From positions 1,736,001-1,800,000 of the forward strand of contig NZ_CP031933.2 in assembly GCF_003606365.2 (NCBI RefSeq): 64,000 bases of DNA, given 5' to 3'. This document shows, in pieces, positions 1-64,000 of the stretch. Position 1 is the stretch's first letter, and the number at the start of each line of letters is the position of its first letter. This stretch comes from Companilactobacillus zhachilii. GTDB lineage: Bacteria > Bacillota > Bacilli > Lactobacillales > Lactobacillaceae. The notes beneath the pieces were generated by a model. It worked only from the letters and a program-made list of their open reading frames with translations, ran no database searches and was not told the origin of the DNA. The translations under genes and the position numbers were made by a program.

Positions 1-239
1 TTACTTGTATCAACAGTTAACACTTCATCCACTTCATTATATGAAACATCGGCATTTAAAGCCCTTAAAACTTTCGACATAGTAATTACATCTGATAACG
101 GAGGGATATTCGTTAATAAGGTCTTACCCTCAGATGCTAAAATTGTCGTTGCCAAAATTGGTAGAGCGGCATTTTTAGCACCTTCAACTCTAACTGTTCC
201 CTTTAATTGCGTAGGTCCATTTACGATTATTTGTTGCAC
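1..239 (-). CDS. murA: UDP-N-acetylglucosamine 1-carboxyvinyltransferase, N-terminal part
   Basis: This is the first 79 or so codons of MurA, the cytosolic enzyme that transfers enolpyruvate from PEP to UDP-GlcNAc in the first committed step of peptidoglycan synthesis. The reading frame begins QQIIVNGPTQLKGTV and carries the GAKNAALPILA stretch, which holds the conserved Lys-Asn pair of the family. The start is GTG at 239, preceded by a strong GGAGGAG ribosome site with 6 bases of spacing. The C-terminal four fifths lie outside the window. It follows the DUF1146 gene on the same strand with a 25 bp gap, the usual order downstream of the ATP synthase operon in lactobacilli. Identity is secure; whether it is the murA1 or murA2 paralogue cannot be told from this fragment. 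Confidence 0.93.
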   Translation of the reverse strand, partial: MQQIIVNGPTQLKGTVRVEGAKNAALPILATTILASEGKTLLTNIPPLSDVITMSKVLRALNADVSYNEVDEVLTVDTS

Positions 240-264
240 AATATTCTCCTCCAAAAACCTGGAA

Positions 265-498
265 TCATTTAAAAAGCAAGGCTATATTTTGAGATAGACT
301 GAAAATGCTCATAAAAAAAGAGCTTACTGTATAACCAAGAGCGATTGCAATAAACGCTACAAGTAATTGTAACATTTTAGGATTGGTTTTGTTATATATC
401 TTTTTCCAATCTACCACTTGCAATAAATTAAAACTTAGCCAAATAAATATAACATGACTTATAAGGGCTATTATCGCATTTATTCCAACATTTATCAT
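265..498 (-). CDS. DUF1146 family small membrane protein
   Basis: A 77-residue protein with two predicted membrane segments (about residues 8-26 and 43-65) separated by a short basic loop containing VDWKKIYNK. Length, the WKKI(Y/F) motif and position between atpC and murA match the DUF1146 (YwzB-like) family of Firmicutes. Its function is not known. It is probably co-transcribed with murA just downstream. A pair of NJ elements (576-1081) now separates it from atpC, so in this genome it is unlikely to be read through freely from the atp operon and may use its own promoter in 499-575, although I could not identify a convincing one. Confidence 0.85.
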   Translation of the reverse strand: MINVGINAIIALISHVIFIWLSFNLLQVVDWKKIYNKTNPKMLQLLVAFIAIALGYTVSSFFMSIFSLSQNIALLFK

Positions 499-575
499 TT
501 TATAAACCTCTCTTTTCTAAATAATAACATTTTCTTAAGAAATTCGCTGGAGATTCTTTGATTGTTAAATTAAGT

Positions 576-744
576 ATGCCGCCTCCAAGAGCAAGCAATT
601 TAGTTCGCTGTGGGGACCGATTCGAGCCGAAAGGCGGTCTCGAATCTCGATTTTGAACTTCGCAAGGTACGCGAATTTCAAAAGTCGTCCCGTGGTGTAC
701 GCCACCTTCACAGAGAGCTAAATTGCTTGCTCTTTCCGGCTAGT
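576..744 (-). repeat. NJ element copy 1 (common outer arm)
   Basis: This copy lies in reverse orientation, with ATGCCGCCTCC at the left end and CCGGCTAG at the right. The outer arms AGAGCAAGCAATTTAG and CTAAATTGCTTGCTCT are a perfect 16 bp match. Inside are the hairpins seen in all copies: one with arms ATTCGAG/CTCGAAT, one built on TTTTGAA/TTCAAAA with CGC..GCG, and a short third hairpin reduced to about GGTG/CACC. At 169 bp it is the shortest full copy because of that shortened hairpin. It forms a head-to-head pair with copy 2. Confidence 0.85.
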
Positions 745-903
745 TTATAATTTTTGAACGAATTGGAGTATTACCGTTTAGTCAGTACTCTTCCATCAAT
801 AATGGCCAGATTAACAAAATATACGGCATGTTTTGAATCCTAAGTACTCAACAATACATTTACCATGTAGCATAATAATTCAACTCAACACATCATAAAA
901 TAT
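745..903. other. Spacer between NJ copies 1 and 2
   Basis: A 159 bp AT-rich stretch between the two facing CTAG ends. I see no supported gene. Two short forward frames of about 25-28 codons are open but have no ribosome site. It shows no clear similarity to the other two pair spacers beyond a shared TCCATCAAT with the 12156-12304 spacer, which could be chance. Confidence 0.5.
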
Positions 904-1081
904 ACTAGCTGGAGGGAATGAGAATGTTTTTCTGCCGTGAAATTGTAGTTAGAGCTTCAGCTCTTACTACAAGGACGTATTTTGAGATTTGCGGTCTGGG
1001 CAAAGCTCAAAATCGAGGTTCGAGACCTTGGCTCGAGCCGGTCCCATGGCAGGAAAACATTCTCATTCCAGCAAGCGGCAT
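904..1081 (+). repeat. NJ element copy 2 (private outer arm)
   Basis: This copy lies in forward orientation, starting CTAGCTGGAGG and ending AAGCGGCAT. Its outer arms GGAATGAGAATGTTTT and AAAACATTCTCATTCC pair perfectly, then continue as CTGCC/GGCAG, but share nothing with the AGAGCAAG arm of copy 1. The inner core is conserved: a hairpin with AGAGC/GCTCT around TTCA, the TTTTGA/TCAAAA hairpin and the GGTTCGAG/CTCGAGCC hairpin. It sits directly before the atpC terminator. Confidence 0.85.
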
Positions 1082-1114
1082 AAAAAAAGAAGCCTAGGTC
1101 TCCCTAGTCTTCTT
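1082..1114 (-). terminator. atp operon terminator
   Basis: A hairpin with arms AGAAG-C-CTAGG and CCTAG-T-CTTCT, followed on the minus strand by a run of seven T. It lies 6 bp past the atpC stop, so it should end the eight-gene atp transcript. Confidence 0.8.
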
Positions 1115-1119
1115 AATTA

Positions 1120-1551
1120 TTATACGTTTCGATGTGAACTTACGTTAATTCTGTTTACAGCTTTACGCAAGGATACCTGAGCACGAGCCAACTCATCAAC
1201 GTTGTGTTTCTCTTCCGCAACTTTGATAGTTTGTTCAGCTCTTTGCTTAGCATACTCTGCACGTCTTAAATCAATGTCTCTAGCTCTTTCGGCACTATTA
1301 GCGACGATTGAAACTAGATCATTGCTAAACTCCAAGAACCCGCCATTTACAGCAATTGAGTCTTCATGGTGAGGTTTGTCCACACGACGGACACGAACTT
1401 CATCAATGACCAATGGGGCAATGATTGGAGCATGGTGAGCCATGACACCAATTTCACCATCAATGGTACTCAACACAACGAGTTTTGCATGATGATCATA
1501 AACAACACCATCGGGAGTAACAATATTGACCGTCATAATATTTTCAGCCAT
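1120..1551 (-). CDS. atpC: ATP synthase epsilon subunit
   Basis: A 143-residue F1 epsilon subunit. It is part of the central stalk, links gamma to the c-ring and can inhibit ATP hydrolysis. The N-terminal beta-sandwich (about residues 1-88) contains MTVNIVTPDGVVYD and GEIGVMAHHAPIIAPL, typical of the family; the C-terminal helical hairpin follows (about 90-138), rich in Ala, Arg and Glu. Length is normal. It is the last gene of the operon, 17 bp after atpD, and is followed at once by the operon terminator. In lactic acid bacteria this complex mainly works as an ATP-driven proton pump for pH homeostasis. Confidence 0.96.
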   Translation of the reverse strand: MAENIMTVNIVTPDGVVYDHHAKLVVLSTIDGEIGVMAHHAPIIAPLVIDEVRVRRVDKPHHEDSIAVNGGFLEFSNDLVSIVANSAERARDIDLRRAEYAKQRAEQTIKVAEEKHNVDELARAQVSLRKAVNRINVSSHRNV

Positions 1552-1568
1552 ATTATCTCCTCCTATCC

Positions 1569-3035
<1,467 letters not shown>

Positions 3036-3040
3036 CTAAA

Positions 3041-3958
3041 CTATTCAAGTGCAGCAGCACCACCGATGATTTCAGTGATTTCTGTAGTAATTTGAGCTTG
3101 ACGAGCACGGTTATAATGCAATGACAAACTTGAAATAAGGTCGTCAGCATTATCAGTCGCACTCTTCATAGCTGTTACAGAAGCAGCATGCTCTGCTGTT
3201 TTTGCATCCATCATTGCTCCTAAAACTAAACACTCAATATATTGAGGCACAATTGCAGATAAAACTGCTTTAGGGTTTGGTTCTGTGATGTATTCAGTAG
3301 CAACTTGTTGTTCTTCAGCAGTAACATCATCAGGTTCTGTCAATGGCAATAACTTATCTGTTGTAAAGTTAGAAACCAATGAATTGACGTGATGATTATG
3401 ACAAATATCAATTTCATCAAACAACTCTGCTTGATACATTTGCAAAATTGTCTTCATGATTGGAGTGATATCTTTAACTGTTGGAATATCTGGTAAACCA
3501 CGGTATTCGTAAGAAACGTCAAAGCCACGTGCTTTAAAGAATTCTGTTCCAGTAGCACCTAAGGAAATAATAGTAAATTTACTCTTGTCGCCATTATATT
3601 TCTTTTGGAAAAGATCCATCATAGCTTTCAAGATATTACTGTTATATCCACCAACAAGACCACGGTCTGATGTAATAACAACATAGGCAGTCTTTTTGAC
3701 TTCACGAACTTTTAGAAGACTGTTCAAACTTAGCGGATCAGTGGAATCATCAGCAATTGACAATTCTTTGAACACATCGGCCGCTGTTAAATGTCTAACA
3801 ATATCTTCAACCTTTTTTGCATACAATTGATAAGCAATAGATTTCTTTTCAATACGAGAGAGTTTAGCACCAGAGACCATTTGCATGGCTCTTGTAATTT
3901 GACCGGTTTTCTTAGTAGAAGAAATTCTTCTTTTAATATCCATAAGGGACTCAGCCAT
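3041..3958 (-). CDS. atpG: ATP synthase gamma subunit
   Basis: A 305-residue rotor subunit of F1. The N-terminal coiled-coil helix begins SLMDIKRRISSTKKTGQITRAM, and the C-terminal helix contains AMKSATDNADDLISSL and the ARQAQITTEITEIIGGA signature of the family. It is slightly longer than the usual 285-290 residues because of insertions in the central domain, as is common in lactobacilli. It sits 17 bp downstream of atpA and 20 bp upstream of atpD. Confidence 0.96.
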   Translation of the reverse strand: MAESLMDIKRRISSTKKTGQITRAMQMVSGAKLSRIEKKSIAYQLYAKKVEDIVRHLTAADVFKELSIADDSTDPLSLNSLLKVREVKKTAYVVITSDRGLVGGYNSNILKAMMDLFQKKYNGDKSKFTIISLGATGTEFFKARGFDVSYEYRGLPDIPTVKDITPIMKTILQMYQAELFDEIDICHNHHVNSLVSNFTTDKLLPLTEPDDVTAEEQQVATEYITEPNPKAVLSAIVPQYIECLVLGAMMDAKTAEHAASVTAMKSATDNADDLISSLSLHYNRARQAQITTEITEIIGGAAALE

Positions 3959-3975
3959 TATTTAAACCTCCTGTA

Positions 3976-5538
<1,563 letters not shown>

Positions 5539-6087
5539 TTAATTATTAACCAATAGCGTCTTCTTAATGTCATTAAATCTCTTAACAACACTACCATCGA
5601 CAACTTGATCTCCTACTCGGATTATAACGCCACCGATGATAGATGGATCAACTATTTTCGTTAAATTTACTTTATTTACTGAAAATCTTTGTTGGATCAC
5701 TGACTCAAGTTTCTTAGCTTGATCTTCGTCTAAGTCAATCGTAGTAGTAACTGTAGCTTCAACAATTGCATTCTTCTCATCATATTTTTCAATGAAAGCA
5801 TCAGCAATTTCCACAATACAGTCCATACGATTATTATCAAAAACTAAACCTAAGAAATCTTGCATTAATTCGCCAAATTGGCTCTTCAAAGTATCCAAAA
5901 CTTTAAGTTTTTCAGTGCGAGAAATAGAACGTCCTGCAAGAGCAAAGCTCAAGCTAGGATTTTCTTCATAGACTTGTTTTAAAGATTTTAAATCTTCAAG
6001 CATTTCTTCTACAGAGTTTTGTTCTGTGGCAACTTCGTAAAGTGCCTTACTATAACGCTTTCCCACTTGAATGTTACTTAGTTTCAT
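5539..6087 (-). CDS. atpH: ATP synthase delta subunit
   Basis: A 182-residue peripheral-stalk subunit joining F1 to the b subunits. The N-terminal domain contains the RYSKALYEVA motif, and the C-terminal region has the GGVIIRVGDQVVDGSV signature of the family. Its start overlaps the end of atpF by 14 bp, which suggests translational coupling. Length is normal. Confidence 0.95.
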   Translation of the reverse strand: MKLSNIQVGKRYSKALYEVATEQNSVEEMLEDLKSLKQVYEENPSLSFALAGRSISRTEKLKVLDTLKSQFGELMQDFLGLVFDNNRMDCIVEIADAFIEKYDEKNAIVEATVTTTIDLDEDQAKKLESVIQQRFSVNKVNLTKIVDPSIIGGVIIRVGDQVVDGSVVKRFNDIKKTLLVNN

Positions 6088-6592
6088 TTACCGTCAACTC
6101 CTTAATGTAAGAGTCGATTAGTGACTTCTGATCGTCTGCATTAAGCTCCTTAGAAATAACTTTAGAAGCAATTTCCAAAGACAAGTTTGCTATGTCATTT
6201 TGTGCGCCTGCCATAGCATCTTCTCTAGCTTTAGCTGCATCAGATTTTGCTCTTTGTCTTAATTCTTCAGCTTCGCTATGAGCATCGGATACGATAGACT
6301 TCTTTTGAGTCTCACCGCTTTCCTTAGCTTTATTAACAATTTCCACTGCTTCAGCACGTGAATTCTTAAGAGCATCTTCACGTTCTTTTGCCAACTTTTC
6401 AGCACGTGTGCGTTCCTGATCCGCATAATCAAGATCACCAGTAATCTTTTCAGATCTGGCATCCATCATCTTTGTTACAGGACCCCAAGCAAAATGCTTC
6501 ACTAACAGTGCTAAAACGATGAAAGAAACAAGAATGAAAAGCATGTCACCCAAAGCTACTTGATTAGCTCCGAGAACTAATAAACCTGCCAA
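6074..6592 (-). CDS. atpF: ATP synthase b subunit
   Basis: A 172-residue membrane-anchored peripheral stalk. One N-terminal membrane helix (about residues 12-30, MLFILVSFIVLALLVKHFAW) is followed by a long charged coiled-coil region rich in Ala, Glu and Lys, ending in the region that binds delta. The gene overlaps atpH and follows atpE after an 84 bp gap. Confidence 0.95.
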   Translation of the reverse strand: MAGLLVLGANQVALGDMLFILVSFIVLALLVKHFAWGPVTKMMDARSEKITGDLDYADQERTRAEKLAKEREDALKNSRAEAVEIVNKAKESGETQKKSIVSDAHSEAEELRQRAKSDAAKAREDAMAGAQNDIANLSLEIASKVISKELNADDQKSLIDSYIKELTVNETK

Positions 6593-6676
6593 TATTCTTC
6601 ACTCCTTCCTTTCTAATAAGTACATAAAACATAAAAAGGCGATTATTTTATATCGCCAAATTTTTGGTTGTATGTA

Positions 6677-6892
<216 letters not shown>

Positions 6893-6912
6893 TTAAAATC
6901 CTCCAATAAATG

Positions 6913-7623
6913 TTATTCTTGTTCCAGTTTACGTGAAATATATACCATTGATAATGTGGTAAATACATACGCTTGGATGGCTCCAATAAATACAGAAAAG
7001 CCTTGCCATACCATCGCTAATGGCATAGCTGCAACAAATGTCACAGCGCCAAGACTCTTCGCAACAGTTCCAATAAGTGCAAGAAGTACTTCACCGGCAA
7101 ATATATTACCGTAAAGACGTAGTGACAATGTTAGGAAGTTGGTAAATTCTTCCAGAAGGTTAATTGGTAGCAAAAACTTTACCGGTCTCGCATAATTGGA
7201 TAAATAACCACCGAATCCAAATTTCTTCACTGCATAGTAGTGAGAAATCAAAAGTGAGACTGTCGCAAGTCCCATTGTGATCAAGGGATTAGACGTTGGT
7301 GACTTAACATATGTGAAACCGCCAACCTTTACTTGGAAGAATAATCCTAATTGGTTAGAGACAAAGATAAATAGGAATAATACAAACGCATAAAGATTGA
7401 ATTGTTTACCTGAACCGTCTGGCATTGCCGATTTTACAATACCGTTTGTAAAATCAATCATCCATTCGAGTACATTCTGTGCTTTGCCTGGTCTCATTGT
7501 GACTTTACGAGATAATGCAAACACCAAAATGAAAACAAGGACTGCAGAGACTAGAACTGACAAGTCATTTGCAACATTGAATCTTAAGCCTAAGAATTCA
7601 ACAAACTTATACTTATCATCCAA
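6913..7623 (-). CDS. atpB: ATP synthase a subunit
   Basis: A 236-residue membrane stator with five to six membrane segments. The fourth main helix carries LSLRLYGNIFAGE, where the Arg is the essential proton-path residue, and the last helix has QAYVFTTLSMVYI. It is the first gene of the operon here: no atpI gene is present upstream, since upp ends only 88 bp before its start. RBS AGGAGGG lies just upstream of the start. Confidence 0.96.
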   Translation of the reverse strand: MDDKYKFVEFLGLRFNVANDLSVLVSAVLVFILVFALSRKVTMRPGKAQNVLEWMIDFTNGIVKSAMPDGSGKQFNLYAFVLFLFIFVSNQLGLFFQVKVGGFTYVKSPTSNPLITMGLATVSLLISHYYAVKKFGFGGYLSNYARPVKFLLPINLLEEFTNFLTLSLRLYGNIFAGEVLLALIGTVAKSLGAVTFVAAMPLAMVWQGFSVFIGAIQAYVFTTLSMVYISRKLEQE

Positions 7624-7670
7624 TAATAACCCTCCTTTCTTCGCTTATTGAAAACAATTGATACCACAAA

Positions 7671-7698
7671 ATAATAACACTAAATTTTATATATTCAA
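7671..7698 (-). promoter_or_regulatory. Possible atp operon promoter
   Basis: On the minus strand, TTGAAT and TATTAT are separated by 16 bp, in the short gap between upp and atpB. It could drive the atp operon independently of the upp transcript. The match is moderate and untested, and no terminator separates upp from atpB, so read-through is also possible. Confidence 0.4.
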
Positions 7699-7710
7699 AC
7701 AATGAAATTG

Positions 7711-8340
7711 TTATTTTGTCCCAAACAATCTGTCACCAGCGTCACCCAAACCAGGGAAAATATAACCACTATCTGTAATCTTATCATCGAGTGAAGCAGC
7801 ATAAATATCAACATCTGGATGAGCTTCTTGAACGGCCTTAACACCTTCTGGAGCGGCAACCAATACGACTAGACGCATGTGTTTTGCACCACGTTTCTTC
7901 AAAGCCTCAATGGCCATATTAGCAGAACCACCAGTAGCAAGCATTGGATCAACGATGAATAATTCACGTTGGTCGATATCGCTAGGGAGTTTTACAAAAT
8001 ATTCATGTGGTTTCAAAGTCTTTTCATCACGGTACATTCCGATATGACCAACTTTAGCAGCAGGAATCAATTCAAGCACACCATCAACCATACCTAGACC
8101 GGCACGCAAGATAGGGATAACAGCTAGTTTTTTACCAGCTAAAACTTTTTGAGTTGATTTACCCATTGGTGTTTCCACAACAACATCTTTTAGTGGCAAG
8201 TCACGTGTAATTTCATAAACCATTAATTCACCAATTTCGTTGGCTACTTCACGGAATACTTTAGTCCCAGTGTGCTTGTTACGAATGATTGTAAGTTTAT
8301 GTTGGATCAATGGGTGATTTAATACTGTAAATTTAGACAT
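7711..8340 (-). CDS. upp: Uracil phosphoribosyltransferase
   Basis: A 209-residue cytosolic enzyme that converts uracil and PRPP to UMP in pyrimidine salvage. The PRPP-binding loop is [11 protein letters not shown] at about residues 130-140, and the uracil-binding C-terminus contains [17 protein letters not shown]. Full length. It lies 11 bp after tsaC in the tdk-prfA-prmC-tsaC-upp run, so two nucleotide salvage genes flank three translation genes. Confidence 0.97.
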
Positions 8341-8351
8341 TTTAAGTCTCC

Positions 8352-9362
8352 TTAGTTTTTATAATGTGTGTTTCCGGCGGATTTATTCAAACGATTGCTG
8401 TATGCAGCACCGTGACCTTCATCTGAGAAGCCTTGAGCTAAAATATATTGAACGTGATCATTATCTAACTGACGCAAACCAGCAAATAATTCTCGTGAAG
8501 CACTGATAACATCTTTACCTAGAGAAAAAGTTTCAATATTATCTGGTACTTCTTTCAAAATTTCATCTGTAGCCATGACTCCCATCGGAACATCCTTAGC
8601 GACGTATTCAGCGATGGCTTGTTTAAAATCATTTACATCATCAACAATGATGACTTGTGCGCTTGGTGCATAGTGCTTGTACTTCATACCTGGTGCCTTA
8701 GGAACTTCATTTGCTGTAACCTTGTGGTGATCGGAGTTGACATTGTCGATTACTTTCAACAAGTCATCTGAATCGATCATTCCGGGACGTAAAACTGTTG
8801 GTATATCGACCGATAAGTCGATTACAGTTGATTCAACGCCTAATTTTGTTGGGCCATCATCCAAAATAGCTGCAATTTTACCATGCAAATCATGATAAAC
8901 ATGCTTAGCTAAAGTTGGACTTGGTTTACCACTCGTATTAGCGGATGGTCCCACAATTGGTTTGCCAAAAGTCTTGATAAGATTCAAAGTAGCCTTATTA
9001 TTGGGCATTCTAAAGGCAGCAGTCGTTAGTCCCCCAGTGACTTCCTTGGAAAGTTTGCCAGGTTGAATTGGCATAATGATTGTCAATGGTCCTGGCCAAA
9101 ATGCCTTCATCAGCTTTTCAGCCAATGGCTTGTAGCTATTGTCAGCATATTCCCAAACCATCTCTGGTCCTGAAACATGGACAATCAAGGGGTTGTCACT
9201 AGGGCGACCCTTAGCTGCATAGACATCTTTGACTACATCAGGTCTTGTTGCGTCAGCTCCTAAGCCATAAACGGTCTCAGTTGGAAAAGCCACTAATTGA
9301 CCTTTAGCAAGAAAATCTGCCGCTTCTTGAATCTGTGTACTCTCTAGTATCTCAGTATCCAA
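8352..9362 (-). CDS. tsaC: L-threonylcarbamoyladenylate synthase (Sua5 type)
   Basis: A 336-residue enzyme making threonylcarbamoyl-AMP for the t6A37 modification of ANN-decoding tRNAs. The N-terminal YrdC domain (about residues 10-205) contains [30 protein letters not shown] and [14 protein letters not shown] linker leads to the C-terminal Sua5 domain (about 225-330). The two-domain length fits the Sua5/YwlC form rather than short TsaC. It lies 2 bp after prmC, in the standard Firmicutes order. Confidence 0.94.
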
Positions 9363-9364
9363 TA

Positions 9365-10213
9365 CTACATCTCCTTTTTAGCTTTTAGATATCGGTAATT
9401 CCCACTTATATCTTTATGAAATTCTACAACATAATTGGGTAAATTATCACAAAAAATTTGTTTTATTGCATTTTTTTGTCGAAATCCGAATTCCATATAC
9501 AAGATTCCATCATCAGAAAGATAATTATTTATCTCCTGAGTAATGTTCTCATAGAATTCTAACCCATTATCTTGACCGTATAAAGCCAAATCTGGTTCGT
9601 ATTTAATAACACTGGCATCCATATCTACTTTTTCTGCTTCAGAAATGTAGGGCGGATTAGAAACGATGATATCAAATTTTTGCGGGTCAATATTATCAAA
9701 CAAATCGCTCTGCCTAAAAAAGACATTATTTGTTTGATAATTGTCCGAATTAAGTTCAGCTACCTGTAAAGCATCTTCCGAAATATCGGTTGCTAAAATA
9801 TCATCTTCCGGAAACTCTAATCCAAGCGTTACGGCAATGATGCCAGAGCCTGTGCCGATGTCACAAATACTCTTTTGTTTAGGACCATGCTCATCGATAA
9901 TTTTTTGAACCATTTCTTCCGTATCTTGGCGCGGAATTAGTACGTTTTGATTAACAGAAAAGTTTCGATTCATAAAATATGCATAGCCTAAAATATATTG
10001 AACCGGCTCATCCATCATTAAACGGGCCAACCCATCACGAAATTTTCGCCAAATGTCATTTGGAACATAATCATTTCGATGAAGTTGTAATTGCGTATAA
10101 TTGAATCCGCTTAATTCTTCCATTAAGTACTGTGCGTCCTCAGGAAATTTACCTCGGTCCTTTAACATAGAAAAAGCCCTTTTCAGGGCCTTAGAATAAC
10201 TTAGCTTCTCCAC
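9365..10213 (-). CDS. prmC: Release factor glutamine methyltransferase
   Basis: About 282 residues. The enzyme uses SAM to methylate the Gln of the GGQ motif in release factors, and its substrate RF1 is encoded directly upstream. The SAM-binding motif is [15 protein letters not shown] and the catalytic motif is NPPY (in [16 protein letters not shown]). I chose the GTG start at 10213, preceded by GGAG, because [13 protein letters not shown] then matches the family's N-terminal helix. This start overlaps prfA by 23 bp. An ATG at 10168 is the alternative and would trim that helix. Confidence 0.92.
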
Positions 10214-11288
10214 TTTGAATTTGCTCCAACTTCTTGGTTTGGTCATCAACGATTAAGGCATCGATGATTTCTTCCAGATCGCCGTTCATAATGCGGTCAA
10301 GTTTATTCAATGACAAACCAATACGATGGTCTGTCACACGGTTTTGTGGATAATTATATGTTCTAATACGTTCAGAACGGTCACCTGTACCAACAGCTGA
10401 CTTGCGTTGTTCATCGTATTCACTTTGATTTTGTGATTCATAGTAATCATAAACACGTGATTTCAAAATTTGCATAGCTTTTTGACGGTTTTGTTGTTGT
10501 GAACGTTGGTCTTGCATAGCAACAACGATACCTGTTGGTAAATGGGTCATACGAACAGCTGATGAAGTCTTGTTAATATGTTGACCACCGGCACCAGATG
10601 AACGATAAACATCAGTTCTGATATCCTTTGGATCAATATCAATATCAACCTCATCGTATTCAGGCATAACTGCAACTGTTGCAGTTGATGTATGAACACG
10701 CCCCTGTGATTCAGTAGCGGGGATACGTTGAACACGATGTGCCCCATTTTCATACTTCAATTTTGAATAGACACTAGTACCAGTAATCATAACGGCAACA
10801 TCTTTATAGCCACCAACTTCGGTATCAGTTTCATCAATAATATCAAAACTCCAGCCTTGTTTTTCAGCATATTTACTGTACATACTCAATAAATCAGCCG
10901 CAAATAAACTAGCTTCATCACCACCGGCGGCACCACGAATTTCCATGATAATATTTTTATCATCATTAGGGTCTTTAGGTAGCATCAAAAGTGTGATGTT
11001 ATGTTCAACTTCATCAAGTTCTTTCTTGGAAGTCTCCATTTCATCTTTAGCCATAGCTTGCATTTCAGCATCGTCAGTTTCACGAAGAATTTCGTCACTG
11101 TCACTGATACTTTGTTTCAATTCTTTATATCGTTTGAAAGCCGCAACAACGTCACGCATATCAGCTTCTTCTTTGGAATAAGCCATATAACGTTTGGTAT
11201 CGTTGATAACTTCAGGATCACTCATAAGTTCTTGAAGCTCTTGATATCTTTCAAGCAATGTTTCTAGTTGTTCAAATATTTTATCCAA
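10191..11288 (-). CDS. prfA: Peptide chain release factor 1
   Basis: A 365-residue class I release factor that recognises UAA and UAG. The PAT stop-recognition motif is in [11 protein letters not shown], and the peptidyl-hydrolysis GGQ motif is in [17 protein letters not shown], whose Gln is the PrmC target. The length and the N-terminal coiled coil are typical. It follows tdk by 24 bp and overlaps prmC. Confidence 0.97.
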
Positions 11289-11312
11289 CTTAACTATCCT
11301 TTCTTCTATTTA

Positions 11313-11893
11313 TTAATCTTGATTGAGCATTGGAGGATGGTTATAGTGTCGACGGCAAACTGGGTAATACATTTCATTTCCACCAATTGCAATCTGATCA
11401 CCCTCATAAACTGGTTTACCATCAGCCATACGCATATTCATTGTAGCTTTTTTGTACAGAACCAACAAATTGTCTTCATTTCTTCCAATTTATCAGCGTA
11501 CAACAATAAGTATTTAGTACCTTCGAACAATTCATTTCTGAAATCATTCTTCAAGCCAAATGCCATAACAGGAATTCCTAATTCATCAACTACTTGAGTT
11601 GCTTGCAAAACTTGATCCTTAGTCATGAATTCACATTCATCAATTAAGACACAAGCAGTATTGGGATCCTTTGATTTAACAATGTCAAAAACATTTGAGT
11701 CATCTTTCAAAACGATTGCATCACGAGTTAAACCCATCCGACTTCTTATTTTCCCAGCACCGGAACGAGTATCTAAAATGCTAGTCATTAAAATGACTGA
11801 CTTGCCTTGTTCTTCATAATTATGTGCCACTTTCAAAATCTCGATAGATTTTCCGCTATTCATAGCACCATACTTAAAAAATAATTGAGCCAA
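11313..11893 (-). pseudogene. tdk: Thymidine kinase, interrupted by a frameshift
   Basis: Thymidine kinase phosphorylates thymidine for dTMP salvage. The N-terminal part has [15 protein letters not shown] (P-loop), the LIDECEF Walker B motif and the CWFC half of the zinc site. The frame then runs into an early stop after a 6-A run (11448-11453 on the plus strand). Adding one A restores [17 protein letters not shown] and the second zinc pair CRRH, ending at the TAA at 11313-11315, about 193 residues in all. The start is TTG at 11893 with GGAGG 7 bases upstream. A homopolymer sequencing error is quite possible; otherwise the strain lacks this function or uses slippage. Confidence 0.85.
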
Positions 11894-11923
11894 AATTCCG
11901 CCTCCAAAAATATGTCCTACAAG

Positions 11924-11952
11924 ATTATAACGAAAAAACACCTGCTTGAACA
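11924..11952 (-). promoter_or_regulatory. Likely tdk-prfA operon promoter
   Basis: On the minus strand, TGTTCA and TATAAT are 17 bp apart, and the -10 lies about 30 bp upstream of the tdk start. NJ copy 3 begins 24 bp upstream of the -35. Confidence 0.5.
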
Positions 11953-11975
11953 CATTAGGTTGAAAGATATTTTAG

Positions 11976-12155
11976 ATGCCGCCTCCAGGAGCAAGAAAAT
12001 TAGGTCGCTGTGGGGACCGGTTGGAGCCAAGGTCTCCAACCTCGACTTTGAACCTCGCAAAATACGCGAGTTTCAAAGTTCGTCCCGTGGTGTAAGTGCT
12101 AAAGCACTAACACCACCTTCACTGCGATCTAATTTTCTTGCTCCTTCCGGCTAAT
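11976..12155 (-). repeat. NJ element copy 3 (common outer arm)
   Basis: This copy lies in reverse orientation, from ATGCCGCCTCC to CCGGCTAA. The outer arms AGGAGCAAGAAAATTAG and CTAATTTTCTTGCTCCT pair over 17 bp. The inner hairpins are GGTTGGAG/CTCCAACC, ACTTTGAA plus CTCGC paired with GCGAG plus TTCAAAGT, and GTGTTAGTGC-type arms around TTTA (read on the element's own strand). It occupies the divergent tdk/murT region and pairs head-to-head with copy 4. Confidence 0.87.
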
Positions 12156-12304
12156 TGGTCCGTTTTTTTGAAATTATAAATAGGCTCTAGTACTTATCTT
12201 AATAAATTCAAAAAATGATATATTCTAAAAAATATTTCTATCCATCAATGATTTTCAGCGAGGCAAATTTCTTATCTAATAATAATTGCTGCATAACTCA
12301 ATAC
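12156..12304. other. Spacer between NJ copies 3 and 4
   Basis: A 149 bp AT-rich stretch. On the minus strand, an 18-codon frame MQQLLLDKKFASLKIIDG is open but lacks a convincing ribosome site, so it is at most a gene remnant. No promoter, RNA or repeat is supported. Confidence 0.4.
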
Positions 12305-12495
12305 CCTAGTCGGAGTAGCTGAGAAAAATAAACCAGCAGTGAAAGTGGCGTTAGTTCGAGTGCCCTTCTCGGACTTACACCACCGGACGTGTTTGGAGAC
12401 TTGCCGAATTTGCAAGGCTTCAAACCGAGAGACGAGACCTTGGCTCGGCTCGATCCGCACTGCTGGTTTATTTTTCTCAGCTCTGGAGACGGCAT
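12305..12495 (+). repeat. NJ element copy 4 (private outer arm)
   Basis: This copy lies in forward orientation, from CTAGTCGGAG to GGAGACGGCAT. The outer arms AGCTGAGAAAAATAAACC and GGTTTATTTTTCTCAGCT are perfectly complementary and unrelated to the AGAGCAAG arm. At 191 bp it is the longest copy, with an enlarged second hairpin (GTTAGTTCGAG paired with CTCGGACTTAC). The TTGGAGAC/CTTC hairpin is more degraded than in other copies. Confidence 0.83.
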
Positions 12496-12583
12496 TTTAC
12501 CCAAACATTAACCATTTTCAAACAAAATAGGCCTTAGGTGTGATAATATTAATTTTAATTAATTTAAATTTGGGGTTTTAGTA

Positions 12584-13927
12584 ATGACATTTAAATCAGG
12601 AATTGCAACATTTACAGGTAAAACATCTTACTTTATTTTAAGTAAATTTTTCAACGGTGGTTCTTCATACCCCGGTAAAATTGCTTACAAAATCGATCCA
12701 GACATTCTCAAAAGTCTTGGTAAAGATTACGACTTAATCGTTGTTACTGGTACTAATGGTAAAACTTTAACGACATCTTTGATCAATAAGATGTTAGTTC
12801 AAAAATTCGACGATGTTCTAACTAATCCAACTGGTTCTAACATGATTCAAGGAATTGTTACTAGTTTTGTGACTCATCACAAGAAAAGTAAGCGTCCTCT
12901 AGCTGTTTTGGAAGTTGATGAAGCTAATGTTCCTATCATTTGTAGCTACATCAAGCCAAAATACTTTGTTTTAACAAATATCTTCCGTGATCAAATGGAT
13001 CGTTATGGTGAAATTTATACAACTTATCAAAAAATTCTTGATGGAATCAAAATGGCACCTGACGCTACAATCATTGCTAACGGCGACGCTGCTATCTTCG
13101 CTTCCAAAGACTTACCTAACAAAGTCGTTTCTTACGGTTTTTCCGATAAAGGTCACGAAAAAGAAGATTTCAAAGCTCCTACTAATACTGACGGTGTTCT
13201 TTGTCCTAAGTGTAACCACATTTTGCACTACCATATGATTTCTTACGCTAACTTGGGTAGCTATTTCTGTCCTAACTGTGGTTTCAAGCGCAGTGAACTC
13301 AAATATCAAGTCACTAATATTTCAACTTTGCTACCTAACAAAACAGAATTTGAAATCGATGGCAATAAATTTACCATGAATATTGGTGGCAAATATAACA
13401 TTTACAACGCTCTAGCTGCCTATGCAATTGCTTCTGAAATGGGTATCAGCGTTGAACAAATGCAAAAAGCTTTTGCCTATGATGAAAAAGTCTTTGGTCG
13501 TCAAGAAACCATCAACGTTGATGGAAAAGACGTTAACATTATCTTAGTCAAGAACCCGGTTGGTTTGAATCAAGTCATCGAGACGGTCTTGAGTGATAAG
13601 GATCCGTACTCACTAGCCTTCTTGCTGAATGCTAATTATGCTGACGGAATTGATACTAGTTGGATCTGGGACGCCAATTTTGAAGACTTCGATTACAGCA
13701 AGTTACCATTAGTTATTACAGGTGGTAAACGTGTCAAAGATGTCACATATCGTTTCAAGATTGCCGGTCTTGATATGAAAAAGAATATTGAAACAGTCGA
13801 AATTGATGATTTTGTTAAAGAAATTCCCAAGGTTCCAACCGAAAAAATTTACGTTTTAGCTACATATACAGCGATGTTAGGCTTACGTAAAGCTTTGATG
13901 GAAAAAGGATATATTAAACAAAAATAG
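12584..13927 (+). CDS. murT: Lipid II isoglutaminyl synthase subunit MurT
   Basis: A 447-residue Mur-ligase-like subunit that, with the amidotransferase GatD, amidates D-Glu of lipid II to D-isoglutamine. The ATP motif VVTGTNGKTLTT is at about residues 53-64. A Cys4 zinc ribbon is inserted in the central domain (C207, C210, C229, C232), and the C-terminal DUF1727 domain carries DGIDTSWIWD. In the well-known arrangement gatD follows murT. Here the next feature is a terminator and a gene on the other strand, so gatD must lie elsewhere or be missing. The start ATG has GGGG upstream. Confidence 0.92.
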   Translation: MTFKSGIATFTGKTSYFILSKFFNGGSSYPGKIAYKIDPDILKSLGKDYDLIVVTGTNGKTLTTSLINKMLVQKFDDVLTNPTGSNMIQGIVTSFVTHHKKSKRPLAVLEVDEANVPIICSYIKPKYFVLTNIFRDQMDRYGEIYTTYQKILDGIKMAPDATIIANGDAAIFASKDLPNKVVSYGFSDKGHEKEDFKAPTNTDGVLCPKCNHILHYHMISYANLGSYFCPNCGFKRSELKYQVTNISTLLPNKTEFEIDGNKFTMNIGGKYNIYNALAAYAIASEMGISVEQMQKAFAYDEKVFGRQETINVDGKDVNIILVKNPVGLNQVIETVLSDKDPYSLAFLLNANYADGIDTSWIWDANFEDFDYSKLPLVITGGKRVKDVTYRFKIAGLDMKKNIETVEIDDFVKEIPKVPTEKIYVLATYTAMLGLRKALMEKGYIKQK

Positions 13928-13968
13928 AAAATGGGATAAGTCATATTCCGTTTTTCAATAATTACTAT

Positions 13969-14008
13969 AATGGCTCCAGCAATCCAAAAGCGGATTACTG
14001 GAGCCATT
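13969..14008. terminator. Bidirectional terminator, AGCTCCAG family copy 1
   Basis: A hairpin with arms GGCTCCAGCAATCC and GGATTACTGGAGCC, flanked by A and T runs, between the convergent murT and acetyltransferase genes. Three further close relatives occur at 23375, 47814 and 59540. Confidence 0.85.
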
Positions 14009-14014
14009 TTTGTT

Positions 14015-14635
14015 TTAAACTAAATTTTCTGAAATCAATTTACCGTGATTATAATAAATATCATCATCAGGGCCAATCTCTCTTAATACTTTTGCGGGCG
14101 TACCGATTGCCAAAACATTAGAAGGAATATCCTTTGTTACTACTGAGCCGGCACCAACAACTGAATTATCTCCAATATGTACACCTGGCAAAACTGTAAC
14201 ATTAGCCGCTAACCACACATTTTTGCCAATGTACACTGGCTGATTACAACCATATCCTTCTGATCTTAATTTAGGGGAAATCGGATGCGACGCGGAAATA
14301 ATCGTAACATTAGGGGCAATCATAGTTTTCTCACCAATATAAATATTTGCATCGTCAATCAAAGTACAATTAAAATTTATATACACATTCTTCCCCAAAT
14401 AGACATGCTTTCCTCCCCACATGGCATGATAAGGTGCTTGAATGTAAGTGTCTTCCCCTACTTCAGCAAAATTCTTTTTTAAAATCATTTTTTTCTTCTG
14501 AAGACCTTCAGATGTATAACCAGCGGCATTATAATCCTCCATATTTTGAAGGTACTCATTATAATTCCCCTCTCCATCCGATACCTGACCAACTTTATAC
14601 AACTTTCCCGAATTCAATATATCTTCACTATTCAT
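14015..14635 (-). CDS. Sugar O-acetyltransferase, hexapeptide-repeat family
   Basis: A 206-residue member of the maltose/galactoside acetyltransferase group (left-handed beta-helix). It should transfer acetyl from acetyl-CoA to a sugar hydroxyl. The N-terminal maltose-acetyltransferase domain includes the DYNAAG segment. The repeats run from about residue 70 to 190 and include GKNVWLAANVTVLPGVHIG and VVGAGSVVTKDIPSNVLAIG. The active-site His is probably the one in ISASHPISP. RBS GGAGGG precedes the ATG. The exact substrate is unknown. Confidence 0.85.
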   Translation of the reverse strand: MNSEDILNSGKLYKVGQVSDGEGNYNEYLQNMEDYNAAGYTSEGLQKKKMILKKNFAEVGEDTYIQAPYHAMWGGKHVYLGKNVYINFNCTLIDDANIYIGEKTMIAPNVTIISASHPISPKLRSEGYGCNQPVYIGKNVWLAANVTVLPGVHIGDNSVVGAGSVVTKDIPSNVLAIGTPAKVLREIGPDDDIYYNHGKLISENLV

Positions 14636-14667
14636 AATCTACCCTCCAATTAAAATATCATTAAGCA

Positions 14668-15636
14668 TTACTTACTTTCGTTCAAAAAAGAATTCAAAAT
14701 AGTTTCTCGCCGTTCCAAAAATAACTGATTATTTTGAATTGGGTGAACTCGATTTGTCATGACGACCATGGCCGTTTGTTGTTGATAATCAACCGCAATA
14801 AATTCACCAGTATAGCCCGTATGGAACAAAACATGACCAGAACCATCGGGTTTTACATCCCATCCCAATGACCGACCAGGATTTAAAGTTGTAAAGTTAT
14901 GATACAAAAATTTCTTGTCCTTTTTCAACATATCTTGAGCAAACTGCATGACATCATCCAAAGTAGCAAACATCCCTGCTGATCCACAATGCTTTCCCAG
15001 TTGACGCGCCTTAGGGTCGTTTGCAATCCCTTGCAACATTTTCCCATCAACGACGTATGTTGGTACACAACGATTAGGGTCTGGGTCAAAAGTAGCATCT
15101 TTTAAACCTTCAGGCTCAATAATATATTTCATAATCGCATCCTGAACCGGCATGTGATAAAACTGTTCAATTATCAGCCCTAAGAATATTAATCCAGTAT
15201 CAGTATAGACGACCTTTTTATTAAACGTATCAGTCACAGGTAATTTTAATAACGCTTGAATCAATTCATCGCTATTAAGAGAGTCCCGATTTGGAATATA
15301 ACCATGAATCCCAGATGTATGGGTTAGCAAATGAAACAACTCTACTCGTTTATCAGAAAATTTTGGCAAATACTTCTTAACCGGATCATGTAAATTAATT
15401 AATTTTTCATCTAACATTTTTAAAATCAACGGAACTGTCCCCATGACCTTAGTTAATGAGGCTAAATCGTGCAATTCATCACCTTTAAGCGGTTTTATTT
15501 CCGGAACCCATTCCCTACTACCAAAAGTGAATTTTTCCGTCTGAGCCGAGCTTATAAAGCCAAAACTGGCTCCTGGAACGATTCTTCTATTAACCAAATC
15601 AATAATTTGTGCTTTAGTCTCTTCAAAATTTGCCAT
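14668..15636 (-). CDS. Serine hydrolase, class C beta-lactamase fold
   Basis: A 322-residue cytosolic-looking protein without a signal peptide. The nucleophile motif is SLTK (in LASLTKVMGT), the Tyr motif is YTDTG and a C-terminal HTGYTGE serves as the third box. It probably hydrolyses an ester or D-amino-acid peptide; the substrate cannot be assigned. I start it at ATG 15636 (MANFEETKAQ), which has AAGGGG 8-9 bases upstream, not at the ATG six codons earlier. It lies downstream of NJ copy 5. Confidence 0.85.
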   Translation of the reverse strand: MANFEETKAQIIDLVNRRIVPGASFGFISSAQTEKFTFGSREWVPEIKPLKGDELHDLASLTKVMGTVPLILKMLDEKLINLHDPVKKYLPKFSDKRVELFHLLTHTSGIHGYIPNRDSLNSDELIQALLKLPVTDTFNKKVVYTDTGLIFLGLIIEQFYHMPVQDAIMKYIIEPEGLKDATFDPDPNRCVPTYVVDGKMLQGIANDPKARQLGKHCGSAGMFATLDDVMQFAQDMLKKDKKFLYHNFTTLNPGRSLGWDVKPDGSGHVLFHTGYTGEFIAVDYQQQTAMVVMTNRVHPIQNNQLFLERRETILNSFLNESK

Positions 15637-15742
15637 ATTACTTTTCCCCTTCATAATTTTAAAATAAGTTTTATTTATAAACGTTACGCGTGATGCAAGT
15701 TAATTTTTTGACGATGAATTTAGAATTGTTTTTTAATCAAAT

Positions 15743-15931
15743 ATGTCGTCTCCAGATTCGGACAGTGGTCACTGACAGTGCGGAACGGCCCGAGTCACGG
15801 TCTCGGACCTCGGTTTAAGCCTTGCAAGTTCGGCAAGTCTTAAACGCGCCCGGTGTTGTAAGAACGACAAAAGCGGTCGTCCTAACAACACTTTCACTGC
15901 CAATAACCACTGTCCGAATCTTCCGACTAGT
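15743..15931 (-). repeat. NJ element copy 5 (private outer arm)
   Basis: This copy lies in reverse orientation, from ATGTCGTCTCC to CCGACTAG. The outer arms AGATTCGGACAGTGGT and ACCACTGTCCGAATCT are a perfect 16 bp private stem, followed by partly paired CTGACAGTG/CACTGCCAA. The inner hairpins are diverged in sequence but still paired: GGTTTAAGC-type and GTTGTAAGAACGAC opposite GTCGTCCTAACAAC. It pairs head-to-head with copy 6. Confidence 0.83.
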
Positions 15932-16076
15932 TCTTTATTAACTCAAGAATGGCTTGACGTCTCAAACATTTTTCATGACTTTTATTACTGCCTTGATAGT
16001 ATTCTGGAACAACCATATCCTTAAAAAATTTATCCGTAGCAGAATAATTTTTATAAGACTACTTTGAAGACACACC
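15932..16076 (-). pseudogene. Possible gene remnant in the spacer between NJ copies 5 and 6
   Basis: On the minus strand, a frame of about 40 codons reads SATDKFFKDMVVPEYYQ followed by GSNKSHEKCLRRQAILELI, and ends at a stop formed by the CTAG end of copy 5. The composition looks coding, but there is no ribosome site and it runs into a stop upstream. I do not recognise the family. It may be a gene fragment trapped between the two elements, or chance. Confidence 0.3.
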
Positions 16077-16260
16077 CTAGCCGGAAAGAGTAAGAAATTT
16101 AGGTCGCTGTGAAGGTGGTGTTAGTGCTTTAGCACTTACACCACGGGACGAGTTTTGAAACTCGCGGTCTGTGCGAGGTTCAAAATCGAGATTCGAGACC
16201 GCTCCTCGGCTCGAATCGGTCCCCATAGCGACCAAAATTACTTACTCTTGGAGGCGGCAT
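16077..16260 (+). repeat. NJ element copy 6 (common outer arm)
   Basis: This copy lies in forward orientation, from CTAGCCGGAA to GGAGGCGGCAT. Its outer arm reads AGAGTAAG with partner CTTACTCT: relative to AGAGCAAG/CTTGCTCT both strands have changed together. Inner hairpins: AGTGC/GCACT around TTTA, TTTTGAAACTCGC paired with GCGAGGTTCAAAA, and GATTCGAG/CTCGAATC, with GGGAC/GTCCC enclosing the last two. Confidence 0.87.
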
Positions 16261-16336
16261 GTCACCATTAACACAGCATTTTAACTCAAAAAAAGAACGT
16301 GCCAACCGACACGTTCCAATTATATATCTATCCATT

Positions 16337-18211
16337 TTACAAAGCGACGTTTCCGGCAAATTGTGAATTGTAAAGATCAGCATAGAAGCCGTTCTTAGCC
16401 ATCAATTCTTCGTGGTTACCTGTTTCAACGATTGAACCATGATTCATAACAATAATCTTGTCAGCATCTTGGATTGTTGAAAGTCTGTGAGCAACAACGA
16501 AACTTGTCCGATTCTTCAATAAACGTTCCATCGCATGTTGAATATGTAATTCAGTTCTTGTATCAACAGATGAAGTAGCTTCATCAAGAATCAAGATTTC
16601 TGGGTCAGCTACGAAGGCACGAGCAATTGTAATCAACTGTCTTTGTCCTTGAGAAATATTTGAAGCTTCCTCATTCAAGACTGTGTCATAACCCTTAGGT
16701 AATTGACGCACAAAGTTATCAACGTGGGCCGCCTTAGCAGCTTCGACAATCTCTTCTTTAGTAGCATCTTCTCGACTATACTTCAAGTTATCATAAATTG
16801 AACCAGTGAATAGCCAAGTATCTTGAAGTACCATTGCATAATGGCTTCTGACTTCTTCACGGGTCATATTACGAATATCTTTTCCACCTAACTTGATGGA
16901 ACCACCATTAACGTCATAGAAACGTTCCAGCAAGTTGATGATAGTTGTCTTACCAGCACCAGTAGGTCCAACAATGGCGACCATCTCACCTGGTTTAACA
17001 CTTAAATTGTAGTCTTCAAGTAAGGTTGGACGTCCTTCATAACCAAACTTAACGTGATCAAGTGTAACTTTATCATCACTTTCAACATCAGGCACATCAA
17101 CTTTGTCATTTTCCATTTCAGGTTCGTCCAAAATTTCAAAGACACGTTCAGCTGAAGCAACTGTTGCTTGAATAGTATTTGTTAAGTTAGCTAGTTGAGC
17201 AATTGGTTGTGAGAACTGGTTCATATATTGTAAGAATGCTTGAATATCACCCAAAGCAATATGACCATTAGCAACTTGAATACCACCGTACATGGCAACG
17301 AAAACATAACCTAAGTTATTAACAAAAATCATCAATGGCATAACGATACCAGAGATCAATTGTGCCTTCCATGAAGCCTTGTATAGCTTAGCATTTTCCT
17401 TTTCAAATTCATCAATTGATTCTTGCTCATGGTTAAAACTTTTAACAACAACATGACCAGAATAATTTTCTTCAACTTGATTATTCAACAAACCAAGTGA
17501 AGCTTGTTGACGTTTGAAAAACTTTTGTGACTGTGGAGCAATGATACCAACAACGATTAAACTCAACGGCACAGTTGCTAAAGCAATCAAGGTCATTTTC
17601 CAACTAATTGTGAACATCATCCAAATAACACCGACAAATGTCACCGTACTAGTTACAAATTGAGTCAAACTTTGTTGCAATGTTCCGGCAATATTATCCA
17701 TATCATTGATAGCACGTGACATGATATCACCGTTTGAATGTGAATCGTAATAACTGATTGGTAGTCTTTGCATCTTTGACTTCAAATCACGTCTTAGTTT
17801 ATAAACCGTTCTTTGTGAGATTCTCGTCATCACAAACTGTTGAATAAAACTAAAGGCGGCTGAAGCTAAGTACATCAAAATAACAATCATAATAATATGT
17901 TCGATCTTGGTGAAATTAATTGGTAAGCCGTTGATCTTTAAACCAGCTTTTTGTTGGGCAATACCCGTCATCAAACCTTTATAAATTTCGGTTGTTGCTT
18001 CACCCAAAATCTTTGGAGTCTTAATTTGGAAAACCGCGGAAGCAATCGCCAAGGCCAAAACGACGATTAAACCAACGATATAAGTCGACATGTATTTAGC
18101 CAAACGACCAGTTGTCTTCCAAAAGTTCTTTGGTTTCACCACAACTGCTGGACCATGACTACCAGGACCATGTCCAACTGAAGGTGAAGATTGAGGTTTT
18201 TTCTCAGCCAT
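16337..18211 (-). CDS. Heterodimeric ABC exporter, subunit with consensus ATPase site
   Basis: A 624-residue half transporter: a Pro/Ser-rich N-terminal tail, six membrane segments (about residues 40-330), then the ATPase domain. Walker A is GPTGAGKTT, the signature is the non-canonical ISQGQRQ and Walker B is ILILDEATSSVD with the catalytic Glu. With the upstream partner it should form a type IV exporter like LmrCD or BmrCD, exporting drugs or lipids through the cytoplasmic membrane. Its start codon abuts the stop of the partner, so the two are translationally linked. NJ copy 6 lies downstream. Confidence 0.92.
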   Translation of the reverse strand: MAEKKPQSSPSVGHGPGSHGPAVVVKPKNFWKTTGRLAKYMSTYIVGLIVVLALAIASAVFQIKTPKILGEATTEIYKGLMTGIAQQKAGLKINGLPINFTKIEHIIMIVILMYLASAAFSFIQQFVMTRISQRTVYKLRRDLKSKMQRLPISYYDSHSNGDIMSRAINDMDNIAGTLQQSLTQFVTSTVTFVGVIWMMFTISWKMTLIALATVPLSLIVVGIIAPQSQKFFKRQQASLGLLNNQVEENYSGHVVVKSFNHEQESIDEFEKENAKLYKASWKAQLISGIVMPLMIFVNNLGYVFVAMYGGIQVANGHIALGDIQAFLQYMNQFSQPIAQLANLTNTIQATVASAERVFEILDEPEMENDKVDVPDVESDDKVTLDHVKFGYEGRPTLLEDYNLSVKPGEMVAIVGPTGAGKTTIINLLERFYDVNGGSIKLGGKDIRNMTREEVRSHYAMVLQDTWLFTGSIYDNLKYSREDATKEEIVEAAKAAHVDNFVRQLPKGYDTVLNEEASNISQGQRQLITIARAFVADPEILILDEATSSVDTRTELHIQHAMERLLKNRTSFVVAHRLSTIQDADKIIVMNHGSIVETGNHEELMAKNGFYADLYNSQFAGNVAL

Positions 18212-19932
18212 TACTTACCCTCCTTTAATTGTGACTCGATAATTTCTTGATAAGTCTTATTATTTTCTTTTAGTTCTTGATGAGTACCAAGACCAACCAT
18301 CTTACCGTCATCAAGGACGACAATTTGGTCGGCATCAGCAACTGTGGAGATACGTTGTCCAACAATAACAACAACTCCCTGACTGATTTTGGCATCATTC
18401 TTCAAGGCCGTTCTTAAGTTAAGGTCAGTCTTGAAATCAAGTGCTGAGAAGGAATCGTCAAAGACATAAATTGAAGCGTCCTTGACCAAAGCTCTAGCAA
18501 TTGCCAAACGTTGCTTTTGACCACCAGAGAAGTTGTCACCAGCTTGTTCAACTTCACCATCAAGTTGTCCATCTAGTTCTTTAACAAAATCAGCCGCTTG
18601 AGCAATTTCCAATGCATGCCAAATCTCATCATCAGTCGCATCGTCTTTACCGTAGGCCATATTTTCACGAATTGTTCCCTTAAAGAGAAAGGCTTTTTGT
18701 GGCACCATTGAAACGATACTGTTAATATCTTCAGTACTCAATGCTTTAACATCAGTACCATTAACACTAACGACACCAGTTTCCGCATCATAGAATCTTG
18801 GAATCAAGTTGATCAATGAACTCTTACCAGATCCAGTACCACCGATAATGGCCAAGGTTTGACCCTTAGTAACTTTAAAGTTCAAGTTAGCTAAAGCTAA
18901 ATTCTCAGCACCATGATATCTAAAGTTCACATCATTAAAACTCAATGATGCTTCATCCCCTACCTTGGCAGGTTTAGCAACAACATCAAGCTTACTTTCA
19001 GTTTCAAAAACTTCTTGAATACGAGCTGCTGAAGCTGAAGCACGGGGCACGAACACGAAGACCATTGATAGAATCATGAAACTCATCAAAATTTGCATAG
19101 CATAAGTCATGAAAGCAATCATATTACCAATTTCCATTGATTGGTTGGCAATATAATGAGCACCTAACCAAGTAATACCAACATTAGTACCACTCATAAC
19201 CAAAGTTACGACTGGGAACATTACAGCAACAATCGTAAATACCTTGACCGCATTGTTTGTGTAGTCAGCATTGGCATCCTTGAATCGGTCTTGTTCGAAC
19301 TTATCTTGTCTGAAAGCCCGAATAACACGCACACCAGTTAATCCTTCACGGAAAACTAAGTTTAAACGATCGGTTTTCTTTTGCATTGCTTTAAACAAAG
19401 GCACAGCAAAATACATTACCAGTCCTACAACTACAATCAATACAGGAATCGAAATCAAGAAGATTTTCGTCATTTCAGCATTCTTTTGATAAGCCATAAA
19501 ACTAGCACCAATCAACATAATTGGCGCCATGATCATCATACGTAACATCATGATCATAACGTTTTGAATTTGAACCACATCATTAGTCGTTCTAGTAGTA
19601 AGTGATGAAGTTTCAAATTTATCAAATTCATCATGTGTAAAGTTTAATATTTTTTTAAACAAATCAGATCTTAACTTTTGTCCCAAGCCCTGTGAAGCTT
19701 GAGAAGCCATCAAAACATTTCCAAAAGCGGCGATAACTGTAATAAGCGATACAATAACCATCTTTATTCCAGCTTGTACGATATAATTAGTATCACCAGT
19801 GATAACACCTTTGTTAACAATGTCAGATGTAATATTAGGTATATATAACGTTGCAACGACTTGAAAGACCATAAAAATGACCGCACCAAGAACTTGCCAG
19901 TTATTGATTCTACCTCGAGCAATCTTAAACAT
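18211..19932 (-). CDS. Heterodimeric ABC exporter, subunit with degenerate ATPase site
   Basis: A 573-residue half transporter with six membrane segments (residues 15-300) and a C-terminal ATPase domain. Walker A is GGTGSGKSS and the signature is canonical FSGGQKQR, but Walker B is IYVFDDSFSALD: Asp replaces the catalytic Glu. Paired with the next gene, whose signature is altered instead, this gives one active and one degenerate nucleotide site, as known for LmrCD/BmrCD-type exporters. It is the first gene of the two-gene operon. The substrate is unknown; multidrug export is the family expectation. Confidence 0.92.
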   Translation of the reverse strand: MFKIARGRINNWQVLGAVIFMVFQVVATLYIPNITSDIVNKGVITGDTNYIVQAGIKMVIVSLITVIAAFGNVLMASQASQGLGQKLRSDLFKKILNFTHDEFDKFETSSLTTRTTNDVVQIQNVMIMMLRMMIMAPIMLIGASFMAYQKNAEMTKIFLISIPVLIVVVGLVMYFAVPLFKAMQKKTDRLNLVFREGLTGVRVIRAFRQDKFEQDRFKDANADYTNNAVKVFTIVAVMFPVVTLVMSGTNVGITWLGAHYIANQSMEIGNMIAFMTYAMQILMSFMILSMVFVFVPRASASAARIQEVFETESKLDVVAKPAKVGDEASLSFNDVNFRYHGAENLALANLNFKVTKGQTLAIIGGTGSGKSSLINLIPRFYDAETGVVSVNGTDVKALSTEDINSIVSMVPQKAFLFKGTIRENMAYGKDDATDDEIWHALEIAQAADFVKELDGQLDGEVEQAGDNFSGGQKQRLAIARALVKDASIYVFDDSFSALDFKTDLNLRTALKNDAKISQGVVVIVGQRISTVADADQIVVLDDGKMVGLGTHQELKENNKTYQEIIESQLKEGK

Positions 19933-20028
19933 TTATTCACTCCCTTTAAAACTTTTCATAGCATTATAGTATTAAAACACTTATTATCAAAAAATTCTAA
20001 TAATTATCTCAAATAAGGTGGTATTTTC

Positions 20029-20727
20029 ATGAAGAATATAAAAAATACTTATCATCCCATCAAAGTTATACTTCTTATTATATCCTTTTTAGGATTATTT
20101 ATACTGGAACAATTGCCATTAAGTATATTAACGTTATCAAAAAAACAATTAGGAACAAAATATTCCTCTTATTTAAATTACGCGCCAATTGCTACTATTG
20201 TATTACTAATCATTGCAGCAATCATAATTATTTTAGTTTTTAAACGTGCCCAAAAATTTCCAACACAAAAATTCACTAAAAGCACTTGGCTCGTCATCGC
20301 CATAGGTTCAATTTTGACATTGCTAATCAACGTTGCTACTGTCCCATTTATGCGAAATACCAATGATAACGTTGAAGCTTTAAAACTAGTTGCTAGTAAT
20401 AATATAGTCATTTTAATCATTTTTACCATCTTTGTGGCACCAATATTGGAAGAAATTATTTTCCGAGGCATATTTATGAATTGGTTTTTCGTAAACCGAC
20501 CATTTTTATCAATTCTTTTTAGTGGTCTATTATTCGGCTACGTTCACGCCCCATTTGCTGCCGACACAGACTGGATCTATGCTTTATCGAAAATATTATT
20601 AGGAATCGTCTTAGCAGGCGTATACTATAGAACGAAAAATATCAAAGCCGATATTACCGTCCATTTTCTAAATAATTTTTTAGCCATTTTAAGTGGTGCA
20701 CTTATGTCAGGAGTAATTTTATTTTGA
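20029..20727 (+). CDS. CPBP family intramembrane metalloprotease
   Basis: A 232-residue polytopic membrane protein with about seven membrane segments. Motif 1 EEIIFRG (Glu141, Glu142, Arg146), motif 2 GYVHAPF and motif 3 HFLNN are the glutamate-rich and histidine motifs of the CAAX-protease/bacteriocin-immunity (Abi) family. In lactic acid bacteria members give self-immunity to bacteriocins or process membrane proteins, but no bacteriocin gene is visible here. It overlaps the next small gene by four bases. Confidence 0.88.
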   Translation: MKNIKNTYHPIKVILLIISFLGLFILEQLPLSILTLSKKQLGTKYSSYLNYAPIATIVLLIIAAIIIILVFKRAQKFPTQKFTKSTWLVIAIGSILTLLINVATVPFMRNTNDNVEALKLVASNNIVILIIFTIFVAPILEEIIFRGIFMNWFFVNRPFLSILFSGLLFGYVHAPFAADTDWIYALSKILLGIVLAGVYYRTKNIKADITVHFLNNFLAILSGALMSGVILF

Positions 20728-20942
20728 GAAATAATCAAAAAAAGTTCAATGAAGTTTATCAGGATTTATTACGACGCATCGTCATGTTTGGAGTCTTGTC
20801 GATGTTATTAATCGCTAGCGCCCGCATTACTGGTTGGATCATTATGGAATACGCAGGATTTGCTAGTGCCGTTTATACAATTGTTCTAATCGGCATGTTG
20901 ATTTATGTTTTCATAATCAAAACAAAGGATGCTAAAAAATAA
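20724..20942 (+). CDS. Small two-helix membrane protein
   Basis: A 72-residue protein starting at TTG 20724, overlapping the protease stop (TTGA), so translation is probably coupled. A basic N-terminus (RNNQKKF..LLRR) leads into two membrane segments (about 20-42 and 46-66) and a lysine-rich tail. I do not recognise the family. The tight coupling suggests it works with the CPBP protein, for example as a partner or stabiliser, but that is inference. Confidence 0.7.
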   Translation: MRNNQKKFNEVYQDLLRRIVMFGVLSMLLIASARITGWIIMEYAGFASAVYTIVLIGMLIYVFIIKTKDAKK

Positions 20943-20966
20943 TTAATAATAATAACAACATTCGTA

Positions 20967-20996
20967 TTGACAGAAAGACCTGTTTACAGTTAAAAT
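20967..20996 (+). promoter_or_regulatory. tRNA-Glu promoter
   Basis: A consensus TTGACA and a TAAAAT box are 18 bp apart, about 18 bp before the tRNA. Confidence 0.65.
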
Positions 20997-21014
20997 TATG
21001 AGTGTTGTTTTAAT

Positions 21015-21086
21015 TGCCCGTTGGTCAAATGGTTAAGACGCCACCCTCTCAAGGTGGAGTTGAGAGTTCGATTCTCTCACGGGTGA
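21015..21086 (+). tRNA. tRNA-Glu (anticodon CTC)
   Basis: A 72-base cloverleaf without encoded CCA: D stem GTC/GAC, anticodon stem CCACC/GGTGG with loop CTCTCAA (anticodon CTC, reads GAG), T arm GAGAG-TTCGATT-CTCTC, discriminator A. The acceptor stem TGCCCGT/ACGGGTG has two wobble pairs at its end (1-72 as U-G and 2-71 as G-U), unusual for tRNA-Glu, which normally begins with G. It is probably an accessory isoacceptor beside the usual TTC species. Confidence 0.9.
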
Positions 21087-21106
21087 TAATGAGTTAACTT
21101 ATATAG

Positions 21107-21144
21107 AAAAAAAGCTGTGGGCCTAGAGTCTACAGCTTTTTTTT
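21107..21144 (+). terminator. tRNA-Glu terminator
   Basis: Hairpin AAAGCTGT/ACAGCTTT followed by T8. It is 20 bp past the tRNA, symmetrical enough to work on either strand. Confidence 0.75.
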
Positions 21145-21222
21145 ATTATTTTTGAAGGCTAAAATACTCTAACCATTATTGATACAAAAATAGTCAGAAA
21201 ACGATATATTTAACTTTAAATA

Positions 21223-22638
21223 TTATTCATGTTTATGATGGCTCAAAAACCAAGCTGGAATAACCGCCAAAATAGTTACAATTACCGTTACACCAAATGC
21301 TCCCTGATAAGCAGAATTAAGTCGCTCTGGTGTAATCATCTGACCATTTAACTGCGTTTGAATCCAAGTTGCTAACAATGCTGTTCCGAAAGCTCCACCA
21401 ATATTTTGCAACATTCTTGAAGCAGTTGTTGCTTCTGATACCAATTCTGCTGGCACTCCTGAATAAGCATCGGACATGATTGGAATCGTCATACCACCTT
21501 GCGCAATACCTCGAACAAATAAGGTCAACAGAATAATCCAAGTAGCCGTCTTAGCGTTAAAAAAGGCAAATGGCAACGTACCGATCACTGCAATTAAGAT
21601 AGAAACTAGTACGACCCAACGAGCACCGATTCGATCAGTCAATTTGCCGATTTGACTACGAGCGATTAACAAACCAACACCTTGGGCGATTAGATAAACA
21701 CCTGACATCACAACACTTAAACCACGAATGTTTTGTAAATAAAGTGGCAAGATAAACATGGCACCATTAACTGTTAATCCAGACATCAATAATAAAATAC
21801 TCGATGCCGTAAAGCTTGGAAATCTAAACAATTTCAGACTAACCAAGGCTTTTTGGGGAAATAATTTTGCGTAAACCACGTATCCAATTAATAAAGCGAT
21901 TCCTAGTAACACGGGACCAAAAACATTGAAGTTAGTAAACTTACCGGTGGTACTTAATTTAGTAATACCTAGAATCAAACTGGTGAACATCCCACCCAAT
22001 AATAACAAGCTGATCCAATCAAAAGTCTTCTTACCACCAAGCGGTTTGAATTCTGGCATCATAAAATATAACAATCCTAATGAAGCTAAAACAACTGGAA
22101 TATTAACGTAGAAAATCCAATGCCAATTTAACGATTTAATAATGAAACCACCAAACGTTGGGCCAAGAATTGGTGCTAGAACGGCTGGCAATCCAACAAT
22201 TGCCATAATACTACCCAATCCTTGTGGACCAGTTGCACGCACTACCAATGTTGTAATTATAGAAATAATGACACCAGCGCCGGCACCTTGAATAATTCGG
22301 CCTACGATTAACATATTAATATCAGTAGAAATTTCCGAAACAATTGAGCCTATTAAAAAGACTAATAATGCGGTCAGATAAATTTTCTTCCCACTGAAAT
22401 GGTCGACCAACCAACCTGCCACCGGTACAGCGATTCCTAATGCTAAAATATAACTAGTCGTGACCCATTGCACCATATTGACTGAACTGTGAAGTTCTTT
22501 CATGATAGTATTAATGGCAACATTTGTCATTGTCGTATCAAGCATCGGAGCAATAGCACCCAAAACTAAAATTATGGCTATTTTAACAACCGATGAATGG
22601 GTTTTTGATACTGTTTGCGTATTATTTGAAAATTGCAT
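21223..22638 (-). CDS. MFS drug exporter, DHA2 (EmrB/QacA) family
   Basis: A 471-residue transporter with about 14 membrane segments, the number typical of DHA2. It starts LGAIAPMLDTTMTNVAINTI, a hallmark segment in which the acidic residue of helix 1 is conserved. Motif A is GWLVDHFSGKK and motif C is GLPAVLAPILGPTFGGF. It should export toxic compounds by proton antiport. It is divergent from a TetR gene with a perfect dyad operator between them, so it is very likely induced by a ligand of that repressor. Confidence 0.9.
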   Translation of the reverse strand: MQFSNNTQTVSKTHSSVVKIAIILVLGAIAPMLDTTMTNVAINTIMKELHSSVNMVQWVTTSYILALGIAVPVAGWLVDHFSGKKIYLTALLVFLIGSIVSEISTDINMLIVGRIIQGAGAGVIISIITTLVVRATGPQGLGSIMAIVGLPAVLAPILGPTFGGFIIKSLNWHWIFYVNIPVVLASLGLLYFMMPEFKPLGGKKTFDWISLLLLGGMFTSLILGITKLSTTGKFTNFNVFGPVLLGIALLIGYVVYAKLFPQKALVSLKLFRFPSFTASSILLLMSGLTVNGAMFILPLYLQNIRGLSVVMSGVYLIAQGVGLLIARSQIGKLTDRIGARWVVLVSILIAVIGTLPFAFFNAKTATWIILLTLFVRGIAQGGMTIPIMSDAYSGVPAELVSEATTASRMLQNIGGAFGTALLATWIQTQLNGQMITPERLNSAYQGAFGVTVIVTILAVIPAWFLSHHKHE

Positions 22639-22660
22639 TTCACTTACCTCAATACTTTTT

Positions 22661-22696
22661 TTATCAAATAAGATACTGCGGTTTCTTATTTGATAA
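22661..22696. promoter_or_regulatory. TetR-type operator between MFS and regulator
   Basis: A perfect 13 bp inverted repeat, TTATCAAATAAGA and TCTTATTTGATAA, with 10 bp between the arms, lies midway between the two divergent start codons. It is the expected binding site for the regulator at 22748 and could repress both genes. Confidence 0.75.
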
Positions 22697-22747
22697 ATCG
22701 AATAGTATACCCTAGTATCTTAAAATGCAAGTAAAGGAGTGTTTATT

Positions 22748-23347
22748 TTGTCAAAATTTGATTCAAATGGTCAAAAACGCCGCCGCGGCGCTGATTTGGA
22801 AAATGCTGTTTTAAAAGCCGCTTGGGAACTACTCCAAGAAGTTGGCTACCAAGATTTCACAATGGCTGAAGTTGCCCATCGTGCTAATGCAGCTAAACCG
22901 GTCTTATACCGCCGCTGGCCTGAGAAATCTAGCTTGGCCGCTCATGCTATCCTCAAATTTGGCCCTAAACTAGATTTCACAATTCCCAATACAGGATCAT
23001 TAAGACAAGATCTAGTCGACTTTTTCAGCCAATTAATTAAAATCTTTGACATGTTTGGAACTGACAAACTAAAGGGATTAGTGACTGATCGCTTAAAATC
23101 AATTCCAATGGAGAAACTTTTTTCTGCTCCTAATTCAAAAAATGAACTACAAACAGCCGTTGAACAAATTTTGAGACAAGCTGAAAATCGTCATGAATTA
23201 TCATTCGATAAACTTTCACCAAGAGTTCTTCACCTACCAAGCGTAATCTTCGTTAATGAAGTGGTCAGCCAAGAAGTTGTAACGCAACAAGTTATTATCG
23301 AAATCGTGGACGATATTTTAATGCCAGTCTTTACAGCAAAGCATTGA
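22748..23347 (+). CDS. TetR/AcrR family regulator of the divergent MFS gene
   Basis: A 199-residue regulator. The DNA-binding helix-turn-helix (about residues 15-60) contains ENAVLKAAWELLQEVGYQDFTMAEVAHRANAAKPVLYRRWPEKSSL. The C-terminal ligand-binding domain is of the TetR_C_11-like type, with DMFGTDKLKGLV. I chose the TTG start at 22748 because AGGAG lies 8 bases upstream; an upstream in-frame GTG has no spacing from it. It probably represses the efflux gene through the adjacent dyad and may autoregulate. Confidence 0.87.
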   Translation: MSKFDSNGQKRRRGADLENAVLKAAWELLQEVGYQDFTMAEVAHRANAAKPVLYRRWPEKSSLAAHAILKFGPKLDFTIPNTGSLRQDLVDFFSQLIKIFDMFGTDKLKGLVTDRLKSIPMEKLFSAPNSKNELQTAVEQILRQAENRHELSFDKLSPRVLHLPSVIFVNEVVSQEVVTQQVIIEIVDDILMPVFTAKH

Positions 23348-23374
23348 AAACTACGAAATTCTTGAGCATTAAAA

Positions 23375-23414
23375 AATAGCTCCAGCAGTCCGATTTTGGA
23401 TTGCTGGAGCTATT
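23375..23414. terminator. Terminator, AGCTCCAG family copy 2
   Basis: Hairpin arms AGCTCCAGCAGTCC and GGATTGCTGGAGCT flanked by A and T runs, just after the TetR gene. Relative to copy 1 both strands changed at matched positions. Confidence 0.85.
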
Positions 23415-23628
23415 TACGTTAAAAGAGTAAGGTTCCTACCTAAACCAAATATACTTTTAATTTTATTTCTGGAACGACATATCAAAAAAACGAGCGGTGC
23501 TAGTTGATTTCAGACCGTAGGAATAAAATCACTTTCAAAAATCCATACCCCTTATCCTATAACTTTAGCTATCAGTGACATTATAATATTGAAAGTTATT
23601 CACTATTAATTTAGAAACAAAGAATAAA

Positions 23629-23807
23629 CTAGCCGGAAAGAACAAGAGATTTTGGTCGCTGTGCAGGTGGCGTTAACACTTTAGTGTTTACACCACGGGA
23701 CGACTTTTGAAACTCGCGATTTGTGCGAGGTTCAAAATCGAGACAAAAGACCTCGGCTTTTGTCGGTCCCCATAGCGACCAAAATTTCTTGCTCTTGGAG
23801 GCGGAAT
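23629..23807 (+). repeat. NJ element copy 7 (common outer arm)
   Basis: A single copy in forward orientation, from CTAGCCGGAA to GGAGGCGGAAT, between convergent genes. Outer arm AGAACAAG with partner CTTGCTCT has one mismatch. Inner hairpins keep full pairing with unique sequence: AACAC/GTGTT around TTTA, and GACAAAAG/CTTTTGTC around the conserved ACCTCGG loop. These are clean compensatory changes relative to copies 6 and 8. The 213 bp before it (23416-23628) hold nothing I can identify. Confidence 0.87.
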
Positions 23808-23828
23808 ATTTAACTAGAGAAACGCGTA

Positions 23829-25633
23829 TCACAGAGTTTTATTATTGATATCTTTCACAACGACAACTGTCTTGCCATCTTTATAACCAGTAAAACTAAT
23901 TTGATCACCACTTTGAATAAACATATTACGTGGATAATCTTTAATTGAAGCATAGAACACATTCTCATTTTCATTTAATAAGAATGCGACTTCACTATTA
24001 TTTACTTTCACAACTCGTTTGACAGTCCCATTAAACCGTTGTTTCTTACCTGAATAGGAAGAACTGGCCGTTCCCAAGTCGGTATTAAATAAATTACGGT
24101 ATTTCTGCAAAGTTGATTTAGCATCTGTTCCAACCGCTACAGTATCTTGGGTACCGTTACCATTTGCCAATAAATAAACGTAAGACATGAAGGCACCGTT
24201 ATCATCAATCATTGAAACAACCCAAGTTGGTTTACCATCTATCCGATAAAGTAGCGGCATATTGGCTTTCCACTGTGTTTGTTTCATACGATTTTCGGCT
24301 AAGCTGTCGGCCCGATTAGGCGTCATAGCGTCGGCTTCTTCACGATAATAATAGGTCTTACCCGTTTTAGCATTTACGTACATATATCCTAAAACAGATG
24401 TCTGTTTCTTATTGTTACTTGTCATTGAAGTAAAGTAGTAAATATTATTCTTGTAGGCAATCGGTGTAAAAACATCATCATGGCCTTCTGTTCCGACCTT
24501 TTCAACCGACTTCATAACGCCGAGACGGGAACCTCCAAAACCGTGAGCATTCCACCAACCGTTACGTTCAGCCGCATAAGAATAAATTTTCTCACTCGCA
24601 ATATTAGGATCAAAAGTTACGTCAATCCATTTAGGCTCAGTCCCTTGCTTATAAACTTTTACTTTACCAGAAACTGAATCTAATACCGCTACATAAATCT
24701 TGCGATAATTCTTCCGGTTCGATAAACCATACTGCTTATATAACGTCTGAACGTAGTATGGATGACCGGATTCATTAATTTCTAATTGCGGTGCACTGCC
24801 TGATACAACTAACCCCGACCAACTATTGATGCATAAATTTTTCTCGATGCATCATGACCAAAGTAAGCTGATGGCGTATAACGCATACTTTTACGCACAA
24901 ATTTGGGTTTTGCATTCTTAGAAGTTGCATCAACTATAAAGTAACCTGGAACTTTCTTATAGTGGTTGTAACGGAAAAATGAACCATCAAAATCTAACGG
25001 TGCTATATAAACTAATTTACCATGATAAAACTGCACCCGAGCATGATTCAATGAGTAAACGTTGGAATCAGGTACATTGGATAATGAGTTCTGCATCTGA
25101 TTACGAACCGTTTTATATGAATTAACAACTGGTACTTCCTTACTCTGCGAATTAATCACTGGCATAGGAGCATTCTTAGTTGTTGAATTCTCCGTTACAT
25201 CAGTCATTCTAGCGACCGCTTTAGTTGTTGCAAAGCCAGCCGCCATAATAACTAAAATCATTGCCGCTAAAAGTAATAATGATCCGACTGTGGTGCCTAG
25301 AAACTTACCTGCTAACTTAAATCCCGGTTGGTTAACTTCACGTCGACCTTCTTCTCGATGCGGAATTATATGGTTGGAAAACGTCAGAACAATTCCATGT
25401 AACGCTGCCGCAACGGCTAACCAAAGTAAATTGAACCCTATTACCATTTTCCAAGTTTGATCAGGATTCATGAAGTAAAGAAAGAATAGCGCTACTAAAA
25501 ATAAAACCACTTGCACAAAAACATGAAATTGAACTCGTAAATGTGTACTGTGATTTTTAGCCAACGCGTAACCAAATGGTACAAATGATAACACTGTAAA
25601 TTCAAGTGTCAGTAATAAAAATAGTAAAAGCAT
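23829..25633 (-). pseudogene. Membrane protein with C-terminal OB-like region, frameshifted
   Basis: Two frames make one gene of about 600 codons. The 5' part has four to five membrane segments (about residues 1-140) and an extracellular-looking region. It stops at 24809 after RKIYASIV. The continuing frame begins near WSGLVVSGSAPQLEI and runs unbroken to the stop at 23829, including the segment ahead of the first downstream Met, and ends in a small beta-rich domain (FNGTVKRVV..GDQISFTGYKDG). One missing base around 24824-24827 explains the break. I do not recognise the family. Cause: real lesion or sequencing error. Confidence 0.7.
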
Positions 25634-25702
25634 GCTTCATCCCCCTTATTCTGCTTGATAGACCATCCATTGATAATTATCAGTATCTTTTAATAACATA
25701 TA

Positions 25703-26026
25703 CTACAAGCCTTCATACGGCTCTTGAGTAATTGGAATTGTTAATTCAAACCCCGCTGAAACAGCCGCATCTCTAATTTTGTGAATGTCATCGACAACTA
25801 CATTGACCCACATTGATTCTGGTGTGACTGTGGGTACCTTAAAACCTACGGCCTCGTTCTTACTAAGAAAGTGAATTTTCATCCCTTCCATATCAACTAA
25901 TACCGTGTCATCCTTTTCAACTGTGCTCTGAATCTCCAAAATTTTCACATCAAACACTTGGCTGAACGTTTGAGCAGCCATCAGTGCATTAGAAACAACA
26001 ATATCTAGTTCAATTCCCTTTTTCAC
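25703..26026 (-). CDS. VOC (glyoxalase/bleomycin-resistance fold) protein, cut short by an in-frame TAG
   Basis: A 107-residue product of the vicinal oxygen chelate fold, PhnB-like, with a GTG start after GGAGGA. After YEGL an in-frame TAG (25703-25705) ends it, yet the same frame continues with YMLLKDTDNYQWMVYQAE to a natural TAA at 25646-25648, matching the usual C-terminal strand of the family. A one-base change from a sense codon would explain this. The truncated form lacks the last strand and may be unstable. Function is unknown. It lies 12 bp upstream of the broken membrane protein gene. Confidence 0.7.
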   Translation of the reverse strand: MKKGIELDIVVSNALMAAQTFSQVFDVKILEIQSTVEKDDTVLVDMEGMKIHFLSKNEAVGFKVPTVTPESMWVNVVVDDIHKIRDAAVSAGFELTIPITQEPYEGL

Positions 26027-26225
26027 AGAGACTTCCTCCGAACATATATGTCATAATTTAAGTTTAACAGAGGGGCAATGGATAAAAGAAGAAAATTAAA
26101 TAGTTTTTGAATCTTTCAACTTTTTGTTATTAAATTAATGTATGTTACAAAAATTATTTAAAATAATAATCAAACGAACAACTAGCATTATGCGTTAAAT
26201 TAAAAAAATTAAATGAGGTTTTAAA

Positions 26226-26963
26226 ATGAATCCAACGATTGAAAACATGCTCCAACACGTTTCTGTCCGAAATTTTACCGACCAACCAGTTACTACTGAT
26301 CAAAAGAATGCCTTAATAGCAGCCGCTCAACACGGTTCTTCAAGTGAATTTGTACAAGCTTTTTCTATAATTGAAATAACTGACCCAACGCTTCGTAACA
26401 AATTGTCTGATATAACCATAAGTTCACCACATGTAAAAAAAGCTAACACTTTTTATATCTTCATTGCTGATTTACATCGTCAAGCTACCATTTTACGAAA
26501 TAATCAGAAAAAATTAGATAGCATCAAAAATATGGAAGCCCTGCTAGTAGCCACAATCGATACAACCATCGCCGCACAAAATATGGCTACTGCGGCAGAA
26601 TCAATGGGACTAGGAATTTGTTATATCGGAAGTTTGCGCAACAATATCAAGCAAGTGGCAAGCCTACTAAATTTGCCAGATTTCACCATACCACTTTTTG
26701 GAATGACCATCGGCGTACCAGCTACCAAGAACGAACTAAAACCACGACTACCTCAAACAAATCAAGTTGCCACTAACTCTTATGACAACCAAAAGTTCAA
26801 CGATTTAGCAGCCTATGATAAAAAGGTAAAAGATTATTACACTAATCGAAAAACTAATCCCAGCAACACATCTTGGACCGATAAAAACCTAGCAATCTTC
26901 AAAGAAGTTCATCGTCCTGACGTAGCAGAGTTCTTGAAAGCACAAGGCTTTTCACTGAGTTAA
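26226..26963 (+). CDS. Nitroreductase family FMN oxidoreductase (NfsA/FRP type)
   Basis: A 245-residue flavin reductase. The N-terminus SVRNFTDQPVTTDQKNALIAAAQHGSSS is the FMN-binding pattern of NADPH-dependent nitro/flavin reductases. The central region AAQNMATAAESMGLGICYIGSLRNN forms the FMN and dimer site, and an extended C-terminal segment fits the NfsA/Frp class of about 250 residues. The physiological substrate is unknown. Good RBS (ATGAGG, 8 bases before the ATG). Monocistronic, with its own terminator. Confidence 0.9.
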   Translation: MNPTIENMLQHVSVRNFTDQPVTTDQKNALIAAAQHGSSSEFVQAFSIIEITDPTLRNKLSDITISSPHVKKANTFYIFIADLHRQATILRNNQKKLDSIKNMEALLVATIDTTIAAQNMATAAESMGLGICYIGSLRNNIKQVASLLNLPDFTIPLFGMTIGVPATKNELKPRLPQTNQVATNSYDNQKFNDLAAYDKKVKDYYTNRKTNPSNTSWTDKNLAIFKEVHRPDVAEFLKAQGFSLS

Positions 26964-26984
26964 CGATAAATATTAATACATAAT

Positions 26985-27040
26985 AAAAACTAGTAATGAA
27001 ATTACCTCAATTATGAGATTTTTTTATTACTAGTTTTTTT
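26985..27040 (+). terminator. Nitroreductase terminator
   Basis: Long hairpin with outer arms AAAACTAGTAAT and ATTACTAGTTTT and a partly paired inner part (ACCTCA/TGAGAT), followed by T7. Confidence 0.75.
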
Positions 27041-27073
27041 AAATCATCGTGACAATTCAAATCCTCAATAAAA

Positions 27074-27255
27074 CTAACCGGAAAGAGCAAGAAAAATTAG
27101 GTCGCTGTGCAGGTGGCGTTAGAGCTTTAGCTCTTACACCACGGGACGAACTTTGAAACTCGCGGTTTTTGCGAGGTTCAAAGTCGAGGCCTGAGACCTT
27201 GGCTCAGGCCGGTCCCCACAGCGACCTAATTTTTTCTTGCTCTTGGAGGCGGCAT
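27074..27255 (+). repeat. NJ element copy 8 (common outer arm)
   Basis: A forward copy from CTAACCGGAA to GGAGGCGGCAT, and the best preserved fold: outer arms AGAGCAAGAAAAATTAGG paired with CCTAATTTTTTCTTGCTCT, then TCGCTGTG/CACAGCGA. Inside are AGAGC/GCTCT around TTTA, ACTTTGAA-CTCGC with GCGAG-TTCAAAGT, and GGCCTGAG/CTCAGGCC around ACCTTGG. GGGAC/GTCCC closes the inner junction. It lies between two tandem plus-strand genes. Confidence 0.88.
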
Positions 27256-27405
27256 ATTAAAAAAAACAACCCTTTTTCTGTAAATTTACACAACTATAAC
27301 AAAAATTTACATTAATTGAACATAAAATATACACTACTTTTATATCATCTAATTATAGTAAATTAATAATTTGTTTCGCTGAAATAAAGATAGTAGGTGT
27401 AAAAA

Positions 27406-28230
27406 ATGGATAATTTAGGTGATATTTTAAAAGAAGCGCGGCAGCAACAAAAGCTTTCTCAACTTGAGACTGCTGAAGACATTTGTTCCCAATCAACACT
27501 TTCTGAAATTGAACACAACAAATACATCCCCAATACGCAACTATTAATCAACCTTTGCGAACGTCTCTCAGTTGTTTTTGATGATTTGACATTAGCAAGC
27601 AATTTCAAGATTTGTAAGGAAAAATACTTTAACCAAAAAGTCAGTTATTTTTACAAGCACCATGAATTCGACGAATTACGCATATTCTTAAATCGACCAA
27701 CCGTTTTAGAAACAGTCCAAACTAGCAAGCAAACTCAAGCATATTACTTTTATTTAGCCGTTTGTTCCCTCAAACTCGATCATAAATTCGATAATGCTAA
27801 AGAACTTCTCAAATTATCATTAGCCAGTGCCGGTCATAGTCGTAAACAGACTACCCTGACTCGCTTGGGTAATATTGCTTTAGGTTACGTCTACGCTAGA
27901 CAAGGTTTAAAAACATCAGCCTTACGTCAAATTGAGCTTTCCTTGAAGAATTTTCCTAAAAACACATATGAAGAAAATCTTAATTTGATTTTTTACATGG
28001 CAGCTCTTTCTTATTTTCAACTTTCACAGTTTGATAACGCTATTGAAGCTATCGAACAAGGTATTCATTATATTACTGAAAATGAATCACATTTCATGCT
28101 AATCAACAGCCTTTATTTGATGGCTAATATTGCTAAAATTGTTAAACAAAAAAATGCTCAATTGGCAATTAAAAATTATGATCTTTTCAATATCTTCATT
28201 CACGAAAGAGCTTATGAACAAGTTAACTAA
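27406..28230 (+). CDS. XRE-type regulator with TPR-like C-terminal region
   Basis: A 274-residue protein: a helix-turn-helix at about residues 5-60 (LGDILKEARQQQKLSQ, STLSEIEHNKYIPN), then about 200 residues of helical repeats resembling the TPR sensor domain of Rgg/PlcR/MutR regulators. Such proteins usually bind short peptide pheromones. I looked for a small hydrophobic peptide gene beside it and found none in 27256-27405 or 28231-28310. Target genes are unknown; the nearest is the NUDIX gene downstream on the same strand. Confidence 0.82.
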   Translation: MDNLGDILKEARQQQKLSQLETAEDICSQSTLSEIEHNKYIPNTQLLINLCERLSVVFDDLTLASNFKICKEKYFNQKVSYFYKHHEFDELRIFLNRPTVLETVQTSKQTQAYYFYLAVCSLKLDHKFDNAKELLKLSLASAGHSRKQTTLTRLGNIALGYVYARQGLKTSALRQIELSLKNFPKNTYEENLNLIFYMAALSYFQLSQFDNAIEAIEQGIHYITENESHFMLINSLYLMANIAKIVKQKNAQLAIKNYDLFNIFIHERAYEQVN

Positions 28231-28310
28231 TAACCCGTCAAATCACAATCGAAAGCGTTTTTACATTTATAAAAAATGTTATAATTTTCACTAAAGGAAG
28301 GTTATAACTT

Positions 28311-28937
28311 ATGGCAGATATCGAACAACTTTTAGAACAATTACAAGCAATCGCTCAAACCGGCAAACATTACAGCAAAGATGTTTTTGACCGTGAACGC
28401 TACGATCAACTCGAAGAGGTAGCTAAAAAATTGACTGCACAATTAGTAAGTAATGCTTCTCCAAAGAAACTAGATATTTATTTTGACCAAGATACTGGCT
28501 ACGTAACTCCGAAAGTCGATATTCGTGCCGCCATCTTTAAGGATGATAAGATTTTACTCGTTCGTGAAAAAAGTAGTGGTCAATGGTCAATTCCCGGCGG
28601 TTGGGGTGACATTGGTTATTCAGCAGCTGATATTGCCGTTAAAGAAACCTTTGAAGAAGCCGGAATCAAAGTTAAGCCCTTAAAAATGATTTCAATTAAA
28701 GATATGCAAAAAAATCACTATCCCAAAAAGAATCTAAATTATGTTTATAAACTTTTCTTTGAATGTGAGCCAGAAGAAAATGGTATTCATAGTGGCGTCG
28801 AAACATCCGATGTTAAATACTTTACTCCAGATGAAGCTTTAAATTTGGACTTATCATTAGCACGAAATATGCCCGATGATTTCAAACGAGCTTTTGAATG
28901 TCACCATTCAATTAATTGGCAGACTTATTTTGATTAG
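28311..28937 (+). CDS. NUDIX hydrolase with N-terminal helical domain
   Basis: A 208-residue NUDIX protein with an N-terminal domain of about 60 residues (IEQLLEQLQAIAQTGKHYSKDVFDRERY), as in the ADP-ribose pyrophosphatase-like group with a Nudix_N_2 domain. The Nudix box is at about residues 97-120 and ends KETFEEAGI. The metal-binding Glu pair is present, but the first Glu of the box (G-x5-E) is Tyr here and the Arg of REU is Lys. Probable substrates are nucleoside diphosphate derivatives. RBS AAGGAAGG. Confidence 0.87.
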   Translation: MADIEQLLEQLQAIAQTGKHYSKDVFDRERYDQLEEVAKKLTAQLVSNASPKKLDIYFDQDTGYVTPKVDIRAAIFKDDKILLVREKSSGQWSIPGGWGDIGYSAADIAVKETFEEAGIKVKPLKMISIKDMQKNHYPKKNLNYVYKLFFECEPEENGIHSGVETSDVKYFTPDEALNLDLSLARNMPDDFKRAFECHHSINWQTYFD

Positions 28938-28946
28938 AAACTATAT

Positions 28947-29465
28947 CTACAAACGAGACATCTTTTTTAAAAGATGTCTTTTTGCTCTAGTATTAGTGAT
29001 AATAAAAATTTGTGCATCATCCTTTTTATATTTTTCAATTAACCTAAGTATTTTGTCATCATCATAGACAAAAATCGTTCTCAAAAAATCAAGATAGTCG
29101 GAGTCTAAATGTTCACTAAACTGTTCTGGCATCTCGGCTCTACTACTTTTATCAATTCTCCACAATAGAGAACGTTTTAAAACTCTAAATAATGACTTTA
29201 TTCTACTTACTTTGAGCCAAATAATAATATCGGCTTGAGGTATTCTTAAATTCATCGTTCTAGCATAATTACCGTCAATAATCCAGTTCACTTGATTCAT
29301 GAATAGTGTCTGCTGGCGGTCAAACCAAATCTTAGCATTATCAGAATAGTCGGTCGTATGCCACAAACTATCAAGGTGCATTAATGGATAGCCAGTAATT
29401 CTTGCAATTTTTTTCGATAAAGTCGACTTACCTGTCCCAGAATTTCCAACAATTATAATATGCAT
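28947..29465 (-). CDS. P-loop AAA/adenylate-kinase-like protein (topology-modulation type)
   Basis: A 172-residue P-loop protein starting at ATG 29465 (MHIIIVGNSGTGKSTLSKKIA). The Walker A GNSGTGKST is at residues 8-16, followed by the MHLDSLWH segment, DGNYARTMN and IIWLKVSRIK, matching small kinases annotated as DNA topology modulation protein FlaR. The real substrate of this family is unknown, perhaps a nucleotide or nucleoside. Its end overlaps a terminator shared with the NUDIX gene. Confidence 0.8.
   Translation of the reverse strand: MHIIIVGNSGTGKSTLSKKIARITGYPLMHLDSLWHTTDYSDNAKIWFDRQQTLFMNQVNWIIDGNYARTMNLRIPQADIIIWLKVSRIKSLFRVLKRSLLWRIDKSSRAEMPEQFSEHLDSDYLDFLRTIFVYDDDKILRLIEKYKKDDAQIFIITNTRAKRHLLKKMSRL
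28956..28983. terminator. Bidirectional terminator
   Basis: Hairpin AGACATCTTTT/AAAAGATGTCT with T run, between the convergent NUDIX and P-loop kinase genes. It overlaps the end of the latter. Confidence 0.7.
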
Positions 29466-29565
29466 CGTTATTACTACCCCCAAACGCTTTTATCATTACA
29501 ATAGCATACTCAAATATAGTAAAAGTACAATTCTACGTTTGGTCTAACAAAATATTCAAAATTCA

Positions 29566-29605
29566 CAAAAAAACACGAAATCTGTAAAAGGATTTCGTGT
29601 TTTTC
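29566..29605. terminator. Oleate hydratase terminator
   Basis: Hairpin AAACACGAAATC/GATTTCGTGTTT with A and T runs on both sides. It lies 6 bp past the oleate hydratase stop. Confidence 0.85.
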
Positions 29606-29611
29606 TATTTT

Positions 29612-31384
29612 CTATAGCAAATGTGCATCTTTCAATAATTCTTCAATATATGTGCCATGGACTTTCTCCATAACCTTCTTTTCAATCATTCTTTCCTTAA
29701 ATGGCAACTTGATATCTTCAATCTTTTGCTTACCATCCAAGTAGTAAATTGCTCTCAACAATGTCCGTACATCAAAGGCTGAGCCAAATACTTCGGGAAC
29801 CGCACGATCAACATTTAGCAAAGTATAGACAGCTTCCATAGCTGTTCTGACTGAGTATTCGGTTGTAAAGACGGTGTCACGTTCTGTTTCAGCAAAGTTA
29901 CCGATAAAGGCCAAGTTCTTTGAACCTTCTGGAACTACTAATGGACGATCGCCCACTTTTCTTGGCATAAAGTATGAAGTGATGTAAGGCATGTGTGCTG
30001 GAATTGTGCTGGCATGATTTTCAGCAATATCCTTGATTTTGTCTGTAGGAACACCAATATGGTATAGCCACTCTTCACAAAGTTCATCACCGGTGCACTC
30101 AGTAATCTTCTTATTGACGAAGTTACCTGGTTTATCTGAGAATAGTCCATAAACCCAAACGACTAACTCATTATCCTTTTGTCTCTTGAAGTGTTTTTGA
30201 CGACTAATTGAGTAACCGTACAACCAGTTAGAATCCTTAATACTTACAGGACCACTTGTGACAATTGAACCACTGTGTGGATCCTTTTGACTGATTTTTT
30301 CAATATATGGTGTTACTTCATCGTCTGTCAAAGTAATTGTTCCTGAAATTGTCCAGTTAGCTTCAGGAATATTCTTGCAGAAGACGTCTGGATTACCAAA
30401 GGCTTTATCTTGTTTAGCCAAGTTTTCCCAAAGTGACCAACTGCTACCTAATTCATGCTCAGTTGGTGCTGGGTGAGTCTTGTCACCATAAGTTGTACTT
30501 TCAGTAATTGAACCATTTGTAACAAAGACAAGATCATTTTCGGTCAAAGCAATGGTGCTGTCCTTGCCATCAGTTGTCATGTCAATTTCTGTGGCAACTT
30601 TTGAACCATTTGAAGTATCAACTTTTATATTGTTGACGTGTGTATTATATGTAAATTGAACGCCCTTATCTTCCAAGAACTTGATCATTGGTTGAATCAA
30701 TGATTCGTATTGATTGTATTTTGTAAATCTCAACGATGATAGATTTGAAAGTGAGTCGATATGATGACAGAAACGCATCAAGTAACGTCTCATCTCCATA
30801 GCACTGGCCCATGGTTCAAAGGCAAACATTGTTGACCAATAGAGCCAGAAGTTAGAATTCAAGAAGTCTTCTGAGAATACTTCATTGATCTTCTTGTCAC
30901 CCAAATCTTTTTCAGGTGTCATAACCAAATCAATCAATTCTTTAACAGCTTTAGGTGTCAAAGTTAATTGACCTTCAGTTGGCAATTCCTTACCTTGATC
31001 TTGGATAACTCTACCATGTGAGAAACTTGGATCTTTCTTGTTTAACCAATAAAATTCATCCAAAACTGATGCATCTGGATCTTCCAATGAAGGAATTGAT
31101 CTGAACAAATCCCAAAGCGTTTCGAAATGAGGTTCCATCTCTCTACCACCACGGATAATATAGCCCTTTTGCTCGTTCCAAATACCGTCCATACTACCAC
31201 CGGGTAGAGCGAGTTCTTCGAGAACATGAATCTTGTCGCCTTTCATTTGACCATCACGTACAAGAAATGAAGCTGCAGCCAATCCAGCTAAACCAGATCC
31301 AACAATGTAGGCCGACTTATCGTCAACACCTTCTGGCTTCAAAGGTCTTGCAAATGCTTCATAATTACCATTACTTCTATACAT
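29612..31384 (-). CDS. ohyA: Oleate hydratase
   Basis: A 590-residue FAD enzyme (formerly myosin-cross-reactive antigen) that hydrates oleic and linoleic acid to 10-hydroxy fatty acids at the membrane, detoxifying unsaturated fatty acids. The FAD motif [13 protein letters not shown] is at about residues 30-42. The [17 protein letters not shown] segment carries the active-site acid, and [17 protein letters not shown] and [13 protein letters not shown] are family signatures. I start at ATG 31384 with AGAGGTGG upstream; an in-frame GTG lies three codons earlier. A cre-like site lies in its promoter region. Confidence 0.95.
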
Positions 31385-31418
31385 AAGAACCACCTCTTGA
31401 TTAAATTAGCTTTCGTTT

Positions 31419-31432
31419 TGTAACTGCTTACA
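31419..31432. promoter_or_regulatory. Possible catabolite response element (cre)
   Basis: TGTAACTGCTTACA matches the CcpA consensus TGWNANCGNTNWCA at all fixed positions but one. It lies 35 bp upstream of the oleate hydratase start, so CcpA could repress that gene in the presence of preferred sugars. Confidence 0.35.
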
Positions 31433-31531
31433 CGTAAAATATAGTTCTATTGTTTAGGATATGCAATAGTAAAAGTGTGATTTCTTTGTGAATTTTAGAT
31501 TTGTTTTTAACTACATTTTGAGACAAAATAT

Positions 31532-31578
31532 AAAAAGAGTGGTATTTGAGACAATCTCAAATATCACTCTCATTTTTT
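31532..31578 (-). terminator. Aldo/keto reductase terminator
   Basis: Hairpin GAGTG-TATTTGAGA/TCTCAAATA-CACTC with T and A runs, overlapping the last codon of the reductase gene. It may also limit read-through from the other side. Confidence 0.75.
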
Positions 31579-32401
31579 AAAACTCTTCATAAACCGCTGG
31601 ATCTTGGTTTTTGGTGCGACCATCTGGCTTAGTCAATGCGTTAATTCTTTCCATATCAGAATTTGAAATTTCAAAATCAAATATGTTCATATTTTCGCGT
31701 TGTCTCATTGGAGAACTTGATTTTGGAATGGGAATCGTATCTAATTGATGTTCCCATCTTAAAATAATCTGACCAACTGATTTATGGTACTTGTTTGCAA
31801 GTTCAACTAACAACTTATCTTCTAGAACAGAACTTGCTCTTCCCAATGGACTCCAATCCATCGTTACAATACCGTTATCCTTGTCAAATTTACGCATCTC
31901 TTCTTGGTTAAAGTATGGATGCAACTCAATTTGATTAACAGCTGGTAAAATACCAGTTTCTTTTTTCAACTTTTCTAAGTGTTCTGGTAAAAAGTTGCAG
32001 ACACCAATCGATTTTACTAAACCAAATTTTTGTGCATCGATCAAAGCTTGCCAAGCTTCAACATACATGCCGCGTTTAGGATTAGGCCAATGCAAAAGGT
32101 ACAAATCAAAATAATCTAGATTTGTCCGGTAAAGTGATTCTTGCAAGGCGGCAATAGCATCATCATATGCGTAATAACGTCCTGGTAGTTTGGAAGTAAC
32201 CGTAAGTTTATCACGATCAATGCCACTTTCAGCAATGGCTCGACCAACTGCTCCTTCATTTTCATAATTATAGGCTGTATCAATCATTTTGTAGCCATTA
32301 TTTATTGCTGAAACAATACTCTGAATACCCTTACGACCATTCAATTTATATGTTCCAAACCCAAAGTTGGGAATTTGTTGACCGTCATTTAATTTATACA
32401 T
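31577..32401 (-). CDS. Aldo/keto reductase
   Basis: A 274-residue NADPH-dependent carbonyl reductase (TIM barrel), similar in length to 2,5-diketo-D-gluconate reductases. The catalytic tetrad is visible: Asp and Tyr in MIDTAYNYENEGAVG, Lys in VTSKLPG and His in LYLLHWPNP. The cofactor-binding IPIPKSSSPMRQREN segment is near the C-terminus. The start at 32401 (MYKLNDGQQIP) is preceded by GAGGAGGG; the ATG six codons earlier lacks an RBS. The substrate is unknown. Confidence 0.93.
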   Translation of the reverse strand: MYKLNDGQQIPNFGFGTYKLNGRKGIQSIVSAINNGYKMIDTAYNYENEGAVGRAIAESGIDRDKLTVTSKLPGRYYAYDDAIAALQESLYRTNLDYFDLYLLHWPNPKRGMYVEAWQALIDAQKFGLVKSIGVCNFLPEHLEKLKKETGILPAVNQIELHPYFNQEEMRKFDKDNGIVTMDWSPLGRASSVLEDKLLVELANKYHKSVGQIILRWEHQLDTIPIPKSSSPMRQRENMNIFDFEISNSDMERINALTKPDGRTKNQDPAVYEEF

Positions 32402-32480
32402 AAATATATCCCTCCTCAATAAACATTATTACCATACAACAGTTTGTACGAGCAAACAATTATCTAATTTAGGGCAAAGA

Positions 32481-32514
32481 AAAAGTCCTACATCAATCCG
32501 TGATGTAGGACTTT
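32481..32514. terminator. Terminator hairpin upstream of aldo/keto reductase
   Basis: Hairpin AAAGTCCTACATCA/TGATGTAGGACTTT, with an A run on the minus-strand exit side (AAAGAAAAAG), positioned after the serine hydrolase gene at 32642. The 32515-32641 gap holds a small palindrome CAGGTAGGCTACCTG of no clear use. Confidence 0.65.
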
Positions 32515-32641
32515 AGGCCACTTTACAGTAAATCTTTGGAATGTGCAAAGCGGTCATTTTTAAATCACAGGTAGGCTACCTGCACAACTAATCATACAGT
32601 TTTTTAAACCAAATAGCTAGCTTTTCTTTTTTGACCCTTGT

Positions 32642-33718
32642 CTATTCATCCTCTATCATCCCGTATATTTGTTTGACAACCGGCTTAGCGTCAGCAGCAA
32701 TCCGTGAATAATTCTCCAACAAGATAACTGCATCTTTACCATTATTCGAAATATGTACGACACCTTGGAAGCCATATCCCCAACCATTAGCAAAATTATC
32801 ATTCTTTCCGTGATACATACCGCCGCCATAAGTGCTGATGCTGCCGCGTTTAAATAAGATTTTGCGTGATTTCTTACTCAACATCTTTCCACGCATAATA
32901 TATTTTTCAACTTTGTATAAATCCCTAGCACTCATATAAACTTGTCCAGTTCCTAATTCATCGAATTCAAAGAACTTCCTCGTATAAAAGGCATTTTTAT
33001 AATCCAAGCGTGCTGACAACGGATCAATGTTATTATATCCAGCCGCTTTATCAATTTTAGGATTTTCATCATAGGCAAAAATCGTATGTTTCAAATGCAA
33101 TTTCTTAATATAAGCTTTCGTAAACAGTTCTTGGTAAGACTTACCAGTTACTTGCTCCAAAATACCACACAATAAATTGAAGTTAACTGGTTGATAATTC
33201 CACTTTTTATATGATAATTCCGAAAAATGCACATTATGGATATCAGCATCAATAATTCCTGAATCTGGCAAAATTTCACTGGGACCAACTTCACTCAAGA
33301 CTAATCCCGACGTCATATCAAGCATCTGCCTGATTGTGATTTTTTGACTGCCAGGAATAGCTGGATAAAATTTACTCAGCTTATCTGATAATTTCAAATG
33401 TTTCTTTTGGACTTGTTTCATCACCAAAGCCGCTGTCAAATTCTTTTGCACTGAATCAATTTCATAAGCAGTATTTTTGTCATTGCTAAGACCGTTAGCA
33501 TAGTTTGAATAGCCACGACTAGTCTCATAAACCGTTTTGCCATTCTTGATAACGAGCAATGTCCCCGAAATACCCTTTTGGTTAAGTACACTGTCAATGT
33601 TTTGATCCAATTGACTACCTACAGTTGGGTCTACGGTATCGTCTGCTGAAGCTGTAACGGGCATTGTTCCCAAAATTGCAGCCAAGAGCATTAAAATTAG
33701 TAGAAAGATTTTCTTCAT
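32642..33718 (-). CDS. Secreted serine hydrolase, beta-lactamase/D-Ala carboxypeptidase fold
   Basis: A 358-residue exported protein. An N-terminal signal peptide (MKKIFLLILMLLAAILGTMPVTASA) with an AxA cleavage site is followed by a class C beta-lactamase-type domain. The nucleophile motif is SVQK (in YEIDSVQKNLTAALV) and the Tyr motif is YQPVNFNLL, with the N of YxN offset by the family's usual variation. It probably acts on peptidoglycan or D-amino-acid esters outside the cell. It is distinct from the cytosolic paralogue at 14668. Confidence 0.85.
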   Translation of the reverse strand: MKKIFLLILMLLAAILGTMPVTASADDTVDPTVGSQLDQNIDSVLNQKGISGTLLVIKNGKTVYETSRGYSNYANGLSNDKNTAYEIDSVQKNLTAALVMKQVQKKHLKLSDKLSKFYPAIPGSQKITIRQMLDMTSGLVLSEVGPSEILPDSGIIDADIHNVHFSELSYKKWNYQPVNFNLLCGILEQVTGKSYQELFTKAYIKKLHLKHTIFAYDENPKIDKAAGYNNIDPLSARLDYKNAFYTRKFFEFDELGTGQVYMSARDLYKVEKYIMRGKMLSKKSRKILFKRGSISTYGGGMYHGKNDNFANGWGYGFQGVVHISNNGKDAVILLENYSRIAADAKPVVKQIYGMIEDE

Positions 33719-33909
33719 AATATATTCACCTATGAAACCTACAAATAAGTGACCTTCCTCATTTATTAATTATAAATTAATTTCCAAAAAAATTATAATA
33801 ATACGCATAGTGACAGTCGCTTTTTAACTATGATTTTGCATCATCCTATTTTTAGCTCCCTTTCAAACGATATGGTAAAATATAGCCATCAAGAGAAGAG
33901 GAGATTTTA

Positions 33910-34458
33910 ATGAATACAATAATTATAATTGTTGTCATCGTAGTGCTAATCGGTGCATATGCTGGCATGTACAACAGTCTTGTAAAATACCGCAACCGCG
34001 CCCGTGAATTTAGTTCACAAATCGATGTTCAATTAAAACGTCGGACTGATTTAATTCCTAATTTGGTTGAAACCGTTAAGGGTTATGCTACCCACGAAAA
34101 GGAAACCTTAGCCCACGTTGTGGAATTGAGAAACAGCGTTACTAGTGCTAATTCTCTCCAAGATAAAGTTGATGCTGATAATGAATTGACTGGTGCTTTA
34201 CGTCAAATTTTTGCATTAGCTGAAAACTATCCTGACCTTAAAGCTAACCAAGAATTCTCTCAATTAATGGAAGAACTTTCAAACACTGAAAATAAAGTTT
34301 CATACGCACGACAAGCTTACAACAGTCAAGTACAGGCTTACGATACCGCTATCCAAACGTTCCCTCGTAACATCATTGCTGGAATTCATGGCTTCAAGGA
34401 AATGAATTTCTTGCAAATCCCTGATGTTGACAAAGAAGCACCTAAGGTTAAGTTTTAA
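33910..34458 (+). CDS. lemA: LemA family protein
   Basis: A 182-residue membrane-anchored helical protein. The N-terminal hydrophobic segment (residues 2-20) is followed by the conserved YNSLVKYRNRAREFSSQIDVQLKRRTDLIPNLVETVKGYA region and helical bundle. Function is unknown, but LemA is typically adjacent to the htpX protease gene, as here (12 bp gap), which supports a joint role in membrane protein quality control. RBS GAGGAG. Confidence 0.93.
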   Translation: MNTIIIIVVIVVLIGAYAGMYNSLVKYRNRAREFSSQIDVQLKRRTDLIPNLVETVKGYATHEKETLAHVVELRNSVTSANSLQDKVDADNELTGALRQIFALAENYPDLKANQEFSQLMEELSNTENKVSYARQAYNSQVQAYDTAIQTFPRNIIAGIHGFKEMNFLQIPDVDKEAPKVKF

Positions 34459-34470
34459 TCGAGGTAACTT

Positions 34471-35379
34471 ATGATTTACGAGCAAATTGATCGTAATAAA
34501 CGTAAAACCTACTTGATATTTTTCATTTTCTTTTTGATACTAGCAGCTATCGGTAGTTTCCTAGGACTTTATTTTTTTGACAATCTCTATACAGGAATCG
34601 TAATTGCCTTGATTATTGCGATTGTTTACACACTAATTACTTATTTTCAGTCTACTAGTATCGTAATGCAAATGAACGGTGCAAGAAAGCTAAATTCAGC
34701 GAAAGATGCACCAGATCTTTGGCATATTATTGAAGACCTTTCCATGGTTGCCGATATCCCTTTACCAGATATCTATATTATTGACGATCCTAGTCCCAAT
34801 GCCTTTGCAACCGGACGAGATCCTCAACATTCAGCTGTGGCTGTAACAAGTGGCTTATATAAAATGATGGACCGTGAAGAGCTTGAAGGCGTATTAGCCC
34901 ACGAAATCTCTCACGTAAGAAATTACGACATTCGAGTCTCAACAATTTCAGTTGCTTTATCATCAGCCATTATTTTAATCTGTTCAATTATCGGTAACGC
35001 CTATCGTTGGTGGATTCCGATGCGTGATGATGACCGTAATAATAATAATTCTGGCGTCATTAGATTAGTCCTGTGGGTCGTTGGTTTAATTTTCGCAATT
35101 ATTGGACCATTGATCGCCAGCTTAGTTCAAATGGCAATTTCTAGAAATCGTGAATACTTGGCAGATGTTTCTGGAGCAGAATTAACCAGAAATCCGCAAG
35201 GATTAATTAATGCCTTAGAAAAACTCGAACAAAGCACCAAACCAATGAAACGAGTCGACGATGCCAGTGCTGCCTTGTATATTGATGATCCAACTAAGAA
35301 AAAACATTTTTCTGGGTTATTCGACACTCACCCACCACTGGATAAAAGAATTGAAGCATTGAAAAAGACATTTGAATAA
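34471..35379 (+). CDS. htpX: Membrane zinc metalloprotease HtpX
   Basis: A 302-residue M48 family membrane protease. Two N-terminal membrane segments (about 15-35 and 38-58) precede the zinc motif HEISH (in GVLAHEISHVRNYDIRVS), with two more hydrophobic segments following it and the third zinc ligand Glu in NREYLADVSGAEL. It degrades misfolded membrane proteins. It is co-transcribed with lemA and followed by a strong terminator. Confidence 0.95.
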   Translation: MIYEQIDRNKRKTYLIFFIFFLILAAIGSFLGLYFFDNLYTGIVIALIIAIVYTLITYFQSTSIVMQMNGARKLNSAKDAPDLWHIIEDLSMVADIPLPDIYIIDDPSPNAFATGRDPQHSAVAVTSGLYKMMDREELEGVLAHEISHVRNYDIRVSTISVALSSAIILICSIIGNAYRWWIPMRDDDRNNNNSGVIRLVLWVVGLIFAIIGPLIASLVQMAISRNREYLADVSGAELTRNPQGLINALEKLEQSTKPMKRVDDASAALYIDDPTKKKHFSGLFDTHPPLDKRIEALKKTFE

Positions 35380-35410
35380 AAAAGAAGCTGAAAAAGTCAG
35401 CTTCTTTTTT
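35378..35410 (+). terminator. lemA-htpX terminator
   Basis: Hairpin AAAAAGAAGCTG/CAGCTTCTTTTT with loop AAAAAGT and T7, starting at the htpX stop. Confidence 0.88.
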
Positions 35411-35491
35411 TCAGCCCATTTTTTAAAATAGGCAGTTTTTAACTGTTTACAATTTGTCTATTAATACCAATCCACTGCAGCAGACAAATAA

Positions 35492-35676
35492 CTTAGCTTC
35501 TGGGTGTGCGTGCTAGAGTCCGCAGTGGCAGTGGTGTTAGGACGGTGGTTTTCCGTTCTTACAGCACAGGGCGTATTTTGAAATTCGCGTTCTTTGCGAA
35601 GTTCAAAATCGAGGGACGAGACCTTGGCTCGGCCCGGTCCTCACAGCAGACTCTAGCACGCACACCCAGAAGCGGC
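35492..35676 (+). repeat. NJ element copy 9 (private outer arm)
   Basis: A forward copy. The outer arms TTCTGGGTGTGCGTGCTAGA and TCTAGCACGCACACCCAGAA are perfectly complementary over 20 bp, GC-rich, and unlike any other copy. The inner hairpins are retained: TTAGGACGG paired with CCGTTCTTA, TTTTGAA/TTCAAAA, and GGGACGAG/CTCGGCCC around ACCTTGG. The right end stops at AAGCGGC and lacks the usual CAT, merging into C5. Confidence 0.85.
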
Positions 35677-35791
35677 CCCCCAATATACGAATAAAATTTA
35701 GACACTTCGCAAATATTGTTCAAGATTTCTGAAAAATTATGATAGAATCAAACTTGAAGATATTTAATCTTCGTAGTGAGGGGATATTTAT

Positions 35792-36604
35792 ATGTATATG
35801 TTGTTACTAGTAGTTTTGGGGGCGATTTTCCTATTTACCACTTTTATGGTCAAACCCAAACGTCGGATTCATCGACGCTTAGTTTCCCTAGGACTTCTGC
35901 TAGTTGTCGTTGGCGGTTCAGGTATTTACGAATCGTATCAGAACAATGGTCAAGTAACTGGTGATAATCCGCGACAGTCGGAAAAGACCACGACCTCTGC
36001 CAGTTCTGATTTAGCCAATCTAAATTATCAGAATAATCAGGAAATTGAGGTTAACAACAATACGCCTACTTTCACAAAAGCCGAACTAAATGTCTCGGAT
36101 GGTCCTTGGCAACGTTTCGCTGACTTGGACAATCTCAACCGAGCCATTCAGGCCGATGCATTATTGAGTAAAAGCTTGATGCCTACCGCAAAGCGCGAAC
36201 CACTTTATGTCAATCCAACTGGCTGGCATAATAAGAGAATCAAAGGTGGCTGGCTATATAATCGCTCACATCTAATTGGTTATCAGTTGACCGGACAAAA
36301 TAACAATCCGAAAAATTTGATGACTGGGACTCGCTCACTGAACTCACCAGAAATGCTAAAGCACGAAAACGATATTGCTTATTATCTCAAGCAAAATCCT
36401 AATAATTATATTAGGTACCGGGTTAAACCGATATATCGTGGTAATGAATTAGTCGCTCGAGGAGTTCAAATGATGGCTGAATCGTTGACAAATAACGGTC
36501 AGCCGGATAATGGAGTTTCTTTTAACGTTTACATTTTCAACGTTGAAAAAGGTGTGAAGATTAATTATAGTGATGGTACCAGTTTAGTTAATAATAATTA
36601 TTGA
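35792..36604 (+). CDS. Membrane-anchored DNA/RNA non-specific endonuclease
   Basis: A 270-residue nuclease of the beta-beta-alpha-metal family, similar in layout to streptococcal EndA. There are two N-terminal hydrophobic segments (about 2-18 and 28-47), a Ser/Asn/Gln-rich linker, then the nuclease domain with the catalytic His in [12 protein letters not shown] and the metal-binding Asn in [14 protein letters not shown]. It should act outside the membrane on environmental nucleic acid. RBS GAGGGG before ATG. glyA follows after 13 bp. Confidence 0.87.
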
Positions 36605-36617
36605 GGAGATGGTCGTA

Positions 36618-37853
36618 GTGCAATACAGTACAGGTGATAAGGAAATTTTCGATCTAATTAATAAGGAAGAGAATCGTCAAAATAGAAATATTGAGTTGAT
36701 TGCTTCTGAAAATATCGTTTCTGACAATGTTAGAAAAGCTCAAGGTTCAGTTTTAACTAATAAATACGCTGAAGGATATCCTGGGCACCGTTACTATGGT
36801 GGCTGTGAATACATCGATCAAATTGAACAAATTGCAATTGATCGTGCCAAGAAGCTTTTCAACGCTGAATATGTTAATGTGCAACCACATTCAGGTTCAC
36901 AAGCTAATGCTGCCGCTTACCAAGCTGTTTTAAAACCTGGTGACTCAGTTTTAGGTATGGATTTAAATGCTGGTGGTCACTTAACACACGGTTCTAGAGT
37001 TAATTTCTCTGGTAAGATGTACAACTTCCATTCATATGGCGTTAATGCTGAAGGATTGATTGACTACGATAATGTTCAAAAGATTGCTGAAGAAGTTCAA
37101 CCAAAACTAATCGTTGCTGGTGCTTCTGCTTATAGCCGAATCATTGATTTCAAGAAATTCCGTGAAATTGCTGATTCAGTTGGTGCTTACTTGATGGTCG
37201 ATATGGCTCACATTGCTGGACTCGTTGCCGTTGGTTTACACCCTACTCCAGTTGGCGTTGCCGATATTGTTACTACAACTACTCATAAAACTCTTCGAGG
37301 CCCTCGTGGTGGTATGATTTTAGCTAAAGAAGAATTAGGTAAGAAACTTAATTCAGCTGTCTTCCCTGGTACTCAAGGTGGTCCATTGGAACACGTGATT
37401 GCTGGTAAAGCTGTTGCCTTTGGTGAAGATCTTCAACCCGAGTTCAAAACTTATATGGAACAAGTCGTTAAGAATGCTGCTGCAATGGCTAAAGTTATCA
37501 ACGACGCTGACAACTTGTCAGTTTTAACAGGTGGTACTGATAATCACTTGCTAAACGTTGTTCTAACTGAATGTGACTTGAATGGTATGGAAGTCCAAAA
37601 CTTACTTGATACAATTCATATCACAACTAACAAAGAAGCCATTCCAAACGACCCATTGCCTCCTAAATTTACATCTGGCCTTCGTCTAGGTTCTCCTGCT
37701 ATTACATCAAGAGGATTTGACGAAGAAGACTGTGAAGAAGTAGCCCGTATTATTGTTGATGCAATCAAGTATCACGATGATCCAGAAAAACTTCAAGAAT
37801 TGGATGCACGTACAAAAGCTTTGACTGACAAACATCCAGTTGAATTTAATTAA
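36618..37853 (+). CDS. glyA: Serine hydroxymethyltransferase
   Basis: A 411-residue PLP enzyme interconverting serine and glycine with tetrahydrofolate, the main one-carbon source. The PLP lysine is in [14 protein letters not shown], with further conserved regions [12 protein letters not shown] and [14 protein letters not shown] start at GTG 36618, with GAGGAG 9 bases before it; the ATG at 36609 directly abuts that RBS and is unlikely. It is likely co-transcribed with the upstream nuclease gene. Confidence 0.96.
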
Positions 37854-37863
37854 TAGAATGTAT

Positions 37864-37901
37864 AAAAAAAGTCGATTTCTCGTTGAGAAATCGACTTTTT
37901 T
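37864..37901. terminator. Bidirectional terminator glyA / SLAP-CAP gene
   Basis: Perfect hairpin AAAGTCGATTTCTC/GAGAAATCGACTTT with loop GTT and A and T runs, between convergent genes. Confidence 0.9.
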
Positions 37902-37903
37902 CG

Positions 37904-38716
37904 TTATTCTGGAACAGCATCTTTTGAAATAAAGTTTGTGTTAGGATTTGAACCAGTGTAATTAAAAATGCTATTGAATCCATCTAGGTCTTCTGGCCAT
38001 TCAGCACTCATAGCGGTTGCGTTATCTGACATACCTAATGAGACTGGATTGCCTGTATAAATCAAAGCAGCTCGATGACCGAAATGTCCTATTTGACCAT
38101 TTGAGGCAGAAACATTATTACTATCATCATACCAACCCTTCAAAAGTTCAAATGCAACATCCCTATCAGACATCATATCTTCTTGTTGGCCCCACTTTAA
38201 AATATAATCATAACCAAAATTATAAAGATTTTCCTCTGTATCTCTTGGTCTAGTTGAGTGGTTCATTGTTCTTCCTACTTGTTGATAGGCACGATGATTA
38301 GCATACTCAAACATTTCAGGTGTTGTCGTAGTCATTGGGGTGCCATTAGCAGCATGTAACGCATTAAGATATTTAATAAAATATTGATTAATGCGTTGAA
38401 TACTAGGCGTGTAATTTAGAGAAGGATTTGTATTATCATACAATCTTTTAGAATCATTAGCCTTTAAATATTCCTTAGTGGCTACCTGATAATAGGTTTC
38501 ATTGTTGTGAGTAAAAATTCTTCCAACTAACCAATTACTGTTTGGTCCTAAAGCACGGTCAGTAATCAGCTTTCCATCTTCACGATAAAGCCGAGCAATA
38601 TTATTATCAACGCTAGCAACTTTAGCTGCATCAGCATCCTTCTGAGAAAGTATCATTGCACCAGTTGCAGAAGCTAGCAATGCCATCCCTATAATTAAAC
38701 TTTTTACGGTTTTCAT
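37904..38716 (-). CDS. Secreted protein with SLAP-like and CAP domains
   Basis: A 270-residue exported protein. A signal peptide with an AxA site is followed by an SLAP-like wall-binding domain (about residues 35-90: ARLYREDGKLITDRALGPNSNWLVG, YYQVATKEYLKA) and a C-terminal CAP (SCP-like) domain (about 110-250) with GHFGHRAALIYTGNPVSLG. The CAP fold is linked to extracellular interaction or proteolysis; its role here is unknown. It is last of three tandem SLAP genes. Confidence 0.82.
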   Translation of the reverse strand: MKTVKSLIIGMALLASATGAMILSQKDADAAKVASVDNNIARLYREDGKLITDRALGPNSNWLVGRIFTHNNETYYQVATKEYLKANDSKRLYDNTNPSLNYTPSIQRINQYFIKYLNALHAANGTPMTTTTPEMFEYANHRAYQQVGRTMNHSTRPRDTEENLYNFGYDYILKWGQQEDMMSDRDVAFELLKGWYDDSNNVSASNGQIGHFGHRAALIYTGNPVSLGMSDNATAMSAEWPEDLDGFNSIFNYTGSNPNTNFISKDAVPE

Positions 38717-38796
38717 TAATTTAAATCCCCTAGAATTATATTTTGTGTAATTCAGTTGCTTTTAAAAATAAAATTCAGTAAACAATGATTTTATTT

Positions 38797-39414
38797 TTAA
38801 ACACTGCCACCACCATGGAAATATATATCTTTAACCCATTCATTTGTTGCGACACGGTAATATTGGGCACCATCATATGTTTTTATTTTATCGGAGTACC
38901 AATCAGTATTATTTCCTAAAGCTCTATCAGATAAATTGTAAATTTCTCCTGTTGTTGTGGAAAAAGCTACTAAAGGACAAAATTTTCCATTATCGTTCCA
39001 AACAGTAATATTTTCTTTATTTTCCTTAACCGTAGCTGTTTGAGGAGCTAACTTAGGATCACTCGGAGTATAAGTTGGAACTTGTAATAATCTATATCCT
39101 GTAGCAGTTCTTAAAAATGTAATGGTACTTGGAGTTGCAACATGTTTGTCAACTAATGGTGCATCCTCTGTTTCAGTTTCACCAACTTTTGATATCCAAA
39201 TAGGTTCTGTCCAGACATGTTGATACTTTCCGTCTACGTTTACATACATCCCAATATTAGAAGGACCATTTTTATCCGGATCAAAGTTATAATCAAGAGA
39301 CTCAGCGTTAACTGTCTGTACTTCCGCTAAAACAGGACTTAGAGCTCCTAACAAACCTAAAGACATCATGAAAATAGTCAAGTTTCTTTTTAAAATTAAA
39401 TTAGTATACTTCAT
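38797..39414 (-). CDS. Secreted SLAP-domain surface protein
   Basis: A 205-residue exported protein with a signal peptide (LTIFMMSLGLLGALSPVLAEV). The middle region is unrecognised. The C-terminal half carries an SLAP repeat (IYNLSDRALGNNTDWYSDKI, YYRVATNEWVKDI), the motif by which lactobacillar S-layer-associated proteins attach to wall polymers. It lies 24 bp after the upstream SLAP gene, suggesting one operon. Confidence 0.8.
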   Translation of the reverse strand: MKYTNLILKRNLTIFMMSLGLLGALSPVLAEVQTVNAESLDYNFDPDKNGPSNIGMYVNVDGKYQHVWTEPIWISKVGETETEDAPLVDKHVATPSTITFLRTATGYRLLQVPTYTPSDPKLAPQTATVKENKENITVWNDNGKFCPLVAFSTTTGEIYNLSDRALGNNTDWYSDKIKTYDGAQYYRVATNEWVKDIYFHGGGSV

Positions 39415-39438
39415 AGTTCATTCTCCCTTAAAACAATT

Positions 39439-40494
39439 TTATTTAAGATCGTCGAATGAAACCCATTCATCAGTAGCAACACGACGCATATGAAGTCCAT
39501 TAATTGTAGCAACTCTATCCGTATACCAGGCAGTATTTGGAGACAAAGCACGGTCAGTAACTTGCTTACCAGTTGATGTATAAAGTTTTGCCTGTCTTCT
39601 AGTTGTTATAGTAGTAACGTCTGGATAAACTTGAACACTATCTTTTTCAGAGATCCATTCATTATTAGCAACACGATAGTATGTTGTACCATTAACGCTC
39701 ATTTCTCTGTCAACTTTCCAAATTGATGTCTTTGGCAATGCAGCTGTTGATGTAGCTTTACCGTTATCATCATATACTTTGGCATTAACCGATGGTGAGA
39801 ATGTTGCGTCATAATATTTACCTGGAGCTGTAGTTGCTGGCTTTTGATTATTTTGGCTATTAGAATCATTTGTGCCATTTCCGAGTGTCACAACAACATC
39901 CTTTTTAGCTACTTCAGTTGTAACTCCCTTATTATCGACATAATCTTGTAAAAAGTCATTTCCGGTCAATTGACCTTCAGCTGTATATCTCAAAGAAGTG
40001 TGGAATGTTACACTTTTTCCATTTTGTAACATGTGATTAATTCCCTTTGGATTCAAATTCCCAGAAACACTACCATCACTTACAGTAGCATTCATAATTA
40101 CATGATAATGACGATTACTAAAGAATAAATTACTTTGATCTGCATTATCATTAAAGTGAGTGAATAAATCATCTTTATTTACATTTTCAGCATTAAATAA
40201 ATCAAAAATTGAACTATCAGGTGTTAACTCTTGTGGTGTAATACTCCAAATATTATTAGTTCCTATACCCCAGTAAAGTTCCTCATCTTCTTTAGAAATA
40301 AGTGCGCTTTCATTTATAGTAACGTTACTCTTAACTTGACCTAACCATTTTTGAACGTCAGCTTGATTAACCCCACTAGCTGCGTCAGCCTTAACAGTAG
40401 TTTCTGTAGCTGAACTCATGGCTGGCATTGCGATTGGTGCGACGGCCAACAAAGTAGCAGCAGTAATCCCCATATACTTAATCATTTTCTTCAA
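39439..40494 (-). CDS. Secreted protein with two C-terminal SLAP repeats
   Basis: A 351-residue exported protein. I start at TTG 40494 because GGAGG is 8 bases upstream and the signal peptide (KKMIKYMGITAATLLAVAP..ADA) then begins properly. An unrecognised N-terminal domain (about 40-200) is followed by an Asn/Gln-rich linker and two SLAP repeats (KVYDDNGKATSTAALP..YYRVANNEWIS and KLYTSTGKQVTDRALSPNTAWYTD..RRVATDEWVS). It is first of the three-gene surface cluster. Confidence 0.82.
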   Translation of the reverse strand: MKKMIKYMGITAATLLAVAPIAMPAMSSATETTVKADAASGVNQADVQKWLGQVKSNVTINESALISKEDEELYWGIGTNNIWSITPQELTPDSSIFDLFNAENVNKDDLFTHFNDNADQSNLFFSNRHYHVIMNATVSDGSVSGNLNPKGINHMLQNGKSVTFHTSLRYTAEGQLTGNDFLQDYVDNKGVTTEVAKKDVVVTLGNGTNDSNSQNNQKPATTAPGKYYDATFSPSVNAKVYDDNGKATSTAALPKTSIWKVDREMSVNGTTYYRVANNEWISEKDSVQVYPDVTTITTRRQAKLYTSTGKQVTDRALSPNTAWYTDRVATINGLHMRRVATDEWVSFDDLK

Positions 40495-40652
40495 AATCGT
40501 ATCCTCCGATAACATTTAATTTACGAATAAATATTAGCAAACTCATGCGTCACTATTTGGCAAAACTCAGGAATTTAGAAAATTTCTCAAAAAAATTTTT
40601 ATGAGCAGAAAAAATACCATAATTTAGCAAATTTTTGTTCAATTAATAACTA

Positions 40653-40692
40653 AAAAAACAGACCTTATCAAAACTGATAAGATCTGTTTTTA
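40653..40692. terminator. Permease terminator
   Basis: Hairpin AAAACAGACCTTATCA/TGATAAGATCTGTTTT with one bulge and flanking A and T runs, after the permease gene. Confidence 0.85.
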
Positions 40693-40712
40693 AAATAATA
40701 TTATTTGGTAGC

Positions 40713-42233
40713 TTAAGCATCAACACTAGCGGTCTTTTTACCATGTTTACGTTCATATCTGTCATACAGAATGAAGCCAACAAGTCCGAAGACAACTGGT
40801 CCAATAAGTGTCCAAAGAGCATCTGTGTAAGCACCCTCCATGATTGGTTGGATCACTGTGAAGATAATTGCGAAAGCTAGAACTAAGAAGACAATGGATG
40901 TAACTGTCCACATAGCTTTTTTATTTTTATAGAATAAATATGGTTTTTCAATATCTTTATTCAAGTTAAAGAATGGATATGCCCCTACTAAGAACAAGTA
41001 AGGTACGGTTGTTGAAACGTTGGCCATCAATGTCAAAACATTATAAAGTGCTTTAGCATTTTTACCACCCATATCAACAACTAAAATAAGAACGATAACA
41101 ATAATAGCTTGTACCCACATTGCATAAGCAGGCATACCATGTTTATTTAACTTAGTAACCTTTTCAGGCCAGAAATCTTTTGGTGTACCCAAAACGAAAG
41201 ACTTCAATGGTGAGTAGATCAAAACAAAGAATGCACCCATATAAAGGATGAACATATCAAAACCAGTAAAACGAGCTAGCCATTCACCTAATGAAATAGC
41301 TGCTGCACTTCCTAATCCGATATGAGTACCAAAGGTATAACCAAGGTTACTCATCATAACATAAGTAATATTACCCAAGTTAACGTTACCTTTGGAAACA
41401 ACTGAATTCCAGTTGGCACTCATTGCCCAGCAAAGAATTGTTAGTGAATAAAGCACTGTAATTGCAATTGCTGAAATCAAAACACCACGTGGGAAATCTC
41501 TCTTAGGATTCTTCATACTATCAGTGACACCACCGACAGATTCCATACCACCATATGCAAAGATTGCATAAACGATAAATGAAACCATCCCGATTGGTGA
41601 TGCAAAGGCTGGATTAGCTGAATGAATAAATGTATCTAATCCGTGAATTGGTTCTGCAGTGTGAAAGCCTGACATGAACAAAACTGCCAAGCTCAAAACG
41701 AAGAACAAAACTTGTAAAACAATCATCATAATTCCACCAAAGTTAGAAACTTTAGCGATTTTATCCATACCTTGAGTTGCTGTATAAGTAACAAAGACAA
41801 TCCAAAGTGCAGCTAGAACACCGATAACTTGCGTTGCTGAAAGTCCCAATAAACTCCAAGTTTGCGTTGTATCATGTCCAGCAAACATTGTTGATAGAGG
41901 AATCCAAACTTTTGAAGAAGTTGATACTAGCCAAACTTCCCAAGAAGCTAGCCACATAAATGTACCGATAAAGGCCCATTTAGCACCCACTGCTCCGTCG
42001 ATCCAAGAATAAATTCCACCTTTTGCTTCGTTAAAAGCAGAACCATATTCTGCCATCATAAATCCTGCTGGTAGGAAGAAGAATACCGCAGCGAATACAT
42101 ACCATAAAATACTTGCTAAGCCCATCTGTTCGTAAGCAACAGTTGTGTTAGCGAATCCAAAGATTGCCGTAAAAATCATCATTATTAAACTAAATAATGT
42201 GATTGTTTTTGTCGGCGCATTACCATCATCCAT
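40713..42233 (-). CDS. APC family amino acid permease (YjeM/glutamate-GABA antiporter type)
   Basis: A 506-residue transporter with about 12 to 13 membrane segments. The N-terminus TLFSLIMMIFTAIFGFANTTVAYEQMG and the region GYGSAFNEAKGGIYSW-like (AEYGSAFNEAKGGIYSWIDGAVG) fit the APC superfamily glutamate:GABA antiporter subgroup; FAYGGMESVGGVTDS is the central signature. The substrate is unproven. It lies 44 bp after a C69 dipeptidase gene, so import or exchange of amino acids released by that enzyme is a reasonable inference. Confidence 0.85.
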   Translation of the reverse strand: MDDGNAPTKTITLFSLIMMIFTAIFGFANTTVAYEQMGLASILWYVFAAVFFFLPAGFMMAEYGSAFNEAKGGIYSWIDGAVGAKWAFIGTFMWLASWEVWLVSTSSKVWIPLSTMFAGHDTTQTWSLLGLSATQVIGVLAALWIVFVTYTATQGMDKIAKVSNFGGIMMIVLQVLFFVLSLAVLFMSGFHTAEPIHGLDTFIHSANPAFASPIGMVSFIVYAIFAYGGMESVGGVTDSMKNPKRDFPRGVLISAIAITVLYSLTILCWAMSANWNSVVSKGNVNLGNITYVMMSNLGYTFGTHIGLGSAAAISLGEWLARFTGFDMFILYMGAFFVLIYSPLKSFVLGTPKDFWPEKVTKLNKHGMPAYAMWVQAIIVIVLILVVDMGGKNAKALYNVLTLMANVSTTVPYLFLVGAYPFFNLNKDIEKPYLFYKNKKAMWTVTSIVFLVLAFAIIFTVIQPIMEGAYTDALWTLIGPVVFGLVGFILYDRYERKHGKKTASVDA

Positions 42234-42277
42234 TTTATAAAACCCCTCATTTAATTTTCAATGTACATTTATAATTT

Positions 42278-43708
42278 CTATAAATTCATATCTGTCTTAA
42301 AGTTTAGAGGTGAAAAATCAGTCGAGTCCGTAATTAATTGAGCAATTAGCTCTTTATAGCCATCAAGAGAAATTTTAGCCATTTCAAATGAAGCTTCGGT
42401 TAAATAATTAGGTAATTTATCATCATCTTTGCTCAAGGCTTCCCGATCAAAATCATTTAACTTCTTGCGAAGTGTGATATTGATGTCCTTTTGCTTGGCT
42501 TGGAAATCTTTTCCAAGTTCTTTGTAATGACCATCTAACAAAACTCCGGCCAATTTATAAGTCCAATAAGCTGACTTACTGTCATATGGTAGTTCACCAA
42601 GTTTATACTCATCAGGAGTATCGGTCATCCCCATATAGAATGGCACATAAATACTCTGTGATGCGACACCCATGGCTAACCATTGAACACAGGCAATTTC
42701 AGGGGCCATATTAGGTCTGATCTGCAAGACGTGTGACTCCTGAGTTTTAGCTAAACTAATTGGACGATAACGTTTACTATTAGCTGACTTATTCAAAGGA
42801 TCGAACTCGGTCTTTTGATAATGAGATGCTAAGTAGTCTTGTGCGTCATCAACACTCAACAAGCGATTGGCTTTCTTAATGAATTCCAAATCTTCACTCT
42901 CAGGACTCTCATCTGTCTTACCCGAAAATTCTTGTTGACCCCACCAAACACGGGGCGTGCTGTAAATCTCATCAGATAAATCATGTGTTCCAAAGATTTC
43001 TCTGAAGTTAAAACTATTAGGTCTAGCATTCAAGTGATTCTCAGAAACAAACTTTTGAATATCTTTTTGATATAAGAAGTTGTCTGAATCATTGAAATCA
43101 ATTTCTTGAATTGCTAGTTGGTTGGCTACCACGGCGTAACTATCGTCGGGGATACGTTGCGCTACCCAATAGTGACCTGATCCACTTTCGAAGTACCAAA
43201 CTTCATCTTTATCAGAGAAAAGTACCCCATTAGTTTCACAAGTTCCATAATCTTCAATAATTTTACCTAGTCTTAAAACACCTTCCCGAGCGGTTTTGAC
43301 ATATGGTAAAACAACTGTGATCATAGCTTCTTCGCCAATACCATTTTCATCAAGAGGATCAACGCCTAAGACACGTTGGTTTGAATAAGCACTTTCAGTC
43401 GCACTCATACCAACACCATATTCGTTAAAACCATCCTCTTCAAATAATCCTTCTTTGAAGGTCCATTCAGGAGTGGCAGAATATTTATATCGTATTTTAG
43501 GCAGCTCCATTTGAAAGTCATTGGCTTTAGAAACGAATTTTTGATCATCAGTAAATTCTTTATGTTCATGAATAACAAAGTGCTTGGGCCAAGATGGCTT
43601 GGCGTCTTCGTTTCTTCCGATAATGGTTGAGCCATCAACGGTTGCTTTCTTACCAATTAAAATACTAGTACAAGCTGATAATGAACTTTTGTTATATTCT
43701 AATGCCAT
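42278..43708 (-). CDS. pepD: C69 family dipeptidase
   Basis: A 476-residue N-terminal-nucleophile dipeptidase (PepD family). Translation begins MALEYNKSSLSACTSILIG; Cys13 is the probable nucleophile exposed by removal of a short propeptide, followed by the typical GSTIIGRNEDAKPSWPKHF. NGVLFSDKDEVWYFESGSGHYWVAQRIPDD is another hallmark. It hydrolyses dipeptides in the cytoplasm. It lies between a YbjQ-like gene (8 bp upstream) and an amino acid permease, probably one operon. Confidence 0.92.
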   Translation of the reverse strand: MALEYNKSSLSACTSILIGKKATVDGSTIIGRNEDAKPSWPKHFVIHEHKEFTDDQKFVSKANDFQMELPKIRYKYSATPEWTFKEGLFEEDGFNEYGVGMSATESAYSNQRVLGVDPLDENGIGEEAMITVVLPYVKTAREGVLRLGKIIEDYGTCETNGVLFSDKDEVWYFESGSGHYWVAQRIPDDSYAVVANQLAIQEIDFNDSDNFLYQKDIQKFVSENHLNARPNSFNFREIFGTHDLSDEIYSTPRVWWGQQEFSGKTDESPESEDLEFIKKANRLLSVDDAQDYLASHYQKTEFDPLNKSANSKRYRPISLAKTQESHVLQIRPNMAPEIACVQWLAMGVASQSIYVPFYMGMTDTPDEYKLGELPYDSKSAYWTYKLAGVLLDGHYKELGKDFQAKQKDINITLRKKLNDFDREALSKDDDKLPNYLTEASFEMAKISLDGYKELIAQLITDSTDFSPLNFKTDMNL

Positions 43709-43716
43709 ACAATCAC

Positions 43717-44043
43717 CTACTTAAATTTTACTGCGGTACCATATGCTGCAACTGTCTCCATGTCTGCACTGATAGAATCCGAGTCAAAACGCATCATTAC
43801 CACCGCGTCAGCTCCCATGTCCATGGCATTTTTACGCAAACGCTCAATTGCAATATCACGAGCCTCAGTTAGTAGTTCTGTATAAGCCTTGATCTCTCCA
43901 CCAACAATGTTTTTGAATCCAGCACCGATATTCTTGACGACATTTTTCGACTGAGTTGTTAAACCAAAAACCTCACCGATAATTTCGTAGTCACGTCCTG
44001 GTACATGTTCAGTTGTAGTCACTAATATCTCGCTCTTCTCCAT
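43717..44043 (-). CDS. YbjQ/UPF0145 family protein
   Basis: A 108-residue protein of the UPF0145 (putative heavy-metal-binding) family. The N-terminus [24 protein letters not shown], the middle [30 protein letters not shown] and the C-terminus [10 protein letters not shown] are the complete family pattern. Function is not established. It lies 8 bp before pepD. Confidence 0.88.
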
Positions 44044-44316
44044 TGATTCACCTCACAAAAATAATTATTTCACTCCATTACATAATGTAACACATTTGCC
44101 CTATATTATGGTCATATCTTGAGAAAATTTGAGCAATAATTTTGACATTTTGTTGGAATTGTAAAATCTGCTGTTTCCTTGTGGTTGTAGGGATAATTGG
44201 TATAGATATTTTTATAAATTTTATAATAATGTCATTAATTGATAAATATCTCTCATGAAGTTTTTATTATATTTTTGCTATACTTAACTTAGATAATTGC
44301 ATTGGAGGTAATCAAT

Positions 44317-44907
44317 TTGAGACATCAAAAAAGAGCTAGTTCGAAACACAAACAAATTTTAACTTTAGCAATTATTGGCTTGCTTTTTTTAATCGTTGGT
44401 TCTTTTGCCCTTTTGTCTTTCAAATCATTTCAAGAGAAAAACAATGAAGTTTCAGTGACGATTAAAATCCCTAAGGAATACACCCAAGCACTAAAACACG
44501 CAAAAAACTATTCAGAAGTTATGTACATGTCTAAAGCCGAAATCTCCAAACAACTAAAAATTGATTACTCAAATAAGGCCACACAATATGCCTTAAAACA
44601 TCTAAAAGTTGACTACAATCGCAACGCCTTAAAAAGGGCACAAGAATACGCTGAATCACAAAACATGTCTCGACAAGCGATTCACAATCAGTTGATCAAC
44701 AAAAATACTTTTTCCGTCAAACAAGCACAGTATGCTGCCGATAACGTCCAAGCTGATTTTAACTATAATGCTTTGGTTACGGCTAGGAAATATCAACGTG
44801 ATCTGGGATTGTCACCAGCTAAGATTCGTGAGATTTTAATCTCTGATGACAATGAAAGTTTCACTCGGGAACAAGCTGATTATGCAATTGAACATTTGAA
44901 TGATTGA
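44317..44907 (+). CDS. Membrane-anchored protein with three Ltp-type repeats
   Basis: A 196-residue protein. I start at TTG 44317 with GGAGG 8 bases upstream. A basic N-terminus and one membrane segment (about residues 19-39) anchor three tandem helical repeats of about 48 residues, each with a core like ALKHAKNYSEVMYMSKAEI..QYALKHL. This is the host cell surface-exposed lipoprotein (Ltp) repeat, known from the phage TP-J34 superinfection exclusion lipoprotein. No lipobox Cys is present, so it is a transmembrane version. A defence role is inference only. Confidence 0.78.
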   Translation: MRHQKRASSKHKQILTLAIIGLLFLIVGSFALLSFKSFQEKNNEVSVTIKIPKEYTQALKHAKNYSEVMYMSKAEISKQLKIDYSNKATQYALKHLKVDYNRNALKRAQEYAESQNMSRQAIHNQLINKNTFSVKQAQYAADNVQADFNYNALVTARKYQRDLGLSPAKIREILISDDNESFTREQADYAIEHLND

Positions 44908-44937
44908 AATAAATTAAATTAATTATTTTGAATGCTA

Positions 44938-44966
44938 TTGACAATATACGTAATCTTTTATAACAT
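44938..44966 (+). promoter_or_regulatory. tRNA-Gln promoter
   Basis: TTGACA and TAACAT are 17 bp apart, ending 11 bp before the tRNA. Confidence 0.7.
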
Positions 44967-44977
44967 TTTACTGTTAA

Positions 44978-45049
44978 TGGGCATTCGCCAAATGGTAAGG
45001 CAGCGGACTCTGAATCCGCAATTTATTGGTTCGAACCCAATATGCCCAA
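44978..45049 (+). tRNA. tRNA-Gln (anticodon CTG)
   Basis: A 72-base cloverleaf, no encoded CCA: acceptor TGGGCAT/ATGCCCA perfect, anticodon stem GCGGA/TCCGC with loop CTCTGAA (anticodon CTG, reads CAG), T arm ATTGG-TTCGAAC-CCAAT, discriminator A. Like the tRNA-Glu at 21015 it is a minor C34 isoacceptor standing alone with its own promoter. Confidence 0.95.
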
Positions 45050-45199
45050 TTGAAGAACTTCTATGTAATCCTATATGTTGCTAAATGGCGGTATATAGGC
45101 ATTCTTACAAATTTAGTTTTCTATGAATATCAATGAAATTCAACCAAACCGGACCCTTAAATGTGTCCTAAAAAAATATTGCGTGGGAGCAAATTTTAA

Positions 45200-45231
45200 G
45201 CTATCAGTCATAACCGACTGGTAGTTTTTTT
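45200..45231 (+). terminator. Terminator downstream of tRNA-Gln
   Basis: Hairpin CTATCAGTC/GACTGGTAG with one wobble and T7. It lies 150 bp past the tRNA; the interval 45050-45199 has no supported gene. Confidence 0.65.
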
Positions 45232-45295
45232 AAATACATAATCAATATTATCAATGTAATACATTATACTAAAAAATAATAAGGGAATTTATGTC

Positions 45296-45421
45296 ATGAA
45301 AAAAACTTATAATGGCAAGCACACAACGATGACTTTAGAAATCAATAAACCAACAAAAGCGTATCAATGGCTAATAATAATTTTATTAATTCTTAGTATG
45401 GTATATTTATTCATAAGATAA
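45296..45421 (+). CDS. Small membrane peptide, 41 residues
   Basis: Reads MKKTYNGKHTTMTLEI then NKPTKAYQW and one membrane segment (about residues 25-40, LIIILLILSMVYLFI) with a C-terminal Arg. AAGGGA lies about 10 bases upstream of the ATG. The next gene, a HicB-like protein, starts 20 bp later with its own strong RBS. I do not recognise it. The combination of a tiny single-span peptide and an antitoxin-like protein resembles toxin-antitoxin layout, but HicA is absent and this is conjecture. Confidence 0.55.
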   Translation: MKKTYNGKHTTMTLEINKPTKAYQWLIIILLILSMVYLFIR

Positions 45422-45441
45422 ACAACATTAGGAGATAAATA

Positions 45442-45714
45442 ATGAAATTAATTTATCCAATAGTAATAACCCAAACTGCTGATAAAGCAGTTCCCTATCT
45501 TGTAGAAATTCCTGATTTCAATGGTAAAACTCAAGGAACCTCTATTTTTAACGCCATTCAGATGGCACGAGATTATATTAATTTGAAAGTAACAGACTTA
45601 GAAGATAATCATAAACCAATACCAGATTCTAATTACTATTTGCCCAGTATAAACAAACCCGATATTGCAACTCTTATTGATGTTGACACTACAAAATATA
45701 GTAAATTCGAATGA
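45442..45714 (+). CDS. HicB-like antitoxin-family protein
   Basis: A 90-residue protein with the HicB partial RNase H-like fold: YPIVITQTADKAVPYLVEIPDFNGKTQGTSIFNAIQMARDYINLKVTDLEDNHKPIPDSN fits the strand-helix pattern and the typical PIP turn. HicB normally neutralises the HicA mRNA interferase; no HicA gene is next to it. It may be a solitary HicB or partner of the small peptide upstream. AGGAG lies 7 bases before the ATG. No C-terminal helix-turn-helix is present. Confidence 0.75.
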   Translation: MKLIYPIVITQTADKAVPYLVEIPDFNGKTQGTSIFNAIQMARDYINLKVTDLEDNHKPIPDSNYYLPSINKPDIATLIDVDTTKYSKFE

Positions 45715-45771
45715 TAGAAACTTTCAGGTATCTTTAAATTGACATAGCCACAAAATTTATATAATATTCTT

Positions 45772-45878
45772 TTTAGGAAAGGACGGATAGACCGTTCGCT
45801 AAGTTTTTAGCTAGTCTACTAACTTGGTTATAAGCATCACAAAAAACCGACACAGTGAAAAACTGCAGTCGGTTTTTT
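45772..45878 (+). ncRNA. Candidate small RNA with three hairpins
   Basis: A promoter-like TTGACA (45739) and TATAAT/TAATAT (45760-45767) precede a 107-base stretch with no reading frame, made of hairpins ACGG-ATAGA-CCGT, GCTAA-GTTT-TTAGC, and an intrinsic terminator with arms AAAAAACCGAC and GTCGGTTTTTT (45841-45878). It lies just after the HicB-like gene. It could be a free small RNA or just an orphan transcript; there is no known family match I can name. Confidence 0.45.
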
Positions 45879-45906
45879 GATTCCAATCGAATTGGACCTT
45901 TTAAAT

Positions 45907-46134
45907 CTATCTAAGTGAAAGCAACAAAATCATCGCAACAATCACAAACAAACAGATTTTCAAATTATGACGATTACGAATTGAAACAATAATTTCTTCA
46001 TCCCCATTAAACAATTGTGTTCTCACTGGCCAGAAAACACGGACAACATATAATAATGCCATGATCAATAATAATACTTCTAAAGTAACTAAAACCATCA
46101 TACAAAGATAACCCCATTCGTTAAGATATTTCAT
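45907..46134 (-). CDS. Small membrane protein, 75 residues
   Basis: Two membrane segments (about residues 12-32 and 56-73) with a basic, polar loop (RTQLFNGDEEIIVSIRNRHNLK). No family recognised. There is no clear ribosome site at the first ATG; an ATG-ATG pair 12 codons in (MMVLVTLEVL) is an alternative start with GGGG upstream. The gene is on the opposite strand to the candidate small RNA and converges on its terminator. Confidence 0.5.
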   Translation of the reverse strand: MKYLNEWGYLCMMVLVTLEVLLLIMALLYVVRVFWPVRTQLFNGDEEIIVSIRNRHNLKICLFVIVAMILLLSLR

Positions 46135-46271
46135 AAGTATAGCTTATTGTTTTTATAATTTTAAGGTTATCTATATTGTTATTTGATATACTCAAAAATA
46201 ATTAATTCAATTCTATCAAGACAAATTAAAAACCACCCTGATTTTCACCAAGATGGTTCCCATTAAACAAA

Positions 46272-46556
46272 CTAATTAATCTTTTTTCCACCCTTATGTT
46301 GTGCATCTAAAATGCTAATCGCCTTATCCAATGACTCAAAAATATCGGTGTTCAACAATTCCATAATTGGACTGAGACGACTATATTCATGTGACATCAA
46401 ATTCTTATTAACTTGTTGATCATTCAAACGGCGCAACTTCAAATTGTAATCCATGAGGGCATTGATACGAATTTTGGCATCATCTAATTCACATAACACA
46501 TCGTCAATTTTGTCTAAATCGTAAGTTCTAGTACCCTTATCAGTTTTATTTTCCAC
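46272..46556 (-). CDS. Hypothetical soluble helical protein
   Basis: About 94 residues, starting at GTG 46556 with AGAGG 8 bases upstream (VENKTDKGTRTYDLDKID). Charged and mostly helical, with a probable coiled coil around LCELDDAKIRINALMDYNLKLRRLND. No family recognised and no neighbour that explains it. Longer in-frame starts exist upstream but without ribosome sites. Confidence 0.55.
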   Translation of the reverse strand: MENKTDKGTRTYDLDKIDDVLCELDDAKIRINALMDYNLKLRRLNDQQVNKNLMSHEYSRLSPIMELLNTDIFESLDKAISILDAQHKGGKKIN

Positions 46557-46863
46557 TGTTTTATCCTCTTTTATATACATTATTTTCAACATGATTCTCT
46601 GAAAAAACTTTAAATCACCATAGCCTCCTCCCACTTTGGTCTACACCATTATTTTAGTATCTTTTACTATTAAAGACAGCATTTTGTCCAAATTGTATAT
46701 ATTATTTTCTTGTATTTTGATAACGAAAGATTAATTAATTCCATTAATATATATTTCATTTATATTTTAGTATATACGAAATATTTTCAGAAATTATCAT
46801 CATGTGTTACACTTATCTAGTTTTTCCAAAACAATAACTTAAAAAGGAGCTATCAATTACCAC

Positions 46864-47778
46864 ATGCATTTATCTACTATTGAGAAACGTAATTATTTGA
46901 TTGGCTTTGTTTTCATAATTTTTATGGTAGCAAGTGCCACATTTCTAAACGATATGGAAATCATTCTTCCAGAAATTGGGGCCTTAACTGCAGGGACTTG
47001 GATTTATCAAAATGGCGGTTGGATCAATCAACCCACGAAAATCTTTTTAGCACCTTCAGGTACGGCTATCATTGGCTTTGTAATCAACCAATTATCTATT
47101 ACGTATGCAGAAAAAGTGTTGTTGGGATTACTGTTGATGCTTATTTTACTACGCGTGCTTCATTCAAACTTAGCACCATCGTTTGCGACCGGGCTACTAC
47201 CTATCATTATTAATGCCACCCACTGGTCATTTATCGTCGCTATTTTATTGTTCACGTCATTTTTGATGATTGGCGTTTTCCTACAAGGTCGTTACAAACA
47301 TACCAATCCCAGTGAACCTATTCGAAATGAACATATGGTTATTTTCACAATTATGGCAATAGTTTGGGTCGGCGCTGTTTGGTTCTTCGGATTCTCACAA
47401 ATGGCCGCTATTCCACCAGTCATGGTTGTTTTCTTCGAAGTTTTGCAAAAAGAGAATTATGGCTGGCGAATGGCAAGTAAACACTTTATTGCACTCGTTG
47501 GAGCTGCCACAATTGGGGTATTAGTTCATTTAGCAATTGCTTCATGGTTACTTTCAGCTATCATTTCATTACCAGTAGTATTTGTTTTATTACAAATCTT
47601 AAAAATCAAATTACCCGCTGCCTTTGCCTTTCCACTTCTAGCTTTAGTTTTACCATCAAGCATGTTTCATATGTTGCCAATCACAGCTATTATCGCTTCA
47701 ACCTTTTTCTTAGGAACAATTGTTTTATTAAAGAAATTTGTGACTCCATATAAAGTAAGTTCAGAAACCAACGACTAA
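46864..47778 (+). CDS. Polytopic membrane protein with duplicated halves
   Basis: A 304-residue protein with about eight to nine membrane segments. The two halves look related: LPEIGALTAGTWIYQN..INQPTKIFLAPSGTAIIGFVIN in the first and IPPVMVVFFEVLQKEN..RMASKHFIALVGAATIGVLVH in the second, a layout reminiscent of the HPP family or FUSC-like proteins. The function is unknown. It ends at a family terminator shared with the convergent dehydrogenase. Confidence 0.7.
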   Translation: MHLSTIEKRNYLIGFVFIIFMVASATFLNDMEIILPEIGALTAGTWIYQNGGWINQPTKIFLAPSGTAIIGFVINQLSITYAEKVLLGLLLMLILLRVLHSNLAPSFATGLLPIIINATHWSFIVAILLFTSFLMIGVFLQGRYKHTNPSEPIRNEHMVIFTIMAIVWVGAVWFFGFSQMAAIPPVMVVFFEVLQKENYGWRMASKHFIALVGAATIGVLVHLAIASWLLSAIISLPVVFVLLQILKIKLPAAFAFPLLALVLPSSMFHMLPITAIIASTFFLGTIVLLKKFVTPYKVSSETND

Positions 47779-47813
47779 AACGTTTTAAGTAAAATATATT
47801 TTTTAGCTAAATT

Positions 47814-47860
47814 AAATGGCTCCAGCAGCAATCCAAAATCGATTACCGCTGGAGCCATTT
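47814..47860. terminator. Bidirectional terminator, AGCTCCAG family copy 3
   Basis: Arms AAATGGCTCCAGCAGC-AATC and GATTACCGCTGGAGCCATTT, between convergent genes. The stem is extended relative to copies 1 and 2. Confidence 0.83.
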
Positions 47861-47884
47861 ATGTTATTTCACTTGTACAGCCAG

Positions 47885-48916
47885 CTATTTTACAATCTCC
47901 AAGTCAATCATCGACTGCGCTGTTGCAATGATGGCAGTCTTAGCTGAACGTGGTTGCCATCCCAACAATAACTTGGCCTTTTCATTACTAGTTTCAGCAT
48001 ATTCATCAACGATTGAAGCTATCATTCGCAATTGGGGTTGGAAAAATGCTGCCGTTTTGACAATAAAGTTTGGTAACAATTTTGTAGGCAACTTTTTCGC
48101 ATACTCTGGAAAAGCCTCTCTTAAAATATCAGCTACTTCCATCATGGACAAAGTTTCACCTGTTGTCGCTAAAAATCTTTCACCATTAGCCTTAGCAGAG
48201 GTCATAGCCAAAATATGTAAACTTGCTACATCTCGAACATCCACATACCCAGAATCTATCTTAGGTAAAGCGTTAATTTTACCTTCTAGCATTTCTTGAA
48301 TTTGAATATTGGAATGTGAATACTTGGCAGAAAGGACTGGTCCCATGACTCCCACAGGATTGACTGCTGCTAATTCTAACCCTTGACCTTCTGTTTTAAT
48401 GAAGTTCCATGCAGCCATTTCTGACATTGTTTTAGACTTTTGATATGGATGAATATTCTCAGCGTTCAAATTAGTCCAATCCTTTTCTGTATAAGGTGTT
48501 GCTCGATTTTTATGGCCAGCAAAAATGGCACCATAAGCCGAAGTCAGAACAACACGTTTTACACCATTATCACGAGCAGCTTTCAAAACTCGTAAAACAC
48601 CATCAACCGCAGGACGAATCATTTCAGCTTCATTTTTAAAATTCAACTTAGGCGTTGGCGAAGCAACATGAATCACGTAACTTGCTCCGGTCATTGTCTC
48701 TTCCCAGTTAGCATCAGAGTTTAGATCAGCCAATGAAAGTGATAAATTGGAAAAGTCAGTGATTCCACCGTTCGTTAACATTTCCTTAACAACTTCTTTT
48801 TTAGTCTGAGAACGGATGGTTGTTCTAACCGCATAGCCCTGTTCGAGTAATTGCAAAATAATATGAATCGCTATGAATCCACTACCACCTGTTACGACAA
48901 CTAATTGTTTTTTCAT
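47885..48916 (-). CDS. NAD(P)-dependent SDR, dihydroflavonol-4-reductase-like
   Basis: A 343-residue extended short-chain dehydrogenase. The cofactor motif is VVTGGSGFIAIHIILQL near the N-terminus and the catalytic YQKSK (YxxxK) is in NIHPYQKSKTMSEMAAW. The arrangement matches cinnamoyl-CoA/dihydroflavonol reductase-like bacterial aldehyde reductases. Start at ATG 48916 (MKKQLVVVTGG), after AGGAG. It is divergent from a TetR-type regulator, which probably controls it. Confidence 0.88.
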   Translation of the reverse strand: MKKQLVVVTGGSGFIAIHIILQLLEQGYAVRTTIRSQTKKEVVKEMLTNGGITDFSNLSLSLADLNSDANWEETMTGASYVIHVASPTPKLNFKNEAEMIRPAVDGVLRVLKAARDNGVKRVVLTSAYGAIFAGHKNRATPYTEKDWTNLNAENIHPYQKSKTMSEMAAWNFIKTEGQGLELAAVNPVGVMGPVLSAKYSHSNIQIQEMLEGKINALPKIDSGYVDVRDVASLHILAMTSAKANGERFLATTGETLSMMEVADILREAFPEYAKKLPTKLLPNFIVKTAAFFQPQLRMIASIVDEYAETSNEKAKLLLGWQPRSAKTAIIATAQSMIDLEIVK

Positions 48917-49047
48917 AATAATCTCCTTGGGAATCATTGATTTATTTAACTAACGTTTCACTTGTAACTCATGTGTTGTATATTAATAGCTAAGTAATCA
49001 ATGCTCAAGTAAATCAGGAGCATCTGTGACAAAAAGGAGAAATTGTA

Positions 49048-49617
49048 ATGGCAGCTACAGATCATTCCCAACAAATCAAACAGGATTCTCAAGAATATTT
49101 AATCACAGCATTATTACAACTACTACAAACAACCAACTTAAATGACATCAAGGTCACACAAGTGGTTAAAAAAGCGGGTGTAAGTCGTATGGCATTTTAT
49201 CGCAACTTTGAAACCTTAGAAGACGTTTTAATTGCTTACTTCAAGCCCAAAATTGATGCTGAATTTAAACTAGTTATCAATCGAGTTCCCCAGAATGAAA
49301 AGATGACTGCTTTAGGAGAATTTTTTTCAGAAATATCAAATACAATGGCTCTAGCAGTTAAAAGAAATTACGAATTTATTATCCAAAATATTTTCAATGA
49401 GAATATGACGAATTTCTACGATGTAGTCCTGAATTGGAATGATTTTTCACCGATTCAACGTAAGTATTGGACTCGCTTTATGAGTGCTGGTGTCTATGCA
49501 ATTTGGCGTGAGTGGCTCGTTGGCGGTCAAAAGGAATCACTTAATGATATCCATACTTTGATTGCCGATTTTCAAACTGCAACTTTAAAAGCTTTGGAAA
49601 ATGAAAAACATAGATAG
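49048..49617 (+). CDS. TetR/AcrR family regulator
   Basis: A 189-residue regulator. The helix-turn-helix is at about residues 15-60 (LITALLQLLQTTNLNDIKVTQVVKKAGVSRMAFYRNFETLEDVL), and the C-terminal domain is of the TetR_C type with WREWLVGGQKES. It is divergent from the SDR gene. In the gap an inverted pair CATTGATT and AATCAATG lies about 50 bp apart, too far for a standard operator, so the binding site is not identified. AAGGAG is upstream of the ATG. Confidence 0.85.
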   Translation: MAATDHSQQIKQDSQEYLITALLQLLQTTNLNDIKVTQVVKKAGVSRMAFYRNFETLEDVLIAYFKPKIDAEFKLVINRVPQNEKMTALGEFFSEISNTMALAVKRNYEFIIQNIFNENMTNFYDVVLNWNDFSPIQRKYWTRFMSAGVYAIWREWLVGGQKESLNDIHTLIADFQTATLKALENEKHR

Positions 49618-49660
49618 CAGATAATGTCGTGTGAATATAACTCAGGAAGTGAATCAAAAT

Positions 49661-49697
49661 AAAAAGCCCCACAACCTAAAATCAGATTGCAGGGCTA
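49661..49697. terminator. Terminator between TetR and GlsB genes
   Basis: Hairpin with base AGCCC/GGGCT and a CAA..TTG inner part, preceded by A5 on the side that serves the minus-strand gene. Moderate support. Confidence 0.55.
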
Positions 49698-49739
49698 TTA
49701 GTTTTAATAATCTAAAGCTAAAATTTTTTGGTTGGTTTT

Positions 49740-49985
49740 CTACGTTATCTTTTTTACTACAAATGAAACAATTGCAACCAACACAATTGCACCAATCAGT
49801 GAGGGGAAAACTGCCATACCGGCCAATTTCGGACCCCATGAACCTAAGATACCTTCACCAAAACTTGAACCAATGATCCCGGCAACGATATTACTGATCC
49901 AGCCCATTGACTTACCATTATTAGTTACTGCTCCTGCAATAGCTCCAATGATTGCGCCAACAATTAAGACCCATAACCAATGCAT
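49740..49985 (-). CDS. GlsB/YeaQ/YmgE family membrane protein
   Basis: An 81-residue protein with three membrane segments rich in Gly and Ala (IVGAIIGAIAGAVTN..GWISNIVAGIIGSSFGEGILG). This is the stress-related transglycosylase-associated protein family, often linked to stress response in Gram-positive bacteria; the biochemical role is unknown. Strong RBS AAGGAGGAG. Confidence 0.9.
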   Translation of the reverse strand: MHWLWVLIVGAIIGAIAGAVTNNGKSMGWISNIVAGIIGSSFGEGILGSWGPKLAGMAVFPSLIGAIVLVAIVSFVVKKIT

Positions 49986-50120
49986 ATTTGTCTCCTCCTT
50001 TTTTTATTTATAACTAAATTTTAATAAATTCCAGAAGATTTTTCACCAAATATGATAATCTAAAAAAATAGGGCTATGACATAACTACCTTTATCATACT
50101 TTCAGGTTGTTTCTTTAGTA

Positions 50121-51116
50121 TTATTCACCTGGGTCAATACGATCGATGATTGCTCTAGCATCATCAGTTGTCTTAGTCTGCATCAAGTCGTTTCGAATAG
50201 CTGAAGCACCCTTCATCCCTCGAACGTAGATCTTAAAGAAACGTTGTAGTGGCGCAAAATGACCTGGAATCCCTTTAGCAACAAACTCATCATAAAGATC
50301 TAATTGATAACGCAAAAGATTCAATAACTCATGACTAGAATGTTCCTTTGGCTCTTTTTCAAAAGCATAGGGATTCATGAAAATTCCTCGGCCAATCATA
50401 ATTCCATCTACTCCAGGATGTTCTTGCGCTAATTTGATCCCTGCTTGATAGTCAGCAATATCACCATTAATTTGTAATAACGTATCTGGAGCATATGCAT
50501 CACGCATTTGTACCAGCTGATCAATTAATTCATAGTGAGCTGGAACTTTACTCATTTCTTCACGCGTTCTAACATGAACGGTCAAAACTGGCACTTGTTG
50601 TTTCAAAAGAAAAGGAATCCAATTTTCAAATTCCTCAACTTCACTATAACCAATGCGAGTCTTGACACTAACTGGTAACCCACCTTGGCGAGCGCCTTCA
50701 ATAATCTCTTTAGTTGTATCAAAATGACGAATCAAATCACTACCACTATGATTCTTGATAACCGCAATATCTGGACAACCAGTATTGATATCAATGGCTT
50801 CATAACCTTGTTTAGCTACCTCTTTAGCAGCCTTGGCAAAATCTTCACCTGAGTTACCCCACAATTGAACGATTGGCTTGGGGTTTTCTTCAGGGTCAAT
50901 ATATAAGCGTCCCTTAGTTGTTTCTTTGGCTAAAGGATGCGTAATACTCAAAGCGTTAGTAAATTCAGTATAAAAAACATCTGGTGCAGCAGCTTTCATA
51001 ACGACACGACGAAAAACTGAACCCGTTACAGCTTCCATTGGTGCCAAACTAAAGAAAGGACGATTTTCTTTCTTAGCCTTCTCTGCGATGCGATTCCAGT
51101 AAACTGACTGGGTCAC
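50121..51116 (-). CDS. dus: tRNA-dihydrouridine synthase, paralogue 1
   Basis: A 331-residue FMN enzyme reducing uridines of tRNA to dihydrouridine. The N-terminal TIM barrel contains FFSLAPMEAVTGSVFRR, the catalytic Cys is in INTGCPDIAVIKNHSGSDLI and VSVKTRIGY and GIMIGRGIFMNPYAF follow. The C-terminal helical tRNA-binding domain is present. Start GTG 51116 after GGAAGTGAG. A clear paralogue lies at 53907, with the drug MFS and phosphatase genes between. Confidence 0.9.
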   Translation of the reverse strand: MTQSVYWNRIAEKAKKENRPFFSLAPMEAVTGSVFRRVVMKAAAPDVFYTEFTNALSITHPLAKETTKGRLYIDPEENPKPIVQLWGNSGEDFAKAAKEVAKQGYEAIDINTGCPDIAVIKNHSGSDLIRHFDTTKEIIEGARQGGLPVSVKTRIGYSEVEEFENWIPFLLKQQVPVLTVHVRTREEMSKVPAHYELIDQLVQMRDAYAPDTLLQINGDIADYQAGIKLAQEHPGVDGIMIGRGIFMNPYAFEKEPKEHSSHELLNLLRYQLDLYDEFVAKGIPGHFAPLQRFFKIYVRGMKGASAIRNDLMQTKTTDDARAIIDRIDPGE

Positions 51117-51367
51117 ATTCTCACTTCCAATCAAAATTAATTACAATACTAATTACTATACCGATTAAGTCGACTCATTAGCAAGTATTTCGCCTGCTTT
51201 CAATGATATTTATTGCCATGTATCATTATTATTTCAACTGAATTTATAATATTACATGTGATGCCAACCGATTTTTTGATTTTGATTTTATTGTTTTTAC
51301 ATCCTAATACTCCAGTCATGGATGACATAATAGTATTCAAATTATTGATTCAAAAATAAAACATAAA

Positions 51368-51393
51368 CTAGCCGGAAAGAGCAAGAAATTTAA
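51368..51393 (+). repeat. Stub of an NJ element (left end only)
   Basis: CTAGCCGGAAAGAGCAAGAA plus AATTTA matches the left end of common-arm copies, then similarity stops; no right arm follows. A remnant left by deletion, in the divergent region between the first dihydrouridine synthase gene and the MFS leader. Confidence 0.75.
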
Positions 51394-51424
51394 TTAGCAC
51401 CACAAGTTTTCAATATATATAATA

Positions 51425-51453
51425 TTGCAATATTACTGACTTATCTATATCAT
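51425..51453 (+). promoter_or_regulatory. Probable promoter of leader peptide and MFS gene
   Basis: TTGCAA and TATCAT with 17 bp spacing; the -10 is 35 bp before the leader start codon. Confidence 0.5.
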
Positions 51454-51487
51454 GTTTAATAGACTTTAAAGAAATTAGGTGAAAACC

Positions 51488-51553
51488 ATGGAATTATCAA
51501 ACATCATGGCTTGTATGCCCGCAAATGATGAAGGACGTTTTTCTGCAGAATAA
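51488..51553 (+). CDS. 21-codon leader peptide of the drug MFS gene
   Basis: MELSNIMACMPANDEGRFSA plus a final Glu, then TAA. AGGTGA lies 5-6 bases before the ATG. The reading frame ends 16 bp before the MFS start, and its last third overlaps one arm of an inverted repeat whose other arm covers the first MFS codons. That layout is typical of translational attenuation of resistance genes, where a stalled ribosome frees the downstream start. It could instead be a leftover gene fragment. Translation is not proven. Confidence 0.55.
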   Translation: MELSNIMACMPANDEGRFSAE

Positions 51554-51582
51554 AATTTAGGAGTCTAAAATGAAAAACGTCC
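51533..51582 (+). promoter_or_regulatory. Putative translational attenuator hairpin
   Basis: GGACGTTTTTC (51533-51543, inside the leader) and GAAAAACGTCC (51572-51582, MFS codons 1-5) are a perfect 11 bp inverted repeat. The enclosed bases include the MFS ribosome site TTAGGAG, itself in a smaller TTTAG-GAGT-CTAAA hairpin, and the start codon. The folded form should block MFS translation; a ribosome paused in the leader should open it. Confidence 0.6.
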
Positions 51583-52757
51583 GTAACACCGTACCATCAA
51601 TCTTATTAATTATTGTTCTCGTGGGTTTTCCACAGATCAGTGAATCAATCTTTACCCCAGTTCTGCCACAAATCAGTCAAAGTATGCACGTATCTGCTGG
51701 AACATCCCAATTGACGATGAGCATTTACTTCATTGCTTTTGCTATCGGGGTCCTTTTCTGGGGACAATTATCAGACAAAATTGGTCGTCGTTTAGCGATG
51801 AACCTAGGAATTATTGTCTATCTAATCGGAAATGTTGGCTTATTTATTAGTCCAACGTTCCACTTTTTACTAGTATCACGCTTCATTCAGGCATTCGGAG
51901 CCAGTGTTGGTTCTGTTGTTACTCAAACAATTATGCGTGAAAGTTTCGACGGCATTGAGGGTGCCAAAGTTTTCTCCAAAGTGGGAGCAGCTATGGCTTT
52001 GTCACCTGCTTTTGGTCCTCTAATTGGGGGATTATTGGAAACTTACTTAGGCTATCGTAATGTCTTTAGTGCCTTAATTGTCATAGCCACATTGGTCTTG
52101 ATTTATAGCTATTCCCGACTTCCAGAAACACGTGATATCAACAGTATTCAACAAGTTTCTCTACTAAAAGTAACTTGGCGCTTACTGAAAGATCCTGTCG
52201 TTTGGAGTTATGGCATTTTGATCGGTGGAATCAATGGTATTCTTTTCGGTTATTATTCCGAAGCACCATTCATTTTCATCAATCACTTTGGCTATTCGTC
52301 CGTTCGTTATGGTAGCCTAGGAATGACCTTAGCCTTGGCAAGTCTTCTTGGAGCTATCTTAGTTAACTTTCTCGTTAAATATTTAAGATCTGAAACAATC
52401 GCTATTATTGGCTTAATCTTTAGCTGTATCGCTGGTTTATTATTATTAATCAGCTTGCAATTCGATCAAGCCTACTTATTGATTATCGGTTTCTTCTTAA
52501 TTTTCTTAGGTTTAAATACGACTTTACCAATAACTTTAAATTTAGCTTTGAAAGGTTATGAAGATGTTATCGGCAGTGCCAGTGGTATTTTTAGTTTTGG
52601 ATATTATCTGATTGTTAGTTTCTTAACTTATCTTGTCAGCTTTATCCATAACGGTACTATCTGGTCATTACCAATATTTATCTTTATTACTAGCTTAATT
52701 ATGTTACTTGTCTACTTGCCTATTGCGTTGAAAAAGCAGGTAGCAGTTGAAGAATAA
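51570..52757 (+). CDS. MFS drug exporter, Bcr/CflA (DHA1) family
   Basis: A 395-residue transporter with 12 membrane segments. FTPVLPQISQSMHVSAG and GQLSDKIGRRLAMNLG (motif A) and the antiporter motif C around ALSPAFGPLIGGLLE are characteristic of the Bcr/CflA group exporting bicyclomycin, chloramphenicol and similar drugs. Its expression is probably gated by the upstream leader and hairpin. It is followed by its own terminator. Confidence 0.9.
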   Translation: MKNVRNTVPSILLIIVLVGFPQISESIFTPVLPQISQSMHVSAGTSQLTMSIYFIAFAIGVLFWGQLSDKIGRRLAMNLGIIVYLIGNVGLFISPTFHFLLVSRFIQAFGASVGSVVTQTIMRESFDGIEGAKVFSKVGAAMALSPAFGPLIGGLLETYLGYRNVFSALIVIATLVLIYSYSRLPETRDINSIQQVSLLKVTWRLLKDPVVWSYGILIGGINGILFGYYSEAPFIFINHFGYSSVRYGSLGMTLALASLLGAILVNFLVKYLRSETIAIIGLIFSCIAGLLLLISLQFDQAYLLIIGFFLIFLGLNTTLPITLNLALKGYEDVIGSASGIFSFGYYLIVSFLTYLVSFIHNGTIWSLPIFIFITSLIMLLVYLPIALKKQVAVEE

Positions 52758-52773
52758 AACGATTAGAGTAACC

Positions 52774-52816
52774 AAAAGGGTATCTGTGAAAAATTTATTT
52801 TGCAGATACCCTTTTT
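52774..52816 (+). terminator. MFS terminator
   Basis: Hairpin AAAAGGGTATCTG/CAGATACCCTTTT with a long AT-rich loop and T5. Confidence 0.85.
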
Positions 52817-52856
52817 ATTTACTTTAATTACCGAATTTTCAGCACTGGGAATCCGT

Positions 52857-53015
52857 TCACTCAAAGTTTTCATTTCCCTTTAGTTCATCGACATTTATTT
52901 CTTCTTGTTTCAAACTATGATTTTTTAAAAAGCCTTCATCTTCAAAAATGCTTTTACGCTTTGGCATATAGATTATTGCTCCATGTCTGCCCTTAAAAAC
53001 TTTCGAATTGCCCAT
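52857..53015 (-). CDS. Small hypothetical protein, 52 residues
   Basis: Reads MGNSKVFKGRHGAIIYMPKR followed by a charged tail with KSIFEDEGFLKNHSLKQEE. Basic N-terminal half, acidic C-terminal half; no membrane segment. No strong ribosome site: GAGAG lies 8 bases upstream of the ATG. No family recognised. The clean 52-codon frame and codon use resemble neighbouring genes, so it is probably coding. Confidence 0.5.
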   Translation of the reverse strand: MGNSKVFKGRHGAIIYMPKRKSIFEDEGFLKNHSLKQEEINVDELKGNENFE

Positions 53016-53167
53016 TTTCTTGCTCTCACGTCCATTAAATCACCCCTTATTATTATGTTATAAATATATATTCAATTATCTTTAATAGCTACATATATCC
53101 CCCTTTTAGTTTGCAATGTAAGCGTATTAATGAAATACTAAAATTAGATTTTCAAAGGGGGACTACT

Positions 53168-53776
53168 ATGGTTGAATTATACATTGTCAGACACGGTGAA
53201 ACTGACACCAATTACCAAGGAAAAATTAATGGATCAGCAACTGACTTGAACTTAAACGAAACTGGTAAACAACAAGTTAACTACTTAAAAGAACATCTTA
53301 ATATCAATGATTTCGATGAAATCTATGCTAGCCCATTAAAACGTGCAGCCCAAACGGCTGAAATTTTGAACCAAGGCGTTCATAAAATCCAGCTCGACAA
53401 ACGTCTACGTGAAATCAACTACGGTTCTTGGGACGGACTTGCCGCTGATAAAGTAATCGATGAACATCCCGATGGTTTCGATGAAAACGGCTATATCACA
53501 GAAGATTATATTAAATACGCTCCAGATGGCGAGTCATACCCTCAAGTTTGGGAACGGCTTCAAAGTTTTATTGATGATATGAAAAATAAGGGTGATGAGA
53601 AAATCATGGTTGTCTGTCATGGCTTTGTAACTCGTTCTTTCGTCAAGTTAGTTACAGAGACACCAAATATTGAAGACTTAGTCGAACCTGCCAATGCCAG
53701 TGTCACAAAAATTCGGATTTCTAATGCTAGTCACCGCACATATTTGGTCTATTATGGACGCTTAGAAAACTTATAA
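53168..53776 (+). CDS. Histidine phosphatase family protein (PGM-like)
   Basis: A 202-residue phosphatase. The catalytic motif is YIVRHGETDTN at residues 5-15, with the second His in VVCHGFVTRSF and Glu in the LREINYGSWDGLAADK region. Members of this cofactor-independent-looking cluster are broad phosphatases as often as phosphoglycerate mutases, so the substrate is open. Start ATG 53168 with AAAGGGGG upstream; an ATG 19 codons earlier has no RBS. Confidence 0.9.
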   Translation: MVELYIVRHGETDTNYQGKINGSATDLNLNETGKQQVNYLKEHLNINDFDEIYASPLKRAAQTAEILNQGVHKIQLDKRLREINYGSWDGLAADKVIDEHPDGFDENGYITEDYIKYAPDGESYPQVWERLQSFIDDMKNKGDEKIMVVCHGFVTRSFVKLVTETPNIEDLVEPANASVTKIRISNASHRTYLVYYGRLENL

Positions 53777-53784
53777 TAACAATC

Positions 53785-53819
53785 AAAAAGTATCTCAATA
53801 TCGTGGAGATACTTTTTTT
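53785..53819 (+). terminator. Phosphatase terminator
   Basis: Hairpin AAAAGTATCTC/GAGATACTTTT with T7. Confidence 0.85.
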
Positions 53820-53906
53820 AAACCAATTATTAGATTCTCTTCTAGGAAACTAGTAATATATAATGATGTGATTAAACATTTTTAACAAATAAAGAGGTAA
53901 TTCAGT

Positions 53907-54905
53907 TTGACAGAATCAACTTTTTGGCCAGAAATTGCGGCACACGCTAAAGCAGAACACCGTCCATTCTTTTCCATGGCTCCCATGGAAGCTGTTAGTA
54001 ACACCGTTTTTCGCCAAGTAATTACAAAAGCATGTCCACCAGACACCTTCTTCAGTGAATTTGTCTATGCAAAAAGCATCACTGATCCAAATACTAAATT
54101 CCCTACTCATGGTCGTCTTTATGTCGATCCACGTGAAAAAAAACGGCCTGTCGTTCAACTCTGGGGTAATCTTACAGAAGATTTTGAATCTGCCGCAACT
54201 GCCTTAAAAGAACAAGGCTTTGAAGCAATCGATATTAACATGGGTTGTCCTGATAGCACTGTCATCAAAAATCATGGTGGTAGTGACTTGATTCGTAATC
54301 ATCAATGGGCACAAGATGTCATTGCAGCTGCGAAGACTTCGGGTCTGGCGGTCAGTGCTAAAACTCGTCTAGGATATAGTAAAGTTGACGAATTTAAAGA
54401 TTGGATTCCTTTCTTATTAGAGCAAAACGTTGATGTTTTGACGATTCACCTACGGACAAAAATGGAAATGAGTAAAGTACCTGCCCACTTAGAAGTTATC
54501 GACGACATTATCAAAATGCGCGATGAGATTGCTCCGAAAACTTTGATTCAAATCAATGGTGATATCCCTGATTATCAAGCTGGTCTCAAATTAGCTCAAG
54601 AACACCCTGGACTCGATGGTATCATGATTGGTCGTGGCGTTTTCGCTAATCCATTTGCCTTTGAAAAAGAACCTAAAACTCATTCATTAGATGAATTACT
54701 CGGTTTACTCCAAATGCAATTGAACCTTTTCGATGATTTTTCAAAACTTTATGATATGCCAAGATTTCCATCACTCAAACGTTTCTTCAAAATCTACGCA
54801 CGACCAGAACTTGGGGCAACTGATTTAAGAAATGCGATGATGGATACAAAATCAACTGATGATGTCCGTAAGATTCTAGCCGAAAAAGATAAATATCTAA
54901 ATTAA
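53907..54905 (+). CDS. dus: tRNA-dihydrouridine synthase, paralogue 2
   Basis: A 332-residue FMN enzyme, close paralogue of the gene at 50121 (similar lengths and motifs: FFSMAPMEAVSNTVFRQ, INMGCPDSTVIKNHGGSDLI with the catalytic Cys, VSAKTRLGY, GIMIGRGVFANPFAF). Start is TTG 53907, after AGAGG. Two paralogues 2.8 kb apart on opposite strands suggest local duplication, possibly with different tRNA positions as targets. Confidence 0.9.
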   Translation: MTESTFWPEIAAHAKAEHRPFFSMAPMEAVSNTVFRQVITKACPPDTFFSEFVYAKSITDPNTKFPTHGRLYVDPREKKRPVVQLWGNLTEDFESAATALKEQGFEAIDINMGCPDSTVIKNHGGSDLIRNHQWAQDVIAAAKTSGLAVSAKTRLGYSKVDEFKDWIPFLLEQNVDVLTIHLRTKMEMSKVPAHLEVIDDIIKMRDEIAPKTLIQINGDIPDYQAGLKLAQEHPGLDGIMIGRGVFANPFAFEKEPKTHSLDELLGLLQMQLNLFDDFSKLYDMPRFPSLKRFFKIYARPELGATDLRNAMMDTKSTDDVRKILAEKDKYLN

Positions 54906-54907
54906 GA

Positions 54908-54949
54908 GCAGACTCGCAAAATCAATCACAGATTTTGCAAGCCTGCTTT
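54908..54949 (+). terminator. dus paralogue 2 terminator
   Basis: Hairpin GCAG-ACTCGCAAAATC and GATTTTGCAAGC-CTGC with loop AATCACA, followed by TTTATTTG. Confidence 0.75.
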
Positions 54950-55096
54950 ATTTGTTTCCGTGAAACAGTGCCTTAATTGACAGTTAAATTCATCTGATTT
55001 ACCGTGTAAATATAGTATTTTTTTCAAGTGAATAACTTTCCCGTCCAAAGAAACTGATGACACTAAAAGCTGAGTAAAATGAAAGGAAGTTATTGT

Positions 55097-55375
55097 TTGC
55101 GGAAAGTTAGTTCAGAAAAAGTAGAGAAAATTGGGACAGTGGCAAGTGCAATGTCTGTGTTAATGTATGTTTCATACATTCCTCAGATAATGTCCAACCT
55201 ATCGGGTTCAAAGGGGAACCCAATTCAACCACTAGTTGCCTTTATAAACTGCACGATTTGGACAGCATACGGATTACTCAAGAAAGAAAAAGATTGGCCT
55301 ATCGTTTGGGCTAATGTTCCCGGAATATTTCTTGGTGCGGCCACATTTATCACCGCAATCTTTAATTTTAGTTAA
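55097..55375 (+). CDS. SemiSWEET-type PQ-loop transporter
   Basis: A 92-residue protein with three membrane segments, the half-unit of SWEET sugar transporters. The PQ motif is in VSYIPQIMSN, and the second half has FINCTIWTAYGLLKKEKDWPI with the conserved Asn and Trp that line the substrate path. It works as a homodimer. I start at TTG 55097 with AAAGGAAG 7 bases upstream; an ATG six codons earlier overlaps that RBS. Confidence 0.85.
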   Translation: MRKVSSEKVEKIGTVASAMSVLMYVSYIPQIMSNLSGSKGNPIQPLVAFINCTIWTAYGLLKKEKDWPIVWANVPGIFLGAATFITAIFNFS

Positions 55376-55378
55376 CTA

Positions 55379-55406
55379 CAAGCAAGCTCATTGGGCTTGC
55401 TTTTTT
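55379..55406 (+). terminator. SemiSWEET terminator
   Basis: Hairpin AGCAAGCTC/GGGCTTGCT with T6. Confidence 0.85.
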
Positions 55407-55431
55407 AATGTTCGATAATCCCTTATGGGAT

Positions 55432-55480
55432 AAAAAATAACCATATCAATTTTTCCGCTTTTACGGATTGATATGGTTAC
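55432..55480 (-). terminator. asnS terminator
   Basis: Hairpin AACCATATCAAT/ATTGATATGGTT with an inner CCG/CGG pair; on the minus strand it is followed by TTATTTTTTA. It lies beyond a separate long palindrome at 55503-55636. Confidence 0.75.
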
Positions 55481-55502
55481 TTTGGTTGTTAATTATTTAT
55501 AT

Positions 55503-55636
55503 AGGCAGTGGCTCTGAAACGAGCTACACAGGCCAATTTCTTCCGCTTTTCATAGAACTGTAAATCACACGCAAAATCAGCGTGCAATTCACAGTTCTAC
55601 GAAAATGCTCGGAAATTCCCGGGCCTGTTCCGCTCT
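55503..55636. repeat. Long palindrome beside asnS, single copy here
   Basis: An imperfect hairpin ending at the asnS stop: GAGC-TAC-ACAGGCC (left) opposite GGGCCTGT-TCC-GCTC (right), with an inner stem AGAACTGT..CACGC opposite GCGTG..ACAGTTCT that keeps pairing through two G-U positions. Its ends differ from the NJ elements. Read on the minus strand, CTAG plus an offset CGGAA at one end recall the NJ left end, but the similarity is too slight to group them. Confidence 0.6.
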
Positions 55637-57028
55637 CTAGAACTCAGCATTACCTGGTGTTCTAGGATAAGCGATGACATCTCTGATATTTTCCATACCT
55701 GTGATGTACATGATTAATCTTTCAAATCCAATACCGAAACCTGAGTGAACTGTGCCACCGTACTTACGTAATTCTAAGTACCACTTGTAGTCTTCTTTAT
55801 TCATATCAAGTTCTGCCATTCTTGCTTCAAGCTTATCAAGACGTTCTTCACGTTGTGAACCACCAATCAATTCACCGATTTCAGGAACCAATAAGTCGGC
55901 TGCGGCAACTGTCTTGCCATCGTCATTAGCACGCATATAAAAGGCTTTGAATTCTTTTGGATAGTCTGTAATGAAAACAGGTTTCTTGTAAACTTGCTCT
56001 GACAAGTAACGTTCATGTTCTGAATCTAGGTCAAGTCCCCAATAAGGTTTAACTTCGAATTCAACATCAGTTGCTTTTTCCAAAATATCAATTGCTTCTG
56101 TATAAGTTACATGGGCAAATTCTTCGCCAGCAGTAGCTTTTAGACGGTCAATCAATGTGTTATCAACGTTTTCGTTCAAGAAATCGAGTTCTTCTTTGGC
56201 ATGATCCATAACGTAGTTAATAACATATTTCAACAATTCTTCTGAACAATCCATTTCATCTTTCAAATCAGCAAAGGCCATTTCTGGTTCGATCATCCAG
56301 AATTCTGACGCATGACGTCCAGTATGTGAATTTTCAGCTCTAAACGTAGGACCAAATGTGTAAACATTTCTAAATGCCAAAGCAAATGGTTCAACTTCTA
56401 GTTGGCCACTAACTGTAAGGTTAGTTTCTTTTCTAAAGAAGTCTTCGTTGTAATCAACTTTACCCTCATCAGTCTTTGGCACGTTGTTCATATCAAGTGT
56501 TGTAACTTGGAACATTTCACCGGCACCTTCGGCATCAGAACTAGTGATGATTGGTGTATGAACATAGACGAAATCATTCTTTTGGAGGTATTCGTGAATA
56601 GCAAAAGCAGCTAGTGAACGAATACGGAAGACTGAATAAAATGTATTTGTTCTTGGACGCAAGTGAGCAATCGTTCTCATAAATTCATATGAGTGAGCCT
56701 TCTTTTGTAGTGGATAATCGGCGTCAGAAGGACCTTCTTCAACGATTTCTGTCGCGTGAATTTCAAATGGTTGTTGAGCTTTAGGAGTAAGTGCCAATTC
56801 ACCAACAACCTTGATAGTTGTACTGATTGGGAACTTAACAACTTCAGCGTAATTTTCCATATCACTTGTCATAACAACTTGTACATTCTTGAAGAATGAA
56901 CCATCGTTTAATTCAATAAAGCCAACTCGTTTTGATCCTCTGATTGTACGAATCCAACCAGAAACAGTGATTTGGTCACCGTCAGCAAATTCTTTTTTGT
57001 ATAAATCTTTAACTAAAACGTTTTGCAT
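55637..57028 (-). CDS. asnS: Asparaginyl-tRNA synthetase
   Basis: A 463-residue class IIb synthetase charging tRNA-Asn. The N-terminal OB-fold (about residues 1-100, [24 protein letters not shown]) is followed by the catalytic domain with motif 2 [28 protein letters not shown] and motif 3 [16 protein letters not shown] start at ATG 57028 ([12 protein letters not shown]) after AGGAGA; an in-frame upstream extension runs into the T-box leader and is not coding. Controlled by that T-box. Confidence 0.96.
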
Positions 57029-57054
57029 TGATTTCTCCTTATATTCTCGGAATA

Positions 57055-57303
57055 CTATAGACGAAAAAAAAGATCCTCCATCCCCTATAAAAGGGACGAA
57101 AGATCTTTCCGCGGTACCACCCAAGTTTTTTGTAAAAAAACACCTCAAAGTACATTAAATACTTGCCAATTATAACGTACTGGTTCACGTCGTAGCTTAC
57201 TGTTAGTTCAGCCCGAAGAAACAAAGATGTTTTTCCTATATACCGACACGCCAAGCTCTCACTACCCTTGACTCCCTGTGGATAAAGTATACAGTACTCC
57301 TTC
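57055..57303 (-). promoter_or_regulatory. T-box riboswitch of asnS
   Basis: The minus-strand leader carries the T-box sequence TGGGTGGTACCGCG (57110-57123) and a terminator hairpin AAAGATC..GATCTTT with T8 (57062-57110). Stem I features upstream include AGGGAGT and GTAGTGAGAG. AAC triplets, the expected Asn specifier, are at 57206-57208 and 57202-57204. Uncharged tRNA-Asn binding should favour antitermination and raise asnS expression. I cannot choose between the specifier candidates. Confidence 0.9.
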
Positions 57304-57407
57304 TTTTAATATCTAAGATATTTTAATTTTCTTAAATGTAGCATATTCTTATACAGCTTGTAAAGTACAATATACATGTAGATATTCAAGAAAGTAGAGT
57401 TTTAGTT

Positions 57408-58124
57408 ATGAAAAAACCATTAAAATGGCTACTTGGCATAATCATTACGCCAGTAGTTTTAGTATCTTTGGCAGTCATATTTGTGCGCGGAAAAGAGTAT
57501 CAACCCTCTTCATCTGCCAATATTGCTGCTGAAAATAGCACGATTGTCAACAATACCATTAAATTTCAAGGTGATGACAGCCGTCCCAAAGTTATCTTTT
57601 ATCCCGGTGCTTTAGTTGATCCCCAAAGTTACAGTATCTGGGCTAACAAGGTGGCACAAGCAGGATTCAGCGTTTATATCGTCCGTTTCCCATTAGATTT
57701 AGCCGTACTAAATGTGAACGCCGCCAGCAAAATTCAAGGAAATTCTGACTATGTCATTGGTGGACATTCCCTTGGTGGAACAATAGCTTGTCGTTATGCT
57801 AAAAATCATCAAGAAAAATTAAAGGGTGTCTTTCTCTTGGCAAGTTATCCTGAAAAGAAAGGCAATTTACATGAAATTAAAGTACCAATCCTCTCACTAA
57901 CTGGAACAAATGATGGTGTTTTAAACTATACCAATTATAAAAAGGCTAAAAAGTTACTACCAATTAATACAATTTATGAACAAATATCTGGTGGTAATCA
58001 TGCTGGCTTTGGTAGCTATGGCAAGCAAAAGGGCGATAATCCAGCTTCCATTAGCAACCGAAAACAGCAAAATATTGTAAGCAAGTTGTTAATAAATTGG
58101 TTAAATCACTCAATTAGTGAATAA
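57408..58124 (+). CDS. Membrane-anchored alpha/beta hydrolase
   Basis: A 238-residue protein with an N-terminal membrane segment (about residues 6-25) and an alpha/beta hydrolase domain outside the membrane. The nucleophile elbow is GGHSLGG (Ser about 125), the acid is in LTGTNDGVLN and the His in SGGNHAGFG. It fits the Abhydrolase_5-like family found as cell-surface hydrolases in lactobacilli. The substrate is unknown. It follows the divergent asnS leader; the promoter was not resolved. Confidence 0.85.
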   Translation: MKKPLKWLLGIIITPVVLVSLAVIFVRGKEYQPSSSANIAAENSTIVNNTIKFQGDDSRPKVIFYPGALVDPQSYSIWANKVAQAGFSVYIVRFPLDLAVLNVNAASKIQGNSDYVIGGHSLGGTIACRYAKNHQEKLKGVFLLASYPEKKGNLHEIKVPILSLTGTNDGVLNYTNYKKAKKLLPINTIYEQISGGNHAGFGSYGKQKGDNPASISNRKQQNIVSKLLINWLNHSISE

Positions 58125-58207
58125 AGTAAAACGTTTTCATAAATTTCCACAAAAGCGCATACATTTTTGTTATACTAGGGCTAGTCGTTACAGATTTTGG
58201 GGGAATT

Positions 58208-58897
58208 ATGACTATCTTAATTAATAAAAAAATCAATTTAACTAAAGATTCAGACGCATTCATTCAACAATATATCGAATACTTACAGGATGTTAACCCT
58301 AAAGATTTGTACGAGGGTTTGTCCAATAAGCAAATTCTTAAAAACAAATTTATCTTTAAAATCAATCAACTTGAGAATTTAGATCTTGTCAATGTTGACT
58401 TACATGTTACTAATAATACGATTTACGTTTTAGGAAGATTTTGGAATTCTAAAATTGTCAACCTTGGAGCTATTCCTTTAACTAAGCCACTTAAAATGGC
58501 TTTAGCCCAAGATTCTTACCCTACTTTGTCAATTAGTGGAGGTAACTATAAAAAGGTCGTCACAGATAAAAATGGCGAGGATACTATTGTTGACCACTTT
58601 GAACCTTATCAATTAACCTTACAAATTCATAAAGCTGAACCAATTAACTATAATGTTGAAAAAATTGATACTTTATATCATCGTACTTTTAAGAGTGAAC
58701 AAAGTTTAATTACTATTTCTAAAAATCTCATGCGTTGTTTTGCCGTTTTTGGGTTACTTTTGGGACTAGGTTTTATGTTCCTCGGTTTCTTCCTAACTGG
58801 CTTGATGGTGATTATCGCTTTCTTCGGCGTTAATTCGTATACTTTGTTGCTGGCCGATACACATATGCAACCACAACGGCAACGGGTCAATTCATAA
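58208..58897 (+). CDS. Hypothetical protein with two C-terminal membrane segments
   Basis: A 229-residue protein. A soluble N-terminal region of about 165 residues is mixed alpha/beta (LHVTNNTIYVLGRFWNSKIVNLGAIPLTKPLK), followed by two membrane segments (about 175-195 and 198-218) and a basic tail (QPQRQRVNS). No family recognised. RBS GGGG precedes ATG. It is followed closely by a P-loop kinase gene on the same strand. Confidence 0.65.
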   Translation: MTILINKKINLTKDSDAFIQQYIEYLQDVNPKDLYEGLSNKQILKNKFIFKINQLENLDLVNVDLHVTNNTIYVLGRFWNSKIVNLGAIPLTKPLKMALAQDSYPTLSISGGNYKKVVTDKNGEDTIVDHFEPYQLTLQIHKAEPINYNVEKIDTLYHRTFKSEQSLITISKNLMRCFAVFGLLLGLGFMFLGFFLTGLMVIIAFFGVNSYTLLLADTHMQPQRQRVNS

Positions 58898-58973
58898 AGA
58901 CATCCCTTTGGGGGTGTTATTTTTTTACCTTATTAGTTTTATAATTAAGTACACTTTGAAAGAAGATGATCTT

Positions 58974-59507
58974 GTGGAAAATAGTTATGTCATTGTTGTC
59001 AGTGGTGTTACAGGCAGTGGTAAGACAACGTTAATCAATGCTTTACATCAAAAATTAAACAGTAAAATTATTTCATTCGACGATTACAGTATTGATGCAC
59101 TTCCATCTGCCCCACCTATTGACACCCCCGTCAAAGATGCAGTCAATCAATATGACATCAGTTCGTTGATGTACGATTTTCATAAAGTTGCTAATCGTTA
59201 TCCATTCATTCTGATTGATTTTCCGTTTGGATATAAAAACAAAATTTTGAAACCGTATATTGATAAAGTTATCTACGTCAAAACGCCATTAGATGTCTGC
59301 TTAGCTAGACAAATTCTTCGTGACTATCAAGATAAATCTTCTAAACAAATTATGGCTTGGTTAAAAAGCTATTTAACATTTGCTAGACCGATTTTTATCG
59401 ACCATGAACAATTTGTAAGTTCTGACTCCGATTTAATTGTAGATGGGACACTTCCTTTAACCGATAAAGTTAGCTTGGTTTTAAATTCGATTGAAAAGAA
59501 AATGTGA
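58974..59507 (+). CDS. P-loop nucleoside/uridine-kinase-like protein
   Basis: About 177 residues from GTG 58974 (VENSYVIVVSGVTGSGKTTL). The Walker A SGVTGSGKTT is at residues 10-19; ISFDDYSIDALPS and DFPFGYKNKILKPYIDKVIYVKTPLDVCLARQILRDY resemble the uridine kinase/phosphoribulokinase group. The substrate is not clear. The gene overlaps nothing and ends at a family terminator. The start is uncertain because RBS AAAGAAG is weak. Confidence 0.78.
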   Translation: MENSYVIVVSGVTGSGKTTLINALHQKLNSKIISFDDYSIDALPSAPPIDTPVKDAVNQYDISSLMYDFHKVANRYPFILIDFPFGYKNKILKPYIDKVIYVKTPLDVCLARQILRDYQDKSSKQIMAWLKSYLTFARPIFIDHEQFVSSDSDLIVDGTLPLTDKVSLVLNSIEKKM

Positions 59508-59539
59508 CAAAACATGCTCAGTTTTCGAGCATTAATGTA

Positions 59540-59579
59540 AATAGCGCCAGTAATCCGCTTTTGGATTACTGGCGCTATT
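59540..59579. terminator. Bidirectional terminator, AGCTCCAG family copy 4
   Basis: Arms AATAGCGCCAGTAATCC and GGATTACTGGCGCTATT, between the kinase gene and the LPxTG gene. Relative to the others the middle pair is changed to GCGCC/GGCGC on both sides. Confidence 0.83.
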
Positions 59580-59668
59580 GTTTTATTTTAAGCGAAAAAA
59601 GCTATCTTTTGTTCCACGTTTATGCTGCACATTCAATGTTAAAAATAATTATGTCACAGCTCTTTTTA

Positions 59669-61411
59669 TCATTTACGTTTATAACCAAATACTCCAATCA
59701 CCGTCATCAAAGCTGCTCCTAAAAGCCCTAAGGCACCACTTTTGACAACACCGGTCCTTGGTAAGAATCCTTCACTAGCCGAATTCGTCACTGCACTTCC
59801 ACTAGAAGGTGTAGAAGAATTGGCAGACACTTCTCTAGCTAATGTTTCCACTCTTGTAGTAGTTAAAGGATTGTCTGGATTGCTGACACCTTGAGTAACT
59901 GTTTCACCACCAGCTGAATTCTCATTGTCTGGCGTTAGGTCAGGAAATGGATTTTCCGCTCCCCCGTCAGTATCAGGTTTTAGATTTGGATCATCTATGT
60001 CTAAGTCATCAGGGTCTGGATTTTCTGCTCCCCCATCTGTGTCCGGTTTTAGATTTGGATCATCTATGTCTAGGTCATCCGGATCAGGAGTGTCTGGGTC
60101 TGTCGGACCTGGATCTTCTGGATCCGTTGGGTCCGGGTCCTTTGGATCTGGGTCTTCTGGATTCGTTGGGTCTGGGTCCTTTGGATCTGGATCTTCTGGG
60201 TCTGTTGGGTCTGGGTCCTTTGGACCTGGATTTTCTGGGTCTGTTGGATCTGGGTCTGGTATAACGGTCACTTCATCTGATTCATCTTGGAAATCCCAAC
60301 GATGTGTCTCACCACCCACTATGTTTACATCATTTGCAACGATATTACCATCTAAATTATGATGAACATTTACTGTAGCCGCTGGAGCAAGAACACTTCC
60401 CTGGAATGTTGCATTCATTTCAATCACACCACGATATAATTTGTCATTAGCTTGACTATTATAAAAGTTCCATAACAAATGATTGTCATCAAAATGTTCT
60501 GTTTCATGATTATTTCTTTCTGTGCCATCATTGTATCTAATTTTGATTGGTGACTGCATTGAATACTCATTATCGCCATTAGTGTCAACATTGATAATTA
60601 CTGTTGTTCCTGCTTTATCTTTATCAATACCATCAATTATTATGGGCGTATTCATTTTTAGAACTTCAGATGATAAATTAACAACAATGATATTATCCTT
60701 ATTCGGTGTATAATCTTTCAATTCAATAACACGCTTATTAAAATCTGGAAATTGTGTATTCGTAACTTGCTCTTTTTCACTTTCCATACCAGATAAATTA
60801 GTTGATTGACTTCTTAAAAAACTAAACGCGATATCAAAATCGATATATTTATTATCATCTTTATCTTGATACAATTCTTCCAAACTTAAATGATCAAGAT
60901 CGATTCCATTTACTGTTAGTTTATGACCTAAAGTATCAAGTTTTAGACTATTTCCAAATACAACCTTATTGTTTCTAGTATCAGTTTTATCAACAAAAGA
61001 ACTATTGGCAATTTTACTCAAATCTTGGATATAATGTATATCTTTTTCAAGTGTTTTTTCATGAATTTTGGTTCCAAAATTATCAACTCCGTCAAAAACT
61101 CCTACAGCCACATTTCCATTAGTATGTACATTTAATGATGCTGAGTTAGCGAAAATATGAAAATACGCTGCATAATTAAGTAAATTATTATTTGCAGTTG
61201 GAAAATCATCTTTAGCCTTTCCGCCATCTTGTACGGCATCATTATTGATTCGGTTTAAAATACTAAAGTTTTTTTCAAGTTCTCCTAAGTCAGCTGCATC
61301 CAAACTCCTAGCTTTTAATAAATCAGGCAATATTGGTGCATGTACAACTGATTTTGCTGCTCCAAGTCCTATCGATAATCCGGCTGCTGTAAGCATTACT
61401 TTCCTTTTCAT
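59669..61411 (-). CDS. LPxTG-anchored surface protein, choice-of-anchor A type
   Basis: A 580-residue wall protein. A signal peptide (MKRKVMLTAAGLSIGLGAAKSVVHA) precedes a globular domain of about 340 residues with ADLGELEKNFSILNRINNDAVQDGG and GNIVANDVNIVGGETHRWDF, the pattern of choice-of-anchor A adhesins. Then follows a Pro-Asp stalk of DPDPTDPEDP-type units, two identical 23-residue repeats, a linker, and the sortase signal LPRTG with a membrane segment and KRK. Probably an adhesin; the ligand is unknown. Confidence 0.88.
   Translation of the reverse strand: MKRKVMLTAAGLSIGLGAAKSVVHAPILPDLLKARSLDAADLGELEKNFSILNRINNDAVQDGGKAKDDFPTANNNLLNYAAYFHIFANSASLNVHTNGNVAVGVFDGVDNFGTKIHEKTLEKDIHYIQDLSKIANSSFVDKTDTRNNKVVFGNSLKLDTLGHKLTVNGIDLDHLSLEELYQDKDDNKYIDFDIAFSFLRSQSTNLSGMESEKEQVTNTQFPDFNKRVIELKDYTPNKDNIIVVNLSSEVLKMNTPIIIDGIDKDKAGTTVIINVDTNGDNEYSMQSPIKIRYNDGTERNNHETEHFDDNHLLWNFYNSQANDKLYRGVIEMNATFQGSVLAPAATVNVHHNLDGNIVANDVNIVGGETHRWDFQDESDEVTVIPDPDPTDPENPGPKDPDPTDPEDPDPKDPDPTNPEDPDPKDPDPTDPEDPGPTDPDTPDPDDLDIDDPNLKPDTDGGAENPDPDDLDIDDPNLKPDTDGGAENPFPDLTPDNENSAGGETVTQGVSNPDNPLTTTRVETLAREVSANSSTPSSGSAVTNSASEGFLPRTGVVKSGALGLLGAALMTVIGVFGYKRK
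59949..60086 (-). repeat. Two tandem 69 bp coding repeats in the stalk of the LPxTG protein
   Basis: Two identical 23-residue units (DPDDLDIDDPNLKPDTDGG plus AENP), 69 bp each at DNA level and nearly identical, adjacent to the degenerate DPDPTDPEDP array that occupies about 60090-60260. Confidence 0.85.
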
Positions 61412-61491
61412 ATTCTCACTTCCCTTATTGTGACTTTTTTAACTTAATTATATTTTATAAATTTACTTGTAACTTTGTCACGTCAAAACAC

Positions 61492-61531
61492 AAAAAGGAA
61501 CTGGTCATCATATACTGATTTCCAGTTCCTT
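61492..61531. terminator. nadD terminator
   Basis: Hairpin AAGGAACTGG/CCAGTTCCTT with A5 on the minus-strand exit side; the loop is AT-rich and partly self-paired. Confidence 0.75.
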
Positions 61532-61547
61532 CATTAAATAAAATTTT

Positions 61548-62192
61548 TTATTTTTTATAAATTCCTTTGTCTTTTATATACCAAGCAACGTCATCTGGGA
61601 CAAAGTATTTGAGCGATTTACCTTCACGAACACGTTGACGAATAACTGTGGAACTAATTTCAATCACTGGTGTATTAACCCACATAATCGGATAGTCAGA
61701 TTTCTTTTCAAAACCTTTACGACAGACACCAACAAAGTGAACTTCTTTCACAAGTTCATCAATATGTGACCATTTAGGCAAATTTCCAACCATATCGTAA
61801 CCTACAATCAGATAATATTCGGTATTAGGATTACGTTCCTTCAAATGCTTGATTGTTTCATAAGTGTAGCTGACTCCACCAAGATCAATATCAGTCATAT
61901 CCAACTCAAAATGAGGATTATCTCTGATACCATACTTGACCATATTAATTCGATCATCGACACTAACTTTAGGAATATAACGACTAATTCCACGATGTGG
62001 AGGAATCTTATCAGGAATAAATAAAATTTTATCGAGATCCAATTGTTCATAAACTTGTTCAGCAATCATCAAATGCCCATTGTGAATGGGATTGAATGCA
62101 CCACTAAGAATACCAACATGTTTCTTCTTTGCATTGGTTTGCAATTGTGGTTGAGCCTTAGTTTTTGTAATAACTGATGCTGCAGTATTCAT
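61548..62192 (-). CDS. nadD: Nicotinate-nucleotide adenylyltransferase
   Basis: A 214-residue enzyme joining nicotinate mononucleotide and ATP to deamido-NAD. The nucleotidyltransferase motif GILSGAFNPIHNGHL is at about residues 28-42, and ISSTVIRQRVREG near the C-terminus completes the site. An N-terminal extension of about 25 residues (NTAASVITKTKAQPQLQTNAKK) precedes the core, as in other lactobacilli. RBS AGGTGA. Confidence 0.94.
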   Translation of the reverse strand: MNTAASVITKTKAQPQLQTNAKKKHVGILSGAFNPIHNGHLMIAEQVYEQLDLDKILFIPDKIPPHRGISRYIPKVSVDDRINMVKYGIRDNPHFELDMTDIDLGGVSYTYETIKHLKERNPNTEYYLIVGYDMVGNLPKWSHIDELVKEVHFVGVCRKGFEKKSDYPIMWVNTPVIEISSTVIRQRVREGKSLKYFVPDDVAWYIKDKGIYKK

Positions 62193-62257
62193 AAATTCAC
62201 CTGCTTTGACAAACTATTTTCAGTTATTATTATAGCCTTTAATTCAAATATTTACGC

Positions 62258-62294
62258 AAAAACAGTCCATAACCTGCAAATTATGGACTGTTTT
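62258..62294 (-). terminator. malY operon terminator
   Basis: Hairpin AAAACAGTCCATAA/TTATGGACTGTTTT with flanking A and T runs, directly after the malY-type gene. Confidence 0.88.
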
Positions 62295-62295
62295 G

Positions 62296-63468
62296 TTATT
62301 TATTTTGATAATCACGAACTGATTTTTGCAGACGATTCAAACCATCCTGAATCATTTCTGTAGGACTAGCAATATTCATCCGAATAAAATGTCGACCATC
62401 GCCACCGTAAACCGAACCTGGTGTAACGATTAAACCACTGTCTTTTCTAATAAATTCAGCGAGTTCAGTCGCATCATCAGTAATTTCGGCCACATCAAAC
62501 CACAACAGATATGTGGCTTCACCTTGAACCCATTTAATTTCAGGAATATTTTGTTCCAAAAAGTCCAATACTAATTGACGATTATCACGTAATTTTGTCT
62601 TTAAAGCTTGTAACCATTGATGACCCTTTGTATAAGCAGCAATGGTTCCCGGAATAGCCACAAAGTTTGGCTCTGCCAACTCTTCACTATTCAAACCACG
62701 ACTAACTTGGCCACGTAAATTGGCATTCGGTACGATAACTGTTGCCGCATGCATCGCCGCTACATTGAAGGTCTTACTTGGTGAAACAGCTACCACAACA
62801 TTACTTAGATACTTAGTATCTAATCCAAAAATAGGATTGTATCCAGTCTCGTTCAAAGTTAAATCACCATGAATTTCATCACTAAACAACTTCACATCGT
62901 ACTTTTGACACAAACTAGCAATCTTCGTTAATTCAGCGACATTCCAGATTTTACCAACCGGATTGTGAGGATTGCAGAGAATCATCATGTTCGTCAGTGG
63001 ATCACTTAGTTTTTCTTCCAAGTCCGCAAAGTCGATTGAATATTGATGTGTTTTAACATCGTAAATTAAATCATTTGAAACTACATGTCGACCACTATTA
63101 ACGATTGAATTATAAAAAATATTGTAAACCGGAGCTTGAACTAAAATATTATCACCTAATGACGTCAAACGTCGTACGGCCGAGGAAAGAGCTGGAACAA
63201 CCCCTGTAGCGAAAATCATCCAATCTTCCTTAGGGCGAACATTATGTTCTGTTTCATACCAGTCAGCCACAGCCTTGAAATACTCCTTAGGGACTTCCTC
63301 GTAACCAAACAACCCCATTGCAATTTTAGTCTGTAAAGCCTCGATGATTTCTGGAGCCGTTTTAAAATCCATATCGGCAATCGTCATGGGCAATTCATTA
63401 GCTTTAACATCCCACTTAGCCGAATTACCAGCACGTTTTTTATTTAAAGTTTCAAAATCATATGACAT
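62296..63468 (-). CDS. MalY/PatB family C-S lyase / aminotransferase
   Basis: A 390-residue PLP enzyme. The PLP lysine is in VAVSPSKTFNVAAMHAATVI, with the substrate Arg in RHFIRMNIASP and the binding region LCNPHNPVGKIW. The MalY/PatB group cleaves cystathionine or cysteine conjugates, giving sulfur compounds. It directly abuts the DUF3737 gene upstream, with no gap between the codons, so the two are co-translated. Confidence 0.91.
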   Translation of the reverse strand: MSYDFETLNKKRAGNSAKWDVKANELPMTIADMDFKTAPEIIEALQTKIAMGLFGYEEVPKEYFKAVADWYETEHNVRPKEDWMIFATGVVPALSSAVRRLTSLGDNILVQAPVYNIFYNSIVNSGRHVVSNDLIYDVKTHQYSIDFADLEEKLSDPLTNMMILCNPHNPVGKIWNVAELTKIASLCQKYDVKLFSDEIHGDLTLNETGYNPIFGLDTKYLSNVVVAVSPSKTFNVAAMHAATVIVPNANLRGQVSRGLNSEELAEPNFVAIPGTIAAYTKGHQWLQALKTKLRDNRQLVLDFLEQNIPEIKWVQGEATYLLWFDVAEITDDATELAEFIRKDSGLIVTPGSVYGGDGRHFIRMNIASPTEMIQDGLNRLQKSVRDYQNK

Positions 63469-64000
63469 TTAGGCACCTCGTTGACAAAGTTCTGAGTTAA
63501 CTTGAATATTAGTTGCATTAGGGTCAATTTCAGGATCATCAAAAATAATCTTTCCAACTGACTCTACCTTGATAACACCATTGATAGGATTCTTGATACT
63601 CATCACATTAGTTGTAATATCGGCATCGATATTTGAACAATATTCAAAAGCTAAGTCAGTCCGCAAAACCTTACAGTTAACCATCTTCAAACCATCAATA
63701 TAGCAAAGACCTTGGTCACTCTCAATCGTACAATTAATCAAAGTAATATTTTTCGTATTCCATGCTAAATATTCACCACTGATTTTTGAATCGTAAATTG
63801 TAACATTTTCACAATTCCAAAAAGCATCCTTTGATACAAAAGTTGAATTGTGAACTTCAACATTTTTGGCACCATCAAACACGTAATTTCCGACAACATT
63901 CAAGTTTTCAGCGTAAATATCACTACTATCTTTACCAAAATAATTGCCGTTGACTTGGACATCTTTTAATTTAATATCATTACAAATCCAAAGTGTTTCC
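63469..64000 (-). CDS. DUF3737 family protein, 5' end beyond the window
   Basis: The visible C-terminal part (about 177 codons) is a right-handed parallel beta-helix with repeated turns (GNYVFDGAKNVEVHNSTFVS, ALAWNT-like YLAWNTKNITLINCTIESD). The frame is open to the window edge, so the start lies beyond 64000. This family typically pairs with a malY-type lyase in lactobacilli, as here. Function is unknown. Confidence 0.85.
   Translation of the reverse strand, partial: ETLWICNDIKLKDVQVNGNYFGKDSSDIYAENLNVVGNYVFDGAKNVEVHNSTFVSKDAFWNCENVTIYDSKISGEYLAWNTKNITLINCTIESDQGLCYIDGLKMVNCKVLRTDLAFEYCSNIDADITTNVMSIKNPINGVIKVESVGKIIFDDPEIDPNATNIQVNSELCQRGA

What the first reader, a model, noticed from the sequence alone, without database searches (positions are those of the whole stretch)
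576..35676. Nine-copy dispersed element with two nested three-way junctions and compensatory base changes
Seen directly: copies at 576, 904, 11976, 12305, 15743, 16077, 23629, 27074 and 35492, each 169-191 bp. In the forward reading every copy gives outer stem P1, hairpin P2, helix GGGAC/GTCCC, then inside it hairpins P3 (TTTGAA-CTCGC type) and P4 (around ACCTTGG). Stem sequences differ while pairing holds: P2 is AGTGC/GCACT, AACAC/GTGTT or AGAGC/GCTCT; P4 is GATTCGAG, GACAAAAG, GGCCTGAG or GGTTGGAG, each with its exact complement. Inference: the fold is the selected or self-correcting feature, either as RNA, as single-stranded DNA for a transposition enzyme, or through template switching that copies one arm onto the other. 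I know no name for this family.
Basis: partly seen in the sequence, partly recalled or inferred. Interest (0 to 1): 0.93.

Follow-up and report, generated by a model that had tools for sequence, protein, structure and literature searches.

The report
Self-folding repeats of lactobacilli
Hundreds of short, gene-free inserts scattered between the genes of a lactobacillus carry a 185-letter folding module whose paired strands change letters together, which makes an unusual test case for how DNA repeats keep a shape while losing their sequence.

Summary
The nine copies and their fold are real. The host is a Companilactobacillus; C. nantensis is its nearest named relative here. The module ('arm') has at least 150 strong copies in the genome, roughly 600 by extrapolation from 304 kb. 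Covariation is far above both controls (40 of 67 pairs changed on both sides; 258 double-changed cells against 63 in shuffles) and the fold recurs in Levilactobacillus. No Rfam family matches. The arm is not the whole element: it lies just inside the end of short gene-free inserts, single-armed units (Y type about 340 bp, ~20-bp terminal inverted repeats, short target duplication) and two-armed units of about 545-590 bp whose arms point outward (32 of 33 close neighbours). The two-armed insert at 11958-12502 is absent in 20 of 20 syntenic loci of other species, present in C. nantensis. So these look like MITE-like mobile elements; no parent transposase was found, though few families were searched. 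Four arms shared in place with C. nantensis differ by 52 letters in the P1 strands yet hold only 14 unpaired nucleotides, which supports a selected or self-correcting fold; one other shared arm has lost its fold. DNA or RNA is not settled. New variant of a known kind.

The parts
576..743 (-). arm (P2 tip lost); left arm of a head-to-head pair with 905-1081
744..904 (.). spacer of the first pair; left out of the blastn alignment with the same site in G005 and G029, though the arms align
905..1081 (+). arm, divergent subfamily; right arm of the pair
11958..12502 (.). two-armed insert of 545 bp between divergent thymidine kinase and MurT genes; absent in 20 of 20 syntenic loci of other species, present in C. 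nantensis
11976..12154 (-). left arm of that insert
12306..12495 (+). right arm, divergent (beta) subfamily
15743..15930 (-). arm, beta subfamily; left arm of a pair
16077..16260 (+). arm, typical subfamily; right arm of the pair
23490..23827 (+). single-armed Y-type unit, 338 bp: left terminal repeat ACGAGCGGTGCTAGTTGATTT, tail, arm, right terminal repeat ATTTAACTAGAGAAACGCGT; no clear target duplication at this copy
23629..23807 (+). arm of the Y-type unit
27074..27255 (+). arm, highest-scoring copy (165.1 bits), single; a very different but folded arm lies at the same site in G005 and G009, none in G029
35492..35676 (+). arm, divergent, single

Best explanation
The copies are the subterminal folding module ('arm') of a group of short, gene-free transposable units (MITE-like) that amplified in Companilactobacillus and related Lactobacillaceae. 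A unit carries one or two arms; each arm lies with its 3' foot (GGCGGCAT) towards a unit end and points outward. Units sit between genes and must be moved in trans by an enzyme not found here. Shown: presence or absence as whole units, terminal repeats and short target duplication in one subfamily, fixed arm polarity, and a fold kept while its stem letters turn over, also in place. Inferred: that the arm is kept because its hairpin form in DNA is read during mobilisation or replication, with changed bases re-matched by selection, by copying one strand of the stem from the other, or by conversion between copies.
For: Whole-unit presence or absence: 11958-12502 absent in 20 of 20 syntenic loci, junctions in G029 and G009; also L081 532-1118 absent in G009, a 251-bp single insert L081 6396-6646 absent in G005, G029 and G009, and L088 18196-18761 absent in G005, though G029 and G009 hold arms there, so that may be a loss. 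Y-type units: terminal repeats on both sides; 33 sites of the left repeat with up to 3 mismatches in the genome, 0 in the control; direct repeats at the ends of the 15 units whose two ends were recognised exceed re-paired ends (z 5.5 for 5 bases, 4.6 for 8, but 2.1 for 9 and none for 10-12; e.g. ATTGTAATT in L084, ATTCGATT in L209). Polarity: of 33 neighbours closer than 700 bp in the stretches of G000, G005, G009 and G029, 32 are -/+; 10 of 13 in Levilactobacillus. Fold; 67 of 67 own arms found by the model keep at least 15 P1 pairs and 66 show exactly three hairpins; 47 of 49 in relatives for each. In place: four arms at sites shared with C. nantensis differ by 28 and 24 letters in the two P1 strands but hold 14 unpaired nucleotides in both copies together; fourfold sites nearby differ by 21%.
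Against: No parent element: 21 of the 33 left-repeat sites were opened with flanks (L208-L227); none of their 43 reading frames of 90 aa or more is a transposase by Pfam. Only four transposase families were searched in the genome: Y1_Tnp and Transposase_mut none, ISL3 one copy without close matches to the repeats, TnpB two good copies; others were not searched. Two-armed units show no target duplication above chance (31 pairs, p 0.2). No blastn match of one Companilactobacillus and one L. brevis copy in 72,556 plasmid and 50,697 phage records. In the 304 kb own sample the only matches below 100.5 bits at E 0.01 are reverse strands of known arms: few half-decayed arms, which a dead MITE would leave, though the model prefers folded copies and arm-deleted units exist. 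Terminal repeats differ between X- and Y-type units, so one enzyme for all is not implied.
Confidence: 0.6

Rival explanations
1. A structured RNA with a host function (cis-regulatory leader, 3' end stabiliser or small RNA) that happens to be in high copy; selection on the RNA keeps the fold.
For: Very strong covariation, fold intact in nearly all model-found copies and kept in place in most; G-U exceeds A-C in orientation A (56 against 20 cells), as expected for RNA read in that sense.
Against: The strand bias shrinks to 33 against 19 cells (20 against 8 positions, p 0.036) on pairs predicted from both strands, and on the pairs of the other strand's prediction it turns to 33 against 51. No gene orientation stands out: singles +- 9, ++ 7, -+ 7, -- 5 in element orientation. 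At the variable tips of P2 and P4 G-U is rare: 18 of 533 cells, Watson-Crick 502. Whole units are absent in sister species.
Confidence: 0.17
2. REPIN-like doublets: the inverted pair is the replicating unit and is moved by a REP-associated tyrosine (Y1) transposase acting on folded single strands.
For: Inverted doublets with a variable spacer, intergenic, hundreds of copies, whole doublet present or absent; the REPIN paper PMC3116915 (passages) describes the same layout and compensatory changes in the hairpin.
Against: No Y1_Tnp match in the genome; arms are about 185 nt, not 20-40 nt; singles are not more diverged than doublets (mean identity 0.77 against 0.738, permutation p 0.11), contrary to the REPIN prediction; Y-type singles have their own terminal repeats and target duplication.
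Confidence: 0.1
3. The fold is kept mainly by mutation mechanics and not by selection: template switching within the hairpin, or gene conversion between copies, re-matches the two strands of each stem.
For: Double changes far exceed one-sided ones at the tips, with G-U rare; 29 of 32 P4 tip variants (116 arms, relatives included) connect by single-base steps of the 5' strand, against 17.3 in column shuffles; the four orthologous arms changed in both strands; P2 and P4 variants are only weakly linked (52 combinations among 67 arms; mutual information 2.19 against 2.05 shuffled, p 0.026).
Against: Selection against mispaired intermediates predicts the same patterns; some unpaired letters (P2 loop, ACC of the P4 loop) are conserved too, although unpaired columns as a whole vary as much as stems. 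Deletion of whole hairpins occurs (L209, L211, L212) and one shared arm has lost its fold (L070 4344).
Confidence: 0.13

Closest known systems
[quoted passage not shown]
   Same: Short, gene-free, intergenic; terminal inverted repeats and target duplication in the Y type; clean empty sites
   Different: No parent element found; one or two long covarying three-hairpin arms beside the ends; stems vary while pairing holds
REPINs / REP doublets (PMC3116915 and PMC3733652, passages)
   Same: Inverted doublets with variable spacer, hundreds of intergenic copies, hairpins with compensatory changes
   Different: Arm about 185 nt with two three-way junctions, no Y1 transposase match, singles as conserved as doublets
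bcr1 of the Bacillus cereus group (size and fold from passages of PMC2267715; the rest recalled)
   Same: Roughly 150-bp dispersed Firmicutes repeat with a predicted common fold and reported mobile features
   Different: Not compared by sequence here; outward paired arms at unit ends are not among the bcr1 features I recall
Foldback transposons (recalled)
   Same: Long structured inverted ends
   Different: Here each arm folds by itself; 11 of 18 own pairs join arms of different clusters

Membership tests
MITE | short, non-coding, dispersed, high copy | tested here: met
   67 arms in 304 kb; inserts of 251-587 bp; Y units mostly about 340-350 bp; no transposase gene at the opened sites
MITE | terminal inverted repeats | tested here: met
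   Y type about 20 bp, X type; not defined for two-armed units
MITE | target site duplication | tested here: inconclusive
   Y units: above re-paired ends for 5-8 bases (15 units), not for 10-12; two-armed units: not above chance (31 pairs)
MITE | empty sites in relatives | tested here: met
MITE | parent autonomous element with the same ends | tested here: inconclusive
   none at 21 of 33 left-repeat sites opened; four transposase families searched
REPIN | two repeats in inverted orientation as unit | tested here: met
   32 of 33 close neighbours -/+
REPIN | Y1 (RAYT) transposase in the genome | tested here: not met
   PF01797: 0 matches; 5 of 14 control genomes ring
REPIN | singlets more diverged than doublets | tested here: not met
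REPIN | 20-40-nt palindromes with a GTAG or CGTC tag | tested here: not met
   arm about 185 nt with two junctions; tag not searched as such
Rfam RNA family | match at gathering score | tested here: not met
   none over the arms; on the 27074 copy only three sub-threshold matches, E 0.39-3

The most novel reading that the evidence does not exclude
The arm is a self-correcting DNA hairpin: stem letters mutate at or above the rate of synonymous sites, but each change is copied onto the opposite strand of the same stem in place, so hundreds of copies keep one shape without keeping one sequence, and this shape is what the mobilising machinery reads.
Probability: 0.2. Interest if true: 0.86.

Novelty: new variant of a known kind. 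Interest (0 to 1): 0.66.

Why it matters
By extrapolation about 4% of this genome (600 x 185 bp of 2.71 Mb) is one folding module that no Rfam family covers, in a genus known (recalled) from fermented food. Because stems drift while pairing stays, and because the same insert can be compared in sister species, the element lets one ask directly whether a repeat keeps its shape by selection, by conversion between copies or by intra-hairpin copying. Its unit layout (arm, polarity, unit ends) also gives a handle for finding the enzyme that moves it.

Tried and rejected
Rejected: (1) known Rfam RNA. (2) IS200/IS605 or TnpB origin: no Y1 transposase match; one of two good TnpB genes lies between arms in L080, the other (L169) has none near, so probably chance. 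(3) IS256: no match; ISL3: one copy, whose surroundings hold only weak partial matches to the repeats. (4) Plasmid or phage cargo: no blastn match. (5) Strand of action from G-U against A-C: 56 to 20 fell to 33 to 19 on pairs predicted from both strands. (6) 'Broken' P1 pairs between orthologs seem mostly alignment error, since the same copies fold well one by one; the counts were 733 same, 162 double, 59 one-sided, 88 broken in one copy, 14 broken in both, 44 gap. (7) Two-armed units as strict heterodimers: 8 alpha-beta, 7 alpha-alpha, 3 alpha with others, 0 beta-beta of 18; I judge this not beyond chance, without a formal test. (8) Arms facing gene 3' ends being better kept: not significant.

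Limits: the 304 kb own sample was partly chosen in dense regions, so 600 copies is rough; one search scored 150 of 1565 candidates and all 150 matched. Arms were found with a model built from folded copies, so decayed copies are under-counted. Of 23 loci one is filled (L089), 20 are empty (two of them metagenome bins; the anchor match is weak in L109), and two (L110, L111) were not syntenic. Among those 23 loci only four (L089, L090, L091, L093) hold a match at E 0.001, and 9 of 20 Levilactobacillus loci at E 0.01 (not L164, a second L. brevis). One search compared 19 of the 20 arm pairs: 366 letter differences in the P1 strands, 111 unpaired nucleotides in both copies together; the pair left out, 16077 with L070 4344, includes an arm with only 6 P1 pairs. 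The four arms quoted in the summary lie at sites whose arms align by blastn and are among the more similar ones; at the shared pair 15743/16077 one arm kept and one lost its fold. Target duplications allowed the unit ends to shift by up to 3 bases; one of its 15 units (L208 plus strand, 166 bp) is probably spurious and was kept. The fourfold figure is 21% near L070 but 38% near L071. Searches for prior reports (listings only) showed none; only open-licence papers are held.
Full report
WHAT WAS CHECKED. The nine copies exist as described. I read them in one orientation, A, from CTAGCCGGA to GGCGGCAT. Folding of the 27074 copy gives the two nested three-way junctions as RNA on either strand and as DNA, far below shuffles. 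On a MAFFT alignment of 37 copies that was not fitted to the structure, 98.3% of cells pair and 40 of 67 pairs show double changes; 258 double-changed cells against 62.9 in shuffles. On 52 copies, 22 of them from Levilactobacillus, aligned to the model and therefore leaning towards it, 50 of 55 pairs have double changes and the covariation score is 0.556 against 0.186 shuffled and at most 0.109 slid.

HOST AND SPREAD. The window lies in a 2.71 Mb one-contig genome. The MurT protein (Pfam) finds Companilactobacillus species as nearest named relatives, C. nantensis best at 97%; contig lengths identify G005 as C. nantensis and G009 as C. huachuanensis. In the own genome all 150 scored candidates match at E 2.5e-28 or better; 67 arms in 304 kb suggest about 600. 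Of 60 genomes, 30 match at E 0.001: the own one, 26 of 35 of the same genus, and 3 of 24 others. Of 295 genomes of the order 13 match at E 0.0001, in 6 of 74 genera. Of 57 loci of other genera around murT, 9 hold matches, all labelled Levilactobacillus (9 of 20 with that label), one L. brevis locus included and one not.

THE UNIT. Neighbouring arms closer than 400 bp are -/+ in 22 of 22 cases, closer than 700 bp in 32 of 33 with the stretches added later: they point away from each other. In Levilactobacillus it is 10 of 13. At 11976/12305 the whole stretch 11958-12502, both arms and the spacer, is missing in G029 and G009 and in 20 of 20 syntenic loci of other species, where the distance from an anchor in the thymidine kinase gene to the murT start is 105-111 bp against 648 in the window and 659 in C. 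nantensis. Other inserts are absent as wholes too. Singles have more room on the CTAG side in 24 of 28 cases (p 0.0002). In the Y type a tail of about 150 bp ends in a repeat ACKCGTGGTGCTAGTTGATTT, whose inverse ATTTAACTAGCACCACGCGT directly follows GGCAT at the other end. Such units are mostly about 340-350 bp and flanked by short direct repeats. X-type units have other ends. Units that lost their arm by deletion also occur (L209, L211, L212). None of the 43 reading frames of 90 aa or more around 21 left-repeat sites is a transposase by Pfam, and the four families searched in the whole genome gave no candidate.

UPKEEP OF THE FOLD. Each of 67 own arms folds with at least 15 P1 pairs, 66 with exactly three hairpins; in relatives 47 of 49 each. 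The most variable columns include stems (107-110 with 130-133 in P4, 30-32 with 48-50 in P2); GAGACC and the closing letters of P4 hardly vary, while the P3 loop does. At the tips 502 of 533 cells are Watson-Crick and 18 are G-U. 29 of 32 P4 tips form one network of single steps. Arms at the same site in different species have 60-91% identity (20 arm pairs), for C. nantensis 76% on average against 72% for arms at unrelated sites. For four arms (576, 904, 11976, 12305) compared with C. nantensis the P1 strands differ by 28 and 24 letters, while both copies together hold 14 unpaired nucleotides; fourfold sites in nearby genes differ by 21%. Over all 19 arm pairs compared there are 366 differences and 111 unpaired nucleotides. 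Either mispaired forms are removed quickly or one strand is copied from the other or from another locus. Against this: L070 4344, at the site of 16077, has lost its fold, and spacer and stems at 11976/12305 differ between the two species, so conversion or re-insertion at the same spot cannot be excluded.

READING. The best account is a MITE-like group whose subterminal arm must fold. DNA-level use is my preference, not a result: gene orientation is ignored, the strand test is undecided, G-U is rare at the tips, and polarity is tied to unit ends and not to genes. Arms stand a median 27 bp behind stop codons and 111 bp before start codons, by a simple reading-frame caller, which fits insertion tolerated outside promoters.

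KNOWN KINDS. REPINs share the doublet layout (PMC3116915, passages), but the Y1 transposase and the decay of singles were tested and not met. MITE membership is met for size, copy number, empty sites and, in the Y type, ends; the duplication is clear only for 5-8 bases in the Y type, and the parent is missing. No report of this family was seen in six literature searches (listings), which cover open-licence papers only.

Noticed in passing
L088:14022-14195: Another dispersed repeat of about 170 bp with many copies in G005 and G029, not matched by the arm model.
   Followed up: no
window 13969-14011 and 23372-23414: Inverted copies of a CTCCAGCAATCC hairpin, terminator-like, 88% complementary; a similar CAATCC motif stands left of some X-type units.
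   Followed up: no
L080:1771-2940: TnpB (Cas12f1-like) gene between two outward arms.
   Followed up: partly
L209 and L212: Y-type units whose arm hairpin was cut out by deletion, in L209 apparently between GGTC repeats.
   Followed up: partly
own genome, 150 best arms: Mild strand bias by genome half (31 plus / 48 minus against 44 / 27, Fisher p 0.009); the half boundary is only near the terminus.
   Followed up: partly
window 57089-57319: T-box leader above the gathering score, minus strand.
   Followed up: no
window 38530-38576 and 39525-39571: 47-bp direct repeat, 72% identical, in neighbouring minus-strand reading frames.
   Followed up: no
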